Of a stretch of DNA of 64,000 nucleotides, positions 1 to 64,000 are shown one piece after another (position 1 is the stretch's first letter; every line of letters begins with the position of its first letter). The DNA is from Verrucomicrobiota bacterium (GTDB lineage: Bacteria; Verrucomicrobiota; Verrucomicrobiia; Opitutales; Opitutaceae), in contig JACRKC010000058.1 of assembly GCA_016235555.1 (NCBI GenBank), forward strand, positions 1 through 64,000, in the 5' to 3' direction. Below the pieces are notes generated by a model. It saw only the letters and a program-made list of their open reading frames with translations. It ran no database searches and was not told where the DNA came from. The position numbers and the translations under genes were made by a program.

Positions 1-139
1 GCCCGCGTCCCGCGGGCCGTCCTCGGCGTCTCGCCGAGGATTTCGGAGGTGTCGGCGAGACGCCGGCACCAGCACCCGAGACGGGTGCGCTCCCCGAACC
101 ACCGAACTCTTTGTCACCCTATTTCGCGAGGCTCAGTAA
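1..139 (-). repeat. Large multi-hairpin palindromic element, truncated by window edge
   Basis: Inverted copy (about 90% identical by eye) of the element at 62251-62437. It contains consecutive hairpins, including stems around GTCCTCGGCG/CGCCGAGGA and CACCCGAGACGGGTG, and ends near 139 in a CTCGCGAAATAG-type terminus read on the minus strand. The other terminus lies outside the window. Confidence 0.85.
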
Positions 140-241
140 ATGACACTTTCAGGCCGGGCGCGGCGGCGAGCGTCTGGCTTGATTCCCGCATTGCGCTCGG
201 CGCCATCCGCGCGATCCTCGCGGCACCTCACCCCGAGCCCC

Positions 242-1822
242 ATGAAATCGCGCGTCCTTCCCGTCGTCCTGCTCCTGTCCGCCCTCTTCGTCGCCCTCCG
301 CGCCGCCGAGCCGAAACCACCCGAGGGCTTCCGCGCCCTCTTCAACGGCCGCGACCTCACCGGCTGGCACGGCCTCAACCCGCACGACGTCGCCAAGCTC
401 ACCGGCGAGAAGCGCGACGCGAAGCTCGCCTCGATGCGCGCGGATTTATCCAATCACTGGCGCGTCGAAAACGGCGAACTCGTCAACGCCGGCACCGGCC
501 CCTACGCGACCACCGACGAGGAGTTCGGCGACTACGAGCTGCTCATCGAATACAAGACCGTCGCGAAAGCCGACAGCGGCATCTACCTCCGCGGCCAGCC
601 GCAGGTGCAGATCTGGGACAAGAACCAGGTCTTCGATCCCAAGCGCCCCGATCGCCGCCCGCACCTCGGCTCCGGCGGCCTCTTCAACAACACGCCGAAA
701 ACGCTCGGCCGCGACCCCATCATGGTCGTCGATAAACCGTTCGGCCAGTGGAACACCCTGCGCATCCGCCAGATTGGCGCGCGCGTGTGGGTCACGTTCA
801 ACACGCGCCTCGTCGTCGAGGGCGCGCCGATGGAAAACTACTTCGACAAGGGCAAGCCGTTCCCCGCGCGCGGGCCGTTCATGCTCCAGACGCACGGCGG
901 CGAAATCCGCTGGCGCGCCATCTACGTGCGCGACATCCCGGCCGACGAAGCGAAACGCGAACTCGCCACGCCGCCGCTGCCCAACCCCACGCACTACGAC
1001 GTCGCCTACGGCCCGCACCCGAAACAGCTCATCCATTTCTGGAAAGCCGACTCCGCCGCGCCCGCGCCGCTCCTGCTGTTCATCCACGGCGGCGGCTGGC
1101 AAAACGGCGGCCGCCTCAGCGGCCTCGGCGCTATGCTCCCGGAAATGTTGAAGCGCGGCATCTCCGTCGCGTCGGTCGAGTATCGCTTCATCGCCGAAGC
1201 CACCGCCGACAACGTCTCGCCGCCCGTGAAAGGCCCGCTCCATGACGCCGCGCGCGCGCTCCAGTTCATCCGCAGCAAGGCCGCCGAGTGGAACCTCGAC
1301 AAGAGCCGCATCGCCGCCAGCGGTGGCTCCGCCGGCGCGTGCACCTCGCTCTGGCTCGCGTTTCACCCCGATCTCGCCGATCCCGCCAGCGCCGATCCCG
1401 TCGCGCGCGAGTCCACGCGACTGCTCTGCGCCGCCGTCAACGGCGCTCAGACCACGCTCGATCCGCAGCAGATGAAGGACTGGACACCTAACAGCACCTA
1501 CGGCGGCCACGCGTTCGCCCTCGGCAAGTTCGACAATTTCCTCGCCCAGCGCGGCACCATCCTCCCGTGGATCGCCGAGTATTCGCCCTACGCGCTCGTC
1601 ACGCGCGACGACCCGCCCGTGTATCTCTTCTACACAGTCGCGCCCGCGCTCGGCCAGCCGGCCAAGGACCCGACGCACACCTCGAACTTCGGCGTGAAAC
1701 TCCAGGAGCATTGCCGCGCCAACGGCGTCACGTGCGATCTCGTCTACCCCGGCGCGCCGGATGTGAAGCACGCCACGACGCAGGATTACCTGATCGCGAA
1801 ACTCACCGCGCCGAAGCGCTGA
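242..1822 (+). CDS. Exported DUF1080 - alpha/beta hydrolase fusion (probable carbohydrate esterase)
   Basis: A 526-aa protein starting at the ATG before a clear signal peptide (MKSRVLPVVLLLSALFVALRA); the frame stays open further upstream but that part is repeat sequence. Residues about 24-235 are a DUF1080 (3-keto-disaccharide hydrolase/LamG-like) domain, with FRALFNGRDLTGWHG and DSGIYLRGQPQVQIWD. Residues about 245-526 are an alpha/beta hydrolase of the BD-FAE/acetyl-esterase type: oxyanion motif HGGGW, nucleophile elbow GGSAG and a C-terminal DVKHATT that can supply the catalytic His. The same two domains occur as separate neighbouring genes at 24754 and 25424, so the fusion suggests they act on one substrate. 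Likely periplasmic or outer-surface glycan deacylation or trimming; the substrate is not readable. Confidence 0.85.
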   Translation: MKSRVLPVVLLLSALFVALRAAEPKPPEGFRALFNGRDLTGWHGLNPHDVAKLTGEKRDAKLASMRADLSNHWRVENGELVNAGTGPYATTDEEFGDYELLIEYKTVAKADSGIYLRGQPQVQIWDKNQVFDPKRPDRRPHLGSGGLFNNTPKTLGRDPIMVVDKPFGQWNTLRIRQIGARVWVTFNTRLVVEGAPMENYFDKGKPFPARGPFMLQTHGGEIRWRAIYVRDIPADEAKRELATPPLPNPTHYDVAYGPHPKQLIHFWKADSAAPAPLLLFIHGGGWQNGGRLSGLGAMLPEMLKRGISVASVEYRFIAEATADNVSPPVKGPLHDAARALQFIRSKAAEWNLDKSRIAASGGSAGACTSLWLAFHPDLADPASADPVARESTRLLCAAVNGAQTTLDPQQMKDWTPNSTYGGHAFALGKFDNFLAQRGTILPWIAEYSPYALVTRDDPPVYLFYTVAPALGQPAKDPTHTSNFGVKLQEHCRANGVTCDLVYPGAPDVKHATTQDYLIAKLTAPKR

Positions 1823-1844
1823 GTCAGGAGCGATTCTCTTCCGT

Positions 1845-1870
1845 GTAGCGGCCGACGTGAGGAGGCCGGC
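1845..1870 (+). repeat. Single REP-like unit with GTAG foot
   Basis: GTAG followed by a GC-rich hairpin (GGCCGACGTGAGGAGGCC core). An exact 26-bp inverted copy lies at 19033-19058. The rest of the 242-bp gap before the next gene shows nothing recognisable. Confidence 0.75.
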
Positions 1871-2064
1871 TTTGACGGCGTCAGCCCTTCCCGCCTCGTT
1901 ACCTCGACGGCTACGACATCTCGCAAATCTTCCCTGCAAAGCATCGGCTGCGAGGCTCTTCTTGTCGGAAGGGGAGTCCGGGTCGTTGGATGACCCGCCC
2001 CCGCCTTTCTCCTCGTCAGCGCCGGTCGCGGTCATAAATCTCGACCCCGCTTCTCCACTTCGCC

Positions 2065-5000
2065 GTGTCCGTCCCGGTTCCCCAGTCGCCCGCCCGCGGC
2101 GCCGTTTTTCTCTCGTATGCCTCGCAGGATGCCGAGGCCGCGCGGCGCATTTGCGACGCCCTTCGCGCCGCCAGCGTGGAAGTGTGGTTCGACCAGAACG
2201 AACTCGTCGGCGGCGACGCCTGGGACGCGAAGATCCGCAAGCAGATCGCCGAGTGTGCGCTCTTCGTCCCGATCATCTCCGCCAGCACGCAAGCGCGGCT
2301 CGAAGGCTATTTCCGGATCGAGTGGAAACTCGCCGCCCGCCGCACGCACGCAATGGCGACCGCCAAGGCCTTCCTGCTCCCCATCGTGATCGACGCCACC
2401 CGCGACGCCGAGGCCCACGTGCCGGACGAATTCCGCGACGTGCAATGGACCCGCCTGCCCGGCGCCGACGCCCCGGAAAAATTCTGCGCCCGCGTGCAAA
2501 CGCTGCTCGGCGGCGAAGGTAGGGACGCCTCTCCGAGGCGTCCGTCGTCCGATACGAACGCAAGCCGCGGACGTCTCGGAGAGACGTCCCTACCGCCGAA
2601 TCCCGCCCGCCGCACCCCAGTGATTTGGCTCGCTGCCGCGTTGCTGGTTTTCGGCACCGTGGGCGCCAGTCTGTGGCTGAGGCGTCCCGCCTCAGTTCAG
2701 TCCTTAACTCTGAAGCAGGGGACCACAACCACGACCGGGACTTCCGCCGCGCCGCAAACCGAGGCGCAGAAACTCGTCGCACAGGCCCGCGCGCTGTTCG
2801 AGGACGGAGACACCGCCAACCGCGAGAATTTCGTGCTCGCCGAGGAATTGCTGAAACGCGCGCATAATGTCGATCCCGCCGACGGCGAAGTCTGGGCAGC
2901 GCACGCGCAGCTCTCATCGGATTTGGTCACCTACGGATTCGATCGTTCGACTCCGCGAATGGAGGCGCTGAAGATGCAGGCGGAGCGAGCCATCAAGCTC
3001 GCACCGGCCTCGGTCGAGGCCCAGGTGGGCTACGCCGGATATCTTCGGCAATCGGGCCGGCAAGGGGCGACCGCACCAGTCGAGGAGGCGGTGACCCAAC
3101 TCCAAAAGATTCTCGCGCAGGCGCCCCAGCATCGGCGTGCCCTCCGGCTGCTTGGCATGAGCCTCGCTCGGCTACAAAGGTCGGATGATGCCTGCGCGGC
3201 CTTGGATCGCGCCAACGCTGTGCCGGGCGGCGATTCCGAGGCGCTCGTGATCAAGGCCGCGATCCATTTTACCCTGACCGGACGCTACTCCGAGGCCGAG
3301 GAGGCGGTGGCACGATCGCTGGCGATCCGCGTTAACGGCCGGGCGCAGTCGGTCGATGCGCTGCTCAAGCTCACCTGGCACGGCGACCTCGACGGCGCGG
3401 CCCAGGCGGTGGCACGCTGGCCGGCGTGGTTGTTGCTGGAAGATCGAGGGGCTGCGATCGCGGCCGAGGTGGCTCTCTGGCGAGGCGACTGGGAACGGGC
3501 GCTCACCGTGCTCCGCTCGGTGCCTCGCGACTATCTCAACGACCACTATTTCAGCGGGCCAAAGGCGGCACTCATGGCCATCGCACGCGAGATCGCCCAC
3601 CAGCCTGAACCGGCACGGCGCGAGTGGGAAAACGTAAAGGCGGTGACGACCCGCCTGGCCGCCGCCGATCCCTCGGCATCGGAGTTCGTGCTCTGGAAGG
3701 CCTGCGCACTCGCGAAGCTCGGCGAGACCGAAGAGGCACGGCGCCTCTACCGGGACTTGGAACAGACCCGCGACCTCCGATCGATGTTTTGGTCCTGCGC
3801 TTCTCCTGCCGTATTGCTGGCGACGACGCTCGGCATCCCGGGACCGATCGCCACCAAGGCGGGGCTGGACTGGCGCGGCACCAAGCTGTCGGCCGTGGGC
3901 GATGCGCCGCGGGCCGCGCTGCAACTGAACCCCGTGTTCGAGCCAGTCCGCACCACACCGGAGTTCCAGCGATTGATCGCAAGTGCGCCGGCACCGGTGG
4001 CGAAGCCGACCGCCACCATTACGCCGGCCCCGAATGCGGCCGAAAAATCCATCGCCGTCCTCCCCTTCGCCAACGTCGGCGGCGACAAGGATAACGAGGC
4101 GTTTGCCGACGGCATCACCGACGAGTTGATCAGCGTGCTCGGGCGCGTGCCGGGGCTCACGGTGAAGGCGCGCACGTCGTCGTTCTTCTTCAAGGGCAGC
4201 AGCACGCCCGCGCGCGAAAAGGGCCAGAAGCTCGGCGCCGCGTATCTCGTCGACGGCAGCGTGCGGCGCATCGGCGACAAGGTGCGCATCACGGCGCAGC
4301 TCATCCGCGCCGCGACGGAGGAGAACGAGTGGACCCTCGACCCGATCACGGACGACACCAAGGATGTGTTCGCCGTGCAGGAGAAACTCGCCGGCCTGAT
4401 CGCGCAGGCGCTGTCGCTGAAACTCGGCGCGGGCTCCGCCGCCTCGAAAGCGCCGGTGAATCCCGAGGCCTTCGATCTCTATGTGCAGGCGCGGCAGGCG
4501 TGGAACCTTCGCACGCTGGCCGCCTACGACCGCGCCGAGGAGCTGCTGAACCGCGCGCTTGCGTTGGAGCCGAAATTCGCCCGGGCCCATGCCGCCCTTG
4601 CGGATGTCTGGTTGATGCGGTCCAACGAGGCAGGCATGATCGGTCGCTTCGGCCAGCGCAACTCACCCGAGATTCCGCGCCTCCGCGCCCAAGTGGACCG
4701 TGCGCTCGCGCTCGACCCCAATCTCGCCGAGGCGCACGCCGCGCTGGGAAATCTGTTCCTAAATGGCGCTCAAATTGAGGAGGCGGCCCGTGCGTTGCGC
4801 CACGCCATCACGCTCAATCCCAACTATGCCACCGCCCACCAGTGGCTGGGCCGAGTGCTACAGAGTGACGGTCGGTTCGAAGAAGCGCGGGACTCGCTGG
4901 CGCGCGCCGCCGCGCTCGACCCGTTTGCTCCGCGGATCCTGGACAATTACGCCAGCATCCTGGACCAAGAGGGCCGAGCGGCCGAGGCGCTCCCGATCAT

Positions 5001-5454
5001 CGAACGGGCGCTCACGCTCCAGCCCGATTCCGAGCAGGCGACGCTGTTCAAGGCGTTGATCCTGTCTTCGCTCGGCCGACACGAAGAGGCAGTAGCACTG
5101 ATCAAGCGCGAGCCTTATCGGGGTACCGGGCATGCTTCCGAGGCGGTGCGGGTGTTGTTTCGGGCCGGACGCAACAGGGAGGCGGAGCAGATGCTGGCGG
5201 CCAATCCCGGCGGAGAAAATTTCCGGGGCTTGGCGGCCCTGGGCCGGCCGGCGGACGCGCTGGCGGCGATGGACCCGGCAACGATTCGCATTGGGACTTT
5301 CTCCCTTATGTTCATCGACCCGGCTTTCGATCCGGTTCGCCAGGATCCGCGCTACGTGGCGCTCATCACGGAGCTCGGCCTGACCGAAGCCCACGCCCGC
5401 GCACAGGCGTGGCGCGCGGCGCACCCGGCGGAAAAGCCGGCACCCAAGAAATAG
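2065..5454 (+). CDS. TIR - TM - TPR - TolB/FlgO-like - TPR protein (paralog 1)
   Basis: A 1129-aa protein with a GTG start; no in-frame ATG precedes the TIR domain. Residues about 11-130 are a TIR_2 domain (AVFLSYASQDA, WFDQNELVGGDAW). In FRIEWKLA, Glu86 falls where NAD-cleaving TIR domains carry their catalytic Glu. Residues 152-177 are encoded by a palindromic repeat (2518-2594). One hydrophobic helix follows at about 186-205 (VIWLAAALLVFGTVGASLWL). A TPR-like region of about 400 residues comes next and is absent from the two paralogs. A TolB/FlgO-like domain starts at about 660 (KSIAVLPFANVGGDKDN), and TPR repeats run to the end. The C-terminal tail LGLTEAHARAQAWR is shared with paralog 2. 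TIR should be cytoplasmic and the TolB/TPR part periplasmic, or the reverse; topology is not settled. It lies upstream of a TonB receptor. The role is probably sensing or signalling, but this is inference. Confidence 0.85.
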   Translation: MSVPVPQSPARGAVFLSYASQDAEAARRICDALRAASVEVWFDQNELVGGDAWDAKIRKQIAECALFVPIISASTQARLEGYFRIEWKLAARRTHAMATAKAFLLPIVIDATRDAEAHVPDEFRDVQWTRLPGADAPEKFCARVQTLLGGEGRDASPRRPSSDTNASRGRLGETSLPPNPARRTPVIWLAAALLVFGTVGASLWLRRPASVQSLTLKQGTTTTTGTSAAPQTEAQKLVAQARALFEDGDTANRENFVLAEELLKRAHNVDPADGEVWAAHAQLSSDLVTYGFDRSTPRMEALKMQAERAIKLAPASVEAQVGYAGYLRQSGRQGATAPVEEAVTQLQKILAQAPQHRRALRLLGMSLARLQRSDDACAALDRANAVPGGDSEALVIKAAIHFTLTGRYSEAEEAVARSLAIRVNGRAQSVDALLKLTWHGDLDGAAQAVARWPAWLLLEDRGAAIAAEVALWRGDWERALTVLRSVPRDYLNDHYFSGPKAALMAIAREIAHQPEPARREWENVKAVTTRLAAADPSASEFVLWKACALAKLGETEEARRLYRDLEQTRDLRSMFWSCASPAVLLATTLGIPGPIATKAGLDWRGTKLSAVGDAPRAALQLNPVFEPVRTTPEFQRLIASAPAPVAKPTATITPAPNAAEKSIAVLPFANVGGDKDNEAFADGITDELISVLGRVPGLTVKARTSSFFFKGSSTPAREKGQKLGAAYLVDGSVRRIGDKVRITAQLIRAATEENEWTLDPITDDTKDVFAVQEKLAGLIAQALSLKLGAGSAASKAPVNPEAFDLYVQARQAWNLRTLAAYDRAEELLNRALALEPKFARAHAALADVWLMRSNEAGMIGRFGQRNSPEIPRLRAQVDRALALDPNLAEAHAALGNLFLNGAQIEEAARALRHAITLNPNYATAHQWLGRVLQSDGRFEEARDSLARAAALDPFAPRILDNYASILDQEGRAAEALPIIERALTLQPDSEQATLFKALILSSLGRHEEAVALIKREPYRGTGHASEAVRVLFRAGRNREAEQMLAANPGGENFRGLAALGRPADALAAMDPATIRIGTFSLMFIDPAFDPVRQDPRYVALITELGLTEAHARAQAWRAAHPAEKPAPKK
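2518..2594 (+). repeat. In-frame BIME-like palindrome in the TIR-TM linker
   Basis: GTAG (2519-2522), hairpin GGACGCCTCTCCGAGGCGTC, spacer, hairpin GGACGTCTCGGAGAGACGTC, then CTAC (2590-2593). It is 77 bp and translated without a stop. It is 75/77 identical to the copy at 9659-9735. Confidence 0.9.
2673..2738 (+). repeat. Partly decayed BIME just after the TM helix, in frame
   Basis: The left half is intact (GTGG foot, hairpin CTGAGGCGTCCCGCCTCAG). The right half is degenerate (CTGAAGCAGGGGACCACAAC). It corresponds to the intact element at 17215-17280 in paralog 3 and a decayed form near 9818-9887 in paralog 2. Confidence 0.65.
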
Positions 5455-5572
5455 CCCGACCAGACGGGCCGCGCTCATCCGCACGACCATTCGCGTCGGG
5501 GGGCGCCGCTCCGGCGATGCCGGATTGCCATGGCCCACCGGAGGGCCTTGGCTCGGTGCCGTTCCCCACCCC

Positions 5573-8500
5573 ATGAAGACCCTCTCACGCCTGCTGGCGT
5601 TGGCCGGCGGCGCTTTGTTCGCCGCGACCCTCGCCGCGCAGTCCACCCCACCCGCGAAGTCGCCGGACTCCGGGGCGGTCCAGCTCACCCCTTTCCTCGT
5701 GTCGACCGACGGCGACGAGGGCTACCGCGCCGCCAACACCCTCTCCGGCACGCGCATGAACGCCTCGCTCTTCCATACGCCCGCGGCGATCTCCGTGCTC
5801 ACGAGTGAATTTCTCTCCGACATCGGTGCGGAAAACGTCGCCGACATGCTTAAGTTCGCCACGAGCTCCGACAACGAGCGCACCGACTCCGGCGGCGGCC
5901 TCGCGCAGGCATGGGATGTGCGCGCCACCGTGCGCGGCTTCACCGAGTCCGTCATCACGCGCGACTACCTGCCCAACATGGTCCAGAGTCGCGGCATCCT
6001 CGCCAACGACCGCTTCAACGTCGATCGCGCCGACGTGAGCCGCGGGCCCAACTCCATCCTCTACGGCGCGAGCCGGCCCGGCGGCGCGTTCAACCTCAAT
6101 TCCAAGCGCGCCGTGCTCAACGGCCGCCAGAAGTCCGCCCAGTTCACCGTCGGCCGCTTCGCGAAAAAGCGCAGCGAGGTCGATTTCGCCTTCCCGCTCA
6201 TCAAGGACAAGCTCGCCCTCCGCACCAACGCCATGTGGGAGGACCGCCGCGGCTGGTTCGAGTTCGAGATGTTGCGCGCCAAGGGCGCCGCGGTCGCGAC
6301 GACGTGGCAGCCGTTCAAGCACACGCAGGTGCGCACCGGGGTGGAGCGCATGGTGCGCGCGCAGGTTTCGCCCGGAAATTTTCCGCAGGCCGACTTCGGC
6401 TATTCGCGCTGGGTGCTCAACGGCGCGCCCAAGGCACCCAACCCGCTCCAGCCCGCCACCAACCCCGCGCCCTCGCTCCTGCGCGTGATCAACACCCTGC
6501 AGGCCGTCTACGCTCCGCAGGTGCGCGCGCAGCCGTTCCGCCTTTCCACGACCGGGGCCGACATGCGTCCCGATCTCGCGGGCACGCAGGGTCCCGGATT
6601 TTTCGAGACGATCAGCGCCGCCGCCGCGCCGTCCGGCGGCACGATGGACGATCCGTTCTACGGGCAGGTCATTCCCGCCAACGCCTACCTCGCCGGTCCC
6701 GGGCGCAGCACCAACAACGACTACACGCTCGCCTCCGTGTTCATCGACCAGCGCGTCGGCCCCGTCAGCTTCGAGCTCGGCTACGCGCGCACGACCTACT
6801 TCCGCGGCTTCACCCAGCCCAACGTCAACGCCATCGGCGATGCCAACCCCGTGCTGCCCGGCGCCTACTTCGCCGACGGCGACTCGGTCATCGCCGCCGG
6901 CCGGCTGCCCGGCACGCTGCTGCCCGACATCGCGCGCGCCAATCCCTTCGTCGGCCGGCCCTACGTGCAATCGCAGGCGATCCGCCAGCTCTTCGACCAA
7001 CGCACCGAGACGTGGCGCGCCACCGTCGGCTACGAACTCAACCTCGCCCGCCGCCGCGCGTGGCTCGGCCGCCACAGCCTCGCCGCCTCGTGGCAGAAGG
7101 AGCGCAGCTACTTCGGCAACGGCAACATCGCGGAGTTCAACCTCGCCCCCGGCAACACGCAGCCCATCGACTCCGCGACCAACACCATTCTCCGCCGCAC
7201 GTATCTGGATTTTTCCACGCCCGGCGGCGCGCGCGGCGCCCTCGACGCGTGGGCCAACCCGATCCCGGAGTCGCCCGGCATGAAGGCCGGCTTCGTCTAC
7301 AACGGCCTCTACCCGTGGGTCGCGCAGCGCAACACCAGCGGCATGCTCGCGCTCCAGAGCGGCTGGGCCGGCGACCGCATCGTGTTCACCGGCGGCTACC
7401 GCCGCGATCGCGCCGAGGTCATGGACGCCGACGCCGGCGGCATCCGCCTGCCGAATTCCACCAACGCCTGGCTCCTGCGCCCCTACCGTTTCGAAAACGC
7501 CACGCGCACCACCAACCTCGGCACGACCAAGACGCTCGGCACCGTCGTCACCGCGTTGCCGTGGCTCGGCCTGTCCTACAACCGCTCGCAGAGCGTGTTT
7601 CCGCAGGGTGCGTTCAAGGACATCTTCGCCCGCGTGCTCCCGCCCATCGAGGGCGACGGCCAGGATTACGGCGTGCGCCTCATGCTGCTCGGCGGCCGCC
7701 TCTCGGCCAACTTCAACCTCTACCGCGCCGAGGGCGTAAACCAGTTCCAGCCCTCGCTCAACGCGCCCAAGAACAACATCTCCACCGCCGCCAACGCCGC
7801 GCTCACCACGCTCCGCGCGCGCGGCCAGGCGCTCCCCGCCTCCGTCGCCGCCGCCGGTATCACACTGCTCAACACCGAGTCGCAGGCGCGCGACGCCTCC
7901 GACCTCGAGGGCCGCGGCACGGAGTTCGAAATCACCGGCCGCCTCGCGCCGGGTTGGAGCCTCTCGCTCAACGTCGCCCGCAACCAGCTCAAGCAGGCCA
8001 ACATCCTTTCCGACTCGATGGCCTTCCTCCGCAGTGTGAAAGCCGACTGGGAACGCAGCGCCACGCGCCTCGACGACACACCCGCCGTGGTCGCGACGTT
8101 CGTGCGCACGCGCGACGGCACGCCGCAACGCGACTTCGTCACCAACCCCGCGACCTTCGCCGACGTCTACGCCTACGGTCTCTCCGTCGCCGATCCATTT
8201 CTGCGCGGCACGGGCAAGGCGCCCTTCGCCCACGTGGAGAAAACGTTCAACGCGTTCACGAGCTACCGGTTCGCCGCCGATGCCCCGCGCTTCGCCCGCG
8301 GCGTGCGCGCCGGCCTCGGCGCCAACTACCGCGGCCCCGCCGTCATCGGCTACGACGCCGCCAACCACGACGCCGTCATCCCCGGCCGCAGCGCGATCAC
8401 CTGGAACGGCATGCTCGGCCAACGCTTCGCCCTGCGCCGCGGCCAGTCGTTCGACCTCCAGCTCAACGTCGAGAACATCTTCGGCCAGGAGGCCCGCCTC

Positions 8501-8593
8501 CCGTATTCCGCCACCGCCCCCGGCGTCATCGTGCGCTTTTTGCTCCCGCACGTGCGCCACTCGTGGACGATGCGGGCGACGTATGGATTTTGA
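5573..8593 (+). CDS. TonB-dependent outer-membrane receptor
   Basis: 1006 aa. The ATG chosen precedes a signal peptide ending near LAAQS (about residue 23). VQLTPFLVS near residue 40 is the usual start of the mature TonB-box/plug region in this clade, followed by a plug domain (about 50-190: NVADMLKFAT, DRFNVDRADVSRGPNSILYG) and a long beta-barrel ending in an aromatic-terminal strand (MRATYGF), as expected for BAM recognition. It imports a large ligand across the outer membrane using TonB/ExbBD, which are not in this window. There is no SusD homologue beside it. It is 118 bp downstream of TIR paralog 1. Ligand unknown; the sulfatase context suggests oligosaccharides. Confidence 0.92.
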   Translation: MKTLSRLLALAGGALFAATLAAQSTPPAKSPDSGAVQLTPFLVSTDGDEGYRAANTLSGTRMNASLFHTPAAISVLTSEFLSDIGAENVADMLKFATSSDNERTDSGGGLAQAWDVRATVRGFTESVITRDYLPNMVQSRGILANDRFNVDRADVSRGPNSILYGASRPGGAFNLNSKRAVLNGRQKSAQFTVGRFAKKRSEVDFAFPLIKDKLALRTNAMWEDRRGWFEFEMLRAKGAAVATTWQPFKHTQVRTGVERMVRAQVSPGNFPQADFGYSRWVLNGAPKAPNPLQPATNPAPSLLRVINTLQAVYAPQVRAQPFRLSTTGADMRPDLAGTQGPGFFETISAAAAPSGGTMDDPFYGQVIPANAYLAGPGRSTNNDYTLASVFIDQRVGPVSFELGYARTTYFRGFTQPNVNAIGDANPVLPGAYFADGDSVIAAGRLPGTLLPDIARANPFVGRPYVQSQAIRQLFDQRTETWRATVGYELNLARRRAWLGRHSLAASWQKERSYFGNGNIAEFNLAPGNTQPIDSATNTILRRTYLDFSTPGGARGALDAWANPIPESPGMKAGFVYNGLYPWVAQRNTSGMLALQSGWAGDRIVFTGGYRRDRAEVMDADAGGIRLPNSTNAWLLRPYRFENATRTTNLGTTKTLGTVVTALPWLGLSYNRSQSVFPQGAFKDIFARVLPPIEGDGQDYGVRLMLLGGRLSANFNLYRAEGVNQFQPSLNAPKNNISTAANAALTTLRARGQALPASVAAAGITLLNTESQARDASDLEGRGTEFEITGRLAPGWSLSLNVARNQLKQANILSDSMAFLRSVKADWERSATRLDDTPAVVATFVRTRDGTPQRDFVTNPATFADVYAYGLSVADPFLRGTGKAPFAHVEKTFNAFTSYRFAADAPRFARGVRAGLGANYRGPAVIGYDAANHDAVIPGRSAITWNGMLGQRFALRRGQSFDLQLNVENIFGQEARLPYSATAPGVIVRFLLPHVRHSWTMRATYGF

Positions 8594-8665
8594 AAGGGCG
8601 CGGGCCATCCAGCCCGCATTTCTCCTACCGCGGCAGCCGCAACCAAAAGTGAAGGAGTCAGAATC

Positions 8666-8742
8666 ACCGCGGATTACGCGGATCGCGCGGATCAAGGCAG
8701 AGACTGCGCGGAATCATCGGCGCCATCGGCGTAATCCGCGGT
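8666..8742 (+). repeat. Inverted repeat of the 'CCGCGGATTACGCGG' type
   Basis: 14-bp arms in inverted orientation around a loop with further partial matches (CGGATCGCGCGGAT, ATCGGCGCCATCGG). Related arrangements occur at 15598-15673 and 50290-50370. Confidence 0.7.
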
Positions 8743-9011
8743 CAAAAAATTCCAGGCTCTGGAAATCGTCGCAGCAGGCGACGATACGAACCGATGGTAA
8801 TGCACGTTTTCTCGGTTCGGTTTCAGCCGCAGAGTGCACAGAACTCAGACACAAAGAGCACGGAGCAAGACAGCGCGTTTGGCTCTGTGGGCTCTGTGTC
8901 AGCGCTCCGTCTCCTCGGTGGCTCATGTTTGGTCGATTCGCCGTGAACTTTCCGGGATAGTGCGCCCTTCTTTGTCGAGCGCGCCATGCCGGAAGCCGGG
9001 AACGGGCGGAT

Positions 9012-9094
9012 CTCAGTTTCCTGCAGTCCGGAGAGAGCGACGGAGCGGCGGTTTTCAACCGCCGAGCTTGGGCGCTTGGAAAAGCGCCCCTCCG
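9012..9094 (+). repeat. 83-bp two-hairpin repeat, copy 1
   Basis: Contains hairpins GGCGGTTTTCAACCGCC and GGGCGCTTGGAAAAGCGCCC. A close copy lies at 55690-55773, next to the ECF sigma gene. It ends about 108 bp before the start of TIR paralog 2. Confidence 0.85.
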
Positions 9095-9202
9095 CCGGGC
9101 AAGAAAGTGCGCCCCACCCGACGCGCCCGCCCCGCAACTTGAGCGTTGAGCGTTCGGCGTTCGGCGTTGAACGTTCTGTCTCCCTCCACTGCTTCCCACC
9201 GC

Positions 9203-11335
9203 ATGTCCAGCCCCGCGCCCACGCCCGCCCCGGCCGGCCCCGCCGTCTTCCTGAGCTACGCCTCCCAGGACGCCGCGGCCGCGAAGCGCATGTGCGACAC
9301 GCTGCGCTCCGCCGGCGTGGAAGTATGGTTCGACCAAAACGAACTCGTCGGCGGCGACGCCTGGGACGCGAAAATCCGCAAGCAGATCGCCGAGTGCGCC
9401 CTCTTCGTCCCGATCATCTCCGCGAGCACGCAAGCGCGCACCGAAGGCTACTTCCGGCTGGAGTGGAAACTCGCTGCCCAGCGCACGCACATGATCGCCG
9501 ACGACGCAGCGTTTCTGCTGCCCGTCGTGATCGATGACACGCGCGACGCCGACGCCCGCGTGCCCGCCGAGTTCAAGTCCGTGCAATGGACGCGCCTCCC
9601 CGCCGGCGAATCCGCAGAGAAGTTCCGCGCGCGCGTGAAAACCCTGCTCGGCGGCGAAGGTAGGGACGCCTCTCCGAGGCGTCCGTCGTCCGATACGACC
9701 GCAAGCCCCGGACGTCTCGGAGAGACGTCCCTACCGGAAAAACCAACGCGCCGCCGCGTCCCCGTGGCGGCATGGATCGCAGGCGCGCTGCTCGTCGCGC
9801 TCATCGTCGCCTCCAGTCTATGGCTGAAACATCCCGCCTCGGAAAAATCACCGCCACCGAACCTGAGGCAAGGTGCGTCCGCCACGACTCCTACCGCTCC
9901 CGCCGCCGCCGCGCAAAAATCCGTCGCCGTCCTCGCCTTCAAGAACCTCAGCGGCGATCCGACGCGGGAGTTTTTCTCCGACGGCCTGAGCGAGGCGGTG
10001 TCGGACGTGCTCGGGCGCGTGCCGGGCTTGAAGGTCGTCGGCAGCGCCTCGGCGTTTTCCTTCAAGGGCAAAGCCGTCCCCATCCCGGAAATCGCCCGGC
10101 AGCTCGGCGTGACCCATCTCGTCGAGGGCACCGTGCTCCAAGACGGCTCGACCGTGCGCATCACCGCGAAGCTCACCCAAGCCGACGGCTTTCAAGTCTG
10201 GGTCTCCGACAAACTCGACCGCGAGCTGAAGAACATCTTCGCCCTGCACGACGAAGTCGCCGGGCTCATCGCCAAAAATCTCTCGCTGAAGCTCGGCGTC
10301 GCGACCGGACGGTCGCAGCGGGAGATAAATCCGGAGGCCTATCAACTCTACATGCAGGCCCGGCAGGCTTGGAATCTGCGCAATACGGAAGGGCTCGCCC
10401 GGGCCGAGGGCCTGCTGGATCGCGCGCTCAAGCTCGAGCCTGACTACGCCCAAGCTCACGCGGCGTTGGCCGATGTCTGGATCTCTCGCAGTGGGCAGGC
10501 CGGTGCCTTTGGCACCTTCGAACATCGTCGATCGCCGGAGAAAGCGCGCGTCATGGCGAAGATCGAGCACGCGCTGCGGCTCGATCCCGATTCAGCCGAG
10601 GCGCGGGCCTCATTGGGAGCTGTCGCTTGGTATGATTGGGATTTCACCACCGCCGAACGCGAACTGCGGCGTGCCATCGCGCTCAACCCCAACTACGCCC
10701 CGGCCCACTCCTGGCTGGGCCGCGTCATGCAGTCACAGGGGCGGACGGATGAGGCCTTGGCCGAGTTGCGCCTCGCCACGGAAATCGACCCCCTGTCTCC
10801 GGTCGTGCTCGCGAACTACTGCGGCCGCCTCGTCGAGGTCGGCCGCGAGACCGAGGCGCTCGCCGTGGCCGAACGGGCGCTCGCCCTCCAGCCGGACTCC
10901 CGCCCGGTGCTCACGCACAAGGGGCACGCGCTGCTCAACCGCGGCCTCCTGCCAGAGGCGGCGGCGGTGGCGCGCCAGTTGGTGGCGACCGGACCGACCG
11001 ATCCCAACAACCTGTTTCCCGCCGTATTCATTCTCGCCGGCGCCGGAGCGACGGCCGAAGCGACGACCATGATGGCGCAGCTTCCGGCCAGGGGCAGGCT
11101 CCCTCGCAGCGCCTTGCTCCTGGCCTTTGGCAGGCGCGACGAGGCGATCGCCGCCTTGGATGCACCAGGGCAGAACGTGAATTTCCTTGGCTATGTGCTC
11201 TACGACCGGCGCTACGACCCGATTCGCAGCGACCCACGCTTCGCAAAATATCTCGCCGATCTCGGCCTGACCGAAGCCCACGCCCGCGCGCAGGCGTGGC
11301 GCCAGGCCCATCCGCCGGAGAAACCCGCCAAGTAG
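9203..11335 (+). CDS. TIR - TM - TolB/FlgO-like - TPR protein (paralog 2)
   Basis: 710 aa, from the ATG just before the TIR domain; a TTG 57 bp upstream is possible but sits in non-conserved sequence. TIR_2 at about 13-135 (AVFLSYASQDAAAAKR, WFDQNELVGGDAW), with the putative catalytic Glu87 in FRLEWKLA. Residues 153-178 are repeat-encoded, and a single TM helix follows (about 188-210). A TolB/FlgO-like domain spans about 237-368 (KSVAVLAFKNLSGDPTREFF, VTHLVEGTV). TPR repeats follow (AYQLYMQARQAWNLR, NPNYAPAHSWLGRVMQSQGR). It ends with the LGLTEAHARAQAWR tail shared with paralog 1. Similar TolB-TPR halves in other bacteria are joined to cyclase or winged-helix domains; here TIR takes that place. 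A LamG gene starts 20 bp downstream, so the two are probably co-transcribed. Confidence 0.88.
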   Translation: MSSPAPTPAPAGPAVFLSYASQDAAAAKRMCDTLRSAGVEVWFDQNELVGGDAWDAKIRKQIAECALFVPIISASTQARTEGYFRLEWKLAAQRTHMIADDAAFLLPVVIDDTRDADARVPAEFKSVQWTRLPAGESAEKFRARVKTLLGGEGRDASPRRPSSDTTASPGRLGETSLPEKPTRRRVPVAAWIAGALLVALIVASSLWLKHPASEKSPPPNLRQGASATTPTAPAAAAQKSVAVLAFKNLSGDPTREFFSDGLSEAVSDVLGRVPGLKVVGSASAFSFKGKAVPIPEIARQLGVTHLVEGTVLQDGSTVRITAKLTQADGFQVWVSDKLDRELKNIFALHDEVAGLIAKNLSLKLGVATGRSQREINPEAYQLYMQARQAWNLRNTEGLARAEGLLDRALKLEPDYAQAHAALADVWISRSGQAGAFGTFEHRRSPEKARVMAKIEHALRLDPDSAEARASLGAVAWYDWDFTTAERELRRAIALNPNYAPAHSWLGRVMQSQGRTDEALAELRLATEIDPLSPVVLANYCGRLVEVGRETEALAVAERALALQPDSRPVLTHKGHALLNRGLLPEAAAVARQLVATGPTDPNNLFPAVFILAGAGATAEATTMMAQLPARGRLPRSALLLAFGRRDEAIAALDAPGQNVNFLGYVLYDRRYDPIRSDPRFAKYLADLGLTEAHARAQAWRQAHPPEKPAK
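9659..9735 (+). repeat. In-frame BIME-like palindrome in the TIR-TM linker, copy 2
   Basis: Same family and reading frame as 2518-2594: GTAG foot at 9660-9663, CTAC at 9731-9734, two differences in 77 bp. Confidence 0.9.
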
Positions 11336-11355
11336 ACCTCACGCGCATCCCCTTC

Positions 11356-12210
11356 ATGAAACCCCCACTCCTCGCCACCCTGCTCGCGACCGCCCTCGCC
11401 GCGAGCGCCGCGCCCGCCCCCGACAACGCCACGCTCGCCGGCGCCCTCACGTTTCACGCCTCGTTCGACACCAGCCTCGAGGCCGATTTCTCCCGCAGCG
11501 ACAAGACCTGCTACATTCGCACCAAGACCGGCCTCGCCCCGCTCGCGCTCAACGACGACGTGAAACTCGCGCCCGGCGCCGGCCGTTTCGGCGGCGCCCT
11601 GCATTTCCCGAAGAAGGGCAGCATCCGCCCGCTCTTCAAAGACGGCGGCGCGCTCGGCTACAACGACCCCTCCTGGTCCGCCACCGTCTCCGTCTGGCTG
11701 CGCCTCGATCCCGACAAGGACCTCGAGCCCGGCTACTGCGACCCCGTGCAGATCGTCGGAGACGACGGCAAGAAGGGGTTTATCTTCCTGGAATGGTCGA
11801 AGAACGAGACGCCGCGCTTCTTCCGCTTCGCCATCCGCCCGCTCTTCGAAATCTGGAATCCCACCAACGTGCAGTGGGACGACATCGCGTTCGAAAAACG
11901 CCCCATGGTGCAGATCGCCCGCGCGCCGTTCTCGCGCGACACGTGGACGCATGCCGTGTTCACGCTCGAAAATCTTAACGACAAATCGAAAAAGCCCTCC
12001 GGCCGCCTCTGGCTCAACGGCCAGCTCCAGGGCGCGATCGAGAATTGGGATCTCCGCTTCGGCTGGAAAGCCGACGCCGCCCAGCTCGTGCTCGGCTCTG
12101 CCTATGTCGGCTACCAGGACGACCTCGCCGTCTTCAACCGCGCCCTCACCGACGCCGAGGTCAAGCAGCTCATGGCCCTGAAAAACGGCGTGCGCGACCT
12201 GCACCCGTAG
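11356..12210 (+). CDS. Exported LamG/concanavalin-like protein
   Basis: 284 aa, beginning at the ATG of a signal peptide (MKPPLLATLLATALAASAAP). The rest is one LamG-type jelly roll: an early LTFHASFDTSLEADFSR strand, FGGALHFPKKGSI, WSATVSVWLRLDPDKD, and the characteristic closing DLAVFNRALTDAEVKQLMAL. Such domains bind carbohydrate; no catalytic motif is visible. It begins 20 bp after TIR paralog 2 and lies upstream of two sulfatases, which fits a role in glycan binding or degradation. Confidence 0.82.
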   Translation: MKPPLLATLLATALAASAAPAPDNATLAGALTFHASFDTSLEADFSRSDKTCYIRTKTGLAPLALNDDVKLAPGAGRFGGALHFPKKGSIRPLFKDGGALGYNDPSWSATVSVWLRLDPDKDLEPGYCDPVQIVGDDGKKGFIFLEWSKNETPRFFRFAIRPLFEIWNPTNVQWDDIAFEKRPMVQIARAPFSRDTWTHAVFTLENLNDKSKKPSGRLWLNGQLQGAIENWDLRFGWKADAAQLVLGSAYVGYQDDLAVFNRALTDAEVKQLMALKNGVRDLHP

Positions 12211-12393
12211 CTGCACGATGCGACGCACTGCCGCCCGACTCCGGCCGGCAGTCTGGCGATGGGTGCATTCGCACGCTCGCCACCGCCGGTCCGGCCAAAC
12301 TAGCTTGCCTCACCTCCGCCGGCAACGCGTGGACGGTTGCCGCTCACACCGACTCCCGCCCAACGACCTGCCGGGACGCCCCGCATCACCATC

Positions 12394-13851
12394 ATGAAAC
12401 TGATACCCCGCTCCTGTCTGATTCCGTTGCTCGCTGTCACGCTGGCGCAGGCCTTCGCCGCGACGCCCACGCCGGCCCTGAGCTCACCGAATGGGCGCCC
12501 CAACGTCGTCCTCGTCATGGCCGACGACCAAGGCTGGGGCGACACCGGCTACAACGGGCACCCGGCGCTCAAGACACCCCAGCTCGACGCCTTGGCCGCG
12601 ACGGGCCTGCGTTTCGACCACTTCTACACGGCGCATTTCAACTGCTCGCCCACCCGCGCGAGCATCATGACGGGGCGGCATCCGCATCGCATGGGCACCT
12701 TCAGTCCGGGTTCCCCGATCCGCGCGCAGGAGGTCACGCTGGCCCGGGTGCTGCAGTCCGCCGGCTACGCGACGGGCCACTTCGGCAAATGGCACCTCAA
12801 CGGCAAGAATGGCGACCGCGACACCAAGACCCCGCCGGGCCGCGCGATCCTCGCCGACGATCCGCTGTCGCCCGGCAAGCTCGGTTTCGACGAGTGGCTC
12901 TCCGCCGACAATTTCTTCGACCTCGACCCGGTGCTCGGTCGCAACGGCGTGCCGGAAAAATTCCGCGGCGACGGGTCCGACATCGTCACCGACGAGGCGC
13001 TGAAGTTCATCCGCAAGCAGGCCGCCGCCGCCAAACCGTTTCTCACTGTCGTATGGTTCGGCAACCCGCATGTGCCGCACGAGGCGTTGCCCGCCGACAA
13101 GGCGCTCTACGCCAGATTCTCCGAGGCGGATCAGAATTACTACGGGGAACTCGCCGCCATCGATCGCAACGTCGGCAAGCTGCGCGCGGCGCTGCGCGAG
13201 CTGAACGTCGCCGCCAACACGATCCTCTGGTATTGCAGCGACAACGGCGGCGCCGCCGGCCCGAACTCGACCGGCCACCTGCGCGGCAGCAAGGGCACGT
13301 TGTGGGACGGCGGCCTGCGCGTGCCCGGCATCGTCGAATGGCCCGCGCGCATCCCGCGGCCCTTCGTGAGCGATGTGCCGTGTTCCACCTTGGACATCTA
13401 TCCGACGATCCTCGCCGCCACCGGCGCGAAGGCGGAAAAGCAGATCCAACCCCTCGACGGGATCAACCTGCTGCCGTTGTTCGACGGCCAGATGACGGCG
13501 CGCGGCAAGGCGATTCCCTTTGTGTCTCGGCTTGGACAGGAAAATCCCCACGGGGCCCTGATCGACTGGCCCTACAAGCTGCATCTCGACGCCGACCGGA
13601 ACCAAACCAAGAAAGGCGGCGGTCTACCCACCGCTCCCGTCATGCTCTTCGATCTCTCGAAGGATCCGAAGGAAACCACCAACCTCGCCGCGAGCCAACC
13701 TGATCGCGTCGCGAAGATGACGGCAGAGTTCGCCGCCTGGAAAGCCTCCGCATTGAAGAGCCTCGCTGGCGCCGACTACGACGGAAGCACGCCCCTCCAA
13801 CCGCCTCCCGCTGCCGACGGAACCAACAAGCGCGGGAAAAAGAAACGATAG
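12394..13851 (+). CDS. Exported sulfatase (arylsulfatase/alkaline-phosphatase superfamily), no. 1
   Basis: 485 aa with a signal peptide (about 1-23). RPNVVLVMADDQGWGD carries the metal-binding Asp pair (Asp44/Asp45). Cys84 in NCSPTRASIMTGR is the Cys converted to formylglycine. FGKWHL and NGGAAGPNSTGHLRGSKGT are further conserved sulfatase segments. Length is typical of S1-family sulfatases. It hydrolyses sulfate esters, probably from a polysaccharide; family-level substrate cannot be told. The maturation enzyme (FGE or anSME) is not in this window. The segment after the signal peptide, PALSSP, matches that of the next sulfatase. Confidence 0.92.
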   Translation: MKLIPRSCLIPLLAVTLAQAFAATPTPALSSPNGRPNVVLVMADDQGWGDTGYNGHPALKTPQLDALAATGLRFDHFYTAHFNCSPTRASIMTGRHPHRMGTFSPGSPIRAQEVTLARVLQSAGYATGHFGKWHLNGKNGDRDTKTPPGRAILADDPLSPGKLGFDEWLSADNFFDLDPVLGRNGVPEKFRGDGSDIVTDEALKFIRKQAAAAKPFLTVVWFGNPHVPHEALPADKALYARFSEADQNYYGELAAIDRNVGKLRAALRELNVAANTILWYCSDNGGAAGPNSTGHLRGSKGTLWDGGLRVPGIVEWPARIPRPFVSDVPCSTLDIYPTILAATGAKAEKQIQPLDGINLLPLFDGQMTARGKAIPFVSRLGQENPHGALIDWPYKLHLDADRNQTKKGGGLPTAPVMLFDLSKDPKETTNLAASQPDRVAKMTAEFAAWKASALKSLAGADYDGSTPLQPPPAADGTNKRGKKKR

Positions 13852-13922
13852 GCCCGCCGAACGCCTTTGCCGCGCCGCCCCCTGCTCCCGCGGCACGCGA
13901 CCGGTGCCACTCCCGAAAATCC

Positions 13923-15584
13923 ATGAAAGCAATCCACCGCTTCCTCGTCCCAGCCCTGCTCCTGCTCATGTCCGCTGGAGGCTTTGCCGCCGCGCCCGTG
14001 CCAGCCCTGAGTTCGCCGATTGCGCGCCCCAACCTCCTCGTCATCCAGACCGACGAGCATAATTTCCGCACGCTCGGCGCCTACCGCGCGCTCCTCCCGC
14101 GCGCGCAGGCGGAAATCTGGGGCGAGGGCATCAAGGTCGAGACCCCCAACATCGACTGGATCGCGGCCCACGGAGCGCTCGCGGATCGGTTCTACGCCAC
14201 GTCGCCGGTGTGCACGCCGTCGCGCGCCGCGCTCATGACTGGGCGCTATCCGCAGAACACCGGCGCCATCCGCAACGACCTCCCGATGCGCGACGATATG
14301 GTCACCTTCGCCGAAGTGCTGCGCCGCGCCGGCTACGCGACCGGCTATGCGGGCAAATGGCACCTCGACGGCGAGGCACGGCCCGGCTGGACGCCCGCCC
14401 GCAAGTTCGGCTGGGAGGAAAACCGCTACATGTTCAACCGCGGCCACTGGAAAAAACTCCTCGAGGACGAGCGCGGCCCGCGCGTCGGCCCGGTCAATGC
14501 GCAGGGCGTGCCCACCTACGCCGTCGACGGCGCTGACGCGAAATCGTTCACCACCGACTTCCTCGCCGATCGCACGATCGACTTCATCCGGCGGCATCGG
14601 GACCGGCCGTTCTGCTGGCATGTGAGCCTCCCCGATCCGCACGGGCCCAACACCGTGCGCGCGCCCTACGACACGATGTTCCTCGGCCTCGACTTCCAGC
14701 GCCCCGCGAGCGCGCAGTCACCGGGGAAAAATCTTCCGCCCTACGCCGCCACGCTCGCCGGCGTCTTCAACCGCGCACAGATGGCGCTCTACTTCGGCAT
14801 GGTGAAGTGCATCGACGACAACGTCGGCCGCATCCTCGCTGCGCTGCGCGAGACCGGCGTGCTCGAGCGCACCTTCATCGTCTTCACCTCGGACCACGGC
14901 GATCTCTGCGGCGAGCACGGTCGCGATAACAAGGGCGTGCCGATGGAAGCCTCGTCGCGGATTCCGTTCTTGCTGCACGCGCCCGGGGTCGTGCCGCCCG
15001 GCACCGTTGTCCGTCAGGCGCTCGGCAACGTGGACTTCAAGCCCACCATCCTCGCCCTCATGGGCATCGCCAACCCGGCGCCCGACGAAGGCCGCGACGC
15101 CTCCGCGCTCTTCCGTGGCGCGCCGCCACTCGCCGGCTGGGCCGATCAGGCGTTCATCCGCATCGGCGGCGGCCCCGTCCGCGCCGCCGCCGCGAAAGGT
15201 GAAGACGGCGAGATGGCCGAGGGCGCAGGCTGGATGGGCGTCTTCAGCCGCCGCCACAAATTCATCGTCGCGCCCAACGCCGCGCCGAGCCTCTTCGACC
15301 TCGAAAGCGACCCCAACGAATTGCACAACCTCGTCGGCGACATGTCCGCCGAAGGCTCGGCGAAGGTGGATCCCGCGCACCGCGTCGCCATCCGCCTCCT
15401 CGGCGCCGCGCTGCTCGATTACGCGCAACGCCACCACGATCCCCTGCTCGCCACCGCGCGCGTGAAAGCCGACCTCGCGTGGGCCGCAGGCGATCGGGCC
15501 GACTACCCCGGCCCCCTCCAGCCCGCACCCGAAGAACCCGCCGCGAAGAAAAAGGGCAAAGGGAAAGCCGCGAAAAAATCCTGA
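13923..15584 (+). CDS. Exported sulfatase no. 2
   Basis: 553 aa, with a signal peptide (about 1-24). The first metal motif is IQTDEHNF instead of the common TDDQ. Cys97 in VCTPSRAALMTGRYP is the formylglycine site. Later motifs are YAGKWHLDG and FTSDHGDLCGEHG. The C-terminus is Lys-rich (KKKGKGKAAKKS), as is that of sulfatase no. 1 (KRGKKKR) and no. 4. It is 71 bp downstream of sulfatase no. 1, so a transcription unit with it and the LamG gene is likely. Probably acts on a different sulfate position or sugar from its neighbour, given the diverged active-site region. Confidence 0.92.
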   Translation: MKAIHRFLVPALLLLMSAGGFAAAPVPALSSPIARPNLLVIQTDEHNFRTLGAYRALLPRAQAEIWGEGIKVETPNIDWIAAHGALADRFYATSPVCTPSRAALMTGRYPQNTGAIRNDLPMRDDMVTFAEVLRRAGYATGYAGKWHLDGEARPGWTPARKFGWEENRYMFNRGHWKKLLEDERGPRVGPVNAQGVPTYAVDGADAKSFTTDFLADRTIDFIRRHRDRPFCWHVSLPDPHGPNTVRAPYDTMFLGLDFQRPASAQSPGKNLPPYAATLAGVFNRAQMALYFGMVKCIDDNVGRILAALRETGVLERTFIVFTSDHGDLCGEHGRDNKGVPMEASSRIPFLLHAPGVVPPGTVVRQALGNVDFKPTILALMGIANPAPDEGRDASALFRGAPPLAGWADQAFIRIGGGPVRAAAAKGEDGEMAEGAGWMGVFSRRHKFIVAPNAAPSLFDLESDPNELHNLVGDMSAEGSAKVDPAHRVAIRLLGAALLDYAQRHHDPLLATARVKADLAWAAGDRADYPGPLQPAPEEPAAKKKGKGKAAKKS

Positions 15585-15597
15585 ACCCTGATTTTTG

Positions 15598-15673
15598 ACC
15601 ACGGATTACACAGATAACACGGATAAATCCGCGCCACAGCTCATCTATCCGTGTTATCCGTGTAATCCGTGGT
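15598..15673 (+). repeat. Perfect-stem inverted repeat (ACCACGGATTACAC type)
   Basis: 28-bp arms (start ACCACGGATTACACAG) separated by about 20 bp. It lies between sulfatase no. 2 and the next start codon and could act as a terminator or attenuator. The left arm has small mismatches to the right one. Confidence 0.85.
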
Positions 15674-15680
15674 TACCTTC

Positions 15681-16466
15681 ATGAAGCCCTTTTCCCACCT
15701 GTTACTCGCCCTGTTGCTCCCGATCGGTGCCCTCGCCGCCGCACCGGAAAAAAAGCTCCCGCTTCCTGGCGAACTCTTCCTCGTCGCCGATCAGCCGGCG
15801 TTCCTGATTTCCGCGCCGGCCGCCCCGGCCGGGAAGCCGAAGCCGTGGGTCTGGTATGCGCCCACGCTCCCGCCGTATCCCAGCGACGCGGAGAAGTGGA
15901 TGTTCGAAAAATGGATCGCCGCCGGCATCGCGATCGCGGGCATCGACGCCGGCGAATCCTACGGCAGCCCGGCGGGTCGGAAACTCTTCACCCGGCTCTA
16001 CCTCGAACTCGTGCAATCGCGCGGCTATTCGTCGCGCCCCGTGCTGCTCGGCCGCAGCCGCGGCGGCCTGCAACTGCTCAATTGGGCCGCCGACAACCCC
16101 GACAAGGTCGCCGCGTTCGCCGGCATCTATCCCGTCTGCAATCTCGCGAGCTACCCTAGCCTCGCCAAAGCCGCGCCCGCCTACGGCCTTACCGTCGAGC
16201 AGCTCACTGCTACCCTCACGCAACACAACCCGATCGACCGCCTCGCCCCGCTCGCCGCTGCCCGCGTGCCGCTCTTCGTCCTCCACGGCGACGCCGACAA
16301 AATCGTGCCCCTCGCGCTCAACTCCCAAATCGTCCGCGATCGCTATCTCGCCCTCGGCGGCGACGTGACACTCATCATCCCATCCGGCCAGGGGCACAAC
16401 ATGTGGCCCGGATTTTTCGAATCCACAGAACTCGTCGAGTTCGTTCTCGCCCACGCCCGGCGCTGA
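15681..16466 (+). CDS. Exported alpha/beta hydrolase
   Basis: 261 aa starting at the ATG of a signal peptide (MKPFSHLLLALLLPIGALAA). The alpha/beta hydrolase core has nucleophile Ser126 in GRSRGG, an acid in HGDADKIVPL and the catalytic His in GQGHNMW, so the triad looks complete. It resembles the prolyl-oligopeptidase/dienelactone hydrolase branch; an esterase acting on glycan acyl groups would fit the context, but this is inference. It follows sulfatase no. 2 across the palindrome at 15598. Confidence 0.82.
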   Translation: MKPFSHLLLALLLPIGALAAAPEKKLPLPGELFLVADQPAFLISAPAAPAGKPKPWVWYAPTLPPYPSDAEKWMFEKWIAAGIAIAGIDAGESYGSPAGRKLFTRLYLELVQSRGYSSRPVLLGRSRGGLQLLNWAADNPDKVAAFAGIYPVCNLASYPSLAKAAPAYGLTVEQLTATLTQHNPIDRLAPLAAARVPLFVLHGDADKIVPLALNSQIVRDRYLALGGDVTLIIPSGQGHNMWPGFFESTELVEFVLAHARR

Positions 16467-16479
16467 ACTTCCTCCGCTC

Positions 16480-16539
16480 GTAGTTCCGCCTTCAGGCGGA
16501 AGGATTGAGTCGGACGATTCCGGCTGAAGCCGGGACTAC
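16480..16539 (+). repeat. BIME-like palindrome, GTAG ... CTAC
   Basis: GTAG, hairpin TTCCGCCTTCAGGCGGAA, spacer, hairpin TTCCGGCTGAAGCCGGGA, CTAC. Intergenic, 14 bp after the hydrolase stop. Confidence 0.85.
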
Positions 16540-16630
16540 GAACTCGAGCCGCCCGCCCGGCACAATGAACTCGCCACCCGGCGCCGGCGGTTTTCAAGTC
16601 TGCGGCGTCCCAGCACTCCCCTGATCCACG

Positions 16631-18955
16631 ATGTCCGCTCCTGACAGCCAAGCGGTTTTTCTCAGCTATGCGTCCGAGGACGCGGCGGCCGCGCGGCGCA
16701 TCTGCGAATCGCTGCGCACGGCCGGCGTCGAAGTCTGGTTCGATCAAAACGAGCTCGTCGGCGGCGATGCGTGGGACGCGAAGATCCGCAAGCAGATCGG
16801 CACGTGCGCGCTGTTCGTGCCCATCCTCTCCGCCAGCACGCAGGCCCGGCTCGAAGGCTACTTCCGTCTCGAATGGAAACTCGCCGCCCAGCGCACGCAC
16901 ACGATGGCGGAGGAAAAGACGTTCCTCCTGCCCGTCGTCATCGACGCCACACGCGACGCCGATGCGAAAGTGCCCGCCGAGTTCAAGGCCGTGCAATGGA
17001 CCCGCCTGCCCGACGGCGAAACAACGCCCGCCTTCGTCGCCCGCGTGCAGCAGTTGCTCGGACTGGCAGTGGCACGGGTCTCCCGACCCGTGGGTCCGGA
17101 AATCACGGGTCAGGAGACCCGTGCCACTCCGCAGAAGGTGGGCCGCCGCGTCCCTGCGGCGGCATGGCTCGCCGCCGCCACGCTGCTGCTGGTCGCGATC
17201 GCCGGCGCCAGTCTGTGGCTGAGGCGTCCCGCCTCAGGAACACCGCCGTCTCCGGACCTGAGGCGGGACGCCTCAGCCACGACTCCTCCCGCCGTCTCCG
17301 ACAAATCCATCGCCGTCCTGCCGTTCGCCAACTTGAGCGACGACAAGGACAACAACGCGTTCTTCGCGGATGGCATTCACGACGACATTCTCACCGGTCT
17401 GGCGGTCATCCGCGAACTGCGCGTGGTCTCGCGCACCTCGGTCATGGAGTATCGGGGCACGACCAAGAAAGTTCGGCAGATCGCGCAGGAACTCGGCGTG
17501 GCGTATATCCTGGAGGGTAGCGTGCGCCGTTCGGGCAGCACGGTGCGTGTCACCGGCCAGCTCATCCGCGCCGCGACGGACGAGCATGTGTGGGCGGAAA
17601 ATTATACGAAGAGCTACACCGCGACCGACGTGTTCGCGATTCAGTCCGAGCTGGCCCAGAAGATCGCCGCCGCGCTTTCGGCCGCGTTGTCTCCGCAGGA
17701 AAAGACGCTCCTCGCGCGCAAGCCGACGGAAAACTCCGCCGCCTACGAACTCTATCTCAAGGGCCGGGATGTGCGGCGCGAGAGCCGGGGGCTGGCGGCA
17801 TTCCGCAAAAGGGAAACGCTTTTCCAGGCGGCGGTGGAACTCGATCCGCAGTTTGCGGAAGCGTGGGGTGAACTGGCGGTGACGCATACGGCCTTCCTCT
17901 TCGACAACCTCGACAAGAGCCCGACCCGGCTGGCCAAAGCCCAGGCGGCGATCGACCGCGCGGTCGAACTCGCCCCCGATTCGCTCGATGTGATCCGCAG
18001 CCTGGCGGATTTTTATCTCAACGGCACGCGCGACGTGATCAAGGCGACCGAACAGTTGGAGCGGCTCGTCCGTCTCTCGCCCAACGATCCCAGCGCGCAC
18101 GATCGCCTTTCGGTGGTGCAATATCGGCGGGGCCTTTGGTCCGAGGCTTTGGCCACGCGGCGCAAATCGATCCAATTGGATCGCGGCAATCTCCAGTCGG
18201 CGGGCGGCTTGGTTTCTTTGTGCGAAACCGCTCGCCGCTACGATGAAGCGATGACCGAGCTGCGCCGGATGATGACCCTGCGGCCGGGCCGGATCGGCGA
18301 CGCCATCGAGTTCGGGCAACTGGCGTTCTATGCCCGCGGCTCGACCCGCGAAACCAACGACGTCCTCGCTCGTTTGTCGCCGCAGGAACTCAATGCGCCC
18401 GAGCTGATCGGCATTCGCAAGGACTGGGCCGTCATGCGCGGCGACCTCGCCGAGGCCAGCCGGCTCGACCGCCTGCAACCCTATTTCGACGATGCTTACT
18501 CGGCCCGTGAGAGCCAAGCGGTGGCCGCCGCCATGGTCTTGCTGGCCCAAAACAATCGGGCCGGCGCGCGGGCGCGCCTCGAAAGTCTGCCCGCACAACT
18601 CCGCTCGCGGATCGAAACCGAACCGACCAACGAGGGCGTGTGGCGTAACCTGGCGTTGATGGAAGCGATCCTGGAGAATCCATCCGACGCACTGCGCTAT
18701 GCCCGGAAAGCCGTGGAGGTCGGTGAAGCGATGGGCCCCATCCGCGGCGCACGATCCGGCGTCCATCAGGCCATCGTCTATGCTTGGACGGGCGACAAGG
18801 ACCGTGCCATCGCCGAACTGGCCCGGCTGCTCAAGGTGCCGGCCGGCCCGAACGTCCACGTGATGCGATCCAGTCCCAATTATGCGCCCCTCCGCGGCGA
18901 CCCGCGCTTCGAGGCGCTGCTCAACGACCCGAAGAACAACGCGCCGCTCTTCTGA
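16631..18955 (+). CDS. TIR - TM - TolB/FlgO-like - TPR protein (paralog 3)
   Basis: 774 aa. TIR_2 at about 7-128 (AVFLSYASEDAAAARRIC, WFDQNELVGGDAW), with the putative catalytic Glu81 in FRLEWKLA. Residues 146-166 come from a GTGG-type palindrome of a different family from that in paralogs 1 and 2, at the same linker site. A TM helix follows at about 174-196 (AAWLAAATLLLVAIAGASLWL). Residues 195-217 come from a second palindrome. The TolB/FlgO-like domain starts at about 222 (KSIAVLPFANLSDDKDN, GVAYILEGSV). TPR repeats cover about 370-770. The TIR and membrane parts are close to paralogs 1 and 2, whereas the TPR half differs and lacks their common C-terminal tail, consistent with different inputs. 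Function unknown; sensing or signalling is the likeliest role. Confidence 0.87.
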   Translation: MSAPDSQAVFLSYASEDAAAARRICESLRTAGVEVWFDQNELVGGDAWDAKIRKQIGTCALFVPILSASTQARLEGYFRLEWKLAAQRTHTMAEEKTFLLPVVIDATRDADAKVPAEFKAVQWTRLPDGETTPAFVARVQQLLGLAVARVSRPVGPEITGQETRATPQKVGRRVPAAAWLAAATLLLVAIAGASLWLRRPASGTPPSPDLRRDASATTPPAVSDKSIAVLPFANLSDDKDNNAFFADGIHDDILTGLAVIRELRVVSRTSVMEYRGTTKKVRQIAQELGVAYILEGSVRRSGSTVRVTGQLIRAATDEHVWAENYTKSYTATDVFAIQSELAQKIAAALSAALSPQEKTLLARKPTENSAAYELYLKGRDVRRESRGLAAFRKRETLFQAAVELDPQFAEAWGELAVTHTAFLFDNLDKSPTRLAKAQAAIDRAVELAPDSLDVIRSLADFYLNGTRDVIKATEQLERLVRLSPNDPSAHDRLSVVQYRRGLWSEALATRRKSIQLDRGNLQSAGGLVSLCETARRYDEAMTELRRMMTLRPGRIGDAIEFGQLAFYARGSTRETNDVLARLSPQELNAPELIGIRKDWAVMRGDLAEASRLDRLQPYFDDAYSARESQAVAAAMVLLAQNNRAGARARLESLPAQLRSRIETEPTNEGVWRNLALMEAILENPSDALRYARKAVEVGEAMGPIRGARSGVHQAIVYAWTGDKDRAIAELARLLKVPAGPNVHVMRSSPNYAPLRGDPRFEALLNDPKNNAPLF
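17069..17127 (+). repeat. In-frame BIME-like palindrome, GTGG/CACGGGTC family
   Basis: GTGG, hairpin CACGGGTCTCCCGACCCGTG, spacer, hairpin CACGGGTCAGGAGACCCGTG, CCAC. The same family is intergenic at 22448-22506. Confidence 0.9.
17215..17280 (+). repeat. In-frame BIME-like palindrome, GTGG/CTGAGGCG family
   Basis: GTGG (17215-17218), hairpin CTGAGGCGTCCCGCCTCAG, 20-bp spacer, hairpin CTGAGGCGGGACGCCTCAG, CCAC (17277-17280). Length is 66 bp, translated directly after the TM helix. Related intergenic units lie at 38394 and 40402. Confidence 0.9.
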
Positions 18956-19032
18956 GCCGGCGCAAATCGGTCGAGACGTGCGAGGGGGGACGCCGTGAAG
19001 GAAACGAGGCCGCTGCACGCGAATTCGCTGAT

Positions 19033-19058
19033 GCCGGCCTCCTCACGTCGGCCGCTAC
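19033..19058 (-). repeat. Single REP-like unit, exact inverted copy of 1845-1870
   Basis: 26/26 match in inverted orientation. It lies 77 bp after the stop of TIR paralog 3. Confidence 0.8.
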
Positions 19059-19110
19059 CGCGTTGAAGCATACCAACGAAGCATCAAAATTGGACTGTGC
19101 GGCCGTCGGG

Positions 19111-19158
19111 GTAGGTCGGGGTTTATCCCCGACGTGTCAGGCGTAAAGCCTGACCTAC
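19111..19158 (+). repeat. BIME-like palindrome, GTAG/GTCGGG family
   Basis: GTAG, hairpin GTCGGGGTTTATCCCCGAC, hairpin GTCAGGCGTAAAGCCTGAC, CTAC. Placed between convergent genes, so it may also end transcription from both sides. Family members occur at 26544, 52439 and 54934. Confidence 0.88.
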
Positions 19159-19220
19159 GAACATCAAGAAATCACCAGACGTTGGTAGTCCTACGGCCGA
19201 GCACCCCGGCCCGGCGCCGC

Positions 19221-22200
19221 TCAATACGCCACCTTCGCCGTGAGGTTGTAGCTGCGGGGGACTTGATACCAGAAGTCGCGCGGGGTCGCGATGCGGGCGG
19301 GGTTGGTCACGTCGCCGTTCGGCGGGCGTTGCAGCGTGTTGATGTAGTGCGGGCGGTCTTCGTTGAGCAGGTTGTCGACGCGGAGGTTCAGCGTGACCGG
19401 ATATTTCTTCATCACGCGCCACGAGTAACCGAGCGTCGCCGTGGCGACCGTGTAACCGGGGGCCCAGACCGGCGTGAAGGCATCCACCGCCGGATTGTCG
19501 ATGGCCGTGGTGGCGCTGGTCGGGCTCACCATGGTGTCGGCGCCGCGGTTGCCGATCACGATGCGGCCGCGGTAGCGCGCACCGGCGCCGAGGCGCACGC
19601 CTTTCAGCCGGCCTTCGCTGAACGTGTAGTCGGCGAAAATATTCCCGGAGCTGGTGCGCTGCACGATCTGGGTGCCGGCCACGAGGCCGGCGCGGGCGGT
19701 GATCATCGAGTTCCAGCTGTTCACCGCGGTGTTCACATCGGGCGAGCGCTGGTTCACGGGGATGGTGGTGTCGACGGTGGCCTGGTTGGCCGCGTTGATG
19801 GCGCCGCCGGCGTCGATCACGATCTGGTGCAGGGTCGCGAGGTTCCGGTCGATGTAGGCGGCGGTGAGTTCGCCGGAGTTGGCGGCATCGACGTTGGCAT
19901 ACGAGTAGTTGGCGGAGACGCGCAGGGATTTCGTGACGTTGGCCACGAGTTCGAGTTCGTAGCCGTTGGCGCGCGCCTGGCGGCGGTCCTGGATGAACGC
20001 GGGCGGCGTCTCGGTGAGGCCGCGGATGTTCATGCCGCCGCCGGCGAAATCGCCGACGGCGTTGGCGTCGATGATGCCGTTGAACACCGTGCCGGACAGC
20101 GGGCCGCTCACGGGCTGGTTGTTCTGCTTGGTGAAGTAGCGGTTGAGGCTCACGCGCACGCGCTGGTCGAGCAGGTTGAAGCGGAGGCCGGCATCGATGC
20201 CCTCGGAGACGGTCGCGGCGAGCACGTGGTTGAAGATGGTCGTGTTGGCCGGGGGGATGGTGAAGGTCTGCGCGTAGTTGCCGTAGAGGCTCACCCAGGG
20301 GCGCACGTGCATGACGGTGCCGGCCGAGTAGGTGATCTGGTGATCGCGGATCGAGGGGAAGTTGAAGTCGTCCTGAAAACGGTCGCCGGCGTATTGGGGC
20401 TGGCGGAGGCTGCTGGCGTCGCGCGGCCGCGCGGTCGCGGGTGCGGCCGGCCCGATGGGGCGGCCCTGCGCATCCTTCGGGACGTAGGTGAGCGTGGCGT
20501 AGTCCGGCGGCGCGGCGGGCTTGTAGCGGATGGTGGCGCCGTCCCAGTTCGTCGGGTAGTCGCCGAATGCGGAGTTGTATTTGAAATCGTTCGTGTAGCC
20601 GTCGAACCGCACGGCTCCGAGCAGGACCAAGCGCTTCTGGAGGAAACGCGCATTGGCGGCGGCCAGCGCGTAGCGGTAGCTGACGTCGGTGACGGAGTTG
20701 AGCGCGGCCTGCGCGGGCAACGGCTGGAAGGCGGTCGGCACCTCGCGGTTGAGGCCGAGCACGGGATCGACGAGTTGCACGGAGTGCAGCAGCGGTAGCG
20801 GACGCGAGGGCTGGTTCCAATAGTAGCGGTAACGGATCTGGTTCGCGAGCGGCCAGCGGCGCGGATCGGAGTCGATGAGCGCGTTGAGCTGCATGAAACG
20901 CGCGAGCGTCTGCTGGTTGTTGATGCCGCCAAGCACGTTGAACTTGAAGTCGGCCCAGCGCGTGTCCTTCAGCCACGCGGCGGCGAAACGCGCGTTGTAG
21001 AACGTGTAGTCGCGCACCTGCTTCGCACGGACCGCCTCGCTGTAGGGCTGGAGGAAATTCGGATTCGGCGAGCCGTTGGGCAGGTTGCGGTTGATGTCGA
21101 TGAGCGTGTTGGCGAGGCCGTTCGTGGTCGTATATTCCGCGTAGCGCATGCTCTCGTTGGCGTCGCCCGCCAGCTCGAAGAAAAACGACTGCCCCACCGA
21201 ATGCGTGAAGCAGGCGGTCACGTCCTTGAAGCGCTGCCAGAAACTCGGCGCATCGAGCGATTGCGTGAAGCGGCGGTCGGGCAGGCGAAACGCGGAGCCG
21301 GCGAGCGCCTTGCCAAAGCGATCCGTCGGGAGGCCGAGCGCATACATGATGTTGGTGCCGGACGAATTTGGCGTGGCGCCCACGTAGAGTCGGCCGCCGA
21401 TGGGCACCTGCTGGTTGGCGGCGGCGCCGAGCGTGATGGCGGAGTTCTGGTAATTCATCACGCCGCCGAAACCGGACGACGGCGCGAACACGTAGTAACC
21501 GGTCGTCGTCACGCGGCTGATGCCGGTGGCGTTGGCCGTGCCGGGCGTGGTCGTGAGCGGTGCGCTGAACGTCGTCACGCCGTCCCAACCGGCGAAGCTG
21601 TCGTTGATGTTGGTGAAGCCCGCCATGCGGCGGCTCTCGCCGTATTCGCCCTCGAGCCGGATCTCGGTGGCCGGGCCGAGCCGGAGCGTGCCGGTGAGCG
21701 ACACCGCCTTGATTTTGTTGAAATCGCGATCGCGCCAGCCGCGCGCATCCTGCCACACGGCGTTGGCTCGCAGCGCGGCGCGGCGGCTGAGCGGCTGGTT
21801 GACGTCGAGCGTCGTGCGGTAGTTCGACCATGAACCGACCGCCGTGGTGAACTCACGCGTCGCGCGATCGAGCCGCGCCTGCTTGGTCACGACATTGGCC
21901 GAGCCGCCGAGTGCGCCGTTGCCAAAGAGGATCGAGTTGGGGCCGCGCGAGAAGTCGAAGCGATCGAGGTTGTAGCTGTCGAAGTTGACGCCGAACGGGA
22001 AGAAGTTCCGCTGCGGCGTGCCCGCGGTCACGCCGCGGCTGATGGTGACGAGGTTGTTGACCTGGCTGTTCTGGAGTGCGCCGTTGTCGTTGTTCGCGTT
22101 GGTGTTCACGGTCCACTCGATCGCGGTGGCGAGGTTGGTGATGTCGAGCGCGTCGATGAATTCGCGCGTAAGCACCGAGTAGGCCGCCGGCGTGTCGGCG

Positions 22201-22400
22201 AGATCGGTGGCGAGGCGGCCGCCGGCAAGCGAACTCGTGGCAACGAAGCCGGCGTCACGGTCGGTGTTGACGGTAAAGGGCGAGAGCACGACCGGCACTT
22301 CCGGCGTGCCCGCCGCCGCCGGAGCGGGCGCGGTCTGGGCGACGGTCGTCGACGCGAACGAAAGCGTAACGAGTAACGAGGCGCAGCGAAGAGCTTTCAT
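19221..22400 (-). CDS. TonB-dependent outer-membrane receptor
   Basis: 1059 aa; start at the ATG of a signal peptide (MKALRCASLLVTLSFASTTV). VVLSPFTVNTDRDAGF leads into the plug domain (about 45-190: TPAAYSVLTREFIDALD, DRFDFSRGPNSILFGNGALG) and then a large beta-barrel. The last residues, NLTAKVAY, end with an aromatic residue as usual for outer-membrane barrels. It is convergent with TIR paralog 3, with two REP elements between them. It lies downstream of the sialidase-like gene on the same strand (177-bp gap with three palindromes), so co-transcription is possible but uncertain. Ligand unknown. Confidence 0.92.
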   Translation of the reverse strand: MKALRCASLLVTLSFASTTVAQTAPAPAAAGTPEVPVVLSPFTVNTDRDAGFVATSSLAGGRLATDLADTPAAYSVLTREFIDALDITNLATAIEWTVNTNANNDNGALQNSQVNNLVTISRGVTAGTPQRNFFPFGVNFDSYNLDRFDFSRGPNSILFGNGALGGSANVVTKQARLDRATREFTTAVGSWSNYRTTLDVNQPLSRRAALRANAVWQDARGWRDRDFNKIKAVSLTGTLRLGPATEIRLEGEYGESRRMAGFTNINDSFAGWDGVTTFSAPLTTTPGTANATGISRVTTTGYYVFAPSSGFGGVMNYQNSAITLGAAANQQVPIGGRLYVGATPNSSGTNIMYALGLPTDRFGKALAGSAFRLPDRRFTQSLDAPSFWQRFKDVTACFTHSVGQSFFFELAGDANESMRYAEYTTTNGLANTLIDINRNLPNGSPNPNFLQPYSEAVRAKQVRDYTFYNARFAAAWLKDTRWADFKFNVLGGINNQQTLARFMQLNALIDSDPRRWPLANQIRYRYYWNQPSRPLPLLHSVQLVDPVLGLNREVPTAFQPLPAQAALNSVTDVSYRYALAAANARFLQKRLVLLGAVRFDGYTNDFKYNSAFGDYPTNWDGATIRYKPAAPPDYATLTYVPKDAQGRPIGPAAPATARPRDASSLRQPQYAGDRFQDDFNFPSIRDHQITYSAGTVMHVRPWVSLYGNYAQTFTIPPANTTIFNHVLAATVSEGIDAGLRFNLLDQRVRVSLNRYFTKQNNQPVSGPLSGTVFNGIIDANAVGDFAGGGMNIRGLTETPPAFIQDRRQARANGYELELVANVTKSLRVSANYSYANVDAANSGELTAAYIDRNLATLHQIVIDAGGAINAANQATVDTTIPVNQRSPDVNTAVNSWNSMITARAGLVAGTQIVQRTSSGNIFADYTFSEGRLKGVRLGAGARYRGRIVIGNRGADTMVSPTSATTAIDNPAVDAFTPVWAPGYTVATATLGYSWRVMKKYPVTLNLRVDNLLNEDRPHYINTLQRPPNGDVTNPARIATPRDFWYQVPRSYNLTAKVAY

Positions 22401-22418
22401 GGGCAGTGGGTCCGATAC

Positions 22419-22436
22419 CCCGGAGCTTGCTCCGGC
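22419..22436 (+). repeat. Short hairpin repeat (CCGGAGCTTGCTCCGG)
   Basis: Perfect hairpin 19 bp upstream of the receptor start codon (minus strand). It recurs at 22551-22570, and a variant is at 28105-28140. Confidence 0.75.
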
Positions 22437-22447
22437 TTGGTTGGGAA

Positions 22448-22506
22448 GTGGCACGGGTCTCCTGACCCGTGGAGAACGGGATCACGGGTCAGGAGACCCG
22501 TGCCAC
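22448..22506 (+). repeat. BIME-like palindrome, GTGG/CACGGGTC family (intergenic copy)
   Basis: GTGG (22448-22451), two hairpins CACGGGTCTCCTGACCCGTG and CACGGGTCAGGAGACCCGTG, CCAC (22503-22506). Nearly the same as the in-frame copy at 17069. It lies in the leader of the TonB receptor gene. Confidence 0.9.
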
Positions 22507-22550
22507 GAAACGAGCGATGTTGGGTGCGAATCATGGCGGTTTGATCAAAT

Positions 22551-22570
22551 GCCCCGGAGCTTGCTCCGGG
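22551..22570 (+). repeat. Short hairpin repeat (CCCCGGAGCTTGCTCCGGGG)
   Basis: Perfect 20-bp palindrome, just downstream of the sialidase-like gene stop on the minus strand; a plausible terminator position. Confidence 0.75.
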
Positions 22571-22576
22571 GATTCT

Positions 22577-24475
22577 TTACGGGCCGGGGGATTTGGCGGA
22601 TGCGCCGCGGCCAGCGCGCCAGTTGCCGATCGCTTCGGTGACGAGGAGCCGGCGGTTGTAGAGGCGCACGCCGGCGAGTTCGCCGCGAAGCGATGGAGCG
22701 AGGCGGAGCGTCTTGGTGGTGGGGATGAGGCGCAGGTCTCGCGGGTAGCGCGCCCAGCCATAGGGCCGGGCCTTGCCCCCGTCGCAGAGCTGGCCGTCGA
22801 CCACGAAACTCACGATCTTGGCGGGGCCATCGACGATCGCGACGACGTGGTGCCACGCGCCAGCGCGCAGGACACCGGGATCGCAGTCCCAACTCGTTTC
22901 CGTCACCACGGCGTTGTCGCGATTTGGTCCACCGAATCGTCCGCGCAAGGTGAGCTGCACGGTGCCCCACTCCGTCGTGGTCAGCGCGAAACCGCCGCCA
23001 GCCGCGTCGCGCGAGTCGAGCAGCGTCTGCCCGCCGCAGAGATCATCGAGCCGCAGCCACGCCTCCGCGGCGAATCCGCCGTCCGCGGGCGAGGATTCGA
23101 GATCGAAGGCCGCGGGGAGTTTCGCAGTCTTGCCCGCCGCGCACGCTGCTCCGACGAGGTTGACCACGGCGCCACGCGTCGTGACGCGGCGAATTTCCGG
23201 CTGCGACCAGAGCGTCTCGAAAAACGCCGCCGGCACCTCGTGCACACGCGCGACGGTTTTCTGCGTTTCCGTGATGAAGTAGCGGCCATCCTCCTCCACG
23301 AGGTCCGGATAACTCATGCGCGTCCCGGTCTCGGCGGCGTAGAAGAGAATCTCCGGTTGCGACCATTCGAGCACCTTGCCGGCGGGCGAGTCGACTTCGC
23401 GGCCGCCCGCGACCCACGCGGGATTGCGCTGGCCGGTAAAGTTCGGGATCTCGTGGTTGTGGAACCAATAGAGGTAGCGGCCGTTCGCGGTGCGCCAGAC
23501 GAAGTTCGCCGCACGCGTGTGCGTCACCTCGCGGCCACCGGACGCATAAGTCATGAACGCCGGCGGCGTCCACGTGCGGCCGTCGTCCCGCGAGTAGGCG
23601 TGGGCGGAGCGGCCCGCCGCGGTGCGATACGTGCAGTAAAGCGAGCCGTCGGAAAGTGCGACGAGGCTTGGCTCCTCGGCGATGATCCCGCTCGGGGCGC
23701 GCAGCCCGGCGTCGCCGTCGGGGAGCGTGGACCAGCGGATCCTGGCCGGATCGCGCTCGGTGAGGAGGTTGTCGCTGCGCAGGAACCAGCACTCGGAACG
23801 CGAGAGATTCGAGATGCCGACCATCTTCGAGAACGGCACGAACACCGCGCCGCGATGCACGAGCGGCCGGCCGACGTGCCAGAAGATGCGCACCCTGCCA
23901 CCGGTGACGTTGTCGCGGTCGATCGAGCTTTCGCGCATGGGCATCTCGTAGCGCTGCACCGACCACGATTTGCCGCCGTCGTCGGTGAACTTGAACACGA
24001 AGTGCCCGAGGCAATCGACGCGCTTCACCGGTGCGCCGCCGCGAACCTCGTTGGGGATTTCCCGGATGTTGTCGGTATTGTGATTGTAGAACGCGTAGAT
24101 GCGCCCGGCGGGCGTCTTCACCATCGTCGCGTAGGCCGACTCGGGCGGCGTCTGCGGTTCGAGCGCCAGGAGCGGCGACCAAGTCTTGCCGCGGTCGGTG
24201 CTGCGCGTGGAGAGCACGTGCGAACTCGCCGCACCCTCGCCGGCCGCCGACGTCGTGAGCAGGCAGAGCCACGCGCCGTCGTCCGTGCGCATGAGGTAGG
24301 GCTGGTCGACGTATTCCTCGTCGGGGATGACCGCGCCAAACTGGATGTCGCGCCAATCGGGGGGAGGCGGGGCCTTGGTTGCAGGAGTCGGTGGCGGCGC
24401 GACGATCTGGGCGGACGATGCGCCAACCCACGCGAGGAAGGCGACGGGGGTAAACCAACGCGGAATCCGGGGCAT
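22577..24475 (-). CDS. Exported sialidase-like (BNR) protein with C-terminal LamG domain
   Basis: 632 aa from the ATG of a signal peptide (MPRIPRWFTPVAFLAWVGASSAQ). Residues about 45-410 form a sialidase-superfamily six-bladed propeller with Asp-box-like repeats (STRSTDRGKTWSPL, TDDGGKSWSVQ, YSRDDGRTWTPP) and an FRIP-like early segment (DQPYLMRTDDGAW). Residues about 440-625 are LamG-like (SFVVDGQLCDGGK, LAGVRLYNRRLLVTEAIG). Propellers of this superfamily include exo-sialidases and many glycoside hydrolases and lyases of other specificity, so 'sialidase' is a fold label only. It is divergent from the DUF1080 gene at 24754. Confidence 0.83.
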   Translation of the reverse strand: MPRIPRWFTPVAFLAWVGASSAQIVAPPPTPATKAPPPPDWRDIQFGAVIPDEEYVDQPYLMRTDDGAWLCLLTTSAAGEGAASSHVLSTRSTDRGKTWSPLLALEPQTPPESAYATMVKTPAGRIYAFYNHNTDNIREIPNEVRGGAPVKRVDCLGHFVFKFTDDGGKSWSVQRYEMPMRESSIDRDNVTGGRVRIFWHVGRPLVHRGAVFVPFSKMVGISNLSRSECWFLRSDNLLTERDPARIRWSTLPDGDAGLRAPSGIIAEEPSLVALSDGSLYCTYRTAAGRSAHAYSRDDGRTWTPPAFMTYASGGREVTHTRAANFVWRTANGRYLYWFHNHEIPNFTGQRNPAWVAGGREVDSPAGKVLEWSQPEILFYAAETGTRMSYPDLVEEDGRYFITETQKTVARVHEVPAAFFETLWSQPEIRRVTTRGAVVNLVGAACAAGKTAKLPAAFDLESSPADGGFAAEAWLRLDDLCGGQTLLDSRDAAGGGFALTTTEWGTVQLTLRGRFGGPNRDNAVVTETSWDCDPGVLRAGAWHHVVAIVDGPAKIVSFVVDGQLCDGGKARPYGWARYPRDLRLIPTTKTLRLAPSLRGELAGVRLYNRRLLVTEAIGNWRAGRGASAKSPGP

Positions 24476-24567
24476 GCGCCGACACTGCGGCCAACCAAGG
24501 ATGAAACAACCCGAATGTCGCCAACGGGTGTAACTCAAAGTGAAATCACTGTTCGAACGCCCCGGCT

Positions 24568-24636
24568 GTAGCGGCGGACTATGACCGCCGGCGTTGCGCC
24601 AAGAGCATTCGTTCGGCGGTCATAGACCGCCGCTAC
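24568..24636 (+). repeat. BIME-like palindrome, GTAG/CGGCGG family
   Basis: GTAG, hairpin CGGCGGACTATGACCGCCG, spacer, hairpin CGGCGGTCATAGACCGCCG, CTAC. It lies in the 278-bp divergent region between the genes starting at 24475 and 24754. A half copy is at 45222. Confidence 0.88.
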
Positions 24637-24753
24637 AAATCGCTGACCGCAGTTTGAGTCATACCTGTCGCCACCACCGGCAGCACGGGCAAAATTGAGC
24701 GTTGAGCGGCCGGCCTTCCCCGTTGAGCGTTTCCTCGGTTCACGCCTTTCCCC

Positions 24754-25413
24754 ATGAAAATCAAACTCACGCTCATCTCCCTCTTCGCATTCGCGACCGC
24801 GACGCTGTGCGCCGCGCCCAAGGCCCATCCCGACACCAAGGGCTGGACCGAATTGTTCGCGGCCGATCTTTCGAACGCCGTCACCAAGCCCGGCGACTGG
24901 GTCGTCGAAGGCGGCGTGCTCGTCGCCAAGAACCACGAGACCATCTGGACGAAGAAGTCCTACGCCAACTTCGTCCTCGACCTCGAATTCAAGGTCGCGA
25001 AGGAATCCAACAGCGGCGTGTTCCTGCGCTCCGGCGACATCAAGAACGTCCTCGCCGCCCTCGAAATCCAGGTGCACGAGAACCAGGACGGCGCGCATTG
25101 CGGGATGGTCGGCGCCATCTATAACGCGCAGCCGTCTGCCAAGTCCATGGCCAAGCCGGTCGGCGAGTGGAACCGCTTCACGATCACCTGCAATGACAGC
25201 AAGGTGTCGCTCATCTTCAACGGTGAGGAAGTCTGGAACGTCGACCTCAACAACTGGAAGGAGCCGAAGAAAAATCCCGACGGCACCGCGAACAAGTTCG
25301 CCAAGGCGCTCAAGGATTTCAGCCGCAACGGCCCGATCGGTCTCCAAGGTCTCCACGGCAAGGCGCAGGCCCCCGTGTGGTATCGCAACATCCGCATCAA
25401 GGAGCTGAAGTAG
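24754..25413 (+). CDS. Exported DUF1080 protein
   Basis: 219 aa with signal peptide (MKIKLTLISLFAFATATLCAA). A single DUF1080 (3-keto-disaccharide hydrolase-like) jelly roll fills the rest: WTELFAADLSNAVTKPGDW, SNSGVFLRSGDIKN, EIQVHENQDG and closing VWYRNIRIKELK. It corresponds to the N-terminal half of the fusion protein at 242-1822. The partner esterase-like gene follows after 10 bp, so they are almost certainly co-transcribed. Possibly cleaves or binds oxidised disaccharides; members of DUF1080 with known activity act on 3-keto-sugars. Confidence 0.88.
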   Translation: MKIKLTLISLFAFATATLCAAPKAHPDTKGWTELFAADLSNAVTKPGDWVVEGGVLVAKNHETIWTKKSYANFVLDLEFKVAKESNSGVFLRSGDIKNVLAALEIQVHENQDGAHCGMVGAIYNAQPSAKSMAKPVGEWNRFTITCNDSKVSLIFNGEEVWNVDLNNWKEPKKNPDGTANKFAKALKDFSRNGPIGLQGLHGKAQAPVWYRNIRIKELK

Positions 25414-25423
25414 TCTCCACTCC

Positions 25424-26533
25424 ATGCGCGCTGCCCGCGTCCTCGCCTTGCTGGCCGTCGGCGTGTGCTTCGCGCCGCTCCCCGGCGCCGACGCTCCGGC
25501 CATTTCCCCGGAGCGTTTACAGGAATACCTCAAGCAATACCCCGACGCCGACACCAACAAGGACGGCGTCCTCACGATCGAGGAAGCGCGCGCGTATCTG
25601 CGCCAGATGCGCGCGGGCAAGGCCGGCAAAGCGAAGAAAGCCGAATCGGCGACGACGAGCGCCGCGTTTCCGCCCACCTTCGCCAACGTTGCCTACGGCC
25701 CCCACGAACGGAACGTGCTCGATTTCTGGCGGGCGAAGTCCGACCAACCCACGCCCCTCGTCGTCTTCATCCACGGCGGCGGGTTCACCGCCGGCGACAA
25801 GTCCAAGGCCGGCGGCGCGGCGAAGATCAAACCGTTCCTCGACGCCGGGGTCTCGTTCGCCGCGATCAACTATCGCTACCGCACCACCGCGCCGATCCAG
25901 GACGTGCTCCGCGACTGCGCGCGAGCGATCCAGTTCATCCGCAGCAAGTCCGCCGAGTGGAACATCGACCAAACGCGCGTCGCGTCCTACGGCGGCTCCG
26001 CCGGCGCCGGCACGTCGCTCTGGCTCGCGTTTCACGACGACCTGGCGGACCCCACGAACGCCGATCCCGTGCTGCACGAATCGACGCGGCTCGTCTGCGC
26101 CGCCGCCAACTCCACGCAGTTCTCCTACGACATTCTGCGCTGGCCCGAGGTGCTCGGCGAAGAGGCCGCGCAGCGCTTCGGCGAAGGCACGGATGCGCCG
26201 CGTTTCTACGGCTTCAAGACGGACGACGAGTTGCGCTCCCCGGCCGGCCGGAAAATCCGCGCCGATTGCGACATGCTCGGCCTCATCACGCGCGACGATC
26301 CGCCCGTCTATCTCAACACCCCCCGCGCGTCCGGCCCGATCACCGACCGCGGCGAATTTCTCCACCACCCGCAACACGCCCGCACGGTCTACGATCGCTG
26401 TCGCGAGATCGGCGTCGTGGCTGTCGCGGATCTCCCAGGCTACGACCTCCGCCCGCCCGCGGGCGCGCCGCAAACCGAGCGCGAGTTTTTGCTCAAATAT
26501 CTCCTCGCGCCGGCGTCGACCGCGAAGCAGTAG
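25424..26533 (+). CDS. Exported EF-hand-bearing alpha/beta hydrolase, probable pseudo-esterase
   Basis: 369 aa. Signal peptide about 1-23. A single EF-hand-like loop (DADTNKDGVLTIEEA) at about 42-56 suggests Ca2+ binding. The alpha/beta hydrolase domain is at about 85-365: HGGGFTAGDK oxyanion strand, GGSAGAGTSLWLAF nucleophile elbow, and RDDPPVYL. The last three features match the hydrolase half of the 242-1822 protein closely, including the order of ADP-ESTRL segments. However, where that paralog has DVKHATT, this protein reads YDLRPPAGAPQ, with no His, so the catalytic triad seems incomplete. It may be inactive, may use another His, or may be a binding protein. Confidence 0.83.
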   Translation: MRAARVLALLAVGVCFAPLPGADAPAISPERLQEYLKQYPDADTNKDGVLTIEEARAYLRQMRAGKAGKAKKAESATTSAAFPPTFANVAYGPHERNVLDFWRAKSDQPTPLVVFIHGGGFTAGDKSKAGGAAKIKPFLDAGVSFAAINYRYRTTAPIQDVLRDCARAIQFIRSKSAEWNIDQTRVASYGGSAGAGTSLWLAFHDDLADPTNADPVLHESTRLVCAAANSTQFSYDILRWPEVLGEEAAQRFGEGTDAPRFYGFKTDDELRSPAGRKIRADCDMLGLITRDDPPVYLNTPRASGPITDRGEFLHHPQHARTVYDRCREIGVVAVADLPGYDLRPPAGAPQTEREFLLKYLLAPASTAKQ

Positions 26534-26543
26534 CGCTCGAGTC

Positions 26544-26612
26544 GTAGGTCGGGCTTTACGCCCGACATCTGTCCGACCCGGGCCGACGTGTCGGGGATAA
26601 ACCCCGACCTAC
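26544..26612 (+). repeat. BIME-like palindrome, GTAG/GTCGGG family
   Basis: GTAG, hairpin GTCGGGCTTTACGCCCGAC, spacer, hairpin GTCGGGGATAAACCCCGAC, CTAC. It fills most of the gap between two convergent genes and is a likely bidirectional terminator. Confidence 0.88.
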
Positions 26613-26621
26613 ACAACAGCT

Positions 26622-28139
26622 TCACCGCCCCGCCAGCTTCTTCTCCCACTTGAGCACCGCAGCCATCGTGCGGAAATCGAACGTCTTCGTCGTTTCGATC
26701 GTCCGCCGGATTGCACGGTAGACCTCGGGGTTCGCTTCGGCCAATTCCAGCCACCCGCCCAGTGCGCCAAAGTATTCGGGATGCGGCCCACCGGTGCCGT
26801 CGACGCGCACGTTGATGCCGTCGCGCGGCGGCGTGAGCACGTTTTGCAGCAGCGTTTGCGCGAAACGCCGCAGGTCACGCTCGTCGAACACCACACCGGC
26901 CCGTTGCGCCTGCGTGACCAGCGCGATGTCGAGCACGCCGTGCGAGGTGTCCTCGACGCGCGCGGTTTTCGGAAACTCCGGGATGTTGAACGACGGGCTG
27001 TTCGCGCGCGTCCAGCCCGTGGTCGTCACGGGTTCATACCAGTAGTTCCACACGTAGAGGTCGCGCGCGGCGTCGAGCGTGAGGCGATTCTTGAACAGCC
27101 GCGCCATCTTCTCGGCGCGCACCCGATACTCCGCCTTGCCGGTGAGCCGGTGGAGCGCGAGCTGCGCCGCCGTGTGCCGGCCGAGGTAGTTGAACGGCTC
27201 GCCGATATTGTCGTAGGGAAACGACTCGCCGCGCTCGCAGCACAGGTAATACCCCTCGCCTTCTCCGGGGCCATCGCGCCAGAGGCGACGCGACGCATCG
27301 GCATACGTCTCCTCCGCGGCCTGCACGAACCGCGCCGCCGCCGGCGCGAGCGCGGCCAACTGCGGCCGCGCTTTCACCTGCTCGGCAAACCGCAGCATCG
27401 GATGATAAATCACCCCGGCGTAGCCCATGTAGGCGAGCGTGATGGGCCGCAGCGTGAGCTGCTGCGCCTGCGGCACGCCGGCTGCCAGGACGGTCACGCG
27501 CAGCAGGTCTGAGTGCGTCGTGAAATGCCCGCGCCGCGGCGAAACCGTAAACTTCGGCGCGTTGACCGCCTTTTCCACGAAGCGCGCGTCACCCGGCTCC
27601 AGACTCAGATCGTCAAACTGCTCGGTGCGTCCGTAGTGCGCGTTGCTGATCTTCAGGGAAAACCGCCCGCCGGTGCCCGGCACCACTTCGATCCCCGTCT
27701 CGTCGTTGTAGGCCGCCGGACACGAGCGCAACGCCACGAGCACGCGGCCCGCCGCATCGATCACGCGGCCGTCCGCCACGACGTATTTCAAACCCATGCT
27801 CCACGCGGGGCGACTGTGACCCGAGCCATCCTTCACGCCGCTGCGGTCGTCGCGGTGCGTGAGCAGCCGGTCACCGCGCCGCGCGACCTCTTCGAGATAT
27901 TTCACCTCCTCCGTCGCCTCGAACATATCCACAAGCGCGTGCAGCGTGTGCGACTCGCCCCACGCGAGCACGCTGCCGTCGGGTCGGTCATTCCACGGGT
28001 CCGCCTTGGGCAGCTTGGCATACAAGGCCTCGGCGCGAGCCAACGTAAGATCGCCGCCAGGTTGCGCGGCGAACGTCACCGTCGAAACCATCGCGAAGCC
28101 CAACCCCAGTAAACATCCCTGGGGCAAGCCCCGGGGCAT
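26622..28139 (-). CDS. Exported six-hairpin-type (alpha/alpha) barrel protein, probable glycan-active enzyme
   Basis: 505 aa with this start; the frame is open to 28295, but upstream it runs through repeats. The ATG used lies in a palindromic repeat (28105-28140) and opens a signal peptide (MPRGLPQGCLLGLGFAMVST). An ATG at 28091 is an alternative. The body is helical with repeated Trp/Tyr/His-rich segments (GESHTLHALVDMFEAT, FPYDNIGEPFNYLGRHTAAQ, DLYVWNYWYEP, DTSHGVLDIALVTQA), the pattern of (alpha/alpha)6 barrels such as glucuronyl epimerases, unsaturated-uronyl hydrolases and alginate lyases. I cannot place it in a family. It is the last gene of the minus-strand cluster 32061 to 26622. Confidence 0.65.
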   Translation of the reverse strand: MPRGLPQGCLLGLGFAMVSTVTFAAQPGGDLTLARAEALYAKLPKADPWNDRPDGSVLAWGESHTLHALVDMFEATEEVKYLEEVARRGDRLLTHRDDRSGVKDGSGHSRPAWSMGLKYVVADGRVIDAAGRVLVALRSCPAAYNDETGIEVVPGTGGRFSLKISNAHYGRTEQFDDLSLEPGDARFVEKAVNAPKFTVSPRRGHFTTHSDLLRVTVLAAGVPQAQQLTLRPITLAYMGYAGVIYHPMLRFAEQVKARPQLAALAPAAARFVQAAEETYADASRRLWRDGPGEGEGYYLCCERGESFPYDNIGEPFNYLGRHTAAQLALHRLTGKAEYRVRAEKMARLFKNRLTLDAARDLYVWNYWYEPVTTTGWTRANSPSFNIPEFPKTARVEDTSHGVLDIALVTQAQRAGVVFDERDLRRFAQTLLQNVLTPPRDGINVRVDGTGGPHPEYFGALGGWLELAEANPEVYRAIRRTIETTKTFDFRTMAAVLKWEKKLAGR

Positions 28140-28140
28140 T
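28105..28140 (-). repeat. Palindromic repeat supplying the start codon of the downstream gene
   Basis: Variant of the CCGGAGCTTGCTCCGG hairpins at 22419 and 22551 (here CCCCGGGGCTTGCCCCAGGG on the minus strand). The ATG at 28139 belongs to it. Confidence 0.6.
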
Positions 28141-28176
28141 AGACCCATCCCACCATGCAACCTTCGACCACTCATT

Positions 28177-28232
28177 GTAGCGGCGAGCGCCAGCGAGCCG
28201 ACGCGCTTCGACTCGCTGGCGCTCGTCGCTAC
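28177..28232 (+). repeat. BIME-like palindrome, GTAG/CGGCGAGCGCC family
   Basis: GTAG ... CTAC with inverted arms GAGCGCCAGCGAG / CTCGCTGGCGCTC. Intergenic, in the 156 bp between the propeller gene stop (28296) and the next start. Confidence 0.85.
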
Positions 28233-28295
28233 CCAACCAAGGCGACGCATGCTTCGCGGTATCGGACCCAACGAGAATGAAATGATTTTCCTCAT

Positions 28296-30359
28296 CTACT
28301 CGGGCAGCGGGTAGCTAACAACATGTGAACCACCGGCGAAATAGATCCGCCCGCCCAGCACGTCGCCTCCGGAGGAGATCGGCACGGGCGACTTCGCCAC
28401 CCAGCTCACGGCGAAACTCGCATCGTCGATCCGCGCGATCCCTTTGGTGAACAGCACAAACGTGCGCCCGCGCTCGTCGCGCACCAGGGCCCGCGGACCT
28501 TGGCCCGTCACGACCGGCCCGAACGAATCCTTCAACTCCGCCGAGTGCACGACCGCGCGCTCCACCGGGTCGAACACAAAGAAACGCGAACGATCCACGA
28601 AACCGTAAACCAGCCCGCGCGGGCCGGGACCGAGGTCCACGTAAACCTGCGCCCCGGGAAAAACCGCCGCGTGCCACTCGATCTTTTTCGCCGTCACATC
28701 GAACACATACAGCTCGGCCTCCTTCGCCTTTTTCTCGCCGCCCGTGCCCGCGCCCGTCGTCGCACCGCCGAGAAACTTCGTCTCGGACAATGCGACCAAA
28801 CTCATCGTCGACTGCTGCGGCAGCAGTTGCTCGTGGGTGAGCAGCGTGCGGGTCTGCGCCGCCCGGTCCCAGATCAACAGCCCGCCGCCGGTCAGTCCGT
28901 AGCCGGGCGTGCCCGCCAGCACGATCGTGTGGCCGTCGGGCAGCGGGAGCAGATCGTGCGGGCGGTTGATGACGGCATCGCACTCGGTGAGAAAGCGTGG
29001 GTTGCCGCTCTTGCCGTTCTTGGCCGTATGCACCCACCGCTGCGCCGGATTCCACTCGAGCAGAAAGCCGTGCGTGTAGCCGCCGACGAAGAAGCGGTCG
29101 CCCTGCCGTGTCACCGTGTTGAACTGCCCGTGCGCGGGCCAGTTGTCCCACGCATCGCGCGCCGCATCGAAGCGGAACATCCGCATCGGAAACGCCGTGC
29201 CGCCCGTGATCGTGCCGTCCGGCGCCGCCGCCAGCGCGATCACGTGCGCGCCGTCGCTCGTGTAGTCGAACGTCACGCGTTTCGTTTCACCCGTCTTCGG
29301 ATCGCGCACGGTCAGCGTGCGTTCGACGGTGTCGCACACCTGCGCGACCCTGCCACTCGGAAACCGCGCGTGAAACAAACCCTGGTCGCCGGCGATGATC
29401 GGCCTCAGCTGCGCCGCCGGTTTCCCCGCGAGGGGCAGCGCTTTTCCCCCCGCCAGCTCAAACCACTTTGGGCCACCGGCGAGCGGCACCTCGGCAAACA
29501 CCTTGCCGCCGACATGACCGCGCACGGTGGCATAACCCGGCGCTCGCTCGCCCGTCGCAAACAACGCCTGCGTCCCGCCGGTGCGCGGATCGTGCGCGAC
29601 GATCTGCGCCGCCGCCGAGCCGATGCCGGCATAGACCCATCCGTCCGCTCCCGTCGCGATGCTGCGCGGATACTGAAACCAGTTCTCCGTGTTGGCCGAG
29701 CGCACCTCGGCGAACTTCCGCGTCGCGGGGTTGAAGGAGACCAGACCCGTGTTCGGGTAAGTCGCCGCCCAGATCGTGCCGTCGTCCGTCTCCGTCAGGC
29801 TCATCGCCATCTGCGGGGCGTTTTTCTGGAAGAAGGCGAACGCACGCTTCACCGGATCGAACTCGCTGAAATGATTCCCGAACACCGTGTAGTATTTGCC
29901 CCGACTCGAGAGCAGGGACGCGAACGGTCCATCGCCGCCCCACGGGTAAGGCGTGGCGAACTGCTCCGTCTTGCCCGTCTCCGCATCGATCATCAGCAGG
30001 GCGTAGCCACCGCGGTGATCGTAGAGCCAGACGAGCATCACGTCGCGGCCGGCGCCATCGCTGGTCGCCACCATGCCGCGGTGCTGACTGAGCGGCGTGG
30101 CGACGCCGTGGTCGACGAACCCGCCGCCAAGATCGCGGGAGGCGGCCGCGAGTCCCGCCGTCAGGCCGCACGCGAGGAGCAAAATGCCGAGCCATCCGCA
30201 ACGTAGCGGAAGCCGTGAGGCTTTCGCAGTTCGAGCGAAACGCTCACGCGTTCCGCTACAGGACGCGGTGGCCGAGGCCGTTTCACGGTGCTTGGGAAGG
30301 CCGCGCACGGAGTGCCCGGCCCACCCGTCCAACGCGCCCATCCAACGGTATCGATTCAT
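28296..30359 (-). CDS. Exported beta-propeller protein (SMP/NHL-like), repeat-bearing N-terminus
   Basis: 687 aa from the ATG that overlaps the preceding stop by ATGA (30356-30359). After about 50 residues, part of them encoded by the palindrome at 30203-30259, comes a hydrophobic segment (LGILLLACGLTAGLAAA, about 55-72) that would serve as signal peptide or anchor. The body has repeated propeller-blade strands (TDDGTIWAATYPNTGLVSFN, TGADGWVYAGIGSA, LPDGHTIVLAGTPGYGL, GPRGLVYGFVDRSRFFVFD). No catalytic motif recognised. A start after the repeat would give a normal signal peptide, but then translational coupling would be lost. Function unknown; possibly a lactonase-like or binding propeller. 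Confidence 0.75.
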   Translation of the reverse strand: MNRYRWMGALDGWAGHSVRGLPKHRETASATASCSGTRERFARTAKASRLPLRCGWLGILLLACGLTAGLAAASRDLGGGFVDHGVATPLSQHRGMVATSDGAGRDVMLVWLYDHRGGYALLMIDAETGKTEQFATPYPWGGDGPFASLLSSRGKYYTVFGNHFSEFDPVKRAFAFFQKNAPQMAMSLTETDDGTIWAATYPNTGLVSFNPATRKFAEVRSANTENWFQYPRSIATGADGWVYAGIGSAAAQIVAHDPRTGGTQALFATGERAPGYATVRGHVGGKVFAEVPLAGGPKWFELAGGKALPLAGKPAAQLRPIIAGDQGLFHARFPSGRVAQVCDTVERTLTVRDPKTGETKRVTFDYTSDGAHVIALAAAPDGTITGGTAFPMRMFRFDAARDAWDNWPAHGQFNTVTRQGDRFFVGGYTHGFLLEWNPAQRWVHTAKNGKSGNPRFLTECDAVINRPHDLLPLPDGHTIVLAGTPGYGLTGGGLLIWDRAAQTRTLLTHEQLLPQQSTMSLVALSETKFLGGATTGAGTGGEKKAKEAELYVFDVTAKKIEWHAAVFPGAQVYVDLGPGPRGLVYGFVDRSRFFVFDPVERAVVHSAELKDSFGPVVTGQGPRALVRDERGRTFVLFTKGIARIDDASFAVSWVAKSPVPISSGGDVLGGRIYFAGGSHVVSYPLPE
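30203..30259 (+). repeat. BIME-like palindrome inside the 5' end of the propeller gene
   Basis: GTAG, hairpin CGGAAGCCGTGAGGCTTTCG, hairpin CGAAACGCTCACGCGTTCCG, CTAC (57 bp). On the minus strand it reads open, between the overlapping start codon and the hydrophobic segment. Confidence 0.88.
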
Positions 30360-31141
30360 TGCTTCTCCTCCAATCCGAGAAACCTCACCGCATTGCGCCA
30401 CGCGACGCGTTCGCGATCGGCCGGCGAAAGGAAATCGAGGTTCTCCAATTTGATGAGCGACCCCGCGACGTAGTCGAACGGCAGGTGCGAGCCGAATGCG
30501 AGCGCCTCGACGCCGAGCGCGGCGATCAGCTTCGGCACCTCCTCGCGATACACCACCTGCAGCCGGGCAAAATCGATCAGCACGCGTCCGCGCAGACCGG
30601 CATCAGCGAGTTTCGCCCCGTCGAGGCCCGCCCAGTTGCTCAGGATGAAACGCAGCGTGGGAAACGCTTTCGCCGCGGCGAACAGCGACGCCACCGTGAG
30701 ATCCTCCGCGCGATCCCATGCGTGGCGCTGCCGGCGATCCTCCAAGCGCTGCGTGAGCAGCAACGGCACGCCAGCCGCCTCGATTTTCGTGAGCGCGGCG
30801 CGACCGGACTCGTCGTCGAGCGTGTAGCCGTGGTGCTCCGGCACGAGCGTGACGGCGCGGGCCTTCCACTCGCCGGTGATGGTGGCGAAGTCGCGCTCCC
30901 AGCCGGCGTATTTCGGATTCACCGTCGCCACCGGCACGAGGCGCTTCGGCCACGGTTGCACCTCGGCCCACAGCTCCTCGTTGCCGCGGTGCGCGTCGCG
31001 GTAGAAGACCGCGTGCAGCGACGAAACCAATGCGCGATCGATGCCGTGGCGGTCCAAGAGCGCGACGACCTCCGCGGCCGTCCGCGCGCGCAGGCTGCGA
31101 AACGGATAGTGGCCGACGTGGGCGTTGACGTCGAAGATCAC
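30356..31141 (-). CDS. Amidohydrolase_2-like protein with altered metal ligands
   Basis: 261 aa, no signal peptide, so probably cytoplasmic. TIM-barrel of the amidohydrolase_2 family, resembling its upstream neighbour. The usual HxH near the N-terminus reads NAH (FDVNAHVGHYPF), and the C-terminal metal Asp of the 'GSD.P' type reads GSHLPF. Either the family is a divergent one with other ligands or the enzyme is impaired. It overlaps both neighbours by four bases (ATGA at 31138-31141 and 30356-30359), so translation is coupled. Confidence 0.78.
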   Translation of the reverse strand: MIFDVNAHVGHYPFRSLRARTAAEVVALLDRHGIDRALVSSLHAVFYRDAHRGNEELWAEVQPWPKRLVPVATVNPKYAGWERDFATITGEWKARAVTLVPEHHGYTLDDESGRAALTKIEAAGVPLLLTQRLEDRRQRHAWDRAEDLTVASLFAAAKAFPTLRFILSNWAGLDGAKLADAGLRGRVLIDFARLQVVYREEVPKLIAALGVEALAFGSHLPFDYVAGSLIKLENLDFLSPADRERVAWRNAVRFLGLEEKQ

Positions 31142-32061
31142 GCCGTCCTCCGATCGAGCAGGCGCTGGTAGTTGCGCCAGAAGATGTCCTCGCGCTGCTC
31201 GGGCGAGAGATCCGCCGCGAGCACTTTACCGACGCAGCCTTCCATCGTGGAGTCCGTAGCGAAGAGCACGCGGCGGTGGCCGAGTTCGCGCACGCAGCGG
31301 CCGATGGCGTCGTCCTCGAGCACGCTGCCGCTCGTATCGAGGTAGACGTTGGGGAAATCGCGCAGCGCGCGGATCGCCCACTCCCAATCGCCGCCGCCGT
31401 TGATGTGGCCGAGCACGAGCATCAGCTCGGGATAGCGGCGCGAGAGCGCGCCGAAATCGAGGGCGTTCGAGGTTTTCGGCTGGAGCGCGAGCGTGCGCGG
31501 GTCGGTGAGATACGCGGAGTGGCCGAGGAACACGATGCGGCGCGCGATGCATTTCTCCGCGATCGGAAACACGGCGGGATCGGAATACTTGAACTGGTTG
31601 TAAAGCTTCACCCCGACCATGCCGGCGTCGACGCAGCGATCGATTTCGTCGAGGGCCGCGGCACCGTTGCCGGGTTGCACGAAACAGTAGCCGCCGATGC
31701 GCTGCGGGTAGCGCTTCATGGCGGCGAGCACAGCGTCGTTCGACTCGCGCACGAGCTCGATATTGGCCATGACGCCCGCCGTCACCGGACGCGAGCAGTA
31801 GAGTTTGTCGATGCCGAGTTTCCCGGCGGCGGCCACGAGGCGCTCGACCTCGGCCCAATCGGCGTTGGGCCGATGCGCGAGGCCGAAAACGTGGTTGTGG
31901 GCGTCGAGCTTGCGCAGCGTGCGCCAGTTGGCGGGAAGACCGCGCGGTGGCGCCGCCGTCGGCGTGTTGCTCTCCGCCGCCGCCGGCCGGGCACGCCCGG
32001 CCAGCGCGAGCGCGCCGAGCGCACCGGTGGTCTTGAGGAAGCTGCGGCGCGCGGGGTTCAT
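31138..32061 (-). CDS. Tat-exported amidohydrolase_2 family hydrolase
   Basis: 307 aa, started at the ATG of a Tat signal (NPARRSFLKTTGALGALALAG); upstream frame is not conserved-looking. TIM-barrel metal hydrolase: LDAHNHVFG gives the HxH pair, FLGHSAYL and VLGHINGGG the later His, and FATDS the Asp. All expected ligands are present, unlike the next gene. Such proteins act as lactonases, decarboxylases or hydrolases; a sugar-lactone substrate fits the setting. First gene of the overlapping unit 32061 to 28296. Confidence 0.83.
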   Translation of the reverse strand: MNPARRSFLKTTGALGALALAGRARPAAAESNTPTAAPPRGLPANWRTLRKLDAHNHVFGLAHRPNADWAEVERLVAAAGKLGIDKLYCSRPVTAGVMANIELVRESNDAVLAAMKRYPQRIGGYCFVQPGNGAAALDEIDRCVDAGMVGVKLYNQFKYSDPAVFPIAEKCIARRIVFLGHSAYLTDPRTLALQPKTSNALDFGALSRRYPELMLVLGHINGGGDWEWAIRALRDFPNVYLDTSGSVLEDDAIGRCVRELGHRRVLFATDSTMEGCVGKVLAADLSPEQREDIFWRNYQRLLDRRTA

Positions 32062-32389
32062 GAAGCGGAGCGATTTTTCGCAGGCGCCGCCCGTTCCGCC
32101 AAGCCCAGAAGGGGCCCAAAAAGGCCGGTGGCGGAGCGCCCGGCCTGCGATGGGCCGCGGCCTCGCCAGCGGACCGGCGGCGAACTCACCCGTCAGAGGG
32201 CTCCCGCGCCAGCCGCCCCTTTTTCGACGCTCTCTCAGCTCGAAGCGTGCAGTCGAACTCCCGCTCCCTCGCAACGGCGCCGTCCAGCGGTGGAGCGCGT
32301 TGGACCCAACGCGCTGGTTTGGAGAGCGTGCGAAAATCCTGAAAGCGCGTTGAGGGCAACGCGCTCCACCTCAACTACAACCTTCCGGC
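32062..32389. other. Intergenic region with a BIME, no gene
   Basis: 328 bp between the stop of the TonB receptor gene and the start of the amidohydrolase gene, both on the minus strand. It contains the palindrome 32290-32369 and a GC-rich hairpin near 32124-32146 (GGCCGG/CCGGCC). The promoter of the amidohydrolase unit should lie here; I see no convincing sigma-factor site. Confidence 0.6.
32290..32369 (+). repeat. BIME-like palindrome, GTGG/AGCGCGTTG family
   Basis: GTGG, hairpin AGCGCGTTGGACCCAACGCG, spacer, hairpin AGCGCGTTGAGGGCAACGCG, CCAC. It lies immediately 5' of the end of the receptor gene and may terminate its transcript. Confidence 0.88.
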
Positions 32390-35383
32390 TCAGAACTGCC
32401 CGCGCATGCCGGCCGCAAAGCTCACCCCTTGGTTCGTCTTGAAGAACTTCAGGCCGTTCTGCGTCACGTCGGTGCGCGCCGGCTCGTCGGTGATGTTCAC
32501 GATGTCGAGGAAGACGCTGTAGCGGCGGTTGATCGTGTATTGCAGCTTCACGTCCATGGAGCGGCGCGCCTCCGCGTAGATCTCGATCGGAGCCAGCGTG
32601 CTCTTGTATTTGTCGTCCGTCCAGTTGACAAGCCAGCGGGCGTCGAAGCCCCGGTAGCGGAAATTGATTCCGGCGTTGCCGCTGCGCGGCGCCAGGTTGC
32701 CGAGTCTGGTCGTGGTGGCGGTCGTGCCGAAATTGCCTTCGGTCTCGAGGTAGGTGAAGTTGGCAAACGCGCCCAACCCCTTCCACACGCCGGGCAGAAA
32801 GCTGAACTGCTGCTGGTAGCTCACTTCGATGCCGCGCACCTTCGCGTGGCCGATATTGCGGGCGATCGACAGGGTGTAGCCCGCGTAGAGGCCCTGGCCG
32901 TCGATCCCCTCGGGGCCGACCGTCGACGAGAACGTGCGGAAGTAGTCGGAGATGTTTTTCTGGAAGGCGCCGACGCTGAAGAGCCCCACCGGCTCGAAGT
33001 ATTTTTCCACGCTCACCTCGAAATTATCCGTGAGATAGGGCTTCAGGTCGGGGTTGCCCATCGAGACGGTGCGCGTGTCGGCGTTTTCCGTGAGCGTCGG
33101 AATGAGGCTGGCCACCGGCGGCCGGGAGATCGCGCGGTTGAAGCTGGCGCGGAAGAGGAACGACTGGCCGGCGTCGTAGACGAAGTGGAGTCCCGGGAAT
33201 GCGTTGCGGTATTTGCCCGTCGACGTAATCGACCGCACGAACGAGCGTTGGGCGCGCCCGAGGTTGGCGGCGACCGTCGCGCCGTCGAGGCTGGTGCCGC
33301 CGACGCTGTTGCCGCCCCAGGTGGCGGTGGTGTTGCGGATCCACGACCGGCCTTCCGTCTCGGTTTCCTCGATGCGCACCCCGCCGAGCACGCGGAGGCG
33401 GCCGAATTTCACCGCGGCCTGCGCGTAGGCCGCGGAGATCTCTTCGCGGAATTTGGTGCGGCCGGCGAGCGACGTGGCGTAGCTGTTATAGATGTCGGCC
33501 GCCGTCTGTTTCCAATAACCGGCCGGGGCTTCCTGCGGCTTCGACATGAACGGAAACGGCCCGTAGCGCCCGTCGCCTTGTTTGTAGAGCACGTCGGCGT
33601 AGGGCTTCATCGAATCGTCCGCGGTGCCCGCGACGCCATCGGCGCCGACAAAGGTGTAGATGCCGAGGTCGGTCCACGGGGTGCGCGTGTCGTCCGCCCA
33701 CTTGAGGCCGGCCTTGAAGTTGACCGGGAACCGGGTGTCGAAGCGTTTCGTGAAGTCGGCGCGGAGTCCGTAGAGGTCGTTGCCGGCCCTGTAGGACTGT
33801 TTCTGCATCGAGGTCATCACATAGCTCGCGGGGTCGAACACCGATGGGCCGGCCGTCTGGCGGAAGAGCGGATACCACGGATCCTGCCCGCGCCGGTCGA
33901 TCTCGAAGCCGATGCCGGCGGCCGCCGTCGCCGGCGTGCGGGCCTGCGCGCGGATCCAGCCCGGGTAGGAAATGTCGGCGTTGGAGTAGCTGCCGCGCAA
34001 CGCGAGCGTCGCGGTGCGGTGGAGGAGCTTGAACTCCGTGCCGCCGCTCACGGCGTAGTTGCGCGAGTCTTTGGTAAATGCCGGCGTCGCCTCGCTGATC
34101 GCGATCGAGGCGGCGTGGGGGAGCACCGTGGAGAGTTCATAGGTGCTGCCCGGGGCGAAATTGGCCGCCGTGGCGGCGGGGTTGCCGATGCCGGGGCGGT
34201 AATACTGCTGATATTGGTCGTTGGTGTTGAACGAAAGCCGCAGGTAGGCGTAGGCGTCGGGCGACAGCTTGTAGTCGAAGTTGAGCCCGGCGTTGCGCGC
34301 GACGGCCCTGTAGCCGAAATCGCCGGTGCCAAAGAGCCGCGTGAGCGGGTTGGCCGACGTGGGGTTCAGATAGGTCTGAGAGAAATTATAGAGCACGCCG
34401 CCCGGCCCCATCTCGTCCTGCGTGGTGGCGGAGGTGCGGTGGTTGAAGTTGAACGCGACCCCGAGGTTGCGCCGGCCGCCGAGGACGTCGAACACGTCGG
34501 AGTAGGCGAGGCTGAAGAGGTCGAGGCCGTCGGGCCGGTCCTTGAACGGCGTGTCGTTGAACCCGCGTTTGCGCCACATCGTGCCGGCGGTGACGCTCAC
34601 GCGGCGGCCGGGCGCATCGAACCCGCGGCGCGTGACGAGATTCACGAAACCGGCCACGGCGTTGGCGTCCTGCTCGGGCTGCGGTGCCTTGATGAGTTCG
34701 ACCGTCTCGAGATTGCCCGTGCCCATCTGCTCGATCTGGTAATCGCGGCTGCCCGAGGTGCCGGTGGACGTCGCCACGCGGTCGCCATCGACCATCAACG
34801 CGGAAAACCCGGGACCCATCCCGCGCACATAAAGGCTGCGCACCTCGCTGCCGACGATGTCGGTGGTGACGCCGGGCAGGCGCTGGATGAGCTCGCCGGG
34901 ATTGGCGGCGGGGTTGCCGAACGTATCGGTCGCGGCGACCCACTTGGGGTTGTCCGAGTTGCGCTGCGTCTGGATCGCCAGCGCACTGCCCTCGCGCACG
35001 CTCGAGACCGAGAATTTTTCCATGCGGTAGACCGACGAGGTCAGCTGCACCTCGCGCGTCGCGGTCTGCCCGGCGGTGACGGTCACCGGGAGTTTCACCG
35101 TATCGAGACCGGCGTAGCTCACGACGAGCGTGTGCGTGCCCGCGGGCACCGAAAGCGAAAACGCCCCGTCGCGCTCGCTGGTGCCGCTGATGCCGGTGCC
35201 CTCGATCGTCAGCGCCGCGCCGGGCAGGAGATCGCCGGTGGCCTGATTGCTGACGGTGCCGGTGACGTGGCCGTTCTGGGCCAGCAAGCTCGTCGCGGTG
35301 AAAAGCAGCACCAAGGCGGACGCCCGGCGCCAAAGGCGACGCAACGCAGCGCCGCCCGATCGCAGATCGGTGGGTTGATTCAT
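32390..35383 (-). CDS. TonB-dependent receptor with N-terminal carboxypeptidase-regulatory-like domain
   Basis: 997 aa. Signal segment about 15-36 (ASALVLLFTATSLLAQ). Residues about 38-115 form a CarboxypepD_reg-like beta domain (GHVTGTVSNQATGDLLPGA, TERDGAFSLSVPAG-like). Plug about 150-270 (NPGELIQRLPGVTTDIVGSE, VRGMGPGFSALMVDG). Beta-barrel to the C-terminal AAGMRGQF with terminal Phe. This layout is that of large-substrate receptors (compare SusC-like and TonB receptors with 'carboxypeptidase-like regulatory domain'), and it is of a different subfamily from the receptors at 5573 and 19221. Downstream of the DegT-like gene on the same strand (46-bp gap), so they are probably co-transcribed. 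Confidence 0.92.
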   Translation of the reverse strand: MNQPTDLRSGGAALRRLWRRASALVLLFTATSLLAQNGHVTGTVSNQATGDLLPGAALTIEGTGISGTSERDGAFSLSVPAGTHTLVVSYAGLDTVKLPVTVTAGQTATREVQLTSSVYRMEKFSVSSVREGSALAIQTQRNSDNPKWVAATDTFGNPAANPGELIQRLPGVTTDIVGSEVRSLYVRGMGPGFSALMVDGDRVATSTGTSGSRDYQIEQMGTGNLETVELIKAPQPEQDANAVAGFVNLVTRRGFDAPGRRVSVTAGTMWRKRGFNDTPFKDRPDGLDLFSLAYSDVFDVLGGRRNLGVAFNFNHRTSATTQDEMGPGGVLYNFSQTYLNPTSANPLTRLFGTGDFGYRAVARNAGLNFDYKLSPDAYAYLRLSFNTNDQYQQYYRPGIGNPAATAANFAPGSTYELSTVLPHAASIAISEATPAFTKDSRNYAVSGGTEFKLLHRTATLALRGSYSNADISYPGWIRAQARTPATAAAGIGFEIDRRGQDPWYPLFRQTAGPSVFDPASYVMTSMQKQSYRAGNDLYGLRADFTKRFDTRFPVNFKAGLKWADDTRTPWTDLGIYTFVGADGVAGTADDSMKPYADVLYKQGDGRYGPFPFMSKPQEAPAGYWKQTAADIYNSYATSLAGRTKFREEISAAYAQAAVKFGRLRVLGGVRIEETETEGRSWIRNTTATWGGNSVGGTSLDGATVAANLGRAQRSFVRSITSTGKYRNAFPGLHFVYDAGQSFLFRASFNRAISRPPVASLIPTLTENADTRTVSMGNPDLKPYLTDNFEVSVEKYFEPVGLFSVGAFQKNISDYFRTFSSTVGPEGIDGQGLYAGYTLSIARNIGHAKVRGIEVSYQQQFSFLPGVWKGLGAFANFTYLETEGNFGTTATTTRLGNLAPRSGNAGINFRYRGFDARWLVNWTDDKYKSTLAPIEIYAEARRSMDVKLQYTINRRYSVFLDIVNITDEPARTDVTQNGLKFFKTNQGVSFAAGMRGQF

Positions 35384-35429
35384 GGGTCAGGTAAGAGTGG
35401 TCGGGGCGGCCGCCGTCCAGGGAAACGGT

Positions 35430-36767
<1,338 letters not shown>

Positions 36768-36919
36768 GGGGGCACTCGCAGCCGGCTGGGTCATCGCAGC
36801 AACCGACGACAAAACTCCACTGGTTGTAAAGCGCAGAGTTCCGCGCCCGCCTGCGCGATCGCATCGGACGCGAATCCGGATTGCACCTTCATGGGGTTCG
36901 GCGCTTCGCTCTCTCTCGC

Positions 36920-38389
<1,470 letters not shown>

Positions 38390-38393
38390 AGTA

Positions 38394-38448
38394 GTGGACG
38401 AGCCGTCCCGGCTCGTTTCTCAGCCCTGAGGCGAGACGCCTCAGCCAC
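38394..38448 (+). repeat. Chimeric BIME-like palindrome (two different stems)
   Basis: GTGG, hairpin ACGAGCCGTCCCGGCTCGT, spacer, hairpin CTGAGGCGAGACGCCTCAG, CCAC. It begins five bases after the stop of sulfatase no. 3. Confidence 0.87.
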
Positions 38449-38476
38449 AACCCGGCATTCCGCCCGCATCTGCCCC

Positions 38477-39676
38477 ATGTCTCCCCGTCTCTCCTTTTCC
38501 CCCTCTCTCCGCATCTCGGCCCGAGTCCTTGGTCTCTTGTCCCTGGTCGCTGGTCCTCTTTCCCTCGCCGCCGCGCCCGGCCTCAAAAAAATCCGCGACG
38601 TCGTCATCTACGCCGACCCCCAATACCACTGCGCCTTCCCCTCCGTCGTGCAGCGCCCCGATGGCGAACTCCTCCTCGCCTTCCGCCGCGCGCCCAACCG
38701 CCTCCTCTTCAGCGAAGCGAAAAACTCCCACGTCGATCCCAACAGCTTCCTCGTCTCCGTCCGCTCGCGCGACGGCGGCGCGACATGGACCGCCGCCCCG
38801 CAACTCCTCTACGCTGATGCGTGGGGCGGCTCGCAGGACCCGTGTCTGCTCCAATTGCGCGACGGCGAACTGCTTTGTTTCAGCTACGGCTGGTCGTTCG
38901 TGCGGCCCGACGGACTCGCCAAACTCAAGCAGCCCGTCTTCGGAAATCTCTTCGGCTCCGTCTTCAACGGCGGCTTCTACCTGCGCTCGACCGACGGCGG
39001 ACGAGCCTGGTCGGGGCCGTTCACGCCGCCACATATCGCCGCCGAAGTTCACCTCGATCCGCGCGGCCGCCCCATCCCCGCCTACAATCGCGGCGCGCCC
39101 GTCGAAGGCCGCGACGGCCGCCTCTTCTGGGCCGTCGCCGTCGACGAAACGACCAAACCCCGTCGCACCGCGGTCCACCTCCTCGTCTCCACCGATCGCG
39201 GCGCGACGTGGACCTACGCGTGCCCCGTCGCCACCGATCCCGCCGTCATGTTCAACGAAACGTCCCTCGTCGAGACCGTGAAGGGCGACCTCGTCGCTTT
39301 CCTCCGCACCGACAAACTCAACGGCGACGCCGCGCTCGCGCGCTCCACCGATGGCGGGAAAAGTTTCGGCGCCTGGCAGCACCTGAAATTCAAGGCCCAG
39401 CCGCTCCACGGCCTGCGCCTGCGCGACGGCCGCGTGCTCCTCACCTACGGCTACCGCGTGAAACCCCTCGGCATCCGCGCCCGATTGCTCGATGCCGAGT
39501 GCACCAACGCCGAATCCGCCCCCGAGTTCGTCGTCCGCGACGACGGCGCGACCACCGACCTCGGCTACTCGTGGTCCGTGCAACTCGACGCGAAGCGCGT
39601 GCTCGTCGCCTACTACATGAACCTCCCCGGCGGCGCCCCACCCCACATCGCCGGCTCGATTCTCGAGATCGAGTGA
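38477..39676 (+). CDS. Exported sialidase-like (BNR) protein
   Basis: 399 aa. Signal peptide about 1-33, encoded by unusually pyrimidine-rich DNA with a TCCTTGGTCTCTTGTCC word shared with the next gene. Sialidase-superfamily propeller with Asp boxes: SRDGGATWTAAPQL, STDGGRAWSGPF, STDRGATWTYACP, STDGGKSFGAWQ. QYHCAFPSVVQRPDGELLLAF is an FRIP-like opening. Activity cannot be assigned beyond glycan-active propeller. The gene lies in a row with sulfatase no. 3, the jelly-roll gene at 39722 and sulfatase no. 4, with BIMEs between some of them. Confidence 0.84.
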   Translation: MSPRLSFSPSLRISARVLGLLSLVAGPLSLAAAPGLKKIRDVVIYADPQYHCAFPSVVQRPDGELLLAFRRAPNRLLFSEAKNSHVDPNSFLVSVRSRDGGATWTAAPQLLYADAWGGSQDPCLLQLRDGELLCFSYGWSFVRPDGLAKLKQPVFGNLFGSVFNGGFYLRSTDGGRAWSGPFTPPHIAAEVHLDPRGRPIPAYNRGAPVEGRDGRLFWAVAVDETTKPRRTAVHLLVSTDRGATWTYACPVATDPAVMFNETSLVETVKGDLVAFLRTDKLNGDAALARSTDGGKSFGAWQHLKFKAQPLHGLRLRDGRVLLTYGYRVKPLGIRARLLDAECTNAESAPEFVVRDDGATTDLGYSWSVQLDAKRVLVAYYMNLPGGAPPHIAGSILEIE

Positions 39677-39721
39677 CACGATACCGACTCCCGCCCACCG
39701 CGTCTCCAATCAACTTATCCC

Positions 39722-40399
39722 ATGCCGCGTCAACTCTCCATCTCTCGTCGTCTCCCGCTCCCCGTCGTTGTCCTTGGTCTCTTGTCCTTGGTCCTTGGTC
39801 CCCTCGTCGCCGCCCCCGAGCCTACGCTCGGCAAGAAAGGAAAGCTCCTCGTCGAGGAGAACTTCGACGCCGCGAAACTCCCGCCCAACTGGACCCGCAA
39901 CACCGGCACGCTCTCCGTCGCCGACGGCGTGCTCCACGCCGCTGAGCTGAAAGCCGACAATCACATCGGCGCCTTTCGCCGCCCTGTGCCCATCCAGGAC
40001 TGCGCCGTCCAGCTCGATTTCCGTCTCGAAGGCGCGCGCGTCTTCCACGTCGGCTTCGATCCCGCGCCAGGCGAACTCAAGAAGCAGGGCCACCTCTTCG
40101 CGCTCATCATCACGCCCACCGGCTGGTCGATCAACGAGCAGAACAACAAGGCCGATCCCGCCTCCAAGCCCATCGTCCGCGCCAAGGCCACCACCGCCTT
40201 CGCCCGCGGCCAGTGGCACACGTTGCTGCTCGAGATGAAGGGCGAGACCGTCATCGCCCACGTCGACGGCCGCCCGCCGCTCAAGGCCAGCGCGCCGGAT
40301 TTCCGCGTGAAAAAACCCGGCCTCGTCTTCCGCGTCGGCGGCCCCGCCCCCACCGACGAAGTCCTCATCGACAACGTGAAAGTCTGGACGCTCGAGTAG
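39722..40399 (+). CDS. Exported DUF1080/LamG-like jelly-roll protein
   Basis: 225 aa. Signal peptide about 1-31 (VVVLGLLSLVLGPLVAA) from the same pyrimidine-rich sequence type as its neighbours. The mature part is a single concanavalin-like domain: KLLVEENFDAAKLPPNW, LDFRLEGARVFHVGFDP, GQWHTLLLEMKGETVIAHVD, VLIDNVKVWTLE. It is similar in plan to DUF1080 proteins but has no recognisable catalytic signature. Probably binds or trims oligosaccharides along with neighbouring enzymes. 45 bp after the sialidase-like gene, likely the same transcript. Confidence 0.78.
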   Translation: MPRQLSISRRLPLPVVVLGLLSLVLGPLVAAPEPTLGKKGKLLVEENFDAAKLPPNWTRNTGTLSVADGVLHAAELKADNHIGAFRRPVPIQDCAVQLDFRLEGARVFHVGFDPAPGELKKQGHLFALIITPTGWSINEQNNKADPASKPIVRAKATTAFARGQWHTLLLEMKGETVIAHVDGRPPLKASAPDFRVKKPGLVFRVGGPAPTDEVLIDNVKVWTLE

Positions 40400-40401
40400 T
40401 C

Positions 40402-40459
40402 GTGGACGAGGCGTCCCGCCTCGTTTCCCTAAAGCCCTGAGGCGGGACGCCTCAGCCAC
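40402..40459 (+). repeat. Chimeric BIME-like palindrome (two different stems)
   Basis: GTGG, hairpin ACGAGGCGTCCCGCCTCGT, spacer, hairpin CTGAGGCGGGACGCCTCAG, CCAC. Starts two bases after the preceding stop codon. Confidence 0.88.
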
Positions 40460-40497
40460 GACTCAAGCCACGCCCCGCACCGCTCTCACCAAATTTC

Positions 40498-42000
40498 ATG
40501 TCTCCCCATCCCCCCTTCTCTCCGTCCCTCCGTCTCTTTCTCGCGGTCCTTGGTCTCTGGCGTGTCCTGCGAAGCCTTGGCGTAGCAGGATCCCTGGCCG
40601 CGGGTCTCTTCGCCGCCGCCGCCAAGCGCCCCGACATCTTCGTCTTCCTCACCGACGATCAGGGCAAACTCGACTGCACGCCCTACGGTGGCGGCGGCAT
40701 CCGCACTCCGAATATGCAGCGGCTCGCCGACACCGGCATGACGTTCGACCGCGCCTACGTCACCTCGCCAAGCTGCGCCCCGAGCCGCGCCTCGCTGCTC
40801 ACGGGCATGTTCCCCGCGCGCAATGGCGCCGAATCCAATCACGCCAAACCGCGCGCCGAACTCAAATCCTGGCCCGCCTACTTTCACGAGCTCGGCTACG
40901 AGGTCGTGGCCTTCGGCAAAGTCTCGCACTACCGCTACACCGCCGACTACGGCTTCGATTATTTCGCCCACGACACCTTCCACGATCACGCCGCCATTCC
41001 CGCCGCGGTTGAGTTTCTGAAAAAACGCCCGCGCAATTCCGCCAAGCCGCTCTGCTTCATGGTCGGCAGCAACTGGCCGCACGTTCCCTGGCCCGACACC
41101 GCCGACGCCTCCTACGATCCCGCGAAACTCCCGCTCCCTGTCGGCGGGATCGACACGCCGGCGACGCGTCAGTGGCGCGCCCGCTACGCCTCCGCCGTCT
41201 CCCGCGCCGACGACGACCTCGGCACCGTGCTCGCCGCCGTGCGCGAACACCTCCCCGCCGACACGATCATCCTTTTCAGCTCCGACCACGGCGCCCAGTG
41301 GCCCTTCGGCAAATGGAACCTCTACGAATACGGCACCGCCGTTCCGCTCATGGTCGTCTGGCCCGGCCACATCAAACCCGGTTCGCGCAGCGCGGCGATG
41401 GTGCAGTGGACCGACTTCCTGCCCACCCTGCTCGAGGCCGCCGGCGGCCACCCGCCCGCCGCCATCGACGGTCGCTCCTTCGTGCCCGTGCTCCGCGGCG
41501 ACACGCCGCGCCACCGCGATCACATCTTCACCACACACAGCAACGACGCCCGCATGAACGTCTATCCCGCGCGCGCCATCCGCGACGAACGCTGGAAATA
41601 CATCCGCAACCTCCACCCCGAATACGCGTTCACCACCCACCTCGATCTCGTTTCGGGCCGCCTCGGCCAGCGTGCCTTCTATCGCGAATGGGAGGCCGCC
41701 GCCAAAACCGACGCCACCGCCGCCGCCATCGTGCAGCGCTACCACCAGCGCCCCGCCGAGGAACTCTACGACCTCTACGCCGACCCGTTCGAGCAACGCA
41801 ACCTTGCCAAGGACCCCGCGCAATCCGCCACGCTCGCCAAGCTCCGCGCCGCGCTCGACGCCGACCTCAAAGCGCAATCCGACCCGCTCAAGACCTACGC
41901 CGAACCCCGCCTTCTCAGCGACCCAACCGCCTGGGGCCCCAAAGCCGAAATCAACGGCGACGCGCCGGCCGCAAAGAAAGGGAAGAAGGCAAAAAATTAG
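40498..42000 (+). CDS. Exported sulfatase no. 4, with a repeat in its signal peptide
   Basis: 500 aa. PDIFVFLTDDQGKLDC holds the metal Asp pair; Cys93 in PSCAPSRASLLTGM is the formylglycine site; FGKVSHYR replaces the usual GKWH (Lys kept, His shifted), and FSSDHGAQWPFGKWNLYEYG is the distal metal/substrate loop. A short inverted repeat (40565-40590) encodes residues 23-31 inside the signal peptide. The Lys-rich C-terminus KKGKKAKN resembles sulfatases no. 1 and 2. It resembles heparan/N-sulfoglucosamine-type sulfatases in the SSDHGAQ loop, which is only suggestive. Convergent with the next gene (7-bp gap). Confidence 0.9.
   Translation: MSPHPPFSPSLRLFLAVLGLWRVLRSLGVAGSLAAGLFAAAAKRPDIFVFLTDDQGKLDCTPYGGGGIRTPNMQRLADTGMTFDRAYVTSPSCAPSRASLLTGMFPARNGAESNHAKPRAELKSWPAYFHELGYEVVAFGKVSHYRYTADYGFDYFAHDTFHDHAAIPAAVEFLKKRPRNSAKPLCFMVGSNWPHVPWPDTADASYDPAKLPLPVGGIDTPATRQWRARYASAVSRADDDLGTVLAAVREHLPADTIILFSSDHGAQWPFGKWNLYEYGTAVPLMVVWPGHIKPGSRSAAMVQWTDFLPTLLEAAGGHPPAAIDGRSFVPVLRGDTPRHRDHIFTTHSNDARMNVYPARAIRDERWKYIRNLHPEYAFTTHLDLVSGRLGQRAFYREWEAAAKTDATAAAIVQRYHQRPAEELYDLYADPFEQRNLAKDPAQSATLAKLRAALDADLKAQSDPLKTYAEPRLLSDPTAWGPKAEINGDAPAAKKGKKAKN
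40565..40590 (+). repeat. Short inverted repeat inside signal-peptide coding sequence
   Basis: Arms TCCTGC...GCAGGA with partly matching inner bases (TCCTGCGAAGCC / GGCGTAGCAGGA), translated in frame. Confidence 0.65.
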
Positions 42001-42007
42001 CACCGAC

Positions 42008-43291
42008 TCAGCGCTGCAGCCAAACTTCCTCGCTCGGTAGCGGCAGCCGCAAACGTGGGCTCATCTGACTGAGGTCGACCAAAACCAGTGTCCGCCGCGG
42101 CAGATTGTCCACAAAAGCACGTAGCTCGCGCCAATCCTCCGACGGCACGAACACGCGATAGGAATCGGCAGACTCCTTTCGCGACGAGGGATGATAGATC
42201 CCGGGCCACTGCGCCGGCCATGGGATCACACGTGTATTTGCCGCCTCAAGCCCAAGGAATCTGACTTCGATCTTCTCCGGCCACCAAGGTTTCAAAGCGC
42301 TCGCTCGCAGCTCATCAATCTTCTGCAATCTGGTCAGCATGGCGGGTGGAAATTTCGCCCTCAATTCGGCAAAGCGCTGGAAATATGCCCGGTCCGATTC
42401 AGTCTCGACGTCAGGACTATTCGACCGCGGTAGTGGCTCCCGCCACTGCCCGTAGACTTTCACCTCCCGTCCACTAATCCAGAAGCAGGTGGAGTCCTGA
42501 TCGGTAGCGTCGGACAATATCAGCGGCGATGCCATCGTGGCGAAGCCCTCCGGGCTGAGGCTCCCAATGAGTTCGTTCACGTCAGTCACTTCGAGCGACC
42601 TCAGCGGAATCTCGTGATTCTCGGGAAGTGCCCGACATATGACCAAACCGTCCGAATAGGCTACCAGCGTTGGGCCGGTGTCGCGACGAAACCCGTATTC
42701 GCTAACGGCCAGAAGTGGAATCCTCGTCGCCTCCTGGCGACGGCTCAGTGGCACCGTCGCCGGTGGCCGCTGCCGAAGTGCGGCACCGGGGCGCTCATTC
42801 AGTCCCTGTTCCGCCATCCTGAGCGCAATCTGCTTCTCGTAGGGTCCCCGTCTCTGTTCCAGCCGGTAAACGGCCTCGCCGTTCTGCTCGGCCCTCATCT
42901 TCTCGCGCCATATTTCCCAGGGATCGAGCACGCGTGCAAAGCTTTCCACGTGCTCACCATGATCGCGCATCACCATGGCTGTGCGACTGAATCTCACCAC
43001 TCGGTCAAACTCTCCCTTGTAGTCGTAAAGGTAGTGCTCGTTGCCTCGGCCCTGCACCAATTCCCATTCCTCCCGAAACCTGCCATCTCGATAAGACCCG
43101 GTGGCGAGCCGGCCATTTTGAAAACGAAAATACTCCCAATGGAGCGCGTGGCGACGGGAGTCGTAGGTCTCATAATAGCGATACACACCGTGCGCAGGCG
43201 GAATGAGCAAGTAAGTCACCGCCAGCGGACCCCATCGTCCGGCGGTCGCACCAGCCGCCATGAGGACCAAGATGACCAGACCGCGTTTCAT
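42008..43291 (-). CDS. Hypothetical exported or membrane-anchored protein
   Basis: 427 aa, not recognised. Hydrophobic N-terminus (RGLVILVLMAAGATAG) likely a signal or anchor. Residues about 38-90 hold strands with Tyr/Arg-rich repeats (YRYYETYDSRRHALHWEYF, GRLATGSYRDGRFREEW) that recall antitoxin-like YwqK/MORN segments. The rest is rich in Arg, Glu and Trp without a known motif. Its DNA is visibly less GC-biased at third positions than that of the surrounding sulfatase genes, suggesting different origin or weaker codon selection. It stops 7 bp from sulfatase no. 4 (convergent) and starts divergently from sulfatase no. 5. Confidence 0.7.
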   Translation of the reverse strand: MKRGLVILVLMAAGATAGRWGPLAVTYLLIPPAHGVYRYYETYDSRRHALHWEYFRFQNGRLATGSYRDGRFREEWELVQGRGNEHYLYDYKGEFDRVVRFSRTAMVMRDHGEHVESFARVLDPWEIWREKMRAEQNGEAVYRLEQRRGPYEKQIALRMAEQGLNERPGAALRQRPPATVPLSRRQEATRIPLLAVSEYGFRRDTGPTLVAYSDGLVICRALPENHEIPLRSLEVTDVNELIGSLSPEGFATMASPLILSDATDQDSTCFWISGREVKVYGQWREPLPRSNSPDVETESDRAYFQRFAELRAKFPPAMLTRLQKIDELRASALKPWWPEKIEVRFLGLEAANTRVIPWPAQWPGIYHPSSRKESADSYRVFVPSEDWRELRAFVDNLPRRTLVLVDLSQMSPRLRLPLPSEEVWLQR

Positions 43292-43473
43292 TTCGAACCG
43301 GGATGATTGAGGTTACGTGCTCAGTCGCAATGTCCGAGATAGATCGGACTGCTCGGCGACGCCGAATCACTGGTCACTACGCGCCGACATCTCGATTCTT
43401 AGCTGAATACGATCGAAGTCTTCGTGTCTTTTGCGCTTTCCGCATTCGATCCCGTGGGTTCACCGTCGTGTTC

Positions 43474-45213
43474 ATGCCCCACCGTAGAGTATTTCTTCTG
43501 CTCTGCCTCGCACTCAGCACAGTGCTGTCAGCCGCAACTCCCCAACGCCCCAACATCCTCATCGTCCTCGTCGACGACGCTGGTTACGGCGATTTCGGTT
43601 TCGCCGGTCATCCGTTTCTCAAAACGCCCCACATCGACCGCCTCCATGCCGAGAGCGTGCGGTTCACGGATTTTCACGTGGCACCGATGTGCTCGCCCAC
43701 GCGCGGCCAGCTCCTCACCGGCTGCCACGGCCTGCGCACCGGTGTCACGTCCGTCACCGCCGGGCGCACCTATCTGCGGCCCGAGTTCCCCACGGCGCCG
43801 CAGATATTCGCCGCGGCCGGTTATCGCACCGGCCTCTTCGGCAAGTGGCACCTCGGCGACAGCTACCCGCACCGCCCGATGGACAAGGGCTTCGACACCG
43901 CCGTGTGGGCGCGCGGCTGGGGCTTCACGAGCGCGCCGGAATTTTCCAACACTCTCATCGACGGCACGCTCATCCGCGGCACCAAGTCGGAGAAATTCCC
44001 CGGCTACGTCACCGATTTCTGTTTCGACGAGGCAATGTCGTGGATGCGCGCCCGCGGCGCCGCGCGCGAACCGTTCTTCTGCTACGTGCCGCTGCACGCC
44101 GCCCACGCCCCGCACACCGTGCCGGACCAATACGCCGCGCCTTACCGCGGCAAAGGCCCGGCGCCGTTCTTCGGCATGCTCGCCAACATCGATGAAAACA
44201 TGGGCCGGCTCGACGCCTTCCTCCGCGACACCGGCCTGCGCGACAACACCGTCGTGATCTTCATGACCGACAACGGCGGCACCGCCGGCGTGCCCGTCTA
44301 CAACGCCGGCCTGCGCGGTCGCAAAGTCCAGTATTACGACGGTGGCCACCGCGTGCCGTGCCTCGTCCGCTGGCCCGCTGGCGGCCTGCGCCCGCCCGGC
44401 GATGTCGGTGCGCTCACGCAGGTGCAGGACGTGTTGCCCACGCTGCTCGAACTCACCGGCACGAAAAAACTCCCCGGCCCCGACTTCGACGGCGTAAGTC
44501 TCGCCCGCCTCCTCCGCGGTCAGGCCGACACACTCCCGGCCCGCACGCTCGTCGTCCAATACGGCCCCGGCGCCGGCCAGACCGACACCAATGGCCCGAA
44601 AAAATTCGACTGCGCCGTCATGCGCGACGGCTGGCGTCTCGTGCACGGCACCGAGCTCTACGAGACCGCCGCCGATCGCGCGCAGGCGAAGGACCTCGCC
44701 ACCGAGCGCCCCGAGATCGTCGCCGAACTGCGCGCGAGCTACGAAAAATGGTGGGCCGGCGTGGAGCCGCGCCTGCGCGAGTTCGTGCCGCTCTCCCTCG
44801 GCGCGCCGCAGGAAAACCCCGTCGTCCTCACGAGCTCCGACTGGCAGGACACCTACGCCGACAACTCCAACCACATCCGCAACGCCGTCGGCGGTCCGCG
44901 CGGCGGCCCGTGGAACGTCACCGTCGAACGCGCCGGCACCTACGAAATTGCCCTGCGCCGCTGGCCCTTCGACACGGGCGCCCCGCTCGACGGCAACGTG
45001 ACGCCGCCCGGCAAAGCCCTGCCCATCGCCGGCGCCAAGCTCACCGTCGCCGGCCTGGAGCGCACCGCGAAAAGCGCCCCCGGCGCCCTCGAAGCCACCG
45101 TCCAGCTCCCGCTCCCCGTCGGCCGCACGCAGTTGCAGGCCTGGTTCCAAGACGCCGCCGGCCAGGACGTTTGCGGCGTCTACTACGCCAAGATCACGCG
45201 CCTCGGCGACTGA
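43474..45213 (+). CDS. Exported sulfatase no. 5 with C-terminal beta domain
   Basis: 579 aa from the ATG of a signal peptide (MPHRRVFLLLCLALSTVLSAA); the open frame extends 171 bp upstream without a plausible leader. RPNILIVLVDDAGYGD gives the metal Asp pair, Cys73 in PMCSPTRGQLLTG the formylglycine site, LFGKWHLGD and MTDNGGTAGVPVYNAGLRG later motifs. After the catalytic domain, about 460-579 forms an extra beta-rich domain (NVTVERAGTYEIALRRWPFD) typical of arylsulfatases of the planctomycete/verrucomicrobial type. Likely co-transcribed with the isomerase-like gene that follows after 65 bp. Confidence 0.92.
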   Translation: MPHRRVFLLLCLALSTVLSAATPQRPNILIVLVDDAGYGDFGFAGHPFLKTPHIDRLHAESVRFTDFHVAPMCSPTRGQLLTGCHGLRTGVTSVTAGRTYLRPEFPTAPQIFAAAGYRTGLFGKWHLGDSYPHRPMDKGFDTAVWARGWGFTSAPEFSNTLIDGTLIRGTKSEKFPGYVTDFCFDEAMSWMRARGAAREPFFCYVPLHAAHAPHTVPDQYAAPYRGKGPAPFFGMLANIDENMGRLDAFLRDTGLRDNTVVIFMTDNGGTAGVPVYNAGLRGRKVQYYDGGHRVPCLVRWPAGGLRPPGDVGALTQVQDVLPTLLELTGTKKLPGPDFDGVSLARLLRGQADTLPARTLVVQYGPGAGQTDTNGPKKFDCAVMRDGWRLVHGTELYETAADRAQAKDLATERPEIVAELRASYEKWWAGVEPRLREFVPLSLGAPQENPVVLTSSDWQDTYADNSNHIRNAVGGPRGGPWNVTVERAGTYEIALRRWPFDTGAPLDGNVTPPGKALPIAGAKLTVAGLERTAKSAPGALEATVQLPLPVGRTQLQAWFQDAAGQDVCGVYYAKITRLGD

Positions 45214-45221
45214 TGCTTTCT

Positions 45222-45244
45222 GTAGCGGCGGTCTATGACCGCCG
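45222..45244 (+). repeat. Half BIME: single GTAG REP unit, CGGCGG family
   Basis: GTAG plus hairpin CGGCGGTCTATGACCGCCG. It lies between two same-strand genes. Full copy at 24568-24636. Confidence 0.8.
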
Positions 45245-45278
45245 TCTCTTCCCCTCAAAGTCACGTCCGCCCCCCACC

Positions 45279-46235
45279 ATGCACCGCCGCGATTTCCTCC
45301 ACCGCACGTCGGCCCTCGCCGCTGTCGCCGCGCTACCCGCTCCGCTCGTCGCCGCCCCCACCGCCATGCCCGCCCGCAAGTTCACCCTCGCCCTCACCCC
45401 CGGCTCCATCGGCGTCAACGTGAAGAGTCAGCGTGAGTCCATCGACCTCGCCCACCGCCACGGCTTCGAATCCGTCGAACCACGCGCCGAGGAACTCGCC
45501 GGCCTCGCCCCCGCGCAGCTCGCCGAGCTCACCGCCGAACTCACCGCGAAAAAACTCACGTGGTGCGCCACCGGTCTCCCGGTGGATTTCCGCGCCGACG
45601 ACGCCAGGTTCCGCGACGGCCTCGCCCGCCTCCCACGGCTCGCCGCCGCCCTGCGCGCCGCCGGCGCCACGCGCATCGGCACGTGGCTCGCGCCGAGTCA
45701 CGATTCCCTCATCTACCGCGCCAACTTCACGCAGCACGTCGCCCGTCTCCGCGAGATCGCGCGCCTCCTCGCCGACCACGGCCTGCGCCTCGGCCTCGAA
45801 TACGTCGGCACGCAGCTCCTCCTCGTCGGCAAGCGCTACCCGTTCGTCCACACGCTCGCCGAGGCGCACGAACTCATCGCCGAAATCGGCGCGCCCAACG
45901 TCGGCCTCGTGCTCGACACCTGGCATTGGTGGACCGCCGGTGACACCGCCGCCGATCTGCTCGCGTTGAAAAACACCGACATCGTCAGCGTCGATCTCAA
46001 CGACGCCCCGCGCGACATCCCCAAGGCCCAGCAGCGCGACAACGCCCGCGAGCTCCCCGCCGCCACGGGCATCATCGACACCGCCGCGTTCGTCACCGCG
46101 CTCGCGCGTGTCGGCTACGATGGCCCCGCGCGCCCCGAGCCGTTCAACGCCGCCCTCAACGCCCTCGACAACGACCCCGCCTGCGCCGCCGCCTCCGCCG
46201 CCCTCCACAAGGCCGCGGCGATGATCACGCCCTGA
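45279..46235 (+). CDS. Tat-exported sugar-phosphate isomerase/epimerase-like TIM-barrel protein
   Basis: 318 aa from the ATG of a twin-arginine signal (MHRRDFLHRTSALAAVAALP). The rest is an AP-endonuclease-2/xylose-isomerase-like barrel. Metal ligands are in place: Glu in LGLEYVGTQ, Asp and His in LVLDTWHWW, Asp in VSVDLNDAP and Glu in ARPEPFN. Members with Tat signals in this phylum are usually annotated as sugar isomerases or epimerases acting on imported or periplasmic sugars. Specific substrate unknown. It is in the same direction as sulfatase no. 5. Confidence 0.85.
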   Translation: MHRRDFLHRTSALAAVAALPAPLVAAPTAMPARKFTLALTPGSIGVNVKSQRESIDLAHRHGFESVEPRAEELAGLAPAQLAELTAELTAKKLTWCATGLPVDFRADDARFRDGLARLPRLAAALRAAGATRIGTWLAPSHDSLIYRANFTQHVARLREIARLLADHGLRLGLEYVGTQLLLVGKRYPFVHTLAEAHELIAEIGAPNVGLVLDTWHWWTAGDTAADLLALKNTDIVSVDLNDAPRDIPKAQQRDNARELPAATGIIDTAAFVTALARVGYDGPARPEPFNAALNALDNDPACAAASAALHKAAAMITP

Positions 46236-46302
46236 TGCGGGCGTGCCCGCGCTGCTTTCCGATTCGCCCTCGTTGATCTCCTCCGACAACCCAACGTCTC
46301 AC

Positions 46303-48927
46303 ATGCGTTTCCGCCGGCCTTGGCGGGAATACCAGGAACGAGTGCTGGCGGAGCTCGACGTGCATCTCGTCGATCGGCGGATTCACCTCGTCGCCGCTCC
46401 GGGCGCAGGCAAGACCACGCTTGGTCTGGAAGTCTTTCGCCGCTTGGGGCAACCGGCACTCGTCCTCGCCCCATCGCGGACGATCCGCGACCAGTGGATC
46501 AGCCGGCTGCGTGACTTCCTGCCCGATGGCGACACATCAGCCGCATGGGCCGGGACCAACCTCGAGCAGGAAACGTTTCTCACCGCGATCACCTATCAGG
46601 CACTGCACACGAAGCTGCGCCGCTCTGAACCCATCGACGAGATCGAAGAGGATGACACCACCGCGACTGCGCCGGAAGCGCCGGCCGAGTCGGAGCTCGA
46701 AGTGGTGATCGCACGCTGCCGCAAGGTCGGCGTGGCCACCGTGATCCTCGATGAGGCGCACCATCTGCGGCAGGAGTGGTGGCGGGCACTCTCCCAGTTC
46801 CGCAAGGCGCTCGGTGATCCCGTGCTCGTGTGCCTCACGGCTACTCCGCCCTACGATGTCATTTCCGCCGAGTGGCGCCGGTATGAGGAGCTCTGCGGGC
46901 CGATTGACGAGGAAATCAGCATTCCCGAACTGGTGCACGCCGGCACCTTGTGTCCGCATCAGGATTTCATCCACACTTGTCCGCCGAGCGAGAAAGATAT
47001 CGTTACGGCGCGGCAGCACGACGAAGCCGTGGCGCGATTCCTCACCGACATCGCGGCGGACTCCATCTTGGTCGACGCGATCAAAGTCCACCCGTGGATC
47101 AGTTCCGCGCAGACGGATGCCGAACAAGTGCTCGACGACCCGGAGTTCGCCGTCGCGATGATGGCGCTCCTGCAACGCAACGGTCTCGCCCCGCCCGAGC
47201 GGCTGCTCCGCCTGCTCGGTTGCGAAGCCCGCGAATTACCCGGCATGGATCGACGGTGGTGGTCGACTCTGCTCAAACGCTATTTGTTCGGCGACGAATG
47301 GAGCGCCGCCTTTGCCGACCATCGCACCGCGCTGGCGCGCCGGATGCGGCAGTCGGGGCTCCTGTTCCGACGCGAGCTGCGGCTGCTGCGTCACAGCGGG
47401 CTGCTGTCTGCGCTCAGCCAGAGCAGCGCGAAGATCGAATCCTGTGTCGCCATCCATCGCTTGGAGCGCGCCACGCGTGGAGCCTCGCTGCGACAGGTCA
47501 TCTTGACTGACTTCATCCGCGACCGTGAACTCGATCGGCTCGGAGCGTGGCCGGTCTTCGTCCGGCTGGTGCGGTCGTTGCCGGCATCCGATGCACCCGG
47601 CATCGCGTTATTGACCGGACGGTTTGCGATCGTCCATCAGTCGAATCTCCGGAATTTGGGCGTCACAGGTTCGTCGCAAGCACCGACGGCCGAGGCCGAC
47701 CTGCCAGATTTCCTTCGGTGTCCCGGCGGCGGGGCGTTGGTGGACGCGCTGACGCGCTGCCTGCAGGAAGGACAGCTCCACACCTTGGTTGGCACACGCT
47801 CGCTCTTGGGTGAGGGCTGGGACTGCCCGGCCGTGAACTCCCTTGTCCTCGCCAGCTATGTCGGCGCGTTTGTAGCGACGAACCAAATGCGTGGTCGCGC
47901 GATCCGCATCGATCCTCGTGCACCGGAGAAAGTGGCGTCAATCTGGCATCTGGTCGCCTTCGACACCTCGACCCCGAGCGGCCTGGCCGACCTCGCGCAA
48001 CTGGAGGAGAAGTTCGAGACCTTTGCCGGCCTGCACGCCTGCCGGCCGGCCATCGAAGCGGGACTGCCGCGCCTGCTCGGGCCCTCCGCCCGCCATGGCC
48101 CGCCTCCGCGGGAGTGGAATGCAGAGTTCAGCCGCCGACTGGCGGATCTGGCGTCACTGCGCAGCCGGTGGGCTAAAGCCATCGACTGCGGCACCGAGCA
48201 CCGGGTGATCGCCGCCGTCGAAGCGCCGACGACGCCGAAATTGCGCCGCTTCGTTTTCAGCAACACGCTGCGTTACCTGCTCTACTCGTCATTCTGGGCA
48301 TTCGTAGGGGGCACCACCGCCGTGTTGCGCAATCTGCGGCCGGAGCATTTCGCCAACCGGACCAAGCTCTATGTGATGCTCGGTGTCGCCGCGGTGGTCG
48401 GGCTGGCTTTCAGCCTGCCGCAATTGTTGAAATCCGCCTGGATTTCACTCCGCCATTTGCCCGCCGACGGCAGCCTCCGCCAAATTGGCTGGGCCATGCT
48501 CGATACCCTCATCGCCACCGGCACGATCAAGTCACCGCCTCCGCGCCTCGATGTCCGAACCACGGAGCTGGAACCTGGCCGCTTCAGCCTCGCCCTGATC
48601 GGCGGCACGTTTTTTGAGTCATCGGTGTTTGCCGACTGTCTGGAGATCGTGCTCGGGCCGATCGACAATCCACGCTACGTGATCCGGCGTTCGGACTCCT
48701 TCTTCCCGTTGATGAAGCGCCACGACTACCATGCCGTGCCGCCAACTCTCTGTGCGAAGAAGGAGCACGCAGAGGCCTTCCTGCGAAACTGGCACCGCCG
48801 GGTCGGCGCGGCGGAACTGGTGTTCACGCGCTCGCCCGAAGGCCGACAAGCCCTCCTCCACGCGCGGGTGCGCGCACTTTCGACCGTCTTTGCCGACAAA
48901 GCGCACCGTCGTGACCGCTGGTGCTGA
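46303..48927 (+). CDS. Superfamily 2 DEAH-type helicase/ATPase with C-terminal membrane segments
   Basis: 874 aa from the first ATG; a GTG at 46243 would add 20 residues. Motif I AAPGAGKTTLG (about 31-41), motif II VILDEAHH (Asp150), motif III LTATPP (about 179), and motif VI NQMRGRAIRID (about 527-537) make a type-III-restriction-subunit-like (ResIII) SF2 motor. After it come two hydrophobic helices (about 660-680 LLYSSFWAFVGGTTAVL; about 689-710 LYVMLGVAAVVGLAFSLPQLL) and a soluble tail of about 160 residues. Membrane-attached SF2 motors are unusual. No nuclease motif and no methyltransferase partner is present, so it is not a standard restriction system. DNA is less GC-extreme than in the sulfatase genes. 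Confidence 0.85.
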   Translation: MRFRRPWREYQERVLAELDVHLVDRRIHLVAAPGAGKTTLGLEVFRRLGQPALVLAPSRTIRDQWISRLRDFLPDGDTSAAWAGTNLEQETFLTAITYQALHTKLRRSEPIDEIEEDDTTATAPEAPAESELEVVIARCRKVGVATVILDEAHHLRQEWWRALSQFRKALGDPVLVCLTATPPYDVISAEWRRYEELCGPIDEEISIPELVHAGTLCPHQDFIHTCPPSEKDIVTARQHDEAVARFLTDIAADSILVDAIKVHPWISSAQTDAEQVLDDPEFAVAMMALLQRNGLAPPERLLRLLGCEARELPGMDRRWWSTLLKRYLFGDEWSAAFADHRTALARRMRQSGLLFRRELRLLRHSGLLSALSQSSAKIESCVAIHRLERATRGASLRQVILTDFIRDRELDRLGAWPVFVRLVRSLPASDAPGIALLTGRFAIVHQSNLRNLGVTGSSQAPTAEADLPDFLRCPGGGALVDALTRCLQEGQLHTLVGTRSLLGEGWDCPAVNSLVLASYVGAFVATNQMRGRAIRIDPRAPEKVASIWHLVAFDTSTPSGLADLAQLEEKFETFAGLHACRPAIEAGLPRLLGPSARHGPPPREWNAEFSRRLADLASLRSRWAKAIDCGTEHRVIAAVEAPTTPKLRRFVFSNTLRYLLYSSFWAFVGGTTAVLRNLRPEHFANRTKLYVMLGVAAVVGLAFSLPQLLKSAWISLRHLPADGSLRQIGWAMLDTLIATGTIKSPPPRLDVRTTELEPGRFSLALIGGTFFESSVFADCLEIVLGPIDNPRYVIRRSDSFFPLMKRHDYHAVPPTLCAKKEHAEAFLRNWHRRVGAAELVFTRSPEGRQALLHARVRALSTVFADKAHRRDRWC

Positions 48928-48993
48928 AACCGCGTTCACCGGCACCTTGCAGTTCGCGACAGTTCGCGTTGCGCTGGCCCGCCCTTTGTTCCC

Positions 48994-50142
48994 ATGCAAA
49001 AAGTCCCCGATCCCTTTCATAACGCCCGCCAGAAAGACGGCGTGCTCCGCTGCCCGTTCCAAGGCGAGAACCTCCCGATGCTCCTCCGCCACGCCGACGT
49101 GCGCGAGGCCGCGCGCGACTGGCAGACATTCAGCTCCGACGCGCCGTTCCGCGTGCCCATCCCGTCCGAGGAGGAAGTGCGCACCATGCGCCAGCTTCCC
49201 ATCGAGACGAATCCGCCCGAGCACACCGATTACCGCGCGATCGTCGAACCGTTCTTCGCCCGGCCGAAGCAGCCCGAGTTCATCGCCAAGGTTGAGACAC
49301 TGATCGCCGGAAAAATCACCGCCGCCCTCGCTCGCGACTCGGTTGACGTCGTCGGGGACTTCGCGCTCCCCATCCAGTCGCACGCGCTCACCTATCTGCT
49401 CAACGTGCCGGAAAGCGAGGCGCAGACCTATATCGCGTGGGGCGTCCACGTCTTCAAAGTCAGCGGCGGCCCGTTCAAGAAAGGCCACACACTCGAGGAG
49501 TATATCCACGCGCAGTTTGACCGCGCCGAGGCCAGTCCCGGCGACGATTTCTTCAGCGCGCTCGCGCGCGCGACCTTCCGCGGCCGCCGCCTCACGCGCG
49601 ACGAGATGATGGGCTTCGGCAACCTCACCTTCGCCGGCGGGCGCGACACCATCATCCACAGCATCGCCAACATCGTCGCCTACTTCGGCCGCAACCCCGA
49701 CGCCCTCGCCTGGCTCCGCGACGACCCGCGCCGCATCGTCCACGCCGGCGAGGAGTTCTTCCGCGTGTTCATGCCGCTCACGCACATCGGCCGCGTGTGC
49801 CCCGTCGAGACCAACGTCCACGGCGTCAACGTGCCCGCCCACGGCCGCGTGTCGCTCGGCTGGGCCGCCGCCAACTTTGATCCTGCCGTCTTCGAGTCGC
49901 CCGAGGAAATCCGCCTCGACCGCAAGCCGAACCCCCACCTCTCGTTCGGCTTCGGCCCCCACCTCTGCCTCGGCGCCGCCCACGCCCGCCTCATCGTGCG
50001 CACGCTGCTGCAAACGCTCATCGACCGCGTGGAAAAAATCGACGTCCTCGCCGCCACGCCGCACGTCGAGCGCGAGGCCACTTACGAACGCTCCAACGGC
50101 TTCGACTCGCTCACCGCGCGCTTCGCGCCTCGCGCACAGTAG
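48994..50142 (+). CDS. Cytochrome P450
   Basis: 382 aa, soluble bacterial size. Heme loop FGFGPHLCLGAAHAR with the proximal Cys325; I-helix FAGGRDTII (acid-Thr pair for O2 activation); K-helix EEFFR (ExxR). All three hallmark motifs are intact. No ferredoxin or reductase gene is near, so electrons must come from elsewhere. Some marine bacteria use P450 to demethylate methylated sugars from algal glycans, which would suit this polysaccharide-rich window, but nothing in the sequence proves that substrate. Start 66 bp after the helicase gene. Confidence 0.93.
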   Translation: MQKVPDPFHNARQKDGVLRCPFQGENLPMLLRHADVREAARDWQTFSSDAPFRVPIPSEEEVRTMRQLPIETNPPEHTDYRAIVEPFFARPKQPEFIAKVETLIAGKITAALARDSVDVVGDFALPIQSHALTYLLNVPESEAQTYIAWGVHVFKVSGGPFKKGHTLEEYIHAQFDRAEASPGDDFFSALARATFRGRRLTRDEMMGFGNLTFAGGRDTIIHSIANIVAYFGRNPDALAWLRDDPRRIVHAGEEFFRVFMPLTHIGRVCPVETNVHGVNVPAHGRVSLGWAAANFDPAVFESPEEIRLDRKPNPHLSFGFGPHLCLGAAHARLIVRTLLQTLIDRVEKIDVLAATPHVEREATYERSNGFDSLTARFAPRAQ

Positions 50143-50534
50143 GGTCGGGTCTGTGACCCGCCCTCGGTGCGAACACTCAACGCGCGGAAGGGCGGACAAA
50201 TGCCTCCGCCGGCAAAGGCTTTTTTTCCGCGGTATCGGTTCACTATCCCTGAACGTGCATGCGTCCTGCGACGAAGATTTTCAATCCATTGACCGCAGAT
50301 TCCGCCGATGGCGCGGATGGTCCCGGGCCTTCCTGCCTTTATCCGCGATATCCGCGTCATCCGCGGTCAAAAATGCCTTGGTTCATGCTTTGTTTGCGGC
50401 TTCGCCGCGCAGGGTAATTAGCGGCCGAGAATTGGACAGCGCCGCGCAAAGGGCGGGTCACAGACCTCGCTTTCCTATTCGGCTGCGCGTCACCCGCGCC
50501 TTGACTCGCCCGCGCGTTTTCCAAGAAGTCCGCC
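50143..50534. repeat. Nested composite of inverted repeats, no gene
   Basis: Outer pair GGTCTGTGACCCGCCCT (near 50147) and AGGGCGGGTCACAGACC (near 50450) in inverted orientation about 300 bp apart. Inside lies another inverted repeat, 50290-50370 (TTGACCGC.GAT / ATC.GCGGTCAA). The rest is GC-rich without a recognisable gene. Confidence 0.7.
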
Positions 50535-51137
50535 ATGCTCCCGCGTCTCCTCTTCGCCCTCGCCGCGCTGGCTCTCGCTGGTTGCGGCAAATCCGACAAC
50601 AAGGCGGCCGCCACCGCGGCTGACTCCACCGGCAAGCCGTGGACCGCCGTGCTCCAGTTGGAGCAAGGCACCATCGAGTTCGAGTTGCTCGCGGCCGATG
50701 CGCCGAAGGCCGCGGAGAATTTCCGTCTGCTCGCGGAGCGCGGCTTCTACAACGGCCTCACGTTTCACCGCATCGTCAAAGATTTCATGATCCAGGGCGG
50801 CGATCCGCTCGGCGACGGCCGCGGCGGCGAGAGCGCGTGGGGCGGCACGTTCGACGACGAGTGCCAGCCGCGCTCGCCGCTTTACCAGGGCGGACTCGGC
50901 TACAAGCGCGGCATCGTCGCCATGGCCAACCGCGGCCCCAACACCAACAGCTCGCAGTTCTTCATCATCCACCAGGATCACCCGCTCCCGCCGAGCTACA
51001 CCATCTTCGGCCGCGTGACGAAGGGCATCGAGGTCGTCGACGCGATCTGCGCCCTGCCCATGGACCGCGGCGGCGACGGCGCCATGAGCAAGCCCCGCAA
51101 ACCGGTCGTCATCCAGAAGGCCTTGATCCGTCGCTGA
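50535..51137 (+). CDS. Lipoprotein cyclophilin-type peptidyl-prolyl cis-trans isomerase
   Basis: 200 aa. Lipoprotein signal with lipobox LAGC (Cys at about 17). The cyclophilin core is complete: NFRLLAERGFYNGLTFHRIV, QGGDPLGDGRGGESAWGG, MANRGPNTNSSQFFI, and YTIFGRVTKGIEVVDAI. The catalytic Arg of FHRIVKDFMIQGGD is present. It should assist folding of exported proteins in the periplasm as a membrane-anchored enzyme. The serine hydrolase gene begins 4 bp downstream, so the two form an operon. Confidence 0.93.
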   Translation: MLPRLLFALAALALAGCGKSDNKAAATAADSTGKPWTAVLQLEQGTIEFELLAADAPKAAENFRLLAERGFYNGLTFHRIVKDFMIQGGDPLGDGRGGESAWGGTFDDECQPRSPLYQGGLGYKRGIVAMANRGPNTNSSQFFIIHQDHPLPPSYTIFGRVTKGIEVVDAICALPMDRGGDGAMSKPRKPVVIQKALIRR

Positions 51138-51141
51138 GCCC

Positions 51142-52401
51142 ATGCGCCTCGCGCCGCTGTTGCTCGCGCTGGCGCTTGGTTCGCTGCGCGCGCAGGGCGA
51201 CGCCCCGACCATCACCGGCCCCGCGCTCCCCGGGCTCGAGGGCGCCGACGCCGTCATCGTCGGCCTCATGCAGAAACACGCCGTGCCCGGCGCGCAACTC
51301 GCCGTCGCCCGCCAAGGCCGCCTCGTGCTCAACCACGGCTACGGCTTCGCCGACCGCGCGTCGCGCACGCCCGTGCAACCCGAGTCGCGTTTCCGCATCG
51401 CGAGCCTCTCGAAGTTCATCACCGCCGTCGCGATCCTGACACTCGTCGAGGAAGGCAAACTCACGCTCGATGCGCCGGCGTTTGCGCTGCTGCCGCACCT
51501 GCCCGCCCTGCCCGACGCCAAGCCCGACCCACGCCTCGCGTCGATCACCGTGCGCCAACTGCTCCAGCACATCGGCGGCTGGAATCGCGACGCGAGCGGC
51601 GACCCGATGTTCCGCCCCGCAGCGACCGCCGCCGCCACGCACACCCCCGCCCCCGCCAGCGCCGAGGCCATCATCCGCTACATGCGCGGCCGCCCCCTCG
51701 ATTTCGACCCGGGCGCGAAATACGCCTACTCCAATTTCGGCTACGATGTGCTCGGTCGCATCATCGAAAAGATCTCCGGCCATGCCTACGGCGAATTCGT
51801 GCAGGGGCGCGTCCTCGGCCCCGCGGGCATCACGCGCCTCGCCCTCGGCCGCACGCTCCTCGCCGACCGCGCGGCCGATGAAGTCACCCACCACGTGCGC
51901 GACGGCGCCAAGCCGGTGAAGCCGGTCATCCCCGTATTGACGGACAACGTGCCCACTCCCTACGGCGGTTTCTATCTTGAGGCGATGGACGCCCACGGCG
52001 GTTGGATCGCGAGCGCCGCCGACTACGTGCGCTTCGTCTGCTCGCTCGACGGCTCGCGCCCACCCGCACAACTCCAACCTTCCTCGATCGCATCGATGAC
52101 CGCGCGTCCCGCGCCACCGATGCCGGCCGACACCGCGGCCTACTATGGCTTCGGCATCAACGTCCGCCCGCGCAACGGCACCGGCCTCGGCGCCAACTGG
52201 TGGCACGGCGGCTCACTCGACGGCACGGTCACGTATTTCGTCCGGCTGAGCAGCGGCTGGACGTGGGCGGCCTGCTTCAACCTCCGCCCCCAAGACAACC
52301 GCGGCCTCACCGCCGAGCTCGACCGCGCCCTCAACGCCGCCCTCGCCGCCAGCACCCCGCCGGCCGACGGCGATCTGTTTACCCGATTCACCACCCGCTA
52401 A
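51142..52401 (+). CDS. Exported serine hydrolase, beta-lactamase/DD-peptidase fold
   Basis: 419 aa with a short signal peptide (MRLAPLLLALALGSLRAQG). Class C beta-lactamase-like fold: SLSKF (SxxK nucleophile motif), YSNFGYDVLG (YxN motif) and HGGSLDGT (third motif) are all present. Such proteins are often esterases or D-aminopeptidases and only rarely beta-lactamases. Follows the cyclophilin gene after 4 bp. Three palindromes separate its stop from the convergent RDD gene. Confidence 0.9.
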   Translation: MRLAPLLLALALGSLRAQGDAPTITGPALPGLEGADAVIVGLMQKHAVPGAQLAVARQGRLVLNHGYGFADRASRTPVQPESRFRIASLSKFITAVAILTLVEEGKLTLDAPAFALLPHLPALPDAKPDPRLASITVRQLLQHIGGWNRDASGDPMFRPAATAAATHTPAPASAEAIIRYMRGRPLDFDPGAKYAYSNFGYDVLGRIIEKISGHAYGEFVQGRVLGPAGITRLALGRTLLADRAADEVTHHVRDGAKPVKPVIPVLTDNVPTPYGGFYLEAMDAHGGWIASAADYVRFVCSLDGSRPPAQLQPSSIASMTARPAPPMPADTAAYYGFGINVRPRNGTGLGANWWHGGSLDGTVTYFVRLSSGWTWAACFNLRPQDNRGLTAELDRALNAALAASTPPADGDLFTRFTTR

Positions 52402-52438
52402 AGCGGTTTCAAAAATTCTGTCGCGGTTGCGTAGTTGC

Positions 52439-52486
52439 GTAGGTCGGGGTTTATCCCCGACACGTCGGGCGTAAAGCCCGACCTAC
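52439..52486 (+). repeat. BIME-like palindrome, GTAG/GTCGGG family
   Basis: GTAG, hairpin GTCGGGGTTTATCCCCGAC, hairpin GTCGGGCGTAAAGCCCGAC, CTAC. Convergent-gene gap, likely also a terminator. Confidence 0.9.
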
Positions 52487-52550
52487 GTGTCGGTCGCGGC
52501 TACACTTCAACTTAATCCGCGCTAGCCGCGTCCCGCCTCTCCTCGTCACG

Positions 52551-52630
52551 ATTGTCATCCATTAGATGACAATCGATTTTTTATCTCCCAGAGGTGATGT
52601 GCCCCGGTTTGTCATCTAATGGATGACAAA
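52551..52630 (+). repeat. Pair of inverted AT-richer hairpins (TTGTCAT ... ATGACAA)
   Basis: TTGTCATCCATTAGATGACA (52552-) and its reverse complement TTGTCATCTAATGGATGAC (52609-). Each is a hairpin and the two are inverted to one another. The element ends 33 bp before the RDD gene stop. A T-rich stretch follows the first hairpin (52577-52582), so it may be a terminator. Confidence 0.8.
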
Positions 52631-52662
52631 CCCGGATGGCGCGGTGCGGATCGGGAGCGCGC

Positions 52663-54453
52663 TCACACCAGCGACACGCGTCTCGGCGGGCGCACGACGG
52701 TCGTGCCGGCGATCTTGTCGTGCCAGGATTGCTTCTCGTCGTCGAACGCCACCCACACGAAGCCGAGGCCGACCACTGCGAGCGACAGGAAGCACGCGAG
52801 CGCCCGCACCACTGCCGTCGGCCAATCGACCGGCCGGTCGTCGAGACGCACGACTTGCAGGCCGCACACGATGCCGCCGACGGTCGTGCCGCGGAATTTC
52901 CACATGAGCGCGCCATAGAGTGCGAGAATCGGGAGGACGGCCGGTCCGGCCCATGGGCCGAAACACACGGCGATGATCAACCCGTCGATGAAGAGCGCGC
53001 CCGCGCGAATCCAGAACCCGGCGCGCGGCATCGCCGCGGCGGCCACAGGCACTGACGCGCCCGCCGGTGCTCCTGATGGAGCGAAGGACGGGGCCGGCGC
53101 CGCGCCCGCGCTCTCCACGGCCGGCAGAGCCGTCATCGGTCCCGGCCCAAAGGTCGGCGGCGCACCGGCGGGCGAGCCCGCGGATGCAGCGAAGGCCATC
53201 GGCGGCGCGGTGACATCCGCGGCCATCGGCGCCGGCATCGGCGGCGTGGGCGGAGTCACGGGTGCCACCGGCGGCGGTGCGGGCGGAGTCGGTTTCTTGT
53301 CCGAGGTGAGCAACGCCATGATCGCGCAGCCGAAACCGAGGAAACTCGTCAGCAGCGAGAGCAGGAAGCCCGCGACCGGCACGATGTAGAGGACGACGAA
53401 CAGCAGGCCGCCCACGAGCACGGCGAGCGCGGGGTGGAATTTGTCCGCGGTGAGGCCGCGGCCCACGAGACCATAGAGCGCGGCTTTGCCAAAGAGCACG
53501 GCGAGCAGGATGCCGATCGGCAGCACCAGCAGCGCCACCGGGATGCCCACCACCGTCACCAGCAGCAGAATGAACAGCACCGGCAACGCGATGATCGAGA
53601 GAATGCCCGCCATGATCACCGCGATCGGCCGGCGCACGAGCATGTCGCCCGTGCGGCGCATCCCACCGGGGAACACGAGCGCCAGCACGACGTAGAACGC
53701 CAGCAGGAACAGCGTGAGCAGCCACATCCAGTTGAATCCCGGCGAAAAACCGAGGAGGCGCGCCGGCTTCACCGATTCGCTCCACCAGCGCTCGAAGCTC
53801 GGCCCGAACTTCTTGTTTCCGCCGACCGTCTTTTTGATGATCTTGCCGCCGACCTCGGCACCGGGCTCGCGATGCACCGTGCCGGTCACGCACACGATGT
53901 CGCCGCCGACCTTTGATTTCGGGCCGAGGTAGATATCGCCCAGGACGGCGACGGCGTTGCCGCCGACCGTGCCGTTGATGCGGTTGTCGCCCATGACGGC
54001 GACGGCGTCCCCCGTCACTTCGCCATCGACGGTCACATCGGCCATCACGCCGACCGCGGCACCTTCGATCAGTTCGCCGGCCTCGACGTGCGTATCCCCC
54101 ATGATGCTGACGCGATCATTGTCGCCGCGATGACTGCGGCGGCGCTTCGGCGCCGGCTCCGCGCTCGATCCGCTTTTCCCGGCCGCAGGCGCGGCGGTGA
54201 GATCGCGCAACTCAGGCTGCACCGGCTCCGCGTTCGGGGCGACCGGCGCAGCCGGTGCAGGTTCAGACGGGACCGCGGCTGGGGGCGTCGCCGCCGGCGC
54301 GGGTGCCGGCGCGGCGGCGGGAGGTTCAACCGCGGGCACGGCGGGCTTCTCAGGCGCGGCTGGCGCGGCGGGTTGCGCCAATGCTGTGAAGGTCAGCGCA
54401 AAAAAGAACGCGACGGCGGCGCCGAGGAAAAGTTGGCGGGAGCGTGAGTGCAT
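52663..54453 (-). CDS. Fusion: polymer-forming (bactofilin-like) domain - membrane helices - RDD domain
   Basis: 596 aa. Signal peptide about 1-27, then a Pro/Ala-rich stretch (about 28-95) and a basic patch (KRRRSHRG). Residues about 110-215 are short repeated beta turns (GEVTGDAVAVMGDNRINGTV, GGNAVAVLGDIYLG), as in polymer-forming cytoskeletal/bactofilin-like domains. About four TM helices cover 240-385. A second Pro/Ala/Met-rich linker spans about 388-475, and an RDD domain (RAGALFIDGLII) with more helices ends at about 590. It is downstream of the sigma/anti-sigma pair (11-bp gap), so it belongs to that envelope-stress-like unit. The role could be envelope permeability or ion flux; unknown. 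Confidence 0.82.
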   Translation of the reverse strand: MHSRSRQLFLGAAVAFFFALTFTALAQPAAPAAPEKPAVPAVEPPAAAPAPAPAATPPAAVPSEPAPAAPVAPNAEPVQPELRDLTAAPAAGKSGSSAEPAPKRRRSHRGDNDRVSIMGDTHVEAGELIEGAAVGVMADVTVDGEVTGDAVAVMGDNRINGTVGGNAVAVLGDIYLGPKSKVGGDIVCVTGTVHREPGAEVGGKIIKKTVGGNKKFGPSFERWWSESVKPARLLGFSPGFNWMWLLTLFLLAFYVVLALVFPGGMRRTGDMLVRRPIAVIMAGILSIIALPVLFILLLVTVVGIPVALLVLPIGILLAVLFGKAALYGLVGRGLTADKFHPALAVLVGGLLFVVLYIVPVAGFLLSLLTSFLGFGCAIMALLTSDKKPTPPAPPPVAPVTPPTPPMPAPMAADVTAPPMAFAASAGSPAGAPPTFGPGPMTALPAVESAGAAPAPSFAPSGAPAGASVPVAAAAMPRAGFWIRAGALFIDGLIIAVCFGPWAGPAVLPILALYGALMWKFRGTTVGGIVCGLQVVRLDDRPVDWPTAVVRALACFLSLAVVGLGFVWVAFDDEKQSWHDKIAGTTVVRPPRRVSLV

Positions 54454-54464
54454 GGCGGGGAAAA

Positions 54465-54923
54465 TCAGCGGGCGGAGTGAAAAGTGCGGTAAGCGGCGGC
54501 GCCGACGCCGATGAGCGTGGCGTAGCAGGCGGCGATGAGGGCGAGCCCGCCGTAGAGCCAGAGCGGCGGGATCGCGCGCCAGAGAGCAGCGCCGGTGTCG
54601 ATCCCGGTGCGGCCGAGGTCACGCGCGAGAGTGAACCACGCGAAGGTGTCGGCAAACTGCGGCGAGCCGGCCACGCGCACCATGGAGAAGAGGCCGACCA
54701 CGAGCAGCGCGGCGAGCGCCGCGGTGCCGACGAAGAACCCGGCGCGCACGGCCACCGGCCAGTGCGAGTAACTCTGCCGCCACCACGGGAGCGCGGCGCG
54801 GCGCTCGATCTCGGCCACCACGCGCAGTTCCAGCGAGCGCGGCGCCCGGCGCGGCGGGAGGTCGCGCAGCGTGCGGTCGATGAGGCGCTCGAGTTGCTCG
54901 TGGTTGTCGGGAGAGGGAGTCAT
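54465..54923 (-). CDS. Small membrane protein, probable anti-sigma partner
   Basis: 152 aa. A soluble N-terminal region (NHEQLERLIDRTLRDLPPRRAP, about 7-45) precedes two hydrophobic helices (about 60-83 and 122-143). There is no HxxxCxxC zinc motif, so it is not a standard ZAS anti-sigma factor. Identification rests on position: 67 bp downstream of an ECF sigma gene, cytoplasmic N-terminus plus membrane helices. The BIME at 54934-54981 lies between the two genes and may set their ratio. Confidence 0.6.
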   Translation of the reverse strand: MTPSPDNHEQLERLIDRTLRDLPPRRAPRSLELRVVAEIERRAALPWWRQSYSHWPVAVRAGFFVGTAALAALLVVGLFSMVRVAGSPQFADTFAWFTLARDLGRTGIDTGAALWRAIPPLWLYGGLALIAACYATLIGVGAAAYRTFHSAR

Positions 54924-54933
54924 GGCGGTTTTC

Positions 54934-54981
54934 GTAGGTCGGGGTTCATCCCCGATGCGTCGGGCGTAAAGCCCGACCTAC
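54934..54981 (+). repeat. BIME-like palindrome between sigma and anti-sigma genes
   Basis: GTAG, hairpin GTCGGGGTTCATCCCCGA, hairpin GTCGGGCGTAAAGCCCGAC, CTAC. Located within an apparent operon, where it could attenuate or stabilise mRNA. Confidence 0.87.
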
Positions 54982-54990
54982 TTTTCGAGT

Positions 54991-55590
54991 TTAGGTGGTG
55001 ATTCGTTCGTGCGCGGTGCCCGAGCGTTGGAGGATTTTGGCGAGCGCGGCGCGGGCGCGGAGGATGTCGGTCTTCACCTTGGCGAGCGAGATGCCGAGTT
55101 TCCTGGCGATCTCGTCGTAGGGGAGGTCTTCGAAATGATAGAGCACCAGGGGCACGCGCTGGTGTTCGGGGAGTTGATCAAGGGCGCGCTCCACCAAGGC
55201 CCGGCGCTCATCGGCATCGACGCCCGCGAAAAACGTGTCGGGCGCGGCGAACTCGATCCCGGGCTCGTCGTCGCCGCCGGCGTCGTCGGCGCGCCGGAAC
55301 TCGGAGAAGAATTTCCAACGGTTGCGGTAGCGCGAGAGGTGGTTGAGGGAGAGGTTGGTGGCGACGGTTTTGAGCCAGCCGCCGGCGGTCGGGCTGGTGC
55401 GCAATTGCTCGAAGTGTTCGTGGGCCTTGATGAACACTTCCTGCGAGATGTCTTCGGCCTGGGCGTCGTTGCCGGTGAGGCGGGCGGCGGTGGAGAAGAC
55501 CATGTCCTGGTAGGCGCGCATGAACGTCGGGAAGTCGGCCGGGGGAATCAGCCCCGAGGGTGGTGTGTGCACTGGAGGTTCATCGTTCAT
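54991..55590 (-). CDS. ECF-type RNA polymerase sigma factor
   Basis: 199 aa from ATG 55590; the frame is open further upstream, but that part is the 83-bp repeat. Region 2 at about 23-90 (DMVFSTAARLTGNDAQAEDI, SQEVFIKAHEHF), region 4 at about 130-190 (ALDQLPEHQRVPLVLYHFED, YDEIARKLGISLAKVKTDI). An acidic linker (DDAGGDDEPGIEF) joins them. Heads a unit with a small membrane protein and the RDD fusion. Such sigma factors respond to envelope or solute stress through a membrane partner. Divergent from the mannosylglycerate operon across about 640 bp. Confidence 0.93.
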   Translation of the reverse strand: MNDEPPVHTPPSGLIPPADFPTFMRAYQDMVFSTAARLTGNDAQAEDISQEVFIKAHEHFEQLRTSPTAGGWLKTVATNLSLNHLSRYRNRWKFFSEFRRADDAGGDDEPGIEFAAPDTFFAGVDADERRALVERALDQLPEHQRVPLVLYHFEDLPYDEIARKLGISLAKVKTDILRARAALAKILQRSGTAHERITT

Positions 55591-56234
55591 GCCCAGAACC
55601 CGGCCCGGCCCGGAAAGTCGCAAAAAAATACGGCGCCCAGGCCCCGGCGCGCGAGTGCGAAGCGCATCCCCGTCAGGTTGCGGGCGCAGCTCAGATTCTT
55701 GCAGTCCGGTTAGAGCGACGGAGCGGCGGTTTTCAACCGCCGGGCTTGGGCGCTTGGAAAAGCGCCCCTCCGCAGTGCACGAAAGTGAGATGCGCCCGCG
55801 GGTTGCGCCACGGCCCCGGGCCACCGCGACCGGCGGAAAAATTCCGCGCCGGAGAATTTTGCCTTGGCAGCGGCGGGCCCGGTCGGTGTCGTGAGAGCGG
55901 GGTCGCTCGCCCTTCTCCGACCCGTGTTTCGTTTCGGTGCACCCGACAGGGAATCGCGAGCGGCGTCATCTGCCTCGGACTCTCCGGGCACCGCGGTCAC
56001 GGCCGCGTCAACGCAACCCGCCGGCGCCTGCGACTCAGCGCACGCCGGCACAACCCACCGCAAAAATGCCAGTCCACCTCCCTGAGTCTGCGCTGCCGCG
56101 TCTCGGCTTGGTTTCCCCGCGCGGGCTCACCGCCCGCCAGGCAAGTAAACCGGCCGGCCCAACCTCCCTCCGCCCAGGATCGCGCGACCCGCAGTGCGGC
56201 TCAACCCACGCCAGCCAACGGCGCGGCTCCCGCC
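55591..56234. other. Divergent regulatory region between sigma factor and mpgS
   Basis: 644 bp containing the 83-bp repeat copy at 55690-55773 and otherwise GC-rich sequence. It must carry the promoters for the ECF unit and probably for the mannosylglycerate operon. No clear -10/-35 pair or operator could be picked out. Confidence 0.55.
55690..55773 (+). repeat. 83-bp two-hairpin repeat, copy 2
   Basis: Matches 9012-9094 over its whole length with few differences. It contains hairpins GGCGGTTTTCAACCGCC and GGGCGCTTGGAAAAGCGCCC. It begins 100 bp upstream of the sigma gene start and inflates that open frame. Confidence 0.85.
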
Positions 56235-57464
56235 ATGCGAATTGAAATCCCCCGCGAATTCGAGCGCCTCGGCGCCGTCCGGATCTACGGCCTGCAGAAA
56301 GTCTACGAACTCGACGCCGGCGGCTCGCCGGACGTGATCGCCCGCGACGACGGCGTCGTCCGCAGCCTCCCGGCCGAGGCGATCCACGAGGTGCAGCGCC
56401 AGATGGCCATCGTCGTGCCCGTGCGCAGCGAGCGGTTGAAGCTGATCGAAAGCGTGCTCGTCGGCATCCCCAACCCCTGCCTCGTCATCGTGGTGTCGAA
56501 CAGCCCGCGCGAACCGATCGACCGCCATTTCCTCGAGCAGGAGTCCATCGCCAACTTCTGCCAGTTCACGCGCAAACAAGTCGTGATCGCGCACCAGCGG
56601 GATCCCGCGGTCGCGGCGGCCTTCGCGGCCGGTGATTACCCGGAAATCCTCGACGAGGCCGGGCTGGTCCGCCACGGCAAGGCCGAGGGCATGATCATCG
56701 GCACGCTGCTCGCGCGCCTCCTCGGGCGCCGCTACGTGGGCTTCGTCGACAGCGACAACTATTTCCCCGGCGCCGTGAACGAATACGTGCGCGACTACGC
56801 CGCCGGCTTCCTCATGCACGGCAGCGATCACACCCTCGTGCGCATCGCGTGGCACTCCAAACCGAAGATCGTGGAGCAGGCCCTCTACTTTGCGAAATGG
56901 GGCCGCAGCTCGCGCCGCTGCAACCGCGCGCTCAACCAGCTCCTCTCCGCCTACACCGGATTCGAGACCGACATCGTCAAGACCGGCAACGCCGGCGAGC
57001 ACGCCCTCACCCTCGATCTCGCGATGGCCATGCGCTATGCCACCGGCTACGCCGTCGAGCCCCATCACTACATCGATCTGCTCGAGCGGCACGGCGGCAT
57101 CCTGCCCACCGAGCGGGGCGACATGCGCCAGCTCGTGCGCATCTGCCAGATCGAGTCGCGCAATCCCCACCTGCACGCCGACAAGGGCGACGCCCACGTG
57201 GCCGACATGATCGTGGGTTCGCTGGCCACGATTTATCACTCGCGGCTCTGCCCCCCGGCGCTGCGGTCGCGCCTCGAGGCCGAGCTCCGTCAGGCCGGCT
57301 ACCTCGGCGAGGGCGAACCGGTGCGCGCGATCCGCGTTTATCCGAGTCTCACGCAACTCGCCCTCGATCGCTTCGCCGCCGGGATGCAGGAAATCCTCGA
57401 CCGGCGGATCGGTGCGACCGCCCCCGCGAATGGCGCGCCCGTCCATGCCGGCCACCCCGCCTGA
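56235..57464 (+). CDS. mpgS: Mannosyl-3-phosphoglycerate synthase
   Basis: 409 aa, usual length for the family. GT55 glycosyltransferase transferring mannose from GDP-mannose to 3-phosphoglycerate. Recognised by RIYGLQKVYELDAG at the N-terminus, AIVVPVRSERLKLIESVL, VIVVSNSPREPIDRHF, FVDSDNYFPGAVNEYV (the metal-binding DxD-type motif) and YTGFETDIVKTGNAGEHALT, all typical of MpgS. No signal peptide, so cytoplasmic. It overlaps the phosphatase gene by 20 bp, the usual mpgS-mpgP pairing for the two-step route to mannosylglycerate. Confidence 0.93.
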   Translation: MRIEIPREFERLGAVRIYGLQKVYELDAGGSPDVIARDDGVVRSLPAEAIHEVQRQMAIVVPVRSERLKLIESVLVGIPNPCLVIVVSNSPREPIDRHFLEQESIANFCQFTRKQVVIAHQRDPAVAAAFAAGDYPEILDEAGLVRHGKAEGMIIGTLLARLLGRRYVGFVDSDNYFPGAVNEYVRDYAAGFLMHGSDHTLVRIAWHSKPKIVEQALYFAKWGRSSRRCNRALNQLLSAYTGFETDIVKTGNAGEHALTLDLAMAMRYATGYAVEPHHYIDLLERHGGILPTERGDMRQLVRICQIESRNPHLHADKGDAHVADMIVGSLATIYHSRLCPPALRSRLEAELRQAGYLGEGEPVRAIRVYPSLTQLALDRFAAGMQEILDRRIGATAPANGAPVHAGHPA

Positions 57465-58266
57465 CCCCGCCCCGCCGCTCGTCGTCTTCACCGACCTCGA
57501 TGGCACGCTGCTCGACGCCCGCACTTACGAGGCCGGCGTGGCGCGCGACGCGCTCGCGGCGCTCGCGCAGCGCGGCGTGCCGGTGGTGTTTTGCTCGTCG
57601 AAAACCGCCGCCGAACAGCGACCGCTGCGCGCCGCGCTCGGGCTCCCGCCGGCACCCTTCATCGTCGAAAATGGCTCCGCCTGTTTCGTGCCGGACGCGA
57701 CGGGCACGGAACACGTGCACGTGCTGGGCCGGCCCGCGGCCGACGTGCGCGCCGGGCTGCATCGCGCCGCCGCCACCGCCGGACTGCGGGTCACCGGTTA
57801 CGCCGACCTCTCCGTCGCCGCCGTGGCCGCGCGCACCGGGCTCGACGTCGCCGCCGCGGAACGCGCCGGCCGGCGCGACTTCAGCGAAACGCTCGTCGAC
57901 GAATTCCCGCCCGCGGCCTGGGCGCGGCTCGAGGTCGCGCTCGCGGCCGAAGGCTTGTGCGCGCGCCACGGCGGCCGCTTCCGCACCGTGACGGGCGCGG
58001 GGGCCGACAAAGGCCGCGCCGTCCGGCTCGTCGCCGAACGCTTTCGCGCCGCCGCCGGCCGCACCGTGCCGACCGCCGGCCTCGGCGATAGCGCCAACGA
58101 CGAAAGCCTGCTCGCCGCCGTCGACCGGGCTTTTCTCCTTGGCGCAGGCCCCAACCCGTGGTCGCCCGACCTCCCCGGCTTGCGGCGAATCGCCACCGGC
58201 GGACCGGCCGGCTGGTGCGAAGCGATCGCCGAATTGCTGGCGGGCCTCCCCGTCCGCCATGACTGA
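57445..58266 (+). CDS. mpgP: Mannosyl-3-phosphoglycerate phosphatase (HAD superfamily)
   Basis: 273 aa. HAD motif I VVFTDLDGTLLDA (nucleophile Asp), motif II FCSSKTAAEQ (Ser/Thr), motif III Lys region GADKGRAVRLVAE, motif IV LGDSANDESLLAAVD. These, and the cap type, match Cof-like phosphatases of the MPGP group. It removes phosphate from mannosyl-3-phosphoglycerate to give mannosylglycerate. ATG 57445 is preferred; GTG 57412 and ATG 57430 are alternatives. It overlaps trkH by 8 bp. The pairing with mpgS makes the function firm. Confidence 0.92.
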   Translation: MPATPPDPAPPLVVFTDLDGTLLDARTYEAGVARDALAALAQRGVPVVFCSSKTAAEQRPLRAALGLPPAPFIVENGSACFVPDATGTEHVHVLGRPAADVRAGLHRAAATAGLRVTGYADLSVAAVAARTGLDVAAAERAGRRDFSETLVDEFPPAAWARLEVALAAEGLCARHGGRFRTVTGAGADKGRAVRLVAERFRAAAGRTVPTAGLGDSANDESLLAAVDRAFLLGAGPNPWSPDLPGLRRIATGGPAGWCEAIAELLAGLPVRHD

Positions 58267-59752
58267 CCCGCGCCCTCCCGAAAAAACCGGCGTGGTCCAA
58301 CGCCTGGTCGCCGCGCCGCGGGAGGTGTGGGCGAATGTGCGTCCGCTCGTTGCACCGAGAATCCAATGGAAGTCGGCCTTTCAGCCCCAGCGGCAGGATC
58401 CCGACCTGCGCCCGGTGCCGCTCGGGTTTCTCGGGCTCATCGCACTCGGCACGCTCGCGCTCATGCTGCCCGCGGCGCACGCGCCCGGCCGCACCCTCGC
58501 GTGGATCGATGCGCTTTTCGTCGCGACCTCGGCGGTGTGCGTGACCGGGCTTTCGACCGTCAACATCGCCGAACTGCTGAGTCCGCTGGGCCACGGCATC
58601 GTCCTCGCGCTGGTCCAGGTTGGCGGCCTCGGCATCGTCACCGCCACCCTGGCGCTGGTGATGCTCGGCGGGGAGCGGTTGTCGCTGGCGCAGGAAGGCG
58701 CCGTCGCGGCCACGGTCGGGCGGTTGCAACGCGCGCGGCCGGCGGAGTTGTTTCGTTTCAGTTGCCTCGTCGTCGCGCTCGTCGAGACGGCCGGCGCCAC
58801 CGCGCTGTTCTGGCGGCTGTTCACCACGCAACCCGACGCCGAGCCGCTCGCGTTGATCTGGCTCGCCGTGTTTCATGCGGTCAGCGCGTTCTGCAACGCC
58901 GGCTTTTCGCTCTTTCCGGCGGGACTGCTGCTCTGGCGCGGCGATCCGGTGCTGCTGGGCATCATCGACGGCCTGGTGATCATGGGCGGCATCGGCCTGC
59001 TCTCGCTCGTGAATCTCCGCTACTTCGCGTTCTGGCGCCGCGATCCCCGGCGGCGCGGCGGGCTCACGCTCCAGACGCGGCTCGCGGTCGCGACCTCGCT
59101 CGCCCTGATCGCCGTCGGCACCCTCGCCGTGCTGCTCTTCGAGTGGAACCGCACGCTCGCCGGCCTGCCCGCGGGCCAGAAGCTCTCGCTCGCCGCGTTT
59201 CACTCGGTCATGACCCGCACGGCGGGGTTCAACGCGGTCGACCCCGCCGAGTTTCACCCGGCCACGCTGTTCGTCAGCCTCGGGCTGATGTTCGTCGGCG
59301 GCTCGCCGGGATCGATGGCCGGCGGCATCAAGACCGTGACCCTGGCGGTGTTGCTCTGCACCTGCGGCGCCGCGCTCCGGCGGGAGGAGACGGTGCAGGT
59401 CTTCCGCCGCCGCATCGGCCCGCGCACGATCAACCTCGCCCTGTTGGTGACGATGCTCGCCACGTTCATCGTGATGCTCGGCTTCGGCGCGCTGATGCTG
59501 ACCGAGCTGGGCCGGCCGGCTTCGCAAACGGCCGAGCACTGGCTCGGGCTCGCGTTTGAAACGGTCTCGGCCTTCGCGACCGTCGGGCTGAGCACCGGCC
59601 TGACGCCGTTGCTCACGCCGCCGGGCAAGGGCGTGGTGATGGCGCTGATGTTCGTGGGTCGCGTGGCGCCGCTCATGCTCGCGGTTTATCTCGCGCGCCC
59701 GGTGAAACCGTGGCACATCCGGCACCCCGAGGAAGAGGTGGCGCTCGGCTGA
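58259..59752 (+). CDS. trkH: Trk/Ktr-type K+ channel subunit (TrkH/KtrB)
   Basis: 497 aa integral membrane protein with about ten helices. Four pore loops carry the filter glycines: SAVCVTGLST, VSAFCNAGFS, MTRTAGFNAV, and SAFATVGLSTG. A Gly-rich SPGSMAGGIKT segment after the third is typical of this family. It forms the K+ translocating subunit and needs the RCK protein encoded next. It may use the Na+ or H+ gradient. Its place after the mannosylglycerate genes suggests that K+ is taken up as counter-ion for the anionic solute. Confidence 0.93.
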   Translation: MTDPRPPEKTGVVQRLVAAPREVWANVRPLVAPRIQWKSAFQPQRQDPDLRPVPLGFLGLIALGTLALMLPAAHAPGRTLAWIDALFVATSAVCVTGLSTVNIAELLSPLGHGIVLALVQVGGLGIVTATLALVMLGGERLSLAQEGAVAATVGRLQRARPAELFRFSCLVVALVETAGATALFWRLFTTQPDAEPLALIWLAVFHAVSAFCNAGFSLFPAGLLLWRGDPVLLGIIDGLVIMGGIGLLSLVNLRYFAFWRRDPRRRGGLTLQTRLAVATSLALIAVGTLAVLLFEWNRTLAGLPAGQKLSLAAFHSVMTRTAGFNAVDPAEFHPATLFVSLGLMFVGGSPGSMAGGIKTVTLAVLLCTCGAALRREETVQVFRRRIGPRTINLALLVTMLATFIVMLGFGALMLTELGRPASQTAEHWLGLAFETVSAFATVGLSTGLTPLLTPPGKGVVMALMFVGRVAPLMLAVYLARPVKPWHIRHPEEEVALG

Positions 59753-59759
59753 ATTCCCC

Positions 59760-60431
59760 ATGGCAAAACGCATCTTCATCATCGGCGGCGGCCGCTTCGG
59801 CGTGCATCTGGCCCTGCGCCTCTCCGAACTCGGTTGCGAGGTCCAGCTGGGCGACAACCGCCCGCAGCGCGTCAAGGAACTGGCCGAGGATGGTTTTCAC
59901 GCGGTCGAGATGGATGCGACCGACGACGACGCGCTCAAGGAAAGCGGCGCCCTCGACGCCGACGCCGTGGTCGTGGCCATCGGCGACAACATGCAGGCGA
60001 GCATCCTCGCGAGCCTGCTGCTCAAACAAGGCGGCGCGCGCACGGTCATCGGCCGGGCGCTCGACGTGAAGCACGCGCAGGTGCTCGAGCGGCTCGGGGT
60101 GGACGAGGTGGTGCTGCCGTCGCGCGACGTCGCCTACCAGCTCGCCGAAAAACTCCGCGACGGCGCCAGCGGCGACCGTCACCTGCTCGCGGAGGACTAC
60201 GTGCTGGCCGATGTGCGGCTGGGCCCGGCGCTGGCCGGCCAGACCCTCGCCACCGCGCAACTCCCGCGACGCTTCGGTGTGACGGCGGTGCTGTTCCGCC
60301 GCCCCGCCGGCGACCGTTGGGAAATCTCGCCGGCGGGCCCGGCGCTGGAGCTGGCCGCGGGCGGTGTGCTCGCGGTCGTGGGCCGCCGGGAAAAGGTCAA
60401 CCGCTTCGAACGGGACTGCGGCGCGACATGA
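59760..60431 (+). CDS. trkA: Trk/Ktr K+ uptake regulatory subunit (RCK domain)
   Basis: 223 aa, the size of single-RCK KtrA/TrkA-type proteins rather than the double-length TrkA of enterobacteria. Rossmann nucleotide site IFIIGGGRFGVHLA, acidic binder GDNRPQR, VVVAIGDNMQASILASLL; C-terminal TrkA_C about 140-220. Peripheral gating subunit of the preceding channel, likely responsive to NAD(H) or ATP/ADP. Starts 7 bp after trkH; its stop overlaps the next start (ATGA). Confidence 0.93.
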   Translation: MAKRIFIIGGGRFGVHLALRLSELGCEVQLGDNRPQRVKELAEDGFHAVEMDATDDDALKESGALDADAVVVAIGDNMQASILASLLLKQGGARTVIGRALDVKHAQVLERLGVDEVVLPSRDVAYQLAEKLRDGASGDRHLLAEDYVLADVRLGPALAGQTLATAQLPRRFGVTAVLFRRPAGDRWEISPAGPALELAAGGVLAVVGRREKVNRFERDCGAT

Positions 60432-62209
60432 CGGGGCAGATGGCAGTCGTCCTCGCCGTGCTGGCGGCCACGTTCTGGCTCATCATCACGGAGCGGTTGC
60501 GGGCGGAGCTCGCCTCGGTGGGCGCGTGCGGCGTGCTGCTGCTGGCGCGCGTGCTGCGCCCGGAGGAGGTTTTTCCGCTGTTCGCGAGCGAAGCCGTCGT
60601 GACCGTGGGCGCGATGTTCGTGCTCAGCGCGGCGCTGGAGCGAACGGGCGTGATCGACAGCCTATCGCGCACGCTGCAGATGCTGCCGCTGCGCAACGAA
60701 CGAATGGTGCTGTGCGTGGTGCTGCCGCCGGTGCTCGCCGTGTCGGCCTTCGCCAACAACACCCCCGTCGTAGCCGTGTTTCTGCCGATCATGATGGCCG
60801 TGGCGCGGGAACGCGGCTTCGCGCCGTCACGGCTGCTCCTGCCGCTGTCGTTCGCCTCCATCCTGGGCGGTTCGTGCACGCTCATCGGCACTTCGACGAA
60901 CCTCGTGGCCAGCGCCGTCGGCGAGCGCCTCGGCCTCGCCCCCATCGGCATGTTTGAGCTCGCGCCGGCCGGGCTCGTGCTCGCCGCCGTGGGGCTGGCG
61001 TTGCTGCTGCTGTTCGCCCCGGCCCTGCTGCCCGCCCGTGAATCGGTGACCACCATCCTCGGGGCCACGGGTGCCCGGCAGTTTCTCACCGAGGCCTTCG
61101 TGCCGGCCGGTTCCGCGCTGCTCGGGCGTCCCGCCCGCGAAGGCCTGGCGGCGCTGCTCCCCCGCGCCCGCCTCGTCGAGCTCATCCGGCAGGACGAGGC
61201 CCGGCCCGATGACCCGGGCTCGGCTGCAATCGAAGTGGGCGACCGGCTGCGCCTCCACCTCGAGGCGGCGGCCGTCACGGACTTGAAGTCGCGGCGGAGC
61301 CTTCGTCTCCACGCCGGCGACGGCGACGCCGACCTCGCCTTGGGCGACACCGAGGAGACCCGGATCGTCGAGTGCGTGGTTGCGCCGCAATCGGCATTCC
61401 GCGGCCGTTCGATCGCCGAGGCGGAGGTGCGGCGCCGCTACGGCATCGCGGTGCTCGCGCTGCACCGCGCCGGCGCTCATCTCCGCGATTACTTCGACAC
61501 CATCCCGCTGCAAACCGGCGACGTGCTGCTGATCGAGGCGGGCGCGGCCGAACTCACGACCCTGCAGGCCGAGGGCGAATTGCTGCCGCTGGCCGGGGCG
61601 CTGCGCCAGCCGCGGCGCAGCAAACGCTGGCTCGCCGGCGGGCTGATGGCGGGCGTCGTCACGCTCTCGGCCCTGCAATGGCTGCCGGTCTCCGTCGCCG
61701 CCCTGGTGGCGGCCGTGCTGGTGATCGCGTTCGGCGCGCTCGCGGCGGACGAAGCCTACCACGCGATCGACTGGTCCTGCCTGTTTCTCATCGGCGGGAT
61801 GCTGGTGATCGGCCGGGCGCTGGAACAGACGCACACGGTCGAATTCGCCGCCCGCTTCGTGACCGCCCATGCGGCGGCGATCGGTCCGGCGGCGATGCTG
61901 AGCCTCGTGATCCTCGCCGCCTCGGTGCTGACGAATTTTCTCTCGAACAACGCCGTGGCCGCGCTGCTCGTGCCGCTCGCGATCGAGACGGCGCGGCTGC
62001 TGGGCGCCGACCCGCGGCCGTTTGTGATCGGCGTGGCGTTCGGCGCCTCCGCCTGTTTCGCCACGCCCATCGGCTACCAGACCAACACCCTCGTGTTCAG
62101 CGCCGGCGGCTACCGGTTTGCGGATTTCCTGCGCGTGGGCCTGCCGCTGAACCTGCTCCACTGGGGGCTCGCGAGCCTGCTGGTGCCGCTCTTCTGGCCG
62201 CTCCGTTGA
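60428..62209 (+). CDS. SLC13-family permease with two TrkA_C-like domains
   Basis: 593 aa. About ten to twelve helices in two halves with SNN/ANNTPVVAVF and LSNNAVAALLVP motifs, the substrate/Na+ site signature of divalent-anion and Na+ symporters, flanking a soluble central part (about 210-390) that holds two TrkA_C (RCK_C) domains (VVAPQSAFRGRSIAEAEVR). The start is at ATG 60428, overlapping trkA by 4 bp; a longer upstream frame is spurious because it runs antisense-free through trkA in another frame. Likely transports an anion such as sulfate, a dicarboxylate or phosphate. Last gene of the operon; the RCK_C domains suggest control by the same nucleotide signal. Confidence 0.88.
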   Translation: MTGQMAVVLAVLAATFWLIITERLRAELASVGACGVLLLARVLRPEEVFPLFASEAVVTVGAMFVLSAALERTGVIDSLSRTLQMLPLRNERMVLCVVLPPVLAVSAFANNTPVVAVFLPIMMAVARERGFAPSRLLLPLSFASILGGSCTLIGTSTNLVASAVGERLGLAPIGMFELAPAGLVLAAVGLALLLLFAPALLPARESVTTILGATGARQFLTEAFVPAGSALLGRPAREGLAALLPRARLVELIRQDEARPDDPGSAAIEVGDRLRLHLEAAAVTDLKSRRSLRLHAGDGDADLALGDTEETRIVECVVAPQSAFRGRSIAEAEVRRRYGIAVLALHRAGAHLRDYFDTIPLQTGDVLLIEAGAAELTTLQAEGELLPLAGALRQPRRSKRWLAGGLMAGVVTLSALQWLPVSVAALVAAVLVIAFGALAADEAYHAIDWSCLFLIGGMLVIGRALEQTHTVEFAARFVTAHAAAIGPAAMLSLVILAASVLTNFLSNNAVAALLVPLAIETARLLGADPRPFVIGVAFGASACFATPIGYQTNTLVFSAGGYRFADFLRVGLPLNLLHWGLASLLVPLFWPLR

Positions 62210-62556
62210 GCGACCGCGCCGGCGCCCGCCCGCCGGAGGCTGTCCCGCATCTTACTGAGTCTCGCGAAATAGAGTGACAAAAGTTCAGCGGTTCGGGGAG
62301 CGCACCCGTCTCGGGTGCTCGTGTCGGCGTCTCGCCAACACCTCCGAAGTCCTCGGCGGGACGCCGAGGACGGCCCGCGGGACGCGGGCGCTCCCCGAAC
62401 CACCGCGTGTCACTCAATTATGCGAGCCTCGGTAGACCGGTTACGGCGCGCTTGAGACTCCTGATCTTGCAGGCCCGCCCGGTGGCCGGACAATCCGCGG
62501 CCGGATTCCCTCCACTTTTCCTTTGGCTGCGGCTGCCGCGGCAGGATGACTGCGGG
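62210..62556. other. Gap between the permease and the convergent antiporter gene
   Basis: 347 bp, mostly occupied by the 62251-62437 multi-hairpin element. After it only GC-rich sequence without a gene. Confidence 0.7.
62251..62437 (+). repeat. Large multi-hairpin palindromic (MITE-like) element, complete copy
   Basis: About 187 bp. Imperfect inverted ends (CTCGCGAAATAGAGTGACA near 62261-62279 versus TGTCACTCAATTATGCGAG at 62408-62426), then inverted GGTTCGGGGAGCGC / GCGCTCCCCGAACC arms. Inside are consecutive hairpins: CACCCGTCTCGGGTG, GTCGGCGTCTCGCCAAC, GTCCTCGGCGGGACGCCG, GCCCGCGGGACGCGGGC. Non-coding. Inverted copy at 1-139. Confidence 0.87.
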
Positions 62557-63864
62557 CTATAAAAACACCCACCCGCTCAACGCCAGGATCGGCAGCAGGA
62601 TCGGCACGGCGTATTTGAACAGGTAGCCGAAGAAGCTCGGGCAGTGCACGCCGGCGTCGTGCGCGATGGACTTCACCATGAAGTTCGGACCGTTGCCGAT
62701 GTAGGTCATCGCGCCGAAGAACACCGCGCCGAGGCTGATCGCGACCACGAGTTGCGGCCGGGCGGCGAGCAGTTCCGCGACCGTCAGCGGCGCGGCCCCG
62801 GGTGCGGCGCTCGCCGCTTGGGCGAGTTGCAGGAAGCTCACGTAGGTCGGGGCGTTGTCGAGCATCGCGGAGAGCCCGCCCGTCGCGAAATAGTAGGCCA
62901 GCGGACGCGTGAGACCGAACTCCTGTCCGTGCTGCGCGAGGTAGCCCAGCGCGGGCATCATGGTGAGAAAAATCCCGATGAAGAGCCACGCGACCTCCTT
63001 GACGGGAGCAAACGTGAACTTGTTCTCCTCGTGCACCTGCTTCGGCGTGAGCCGCCAGCTCGCCACCGCCGCCGCCAGCATCACGGCCTCGCGGATGAAG
63101 AACTTCTCCGGCAGAAAGACGGCGCCGATCACCACGAGGAGGAAGAGCACGTTGATGCCGCCGTCAAAACGCCAGGTGTCGGGCTCCTCGGCATGGCGCC
63201 GCAGCCGGCTGGGCATCAGCACGAAGCTCCGCGAATCAAACACCCAGAACACCGCCAGCACGGCCGCCAGTGTGACCAACCACTCGAGCACCACGTGTTC
63301 GAGCAGCCAGAAAAACGGCACGCCGCGCAGGTAGCCGAGGAAGAGCGGTGGATCGCCGATCGGCGTGAGCGCGCCGCCGAGGTTCGACACCACGAAGATG
63401 AAGAACACCACGTGGTAGCCGCTCACCCGGATCTTGTTCATCCGGATCCACGGGCGGATGAGCACCATCGAGGCGCCGGTTGTGCCGACGATGTTCGCGA
63501 GCACCGCGCCCACGGCGAGGAACACCACGTTGCCCATCGGCGTGCCCTCGCCCTTCACCTTCAGATGGATCCCGCCCGCGATCACGAACAGCGAGCCGAT
63601 CAACGCGATGAACGAGAAATACTCGTGCAACGTGTGCCGCAGGATCGCGCCGCCGCCGGCGATGCGCACGAGATAGTAGACCGCCACCGCGCCGCCGAAC
63701 CCGAGCGAAACGAAGGGATAATTGTGCTCCCACCAGTGATGCGCGCGCTTCCCCGTCAGCGGCATCACCGCGATCAGCAGCAGCAGCGCGACAAACGGCA
63801 CGATGAGCGGCCACGAGATATCGCCGCCGGCAGTGACACTCGCGATGGGTGGGAGGAACAACAT
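62557..63864 (-). CDS. NhaD/ArsB-type Na+:H+ antiporter-like membrane protein
   Basis: 435 aa with about twelve helices. The ion-transporter fold is that of ArsB/NhaD/CitM proteins: NLGGALTPIGDPPLFLGYLRG and GGLSAMLDNAPTYVSF are the two inverted core motifs, with the conserved ALTPIGDPP and LDNAPT (Asp-Asn) signatures. Also TYIGNGPNFMVKSIAH. It most likely exchanges Na+ for H+. ATG 63864 is used; 63903 would add 13 non-hydrophobic residues. Convergent with the osmoadaptation operon. No gene or recognisable signal was found between its start and the right edge of the window. Confidence 0.88.
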   Translation of the reverse strand: MLFLPPIASVTAGGDISWPLIVPFVALLLLIAVMPLTGKRAHHWWEHNYPFVSLGFGGAVAVYYLVRIAGGGAILRHTLHEYFSFIALIGSLFVIAGGIHLKVKGEGTPMGNVVFLAVGAVLANIVGTTGASMVLIRPWIRMNKIRVSGYHVVFFIFVVSNLGGALTPIGDPPLFLGYLRGVPFFWLLEHVVLEWLVTLAAVLAVFWVFDSRSFVLMPSRLRRHAEEPDTWRFDGGINVLFLLVVIGAVFLPEKFFIREAVMLAAAVASWRLTPKQVHEENKFTFAPVKEVAWLFIGIFLTMMPALGYLAQHGQEFGLTRPLAYYFATGGLSAMLDNAPTYVSFLQLAQAASAAPGAAPLTVAELLAARPQLVVAISLGAVFFGAMTYIGNGPNFMVKSIAHDAGVHCPSFFGYLFKYAVPILLPILALSGWVFL

Positions 63865-64000
63865 GCGCGCGGCGAAGTGGCCACAGTGCCATGCCGGCGG
63901 CAAGCCCTACCGGCGGATCCGCGAACGATTGTTTTCCCGCGCGCCCTTCGGCGAGGACGCCGCCGTGCCGGCAAACGCGCCGCGCCGCCCCGCGTCGTCG

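Follow-up and report, generated by a model that had tools for sequence, protein, structure and literature searches.

GTAG-footed REP dimers have been described from within open reading frames (ORFs), where they encode 20-30 amino acids (PMC3733652, 2013, of which only parts were available). According to the same parts of that source, intragenic GTAG REPs reach their highest count in Opitutus terrae, a member of the Verrucomicrobia, and the recB genes of two Xanthomonas species contain different REPs at about the same site. GTAG is an important tetranucleotide in the TnpA-REP/RAYT systems, one of which also cleaves a GTGG variant (PMC8266576, available in part); a Y1 transposase gene located between its own REPs is known as the REPtron layout (PMC3733652 and PMC8266576, within the sections available). 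Palindromes of another kind, the Rickettsia palindromic elements (RPEs), are found in frame in many ORFs, where they are tolerated by the protein (PMC10969869, available in part).

The window analysed here is a stretch of 64,000 nucleotides, contig C21 of the source genome (G000, an 8.03 Mb draft in 140 contigs), and it contains three TIR genes whose reading frames run through palindromes with GTAG or GTGG feet. Opitutus terrae belongs to the family Opitutaceae. Like the intragenic GTAG/CGTC REPs of PMC3733652, the elements are GTAG-footed dimers that lie in ORFs; however, in the available parts of that paper the host genes are unrelated, many of them concerned with DNA repair, and mostly differ in the site of insertion, whereas here ten families occupy one seam of one paralogous gene family in many genera. 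As in the TnpA-REP/RAYT systems, Y1 genes are located between their own REPs, and a role within coding sequences is not described in the available part of PMC8266576. The initial annotation of this DNA drew an analogy with Rickettsia, which holds for in-frame residence within coding sequence but fails for the type of element: RPEs are about 150 bp and reside in unrelated genes (PMC10969869, in its available part), while the elements described here behave as RAYT-type REP dimers and measure about 48-84 bp, with GTAG or GTGG feet and, in some families, cognate Y1 transposases. It was also stated at that stage that no such case was known for membrane TIR sensors. In-frame REPs have been published, including those of O. 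terrae (PMC3733652, in part), and the kind of arrangement is thus already known. No report of REPs in TIR linkers was found in a literature search that covered titles and the beginnings of abstracts, open-licence papers without their supplements, and part of the matches; the recolonisation of one seam by many families was not found in the literature searched either, supplements again not being covered.

The coordinates of the TIR genes and of the associated palindromes are compiled in Table 1. The arrangement first proposed from the three window genes is borne out, in that palindromes are present in the linkers of all three paralogs, inside the open frames of TIR_2 and TPR proteins. The linker elements of paralogs 1 and 2 belong to the same family (75 of 77 positions identical, 2518-2594 versus 9659-9735), paralog 3 carries a different one, and behind the membrane (TM) helix gene 3 has an intact element, gene 1 one that is preserved by half (2673-2695), and gene 2 an eroded one. 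A palindrome scan of the window recovered four in-gene palindromes with arms of 24-27 nt and a complementarity of 93-100%. Copies between genes were confirmed at 22448 and 40402, and the one at 38394 is composed of two related units. Missing from the earlier list was the single family M REP of gene 3 (17138-17164), and that list was confined to three TIR genes; the genome holds 31 more with a readable linker, 22 of which could be labelled with an element.

Table 1. TIR genes of the window and the palindromic elements within and between genes
Feature	Coordinates	Strand	Remarks
TIR gene 1	2065..5454	+	TIR_2, TM, TPR; 1129 aa
Family A REP dimer, in-frame linker of gene 1, GRDASPRRPSSDTNASRGRLGETSLP	2518..2594	+	27-nt arms, 93% complementary
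Family C REP dimer after the TM helix of gene 1	2673..2738	+	left arm 2673-2695 intact, right arm eroded
TIR gene 2	9203..11335	+	TIR_2, TM, TPR; 710 aa
Family A REP dimer, in-frame linker of gene 2	9659..9735	+	27-nt arms, 93% complementary
Eroded family C dimer after the TM helix of gene 2	9820..9885	+	by eye; repeat family D8
TIR gene 3	16631..18955	+	TIR_2, TM, TolB-like (by eye), TPR; 774 aa
Family B REP dimer, in-frame linker of gene 3, VARVSRPVGPEITGQETRAT	17069..17127	+	palindrome called 17068-17128, 25-nt arms, 96%
Single family M REP, gene 3, GTGGGCCGCCGCGTCCCTGCGGCGGCA	17138..17164	+	encodes VGRRVPAAAW, start of TM helix
TM helix of gene 3, residues 176-197	17156..17221	+	AlphaFold2 model
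Intact family C REP dimer after the TM helix of gene 3	17215..17280	+	24-nt arms, 100% complementary
Family B dimer, intergenic	22448..22506	.	palindrome and repeat search
Intergenic dimer of two related REP units, one of them family C	38394..38448	.	
Family C dimer, intergenic	40402..40459	.	palindrome and repeat search

Family M units are encountered at the TM helix of several other TIR genes (L002, L003, L017, L021, L030 and L037), where the peptide VGRRVPAAAW represents a unit before the helix and NAGAGTRPP an inverse unit after it. Among the matches listed for the source genome, a GCCGCC arm variant of M is seen only beside TIR genes, apart from one unchecked near-match (C132:56). The idea that the TM helix is the loop of a composite REP, with inverted M units on either side, fits L002, L003 and L037 but was rejected as a general description. 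A further REP family of the window, GTAGGTCGGGCTTTACGCCCGAC, is present at 26544, 52438 and 54934; it borders the Y1 gene L140 on both sides and adjoins another Y1 gene (L145). Other repeats of the window include an inverted repeat at 52552-52629, TTGTCATCCATTAGATGACAA, whose 21-nt arms match perfectly across a spacer of 36 nt and which is AT-rich and unlike the REPs, and two repeated stretches, one of 118 nt with 87% identity (9003-9120 versus 55681-55798) and one of 104 nt with 70% identity (1-104 versus 62302-62405).

The protein module that precedes the linker is a TIR domain (Pfam TIR_2 at 70-74 bits against a cut-off of 28), and Foldseek relates it to SPARTA TIR-APAZ, AbTir and SARM1 at E values of 1.2e-5 to 1.4e-4. 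A full-length match to a named TIR anti-phage system was not obtained, the best PADLOC match being of 44.7 bits and limited to the TIR part, and no NCBIfam TIR equivalog scored above its cut-off. In an AlphaFold2 model of residues 1-242 of gene 3, built with 23 sequences, the block means over residues 1-140 are 76-97 pLDDT, with 10 of the 14 blocks above 90, while those over residues 151-180 are 56, 48 and 59, and values after residue 200 are 40-51. Based on these low values, the segments encoded by families B and C are predicted to be disordered on each side of the TM helix. The site had been characterised as lying before the membrane helix, and this is correct for the window genes; it is not strictly juxtamembrane, however, and is better placed at the edge of the TIR module, as in L014 and L018 the domain that comes next directly adjoins element B and a TM helix is not visible. 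A third insertion point is found in the TIR tail after the residues WTRLP, where an insert codes for PLRQAQG or GYGGQARL (L012, L017, L019, L020, L014 and L018, and the SXSC loci L238, L239 and L252). The DNA of this insert resembles short palindromic repeats; as a genomic repeat it was not recovered, two patterns having no match at up to one mismatch in 464 kb of the source genome.

The linker elements are short palindromes with a GTAG or GTGG foot, mostly arranged as inverted dimers, although families I and D have variant feet. The elements found at this site include family E (GTAGGGCGGGGTC), family F (GTAGGCCCGGTC), family G (GTAGGGGCGTCGC) and family J (GTAGGAGCGGCTTTACGCC). At up to three mismatches the source genome contains 68 half-sites of family A (20 of them exact), 239 of family B and 128 of family C, and none for the reversed-pattern controls of these three; family M has 114 sites under the same threshold against one for its reversed control. 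Family G is represented by 28 sites in the source genome and 12 in G150, and family J by 35 in G092 and 18 in G067, TIR linkers being counted in for both. Family I is less secure as a repeat: eight sites (up to three mismatches) were found in G150, at least one of which is, by position, the linker of L278, and a single site in G151, which is the linker itself, whereas G092, G070, G053, G152 and G153 have no site at this threshold, so that the family probably occurs outside a linker in G150 and does so in at most one of the seven genomes searched. Families A, B/B′, C, E, G, J and M are repeats, family I is so in at most a single genome, and this statement does not extend to D, F, H and K. B and B′ have their foot and outer stem in common and may be one family.

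Ten matches to the Y1 transposase profile (PF01797) are present in the source genome. Three of the genes have REP units of their own family on both sides, namely L143 (family A), L144 (family B) and L142 (family E), and units of a J-like family surround a fourth, L141; no family C unit lies within 900 nt of any of the ten matches. Overall, the data support the view that the elements behave as RAYT-type REP dimers of the GTAG superfamily, their mobilisation by RAYT being inferred, as no transposition was observed.

Occupancy of the linker was assessed across the TIR family. Among 150 genomes from the same bacterial family, 47 (counting the source genome) have matches to the TIR part at E values of 1e-35 or lower. 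The source genome has 44 matches to the TIR part, and to these were added 78 TIR genes read from relatives and 62 more from named genomes, 18 of 80 named loci having been left out as duplicates of the G set. The named genomes are, by title, mostly Opitutaceae and Opitutae metagenome-assembled genomes, with a few titled otherwise; for the relatives, best or chosen matches were taken rather than every match. Removal of 19 genes without a readable linker, ten of them among the 44 of the source genome, reduced the 184 TIR genes to 165. Family labels rest on peptide patterns with hand corrections, and the counts per family were not produced by a program.

In the source genome, 25 of the 34 readable TIR-to-TM linkers carry a labelled element from one of seven families (B in 14, A in four, E and B′ in two each, and D, F and G in one each), and nine are unlabelled. 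Across all 165 genes, an element label was assigned in 88, and 77 have no recognised element; ten element families are seen at the linker site, with B and B′ counted as one, and those of the relatives include D, E, F, G, H, I, J and K. A scan independent of labels, for which two of the 165 genes were too short, found palindromes with a score of at least 15 in 35 of 163 linkers. Four control windows taken from these genes gave 0 of 163 each, as did codon-shuffled linkers, and the window behind the TM helix was positive in seven of 163 genes. Within the source genome the same scan was positive for 17 of the 34 linkers and for none of the control windows. Arrays of TIR genes, in which several copies have different C-terminal modules, are found at 38000-54400 of contig C84 of the source genome (L045), on contig C110 of G065, on contig C20 of G021, and on SXSC01000025.

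REPs are not restricted to TIR genes. Among 53 sampled family B elements outside TIR genes, 33 are intergenic, eight are at gene edges and 12 are inside genes. When the first 30 half-sites each of families A, B and C were placed, seven, six and five, respectively, fell within other called genes and five, two and four within TIR genes, some of these being the two arms of one element; the gene calls behind these counts come from our own codon-usage script. In-frame REPs were noted in genes that by eye resemble those of Ser/Thr kinases (L324 and L132), which may thus be another family that has received such insertions repeatedly. In 464 kb of the source genome, consisting of the window and 400 kb chosen regardless of TIR genes, a palindrome score of at least 17 is reached by three of three TIR genes against four of 333 other genes called by the same script. 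The proposal that mobile intergenic units reside in frame at a tolerated site agrees with these data, that is, with multi-copy repeats and with many families at one site. Tolerance alone, however, leaves unexplained why the TIR family is occupied so much more than other genes.

We consider it probable that in an expanded TIR family of the Opitutaceae REP dimers have repeatedly colonised, in frame, the disordered seam at which the TIR domain meets the TM/C-terminal part, and that further spread took place by duplication and recombination. The GTAG/GTGG-footed dimers would be non-autonomous elements of RAYT (Y1 tyrosine) transposases, and their entry into the seam by this route is inferred. The seam would tolerate some 17-29 extra residues, mostly hydrophilic; that the inserts are neutral, and that they are translated into protein, are likewise inferences. 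The GC-rich palindromes have at least one frame free of stops, so that in-frame copies could survive, and a resident copy, being part of a gene, would be protected from deletion, yet an element of a different family could take its place. Additional copies would arise when TIR genes are duplicated, recombine or, probably, pass from one species to another.

A more active part for the elements can be envisaged, in which REP dimers drive modular evolution and identical palindromes in the linkers of different genes serve as points of recombination or strand exchange, through which TIR domains become attached to new TM and C-terminal modules. Along 582 pairs with TIR identity of at least 80%, mean identity is 82% in the TIR domain and 67% in its tail, and drops to 32% in the linker, 35% in the TM helix, and 30% and 28% over the next 60 and the next 100 residues, so the seam coincides with the element. 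When 927 such pairs were compared by blastp, 418 lacked a C-terminal match or overlapped by less than 40%, 440 have a C-terminal identity below 45%, 47 fall between 45 and 65%, and 22 are above (19 of the 165 genes were left out because the C-terminal part was too short). For only six of 133 genes is the nearest TIR neighbour also the nearest C-terminal neighbour, and incongruence is plain in 16; 32 of the 165 genes, with no called TM helix or too short a tail, were not included in the neighbour and segment comparisons. Pairs with a common element family have 83% identity in the TIR domain and 28% in the C-terminal part but keep 60% in the linker, and downstream collinearity is kept by 17 of the 360 pairs with an element in both genes versus nine of 36 with none in either. 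These observations would suit a recombinogenic role, yet the 36 element-free pairs show the same cliff (TIR about 82%, linker 33%), so shuffling needs no REP and has not been shown to depend on one, although a link is not excluded. Part of the cliff could also be produced by rapidly evolving C-terminal modules, and no breakpoint has been mapped within an element. Modular evolution driven by REPs is regarded as unlikely. A combined version, in which the dimers are exchangeable joints supplied by RAYT at the edge of the TIR module, providing recombination with a common sequence and in this way helping to deal one TIR domain onto new membrane and sensor modules, is a doubtful proposition.

The diversity of palindromes could also be traced to a single insertion in a founder TIR gene, followed by duplication and by divergence of the descendants. 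The fixed site is in keeping with this, and on a tree of the 165 TIR domains the labels are clustered: 74 label changes are needed, with the absence of an element treated as one state and a minimum possible of 11, while shuffled labels require 83.8 on average and none of 200 shuffles was as low as 74. Even so, the labels disagree with the tree. It rests on 123 columns and is weak, 14 of its 162 inner branches being starred; taken by themselves, these 14 require no fewer than five changes for B, at least four for G and at least three each for I, J and E. Against a single insertion stand ten distinct arm sequences, and at least five families (A, B, E, G and J, with I probably in G150) repeat outside TIR linkers or flank a transposase gene in at least one genome. 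The element may differ between TIR domains that are nearly the same: a G065/G021 pair with 98% amino acid identity has G in one gene and an eroded I-like element in the other, and G092/G070 (97% identical) has a degenerate J versus none. In a more distant pair, G112/G070 (88%), E is opposed to none. The comparison of related genes proposed in the initial annotation has thus the outcome foreseen there, since they differ in the presence and family of the palindrome; the tree cannot separate gain from loss, and any order of gain, loss and swap is inferred.

For family B, an inherited component is apparent. Codon phase 1 is common to its copies in TIR genes, and the loop is of 11 nt in 17 of 17 copies with two readable arms, while B elements inside other genes are in phase 2 in ten of 12 cases. 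Loop likeness is 0.50 among TIR copies, 0.36 between TIR copies and the genomic pool, and 0.66 within the pool (12 TIR loops of the source genome, L007 and L018 excluded). Owing to the common phase and loop length, and to TIR loops being more alike to each other than to the pool, entries of family B into TIR genes were probably few and were followed by spread among these genes; the left B arm nevertheless equals the exact genomic consensus in 13 of 17 TIR copies, despite diverged TIR flanks. A single ancestor is rejected as the full account, which the distinct families make improbable, and is retained in part for family B. The original reading of mobile insertion stands overall, with the qualification that a separate insertion in every gene is not the likely origin of all copies: some, chiefly those of family B, seem to have been inherited or to have passed from one TIR gene to another.

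Selection for the palindrome itself is improbable to much the same degree. Here the element would be kept as an mRNA hairpin that slows translation ahead of the TM helix or as a signalling peptide in the linker, and strong hairpins do lie directly before the TM-coding part. In some genomes, moreover, the TIR linkers alone hold a family: they contain four of four G half-sites in G065, four of four J half-sites in G148 and the one J site in G154, all judged by their position next to TIR matches and at up to three mismatches, and at up to one mismatch the only two paired B′ elements of the source genome and the only three opposed B′ pairs of G128 are in TIR linkers. Such confinement also fits protection from deletion within a gene, or the arrival of the TIR gene from elsewhere, either of which is a simpler account of retention. 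Against selection stand the 77 of 165 genes without a recognised element, the peptides of the different families, which are alike only in hydrophilicity, and eroded copies that persist within open genes (L003, L011 and the post-helix element of gene 2). Arm variants of the form CATGGG..CCCATG (L014, L018, L031 and G085) were considered as compensatory changes that would prove a selected hairpin; this was rejected, as they look like REP subtypes, seemingly recurring, judged by peptides, in the B elements of other genes (L324 and L330). That intergenic repeats were misread as linkers through faulty annotation or assembly can be set aside almost entirely, for although the draft consists of 140 contigs and includes broken TIR copies (L013 and L039), the frames are open for hundreds of codons on each side in many genes and genomes and run on into the TM helix and the TPR or TolB-like module, in relatives as well.

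Repeated colonisation of a tolerant seam, with subsequent spread, remains the preferred account. In-frame REPs were previously a scattered curiosity; here ten REP-like families fill one protein seam in one bacterial family. The TIR genes of this family provide a replicated natural experiment, with one site, occupied or not by an element, in dozens of paralogs, and the element families may be used as markers of gene exchange between species. It can now be asked whether the presence of selfish palindromes in disordered linkers is neutral or whether it aids the shuffling of immune-type receptor modules. If colonisation and module exchange were indeed joined, a selfish element would be a generator of receptor diversity.
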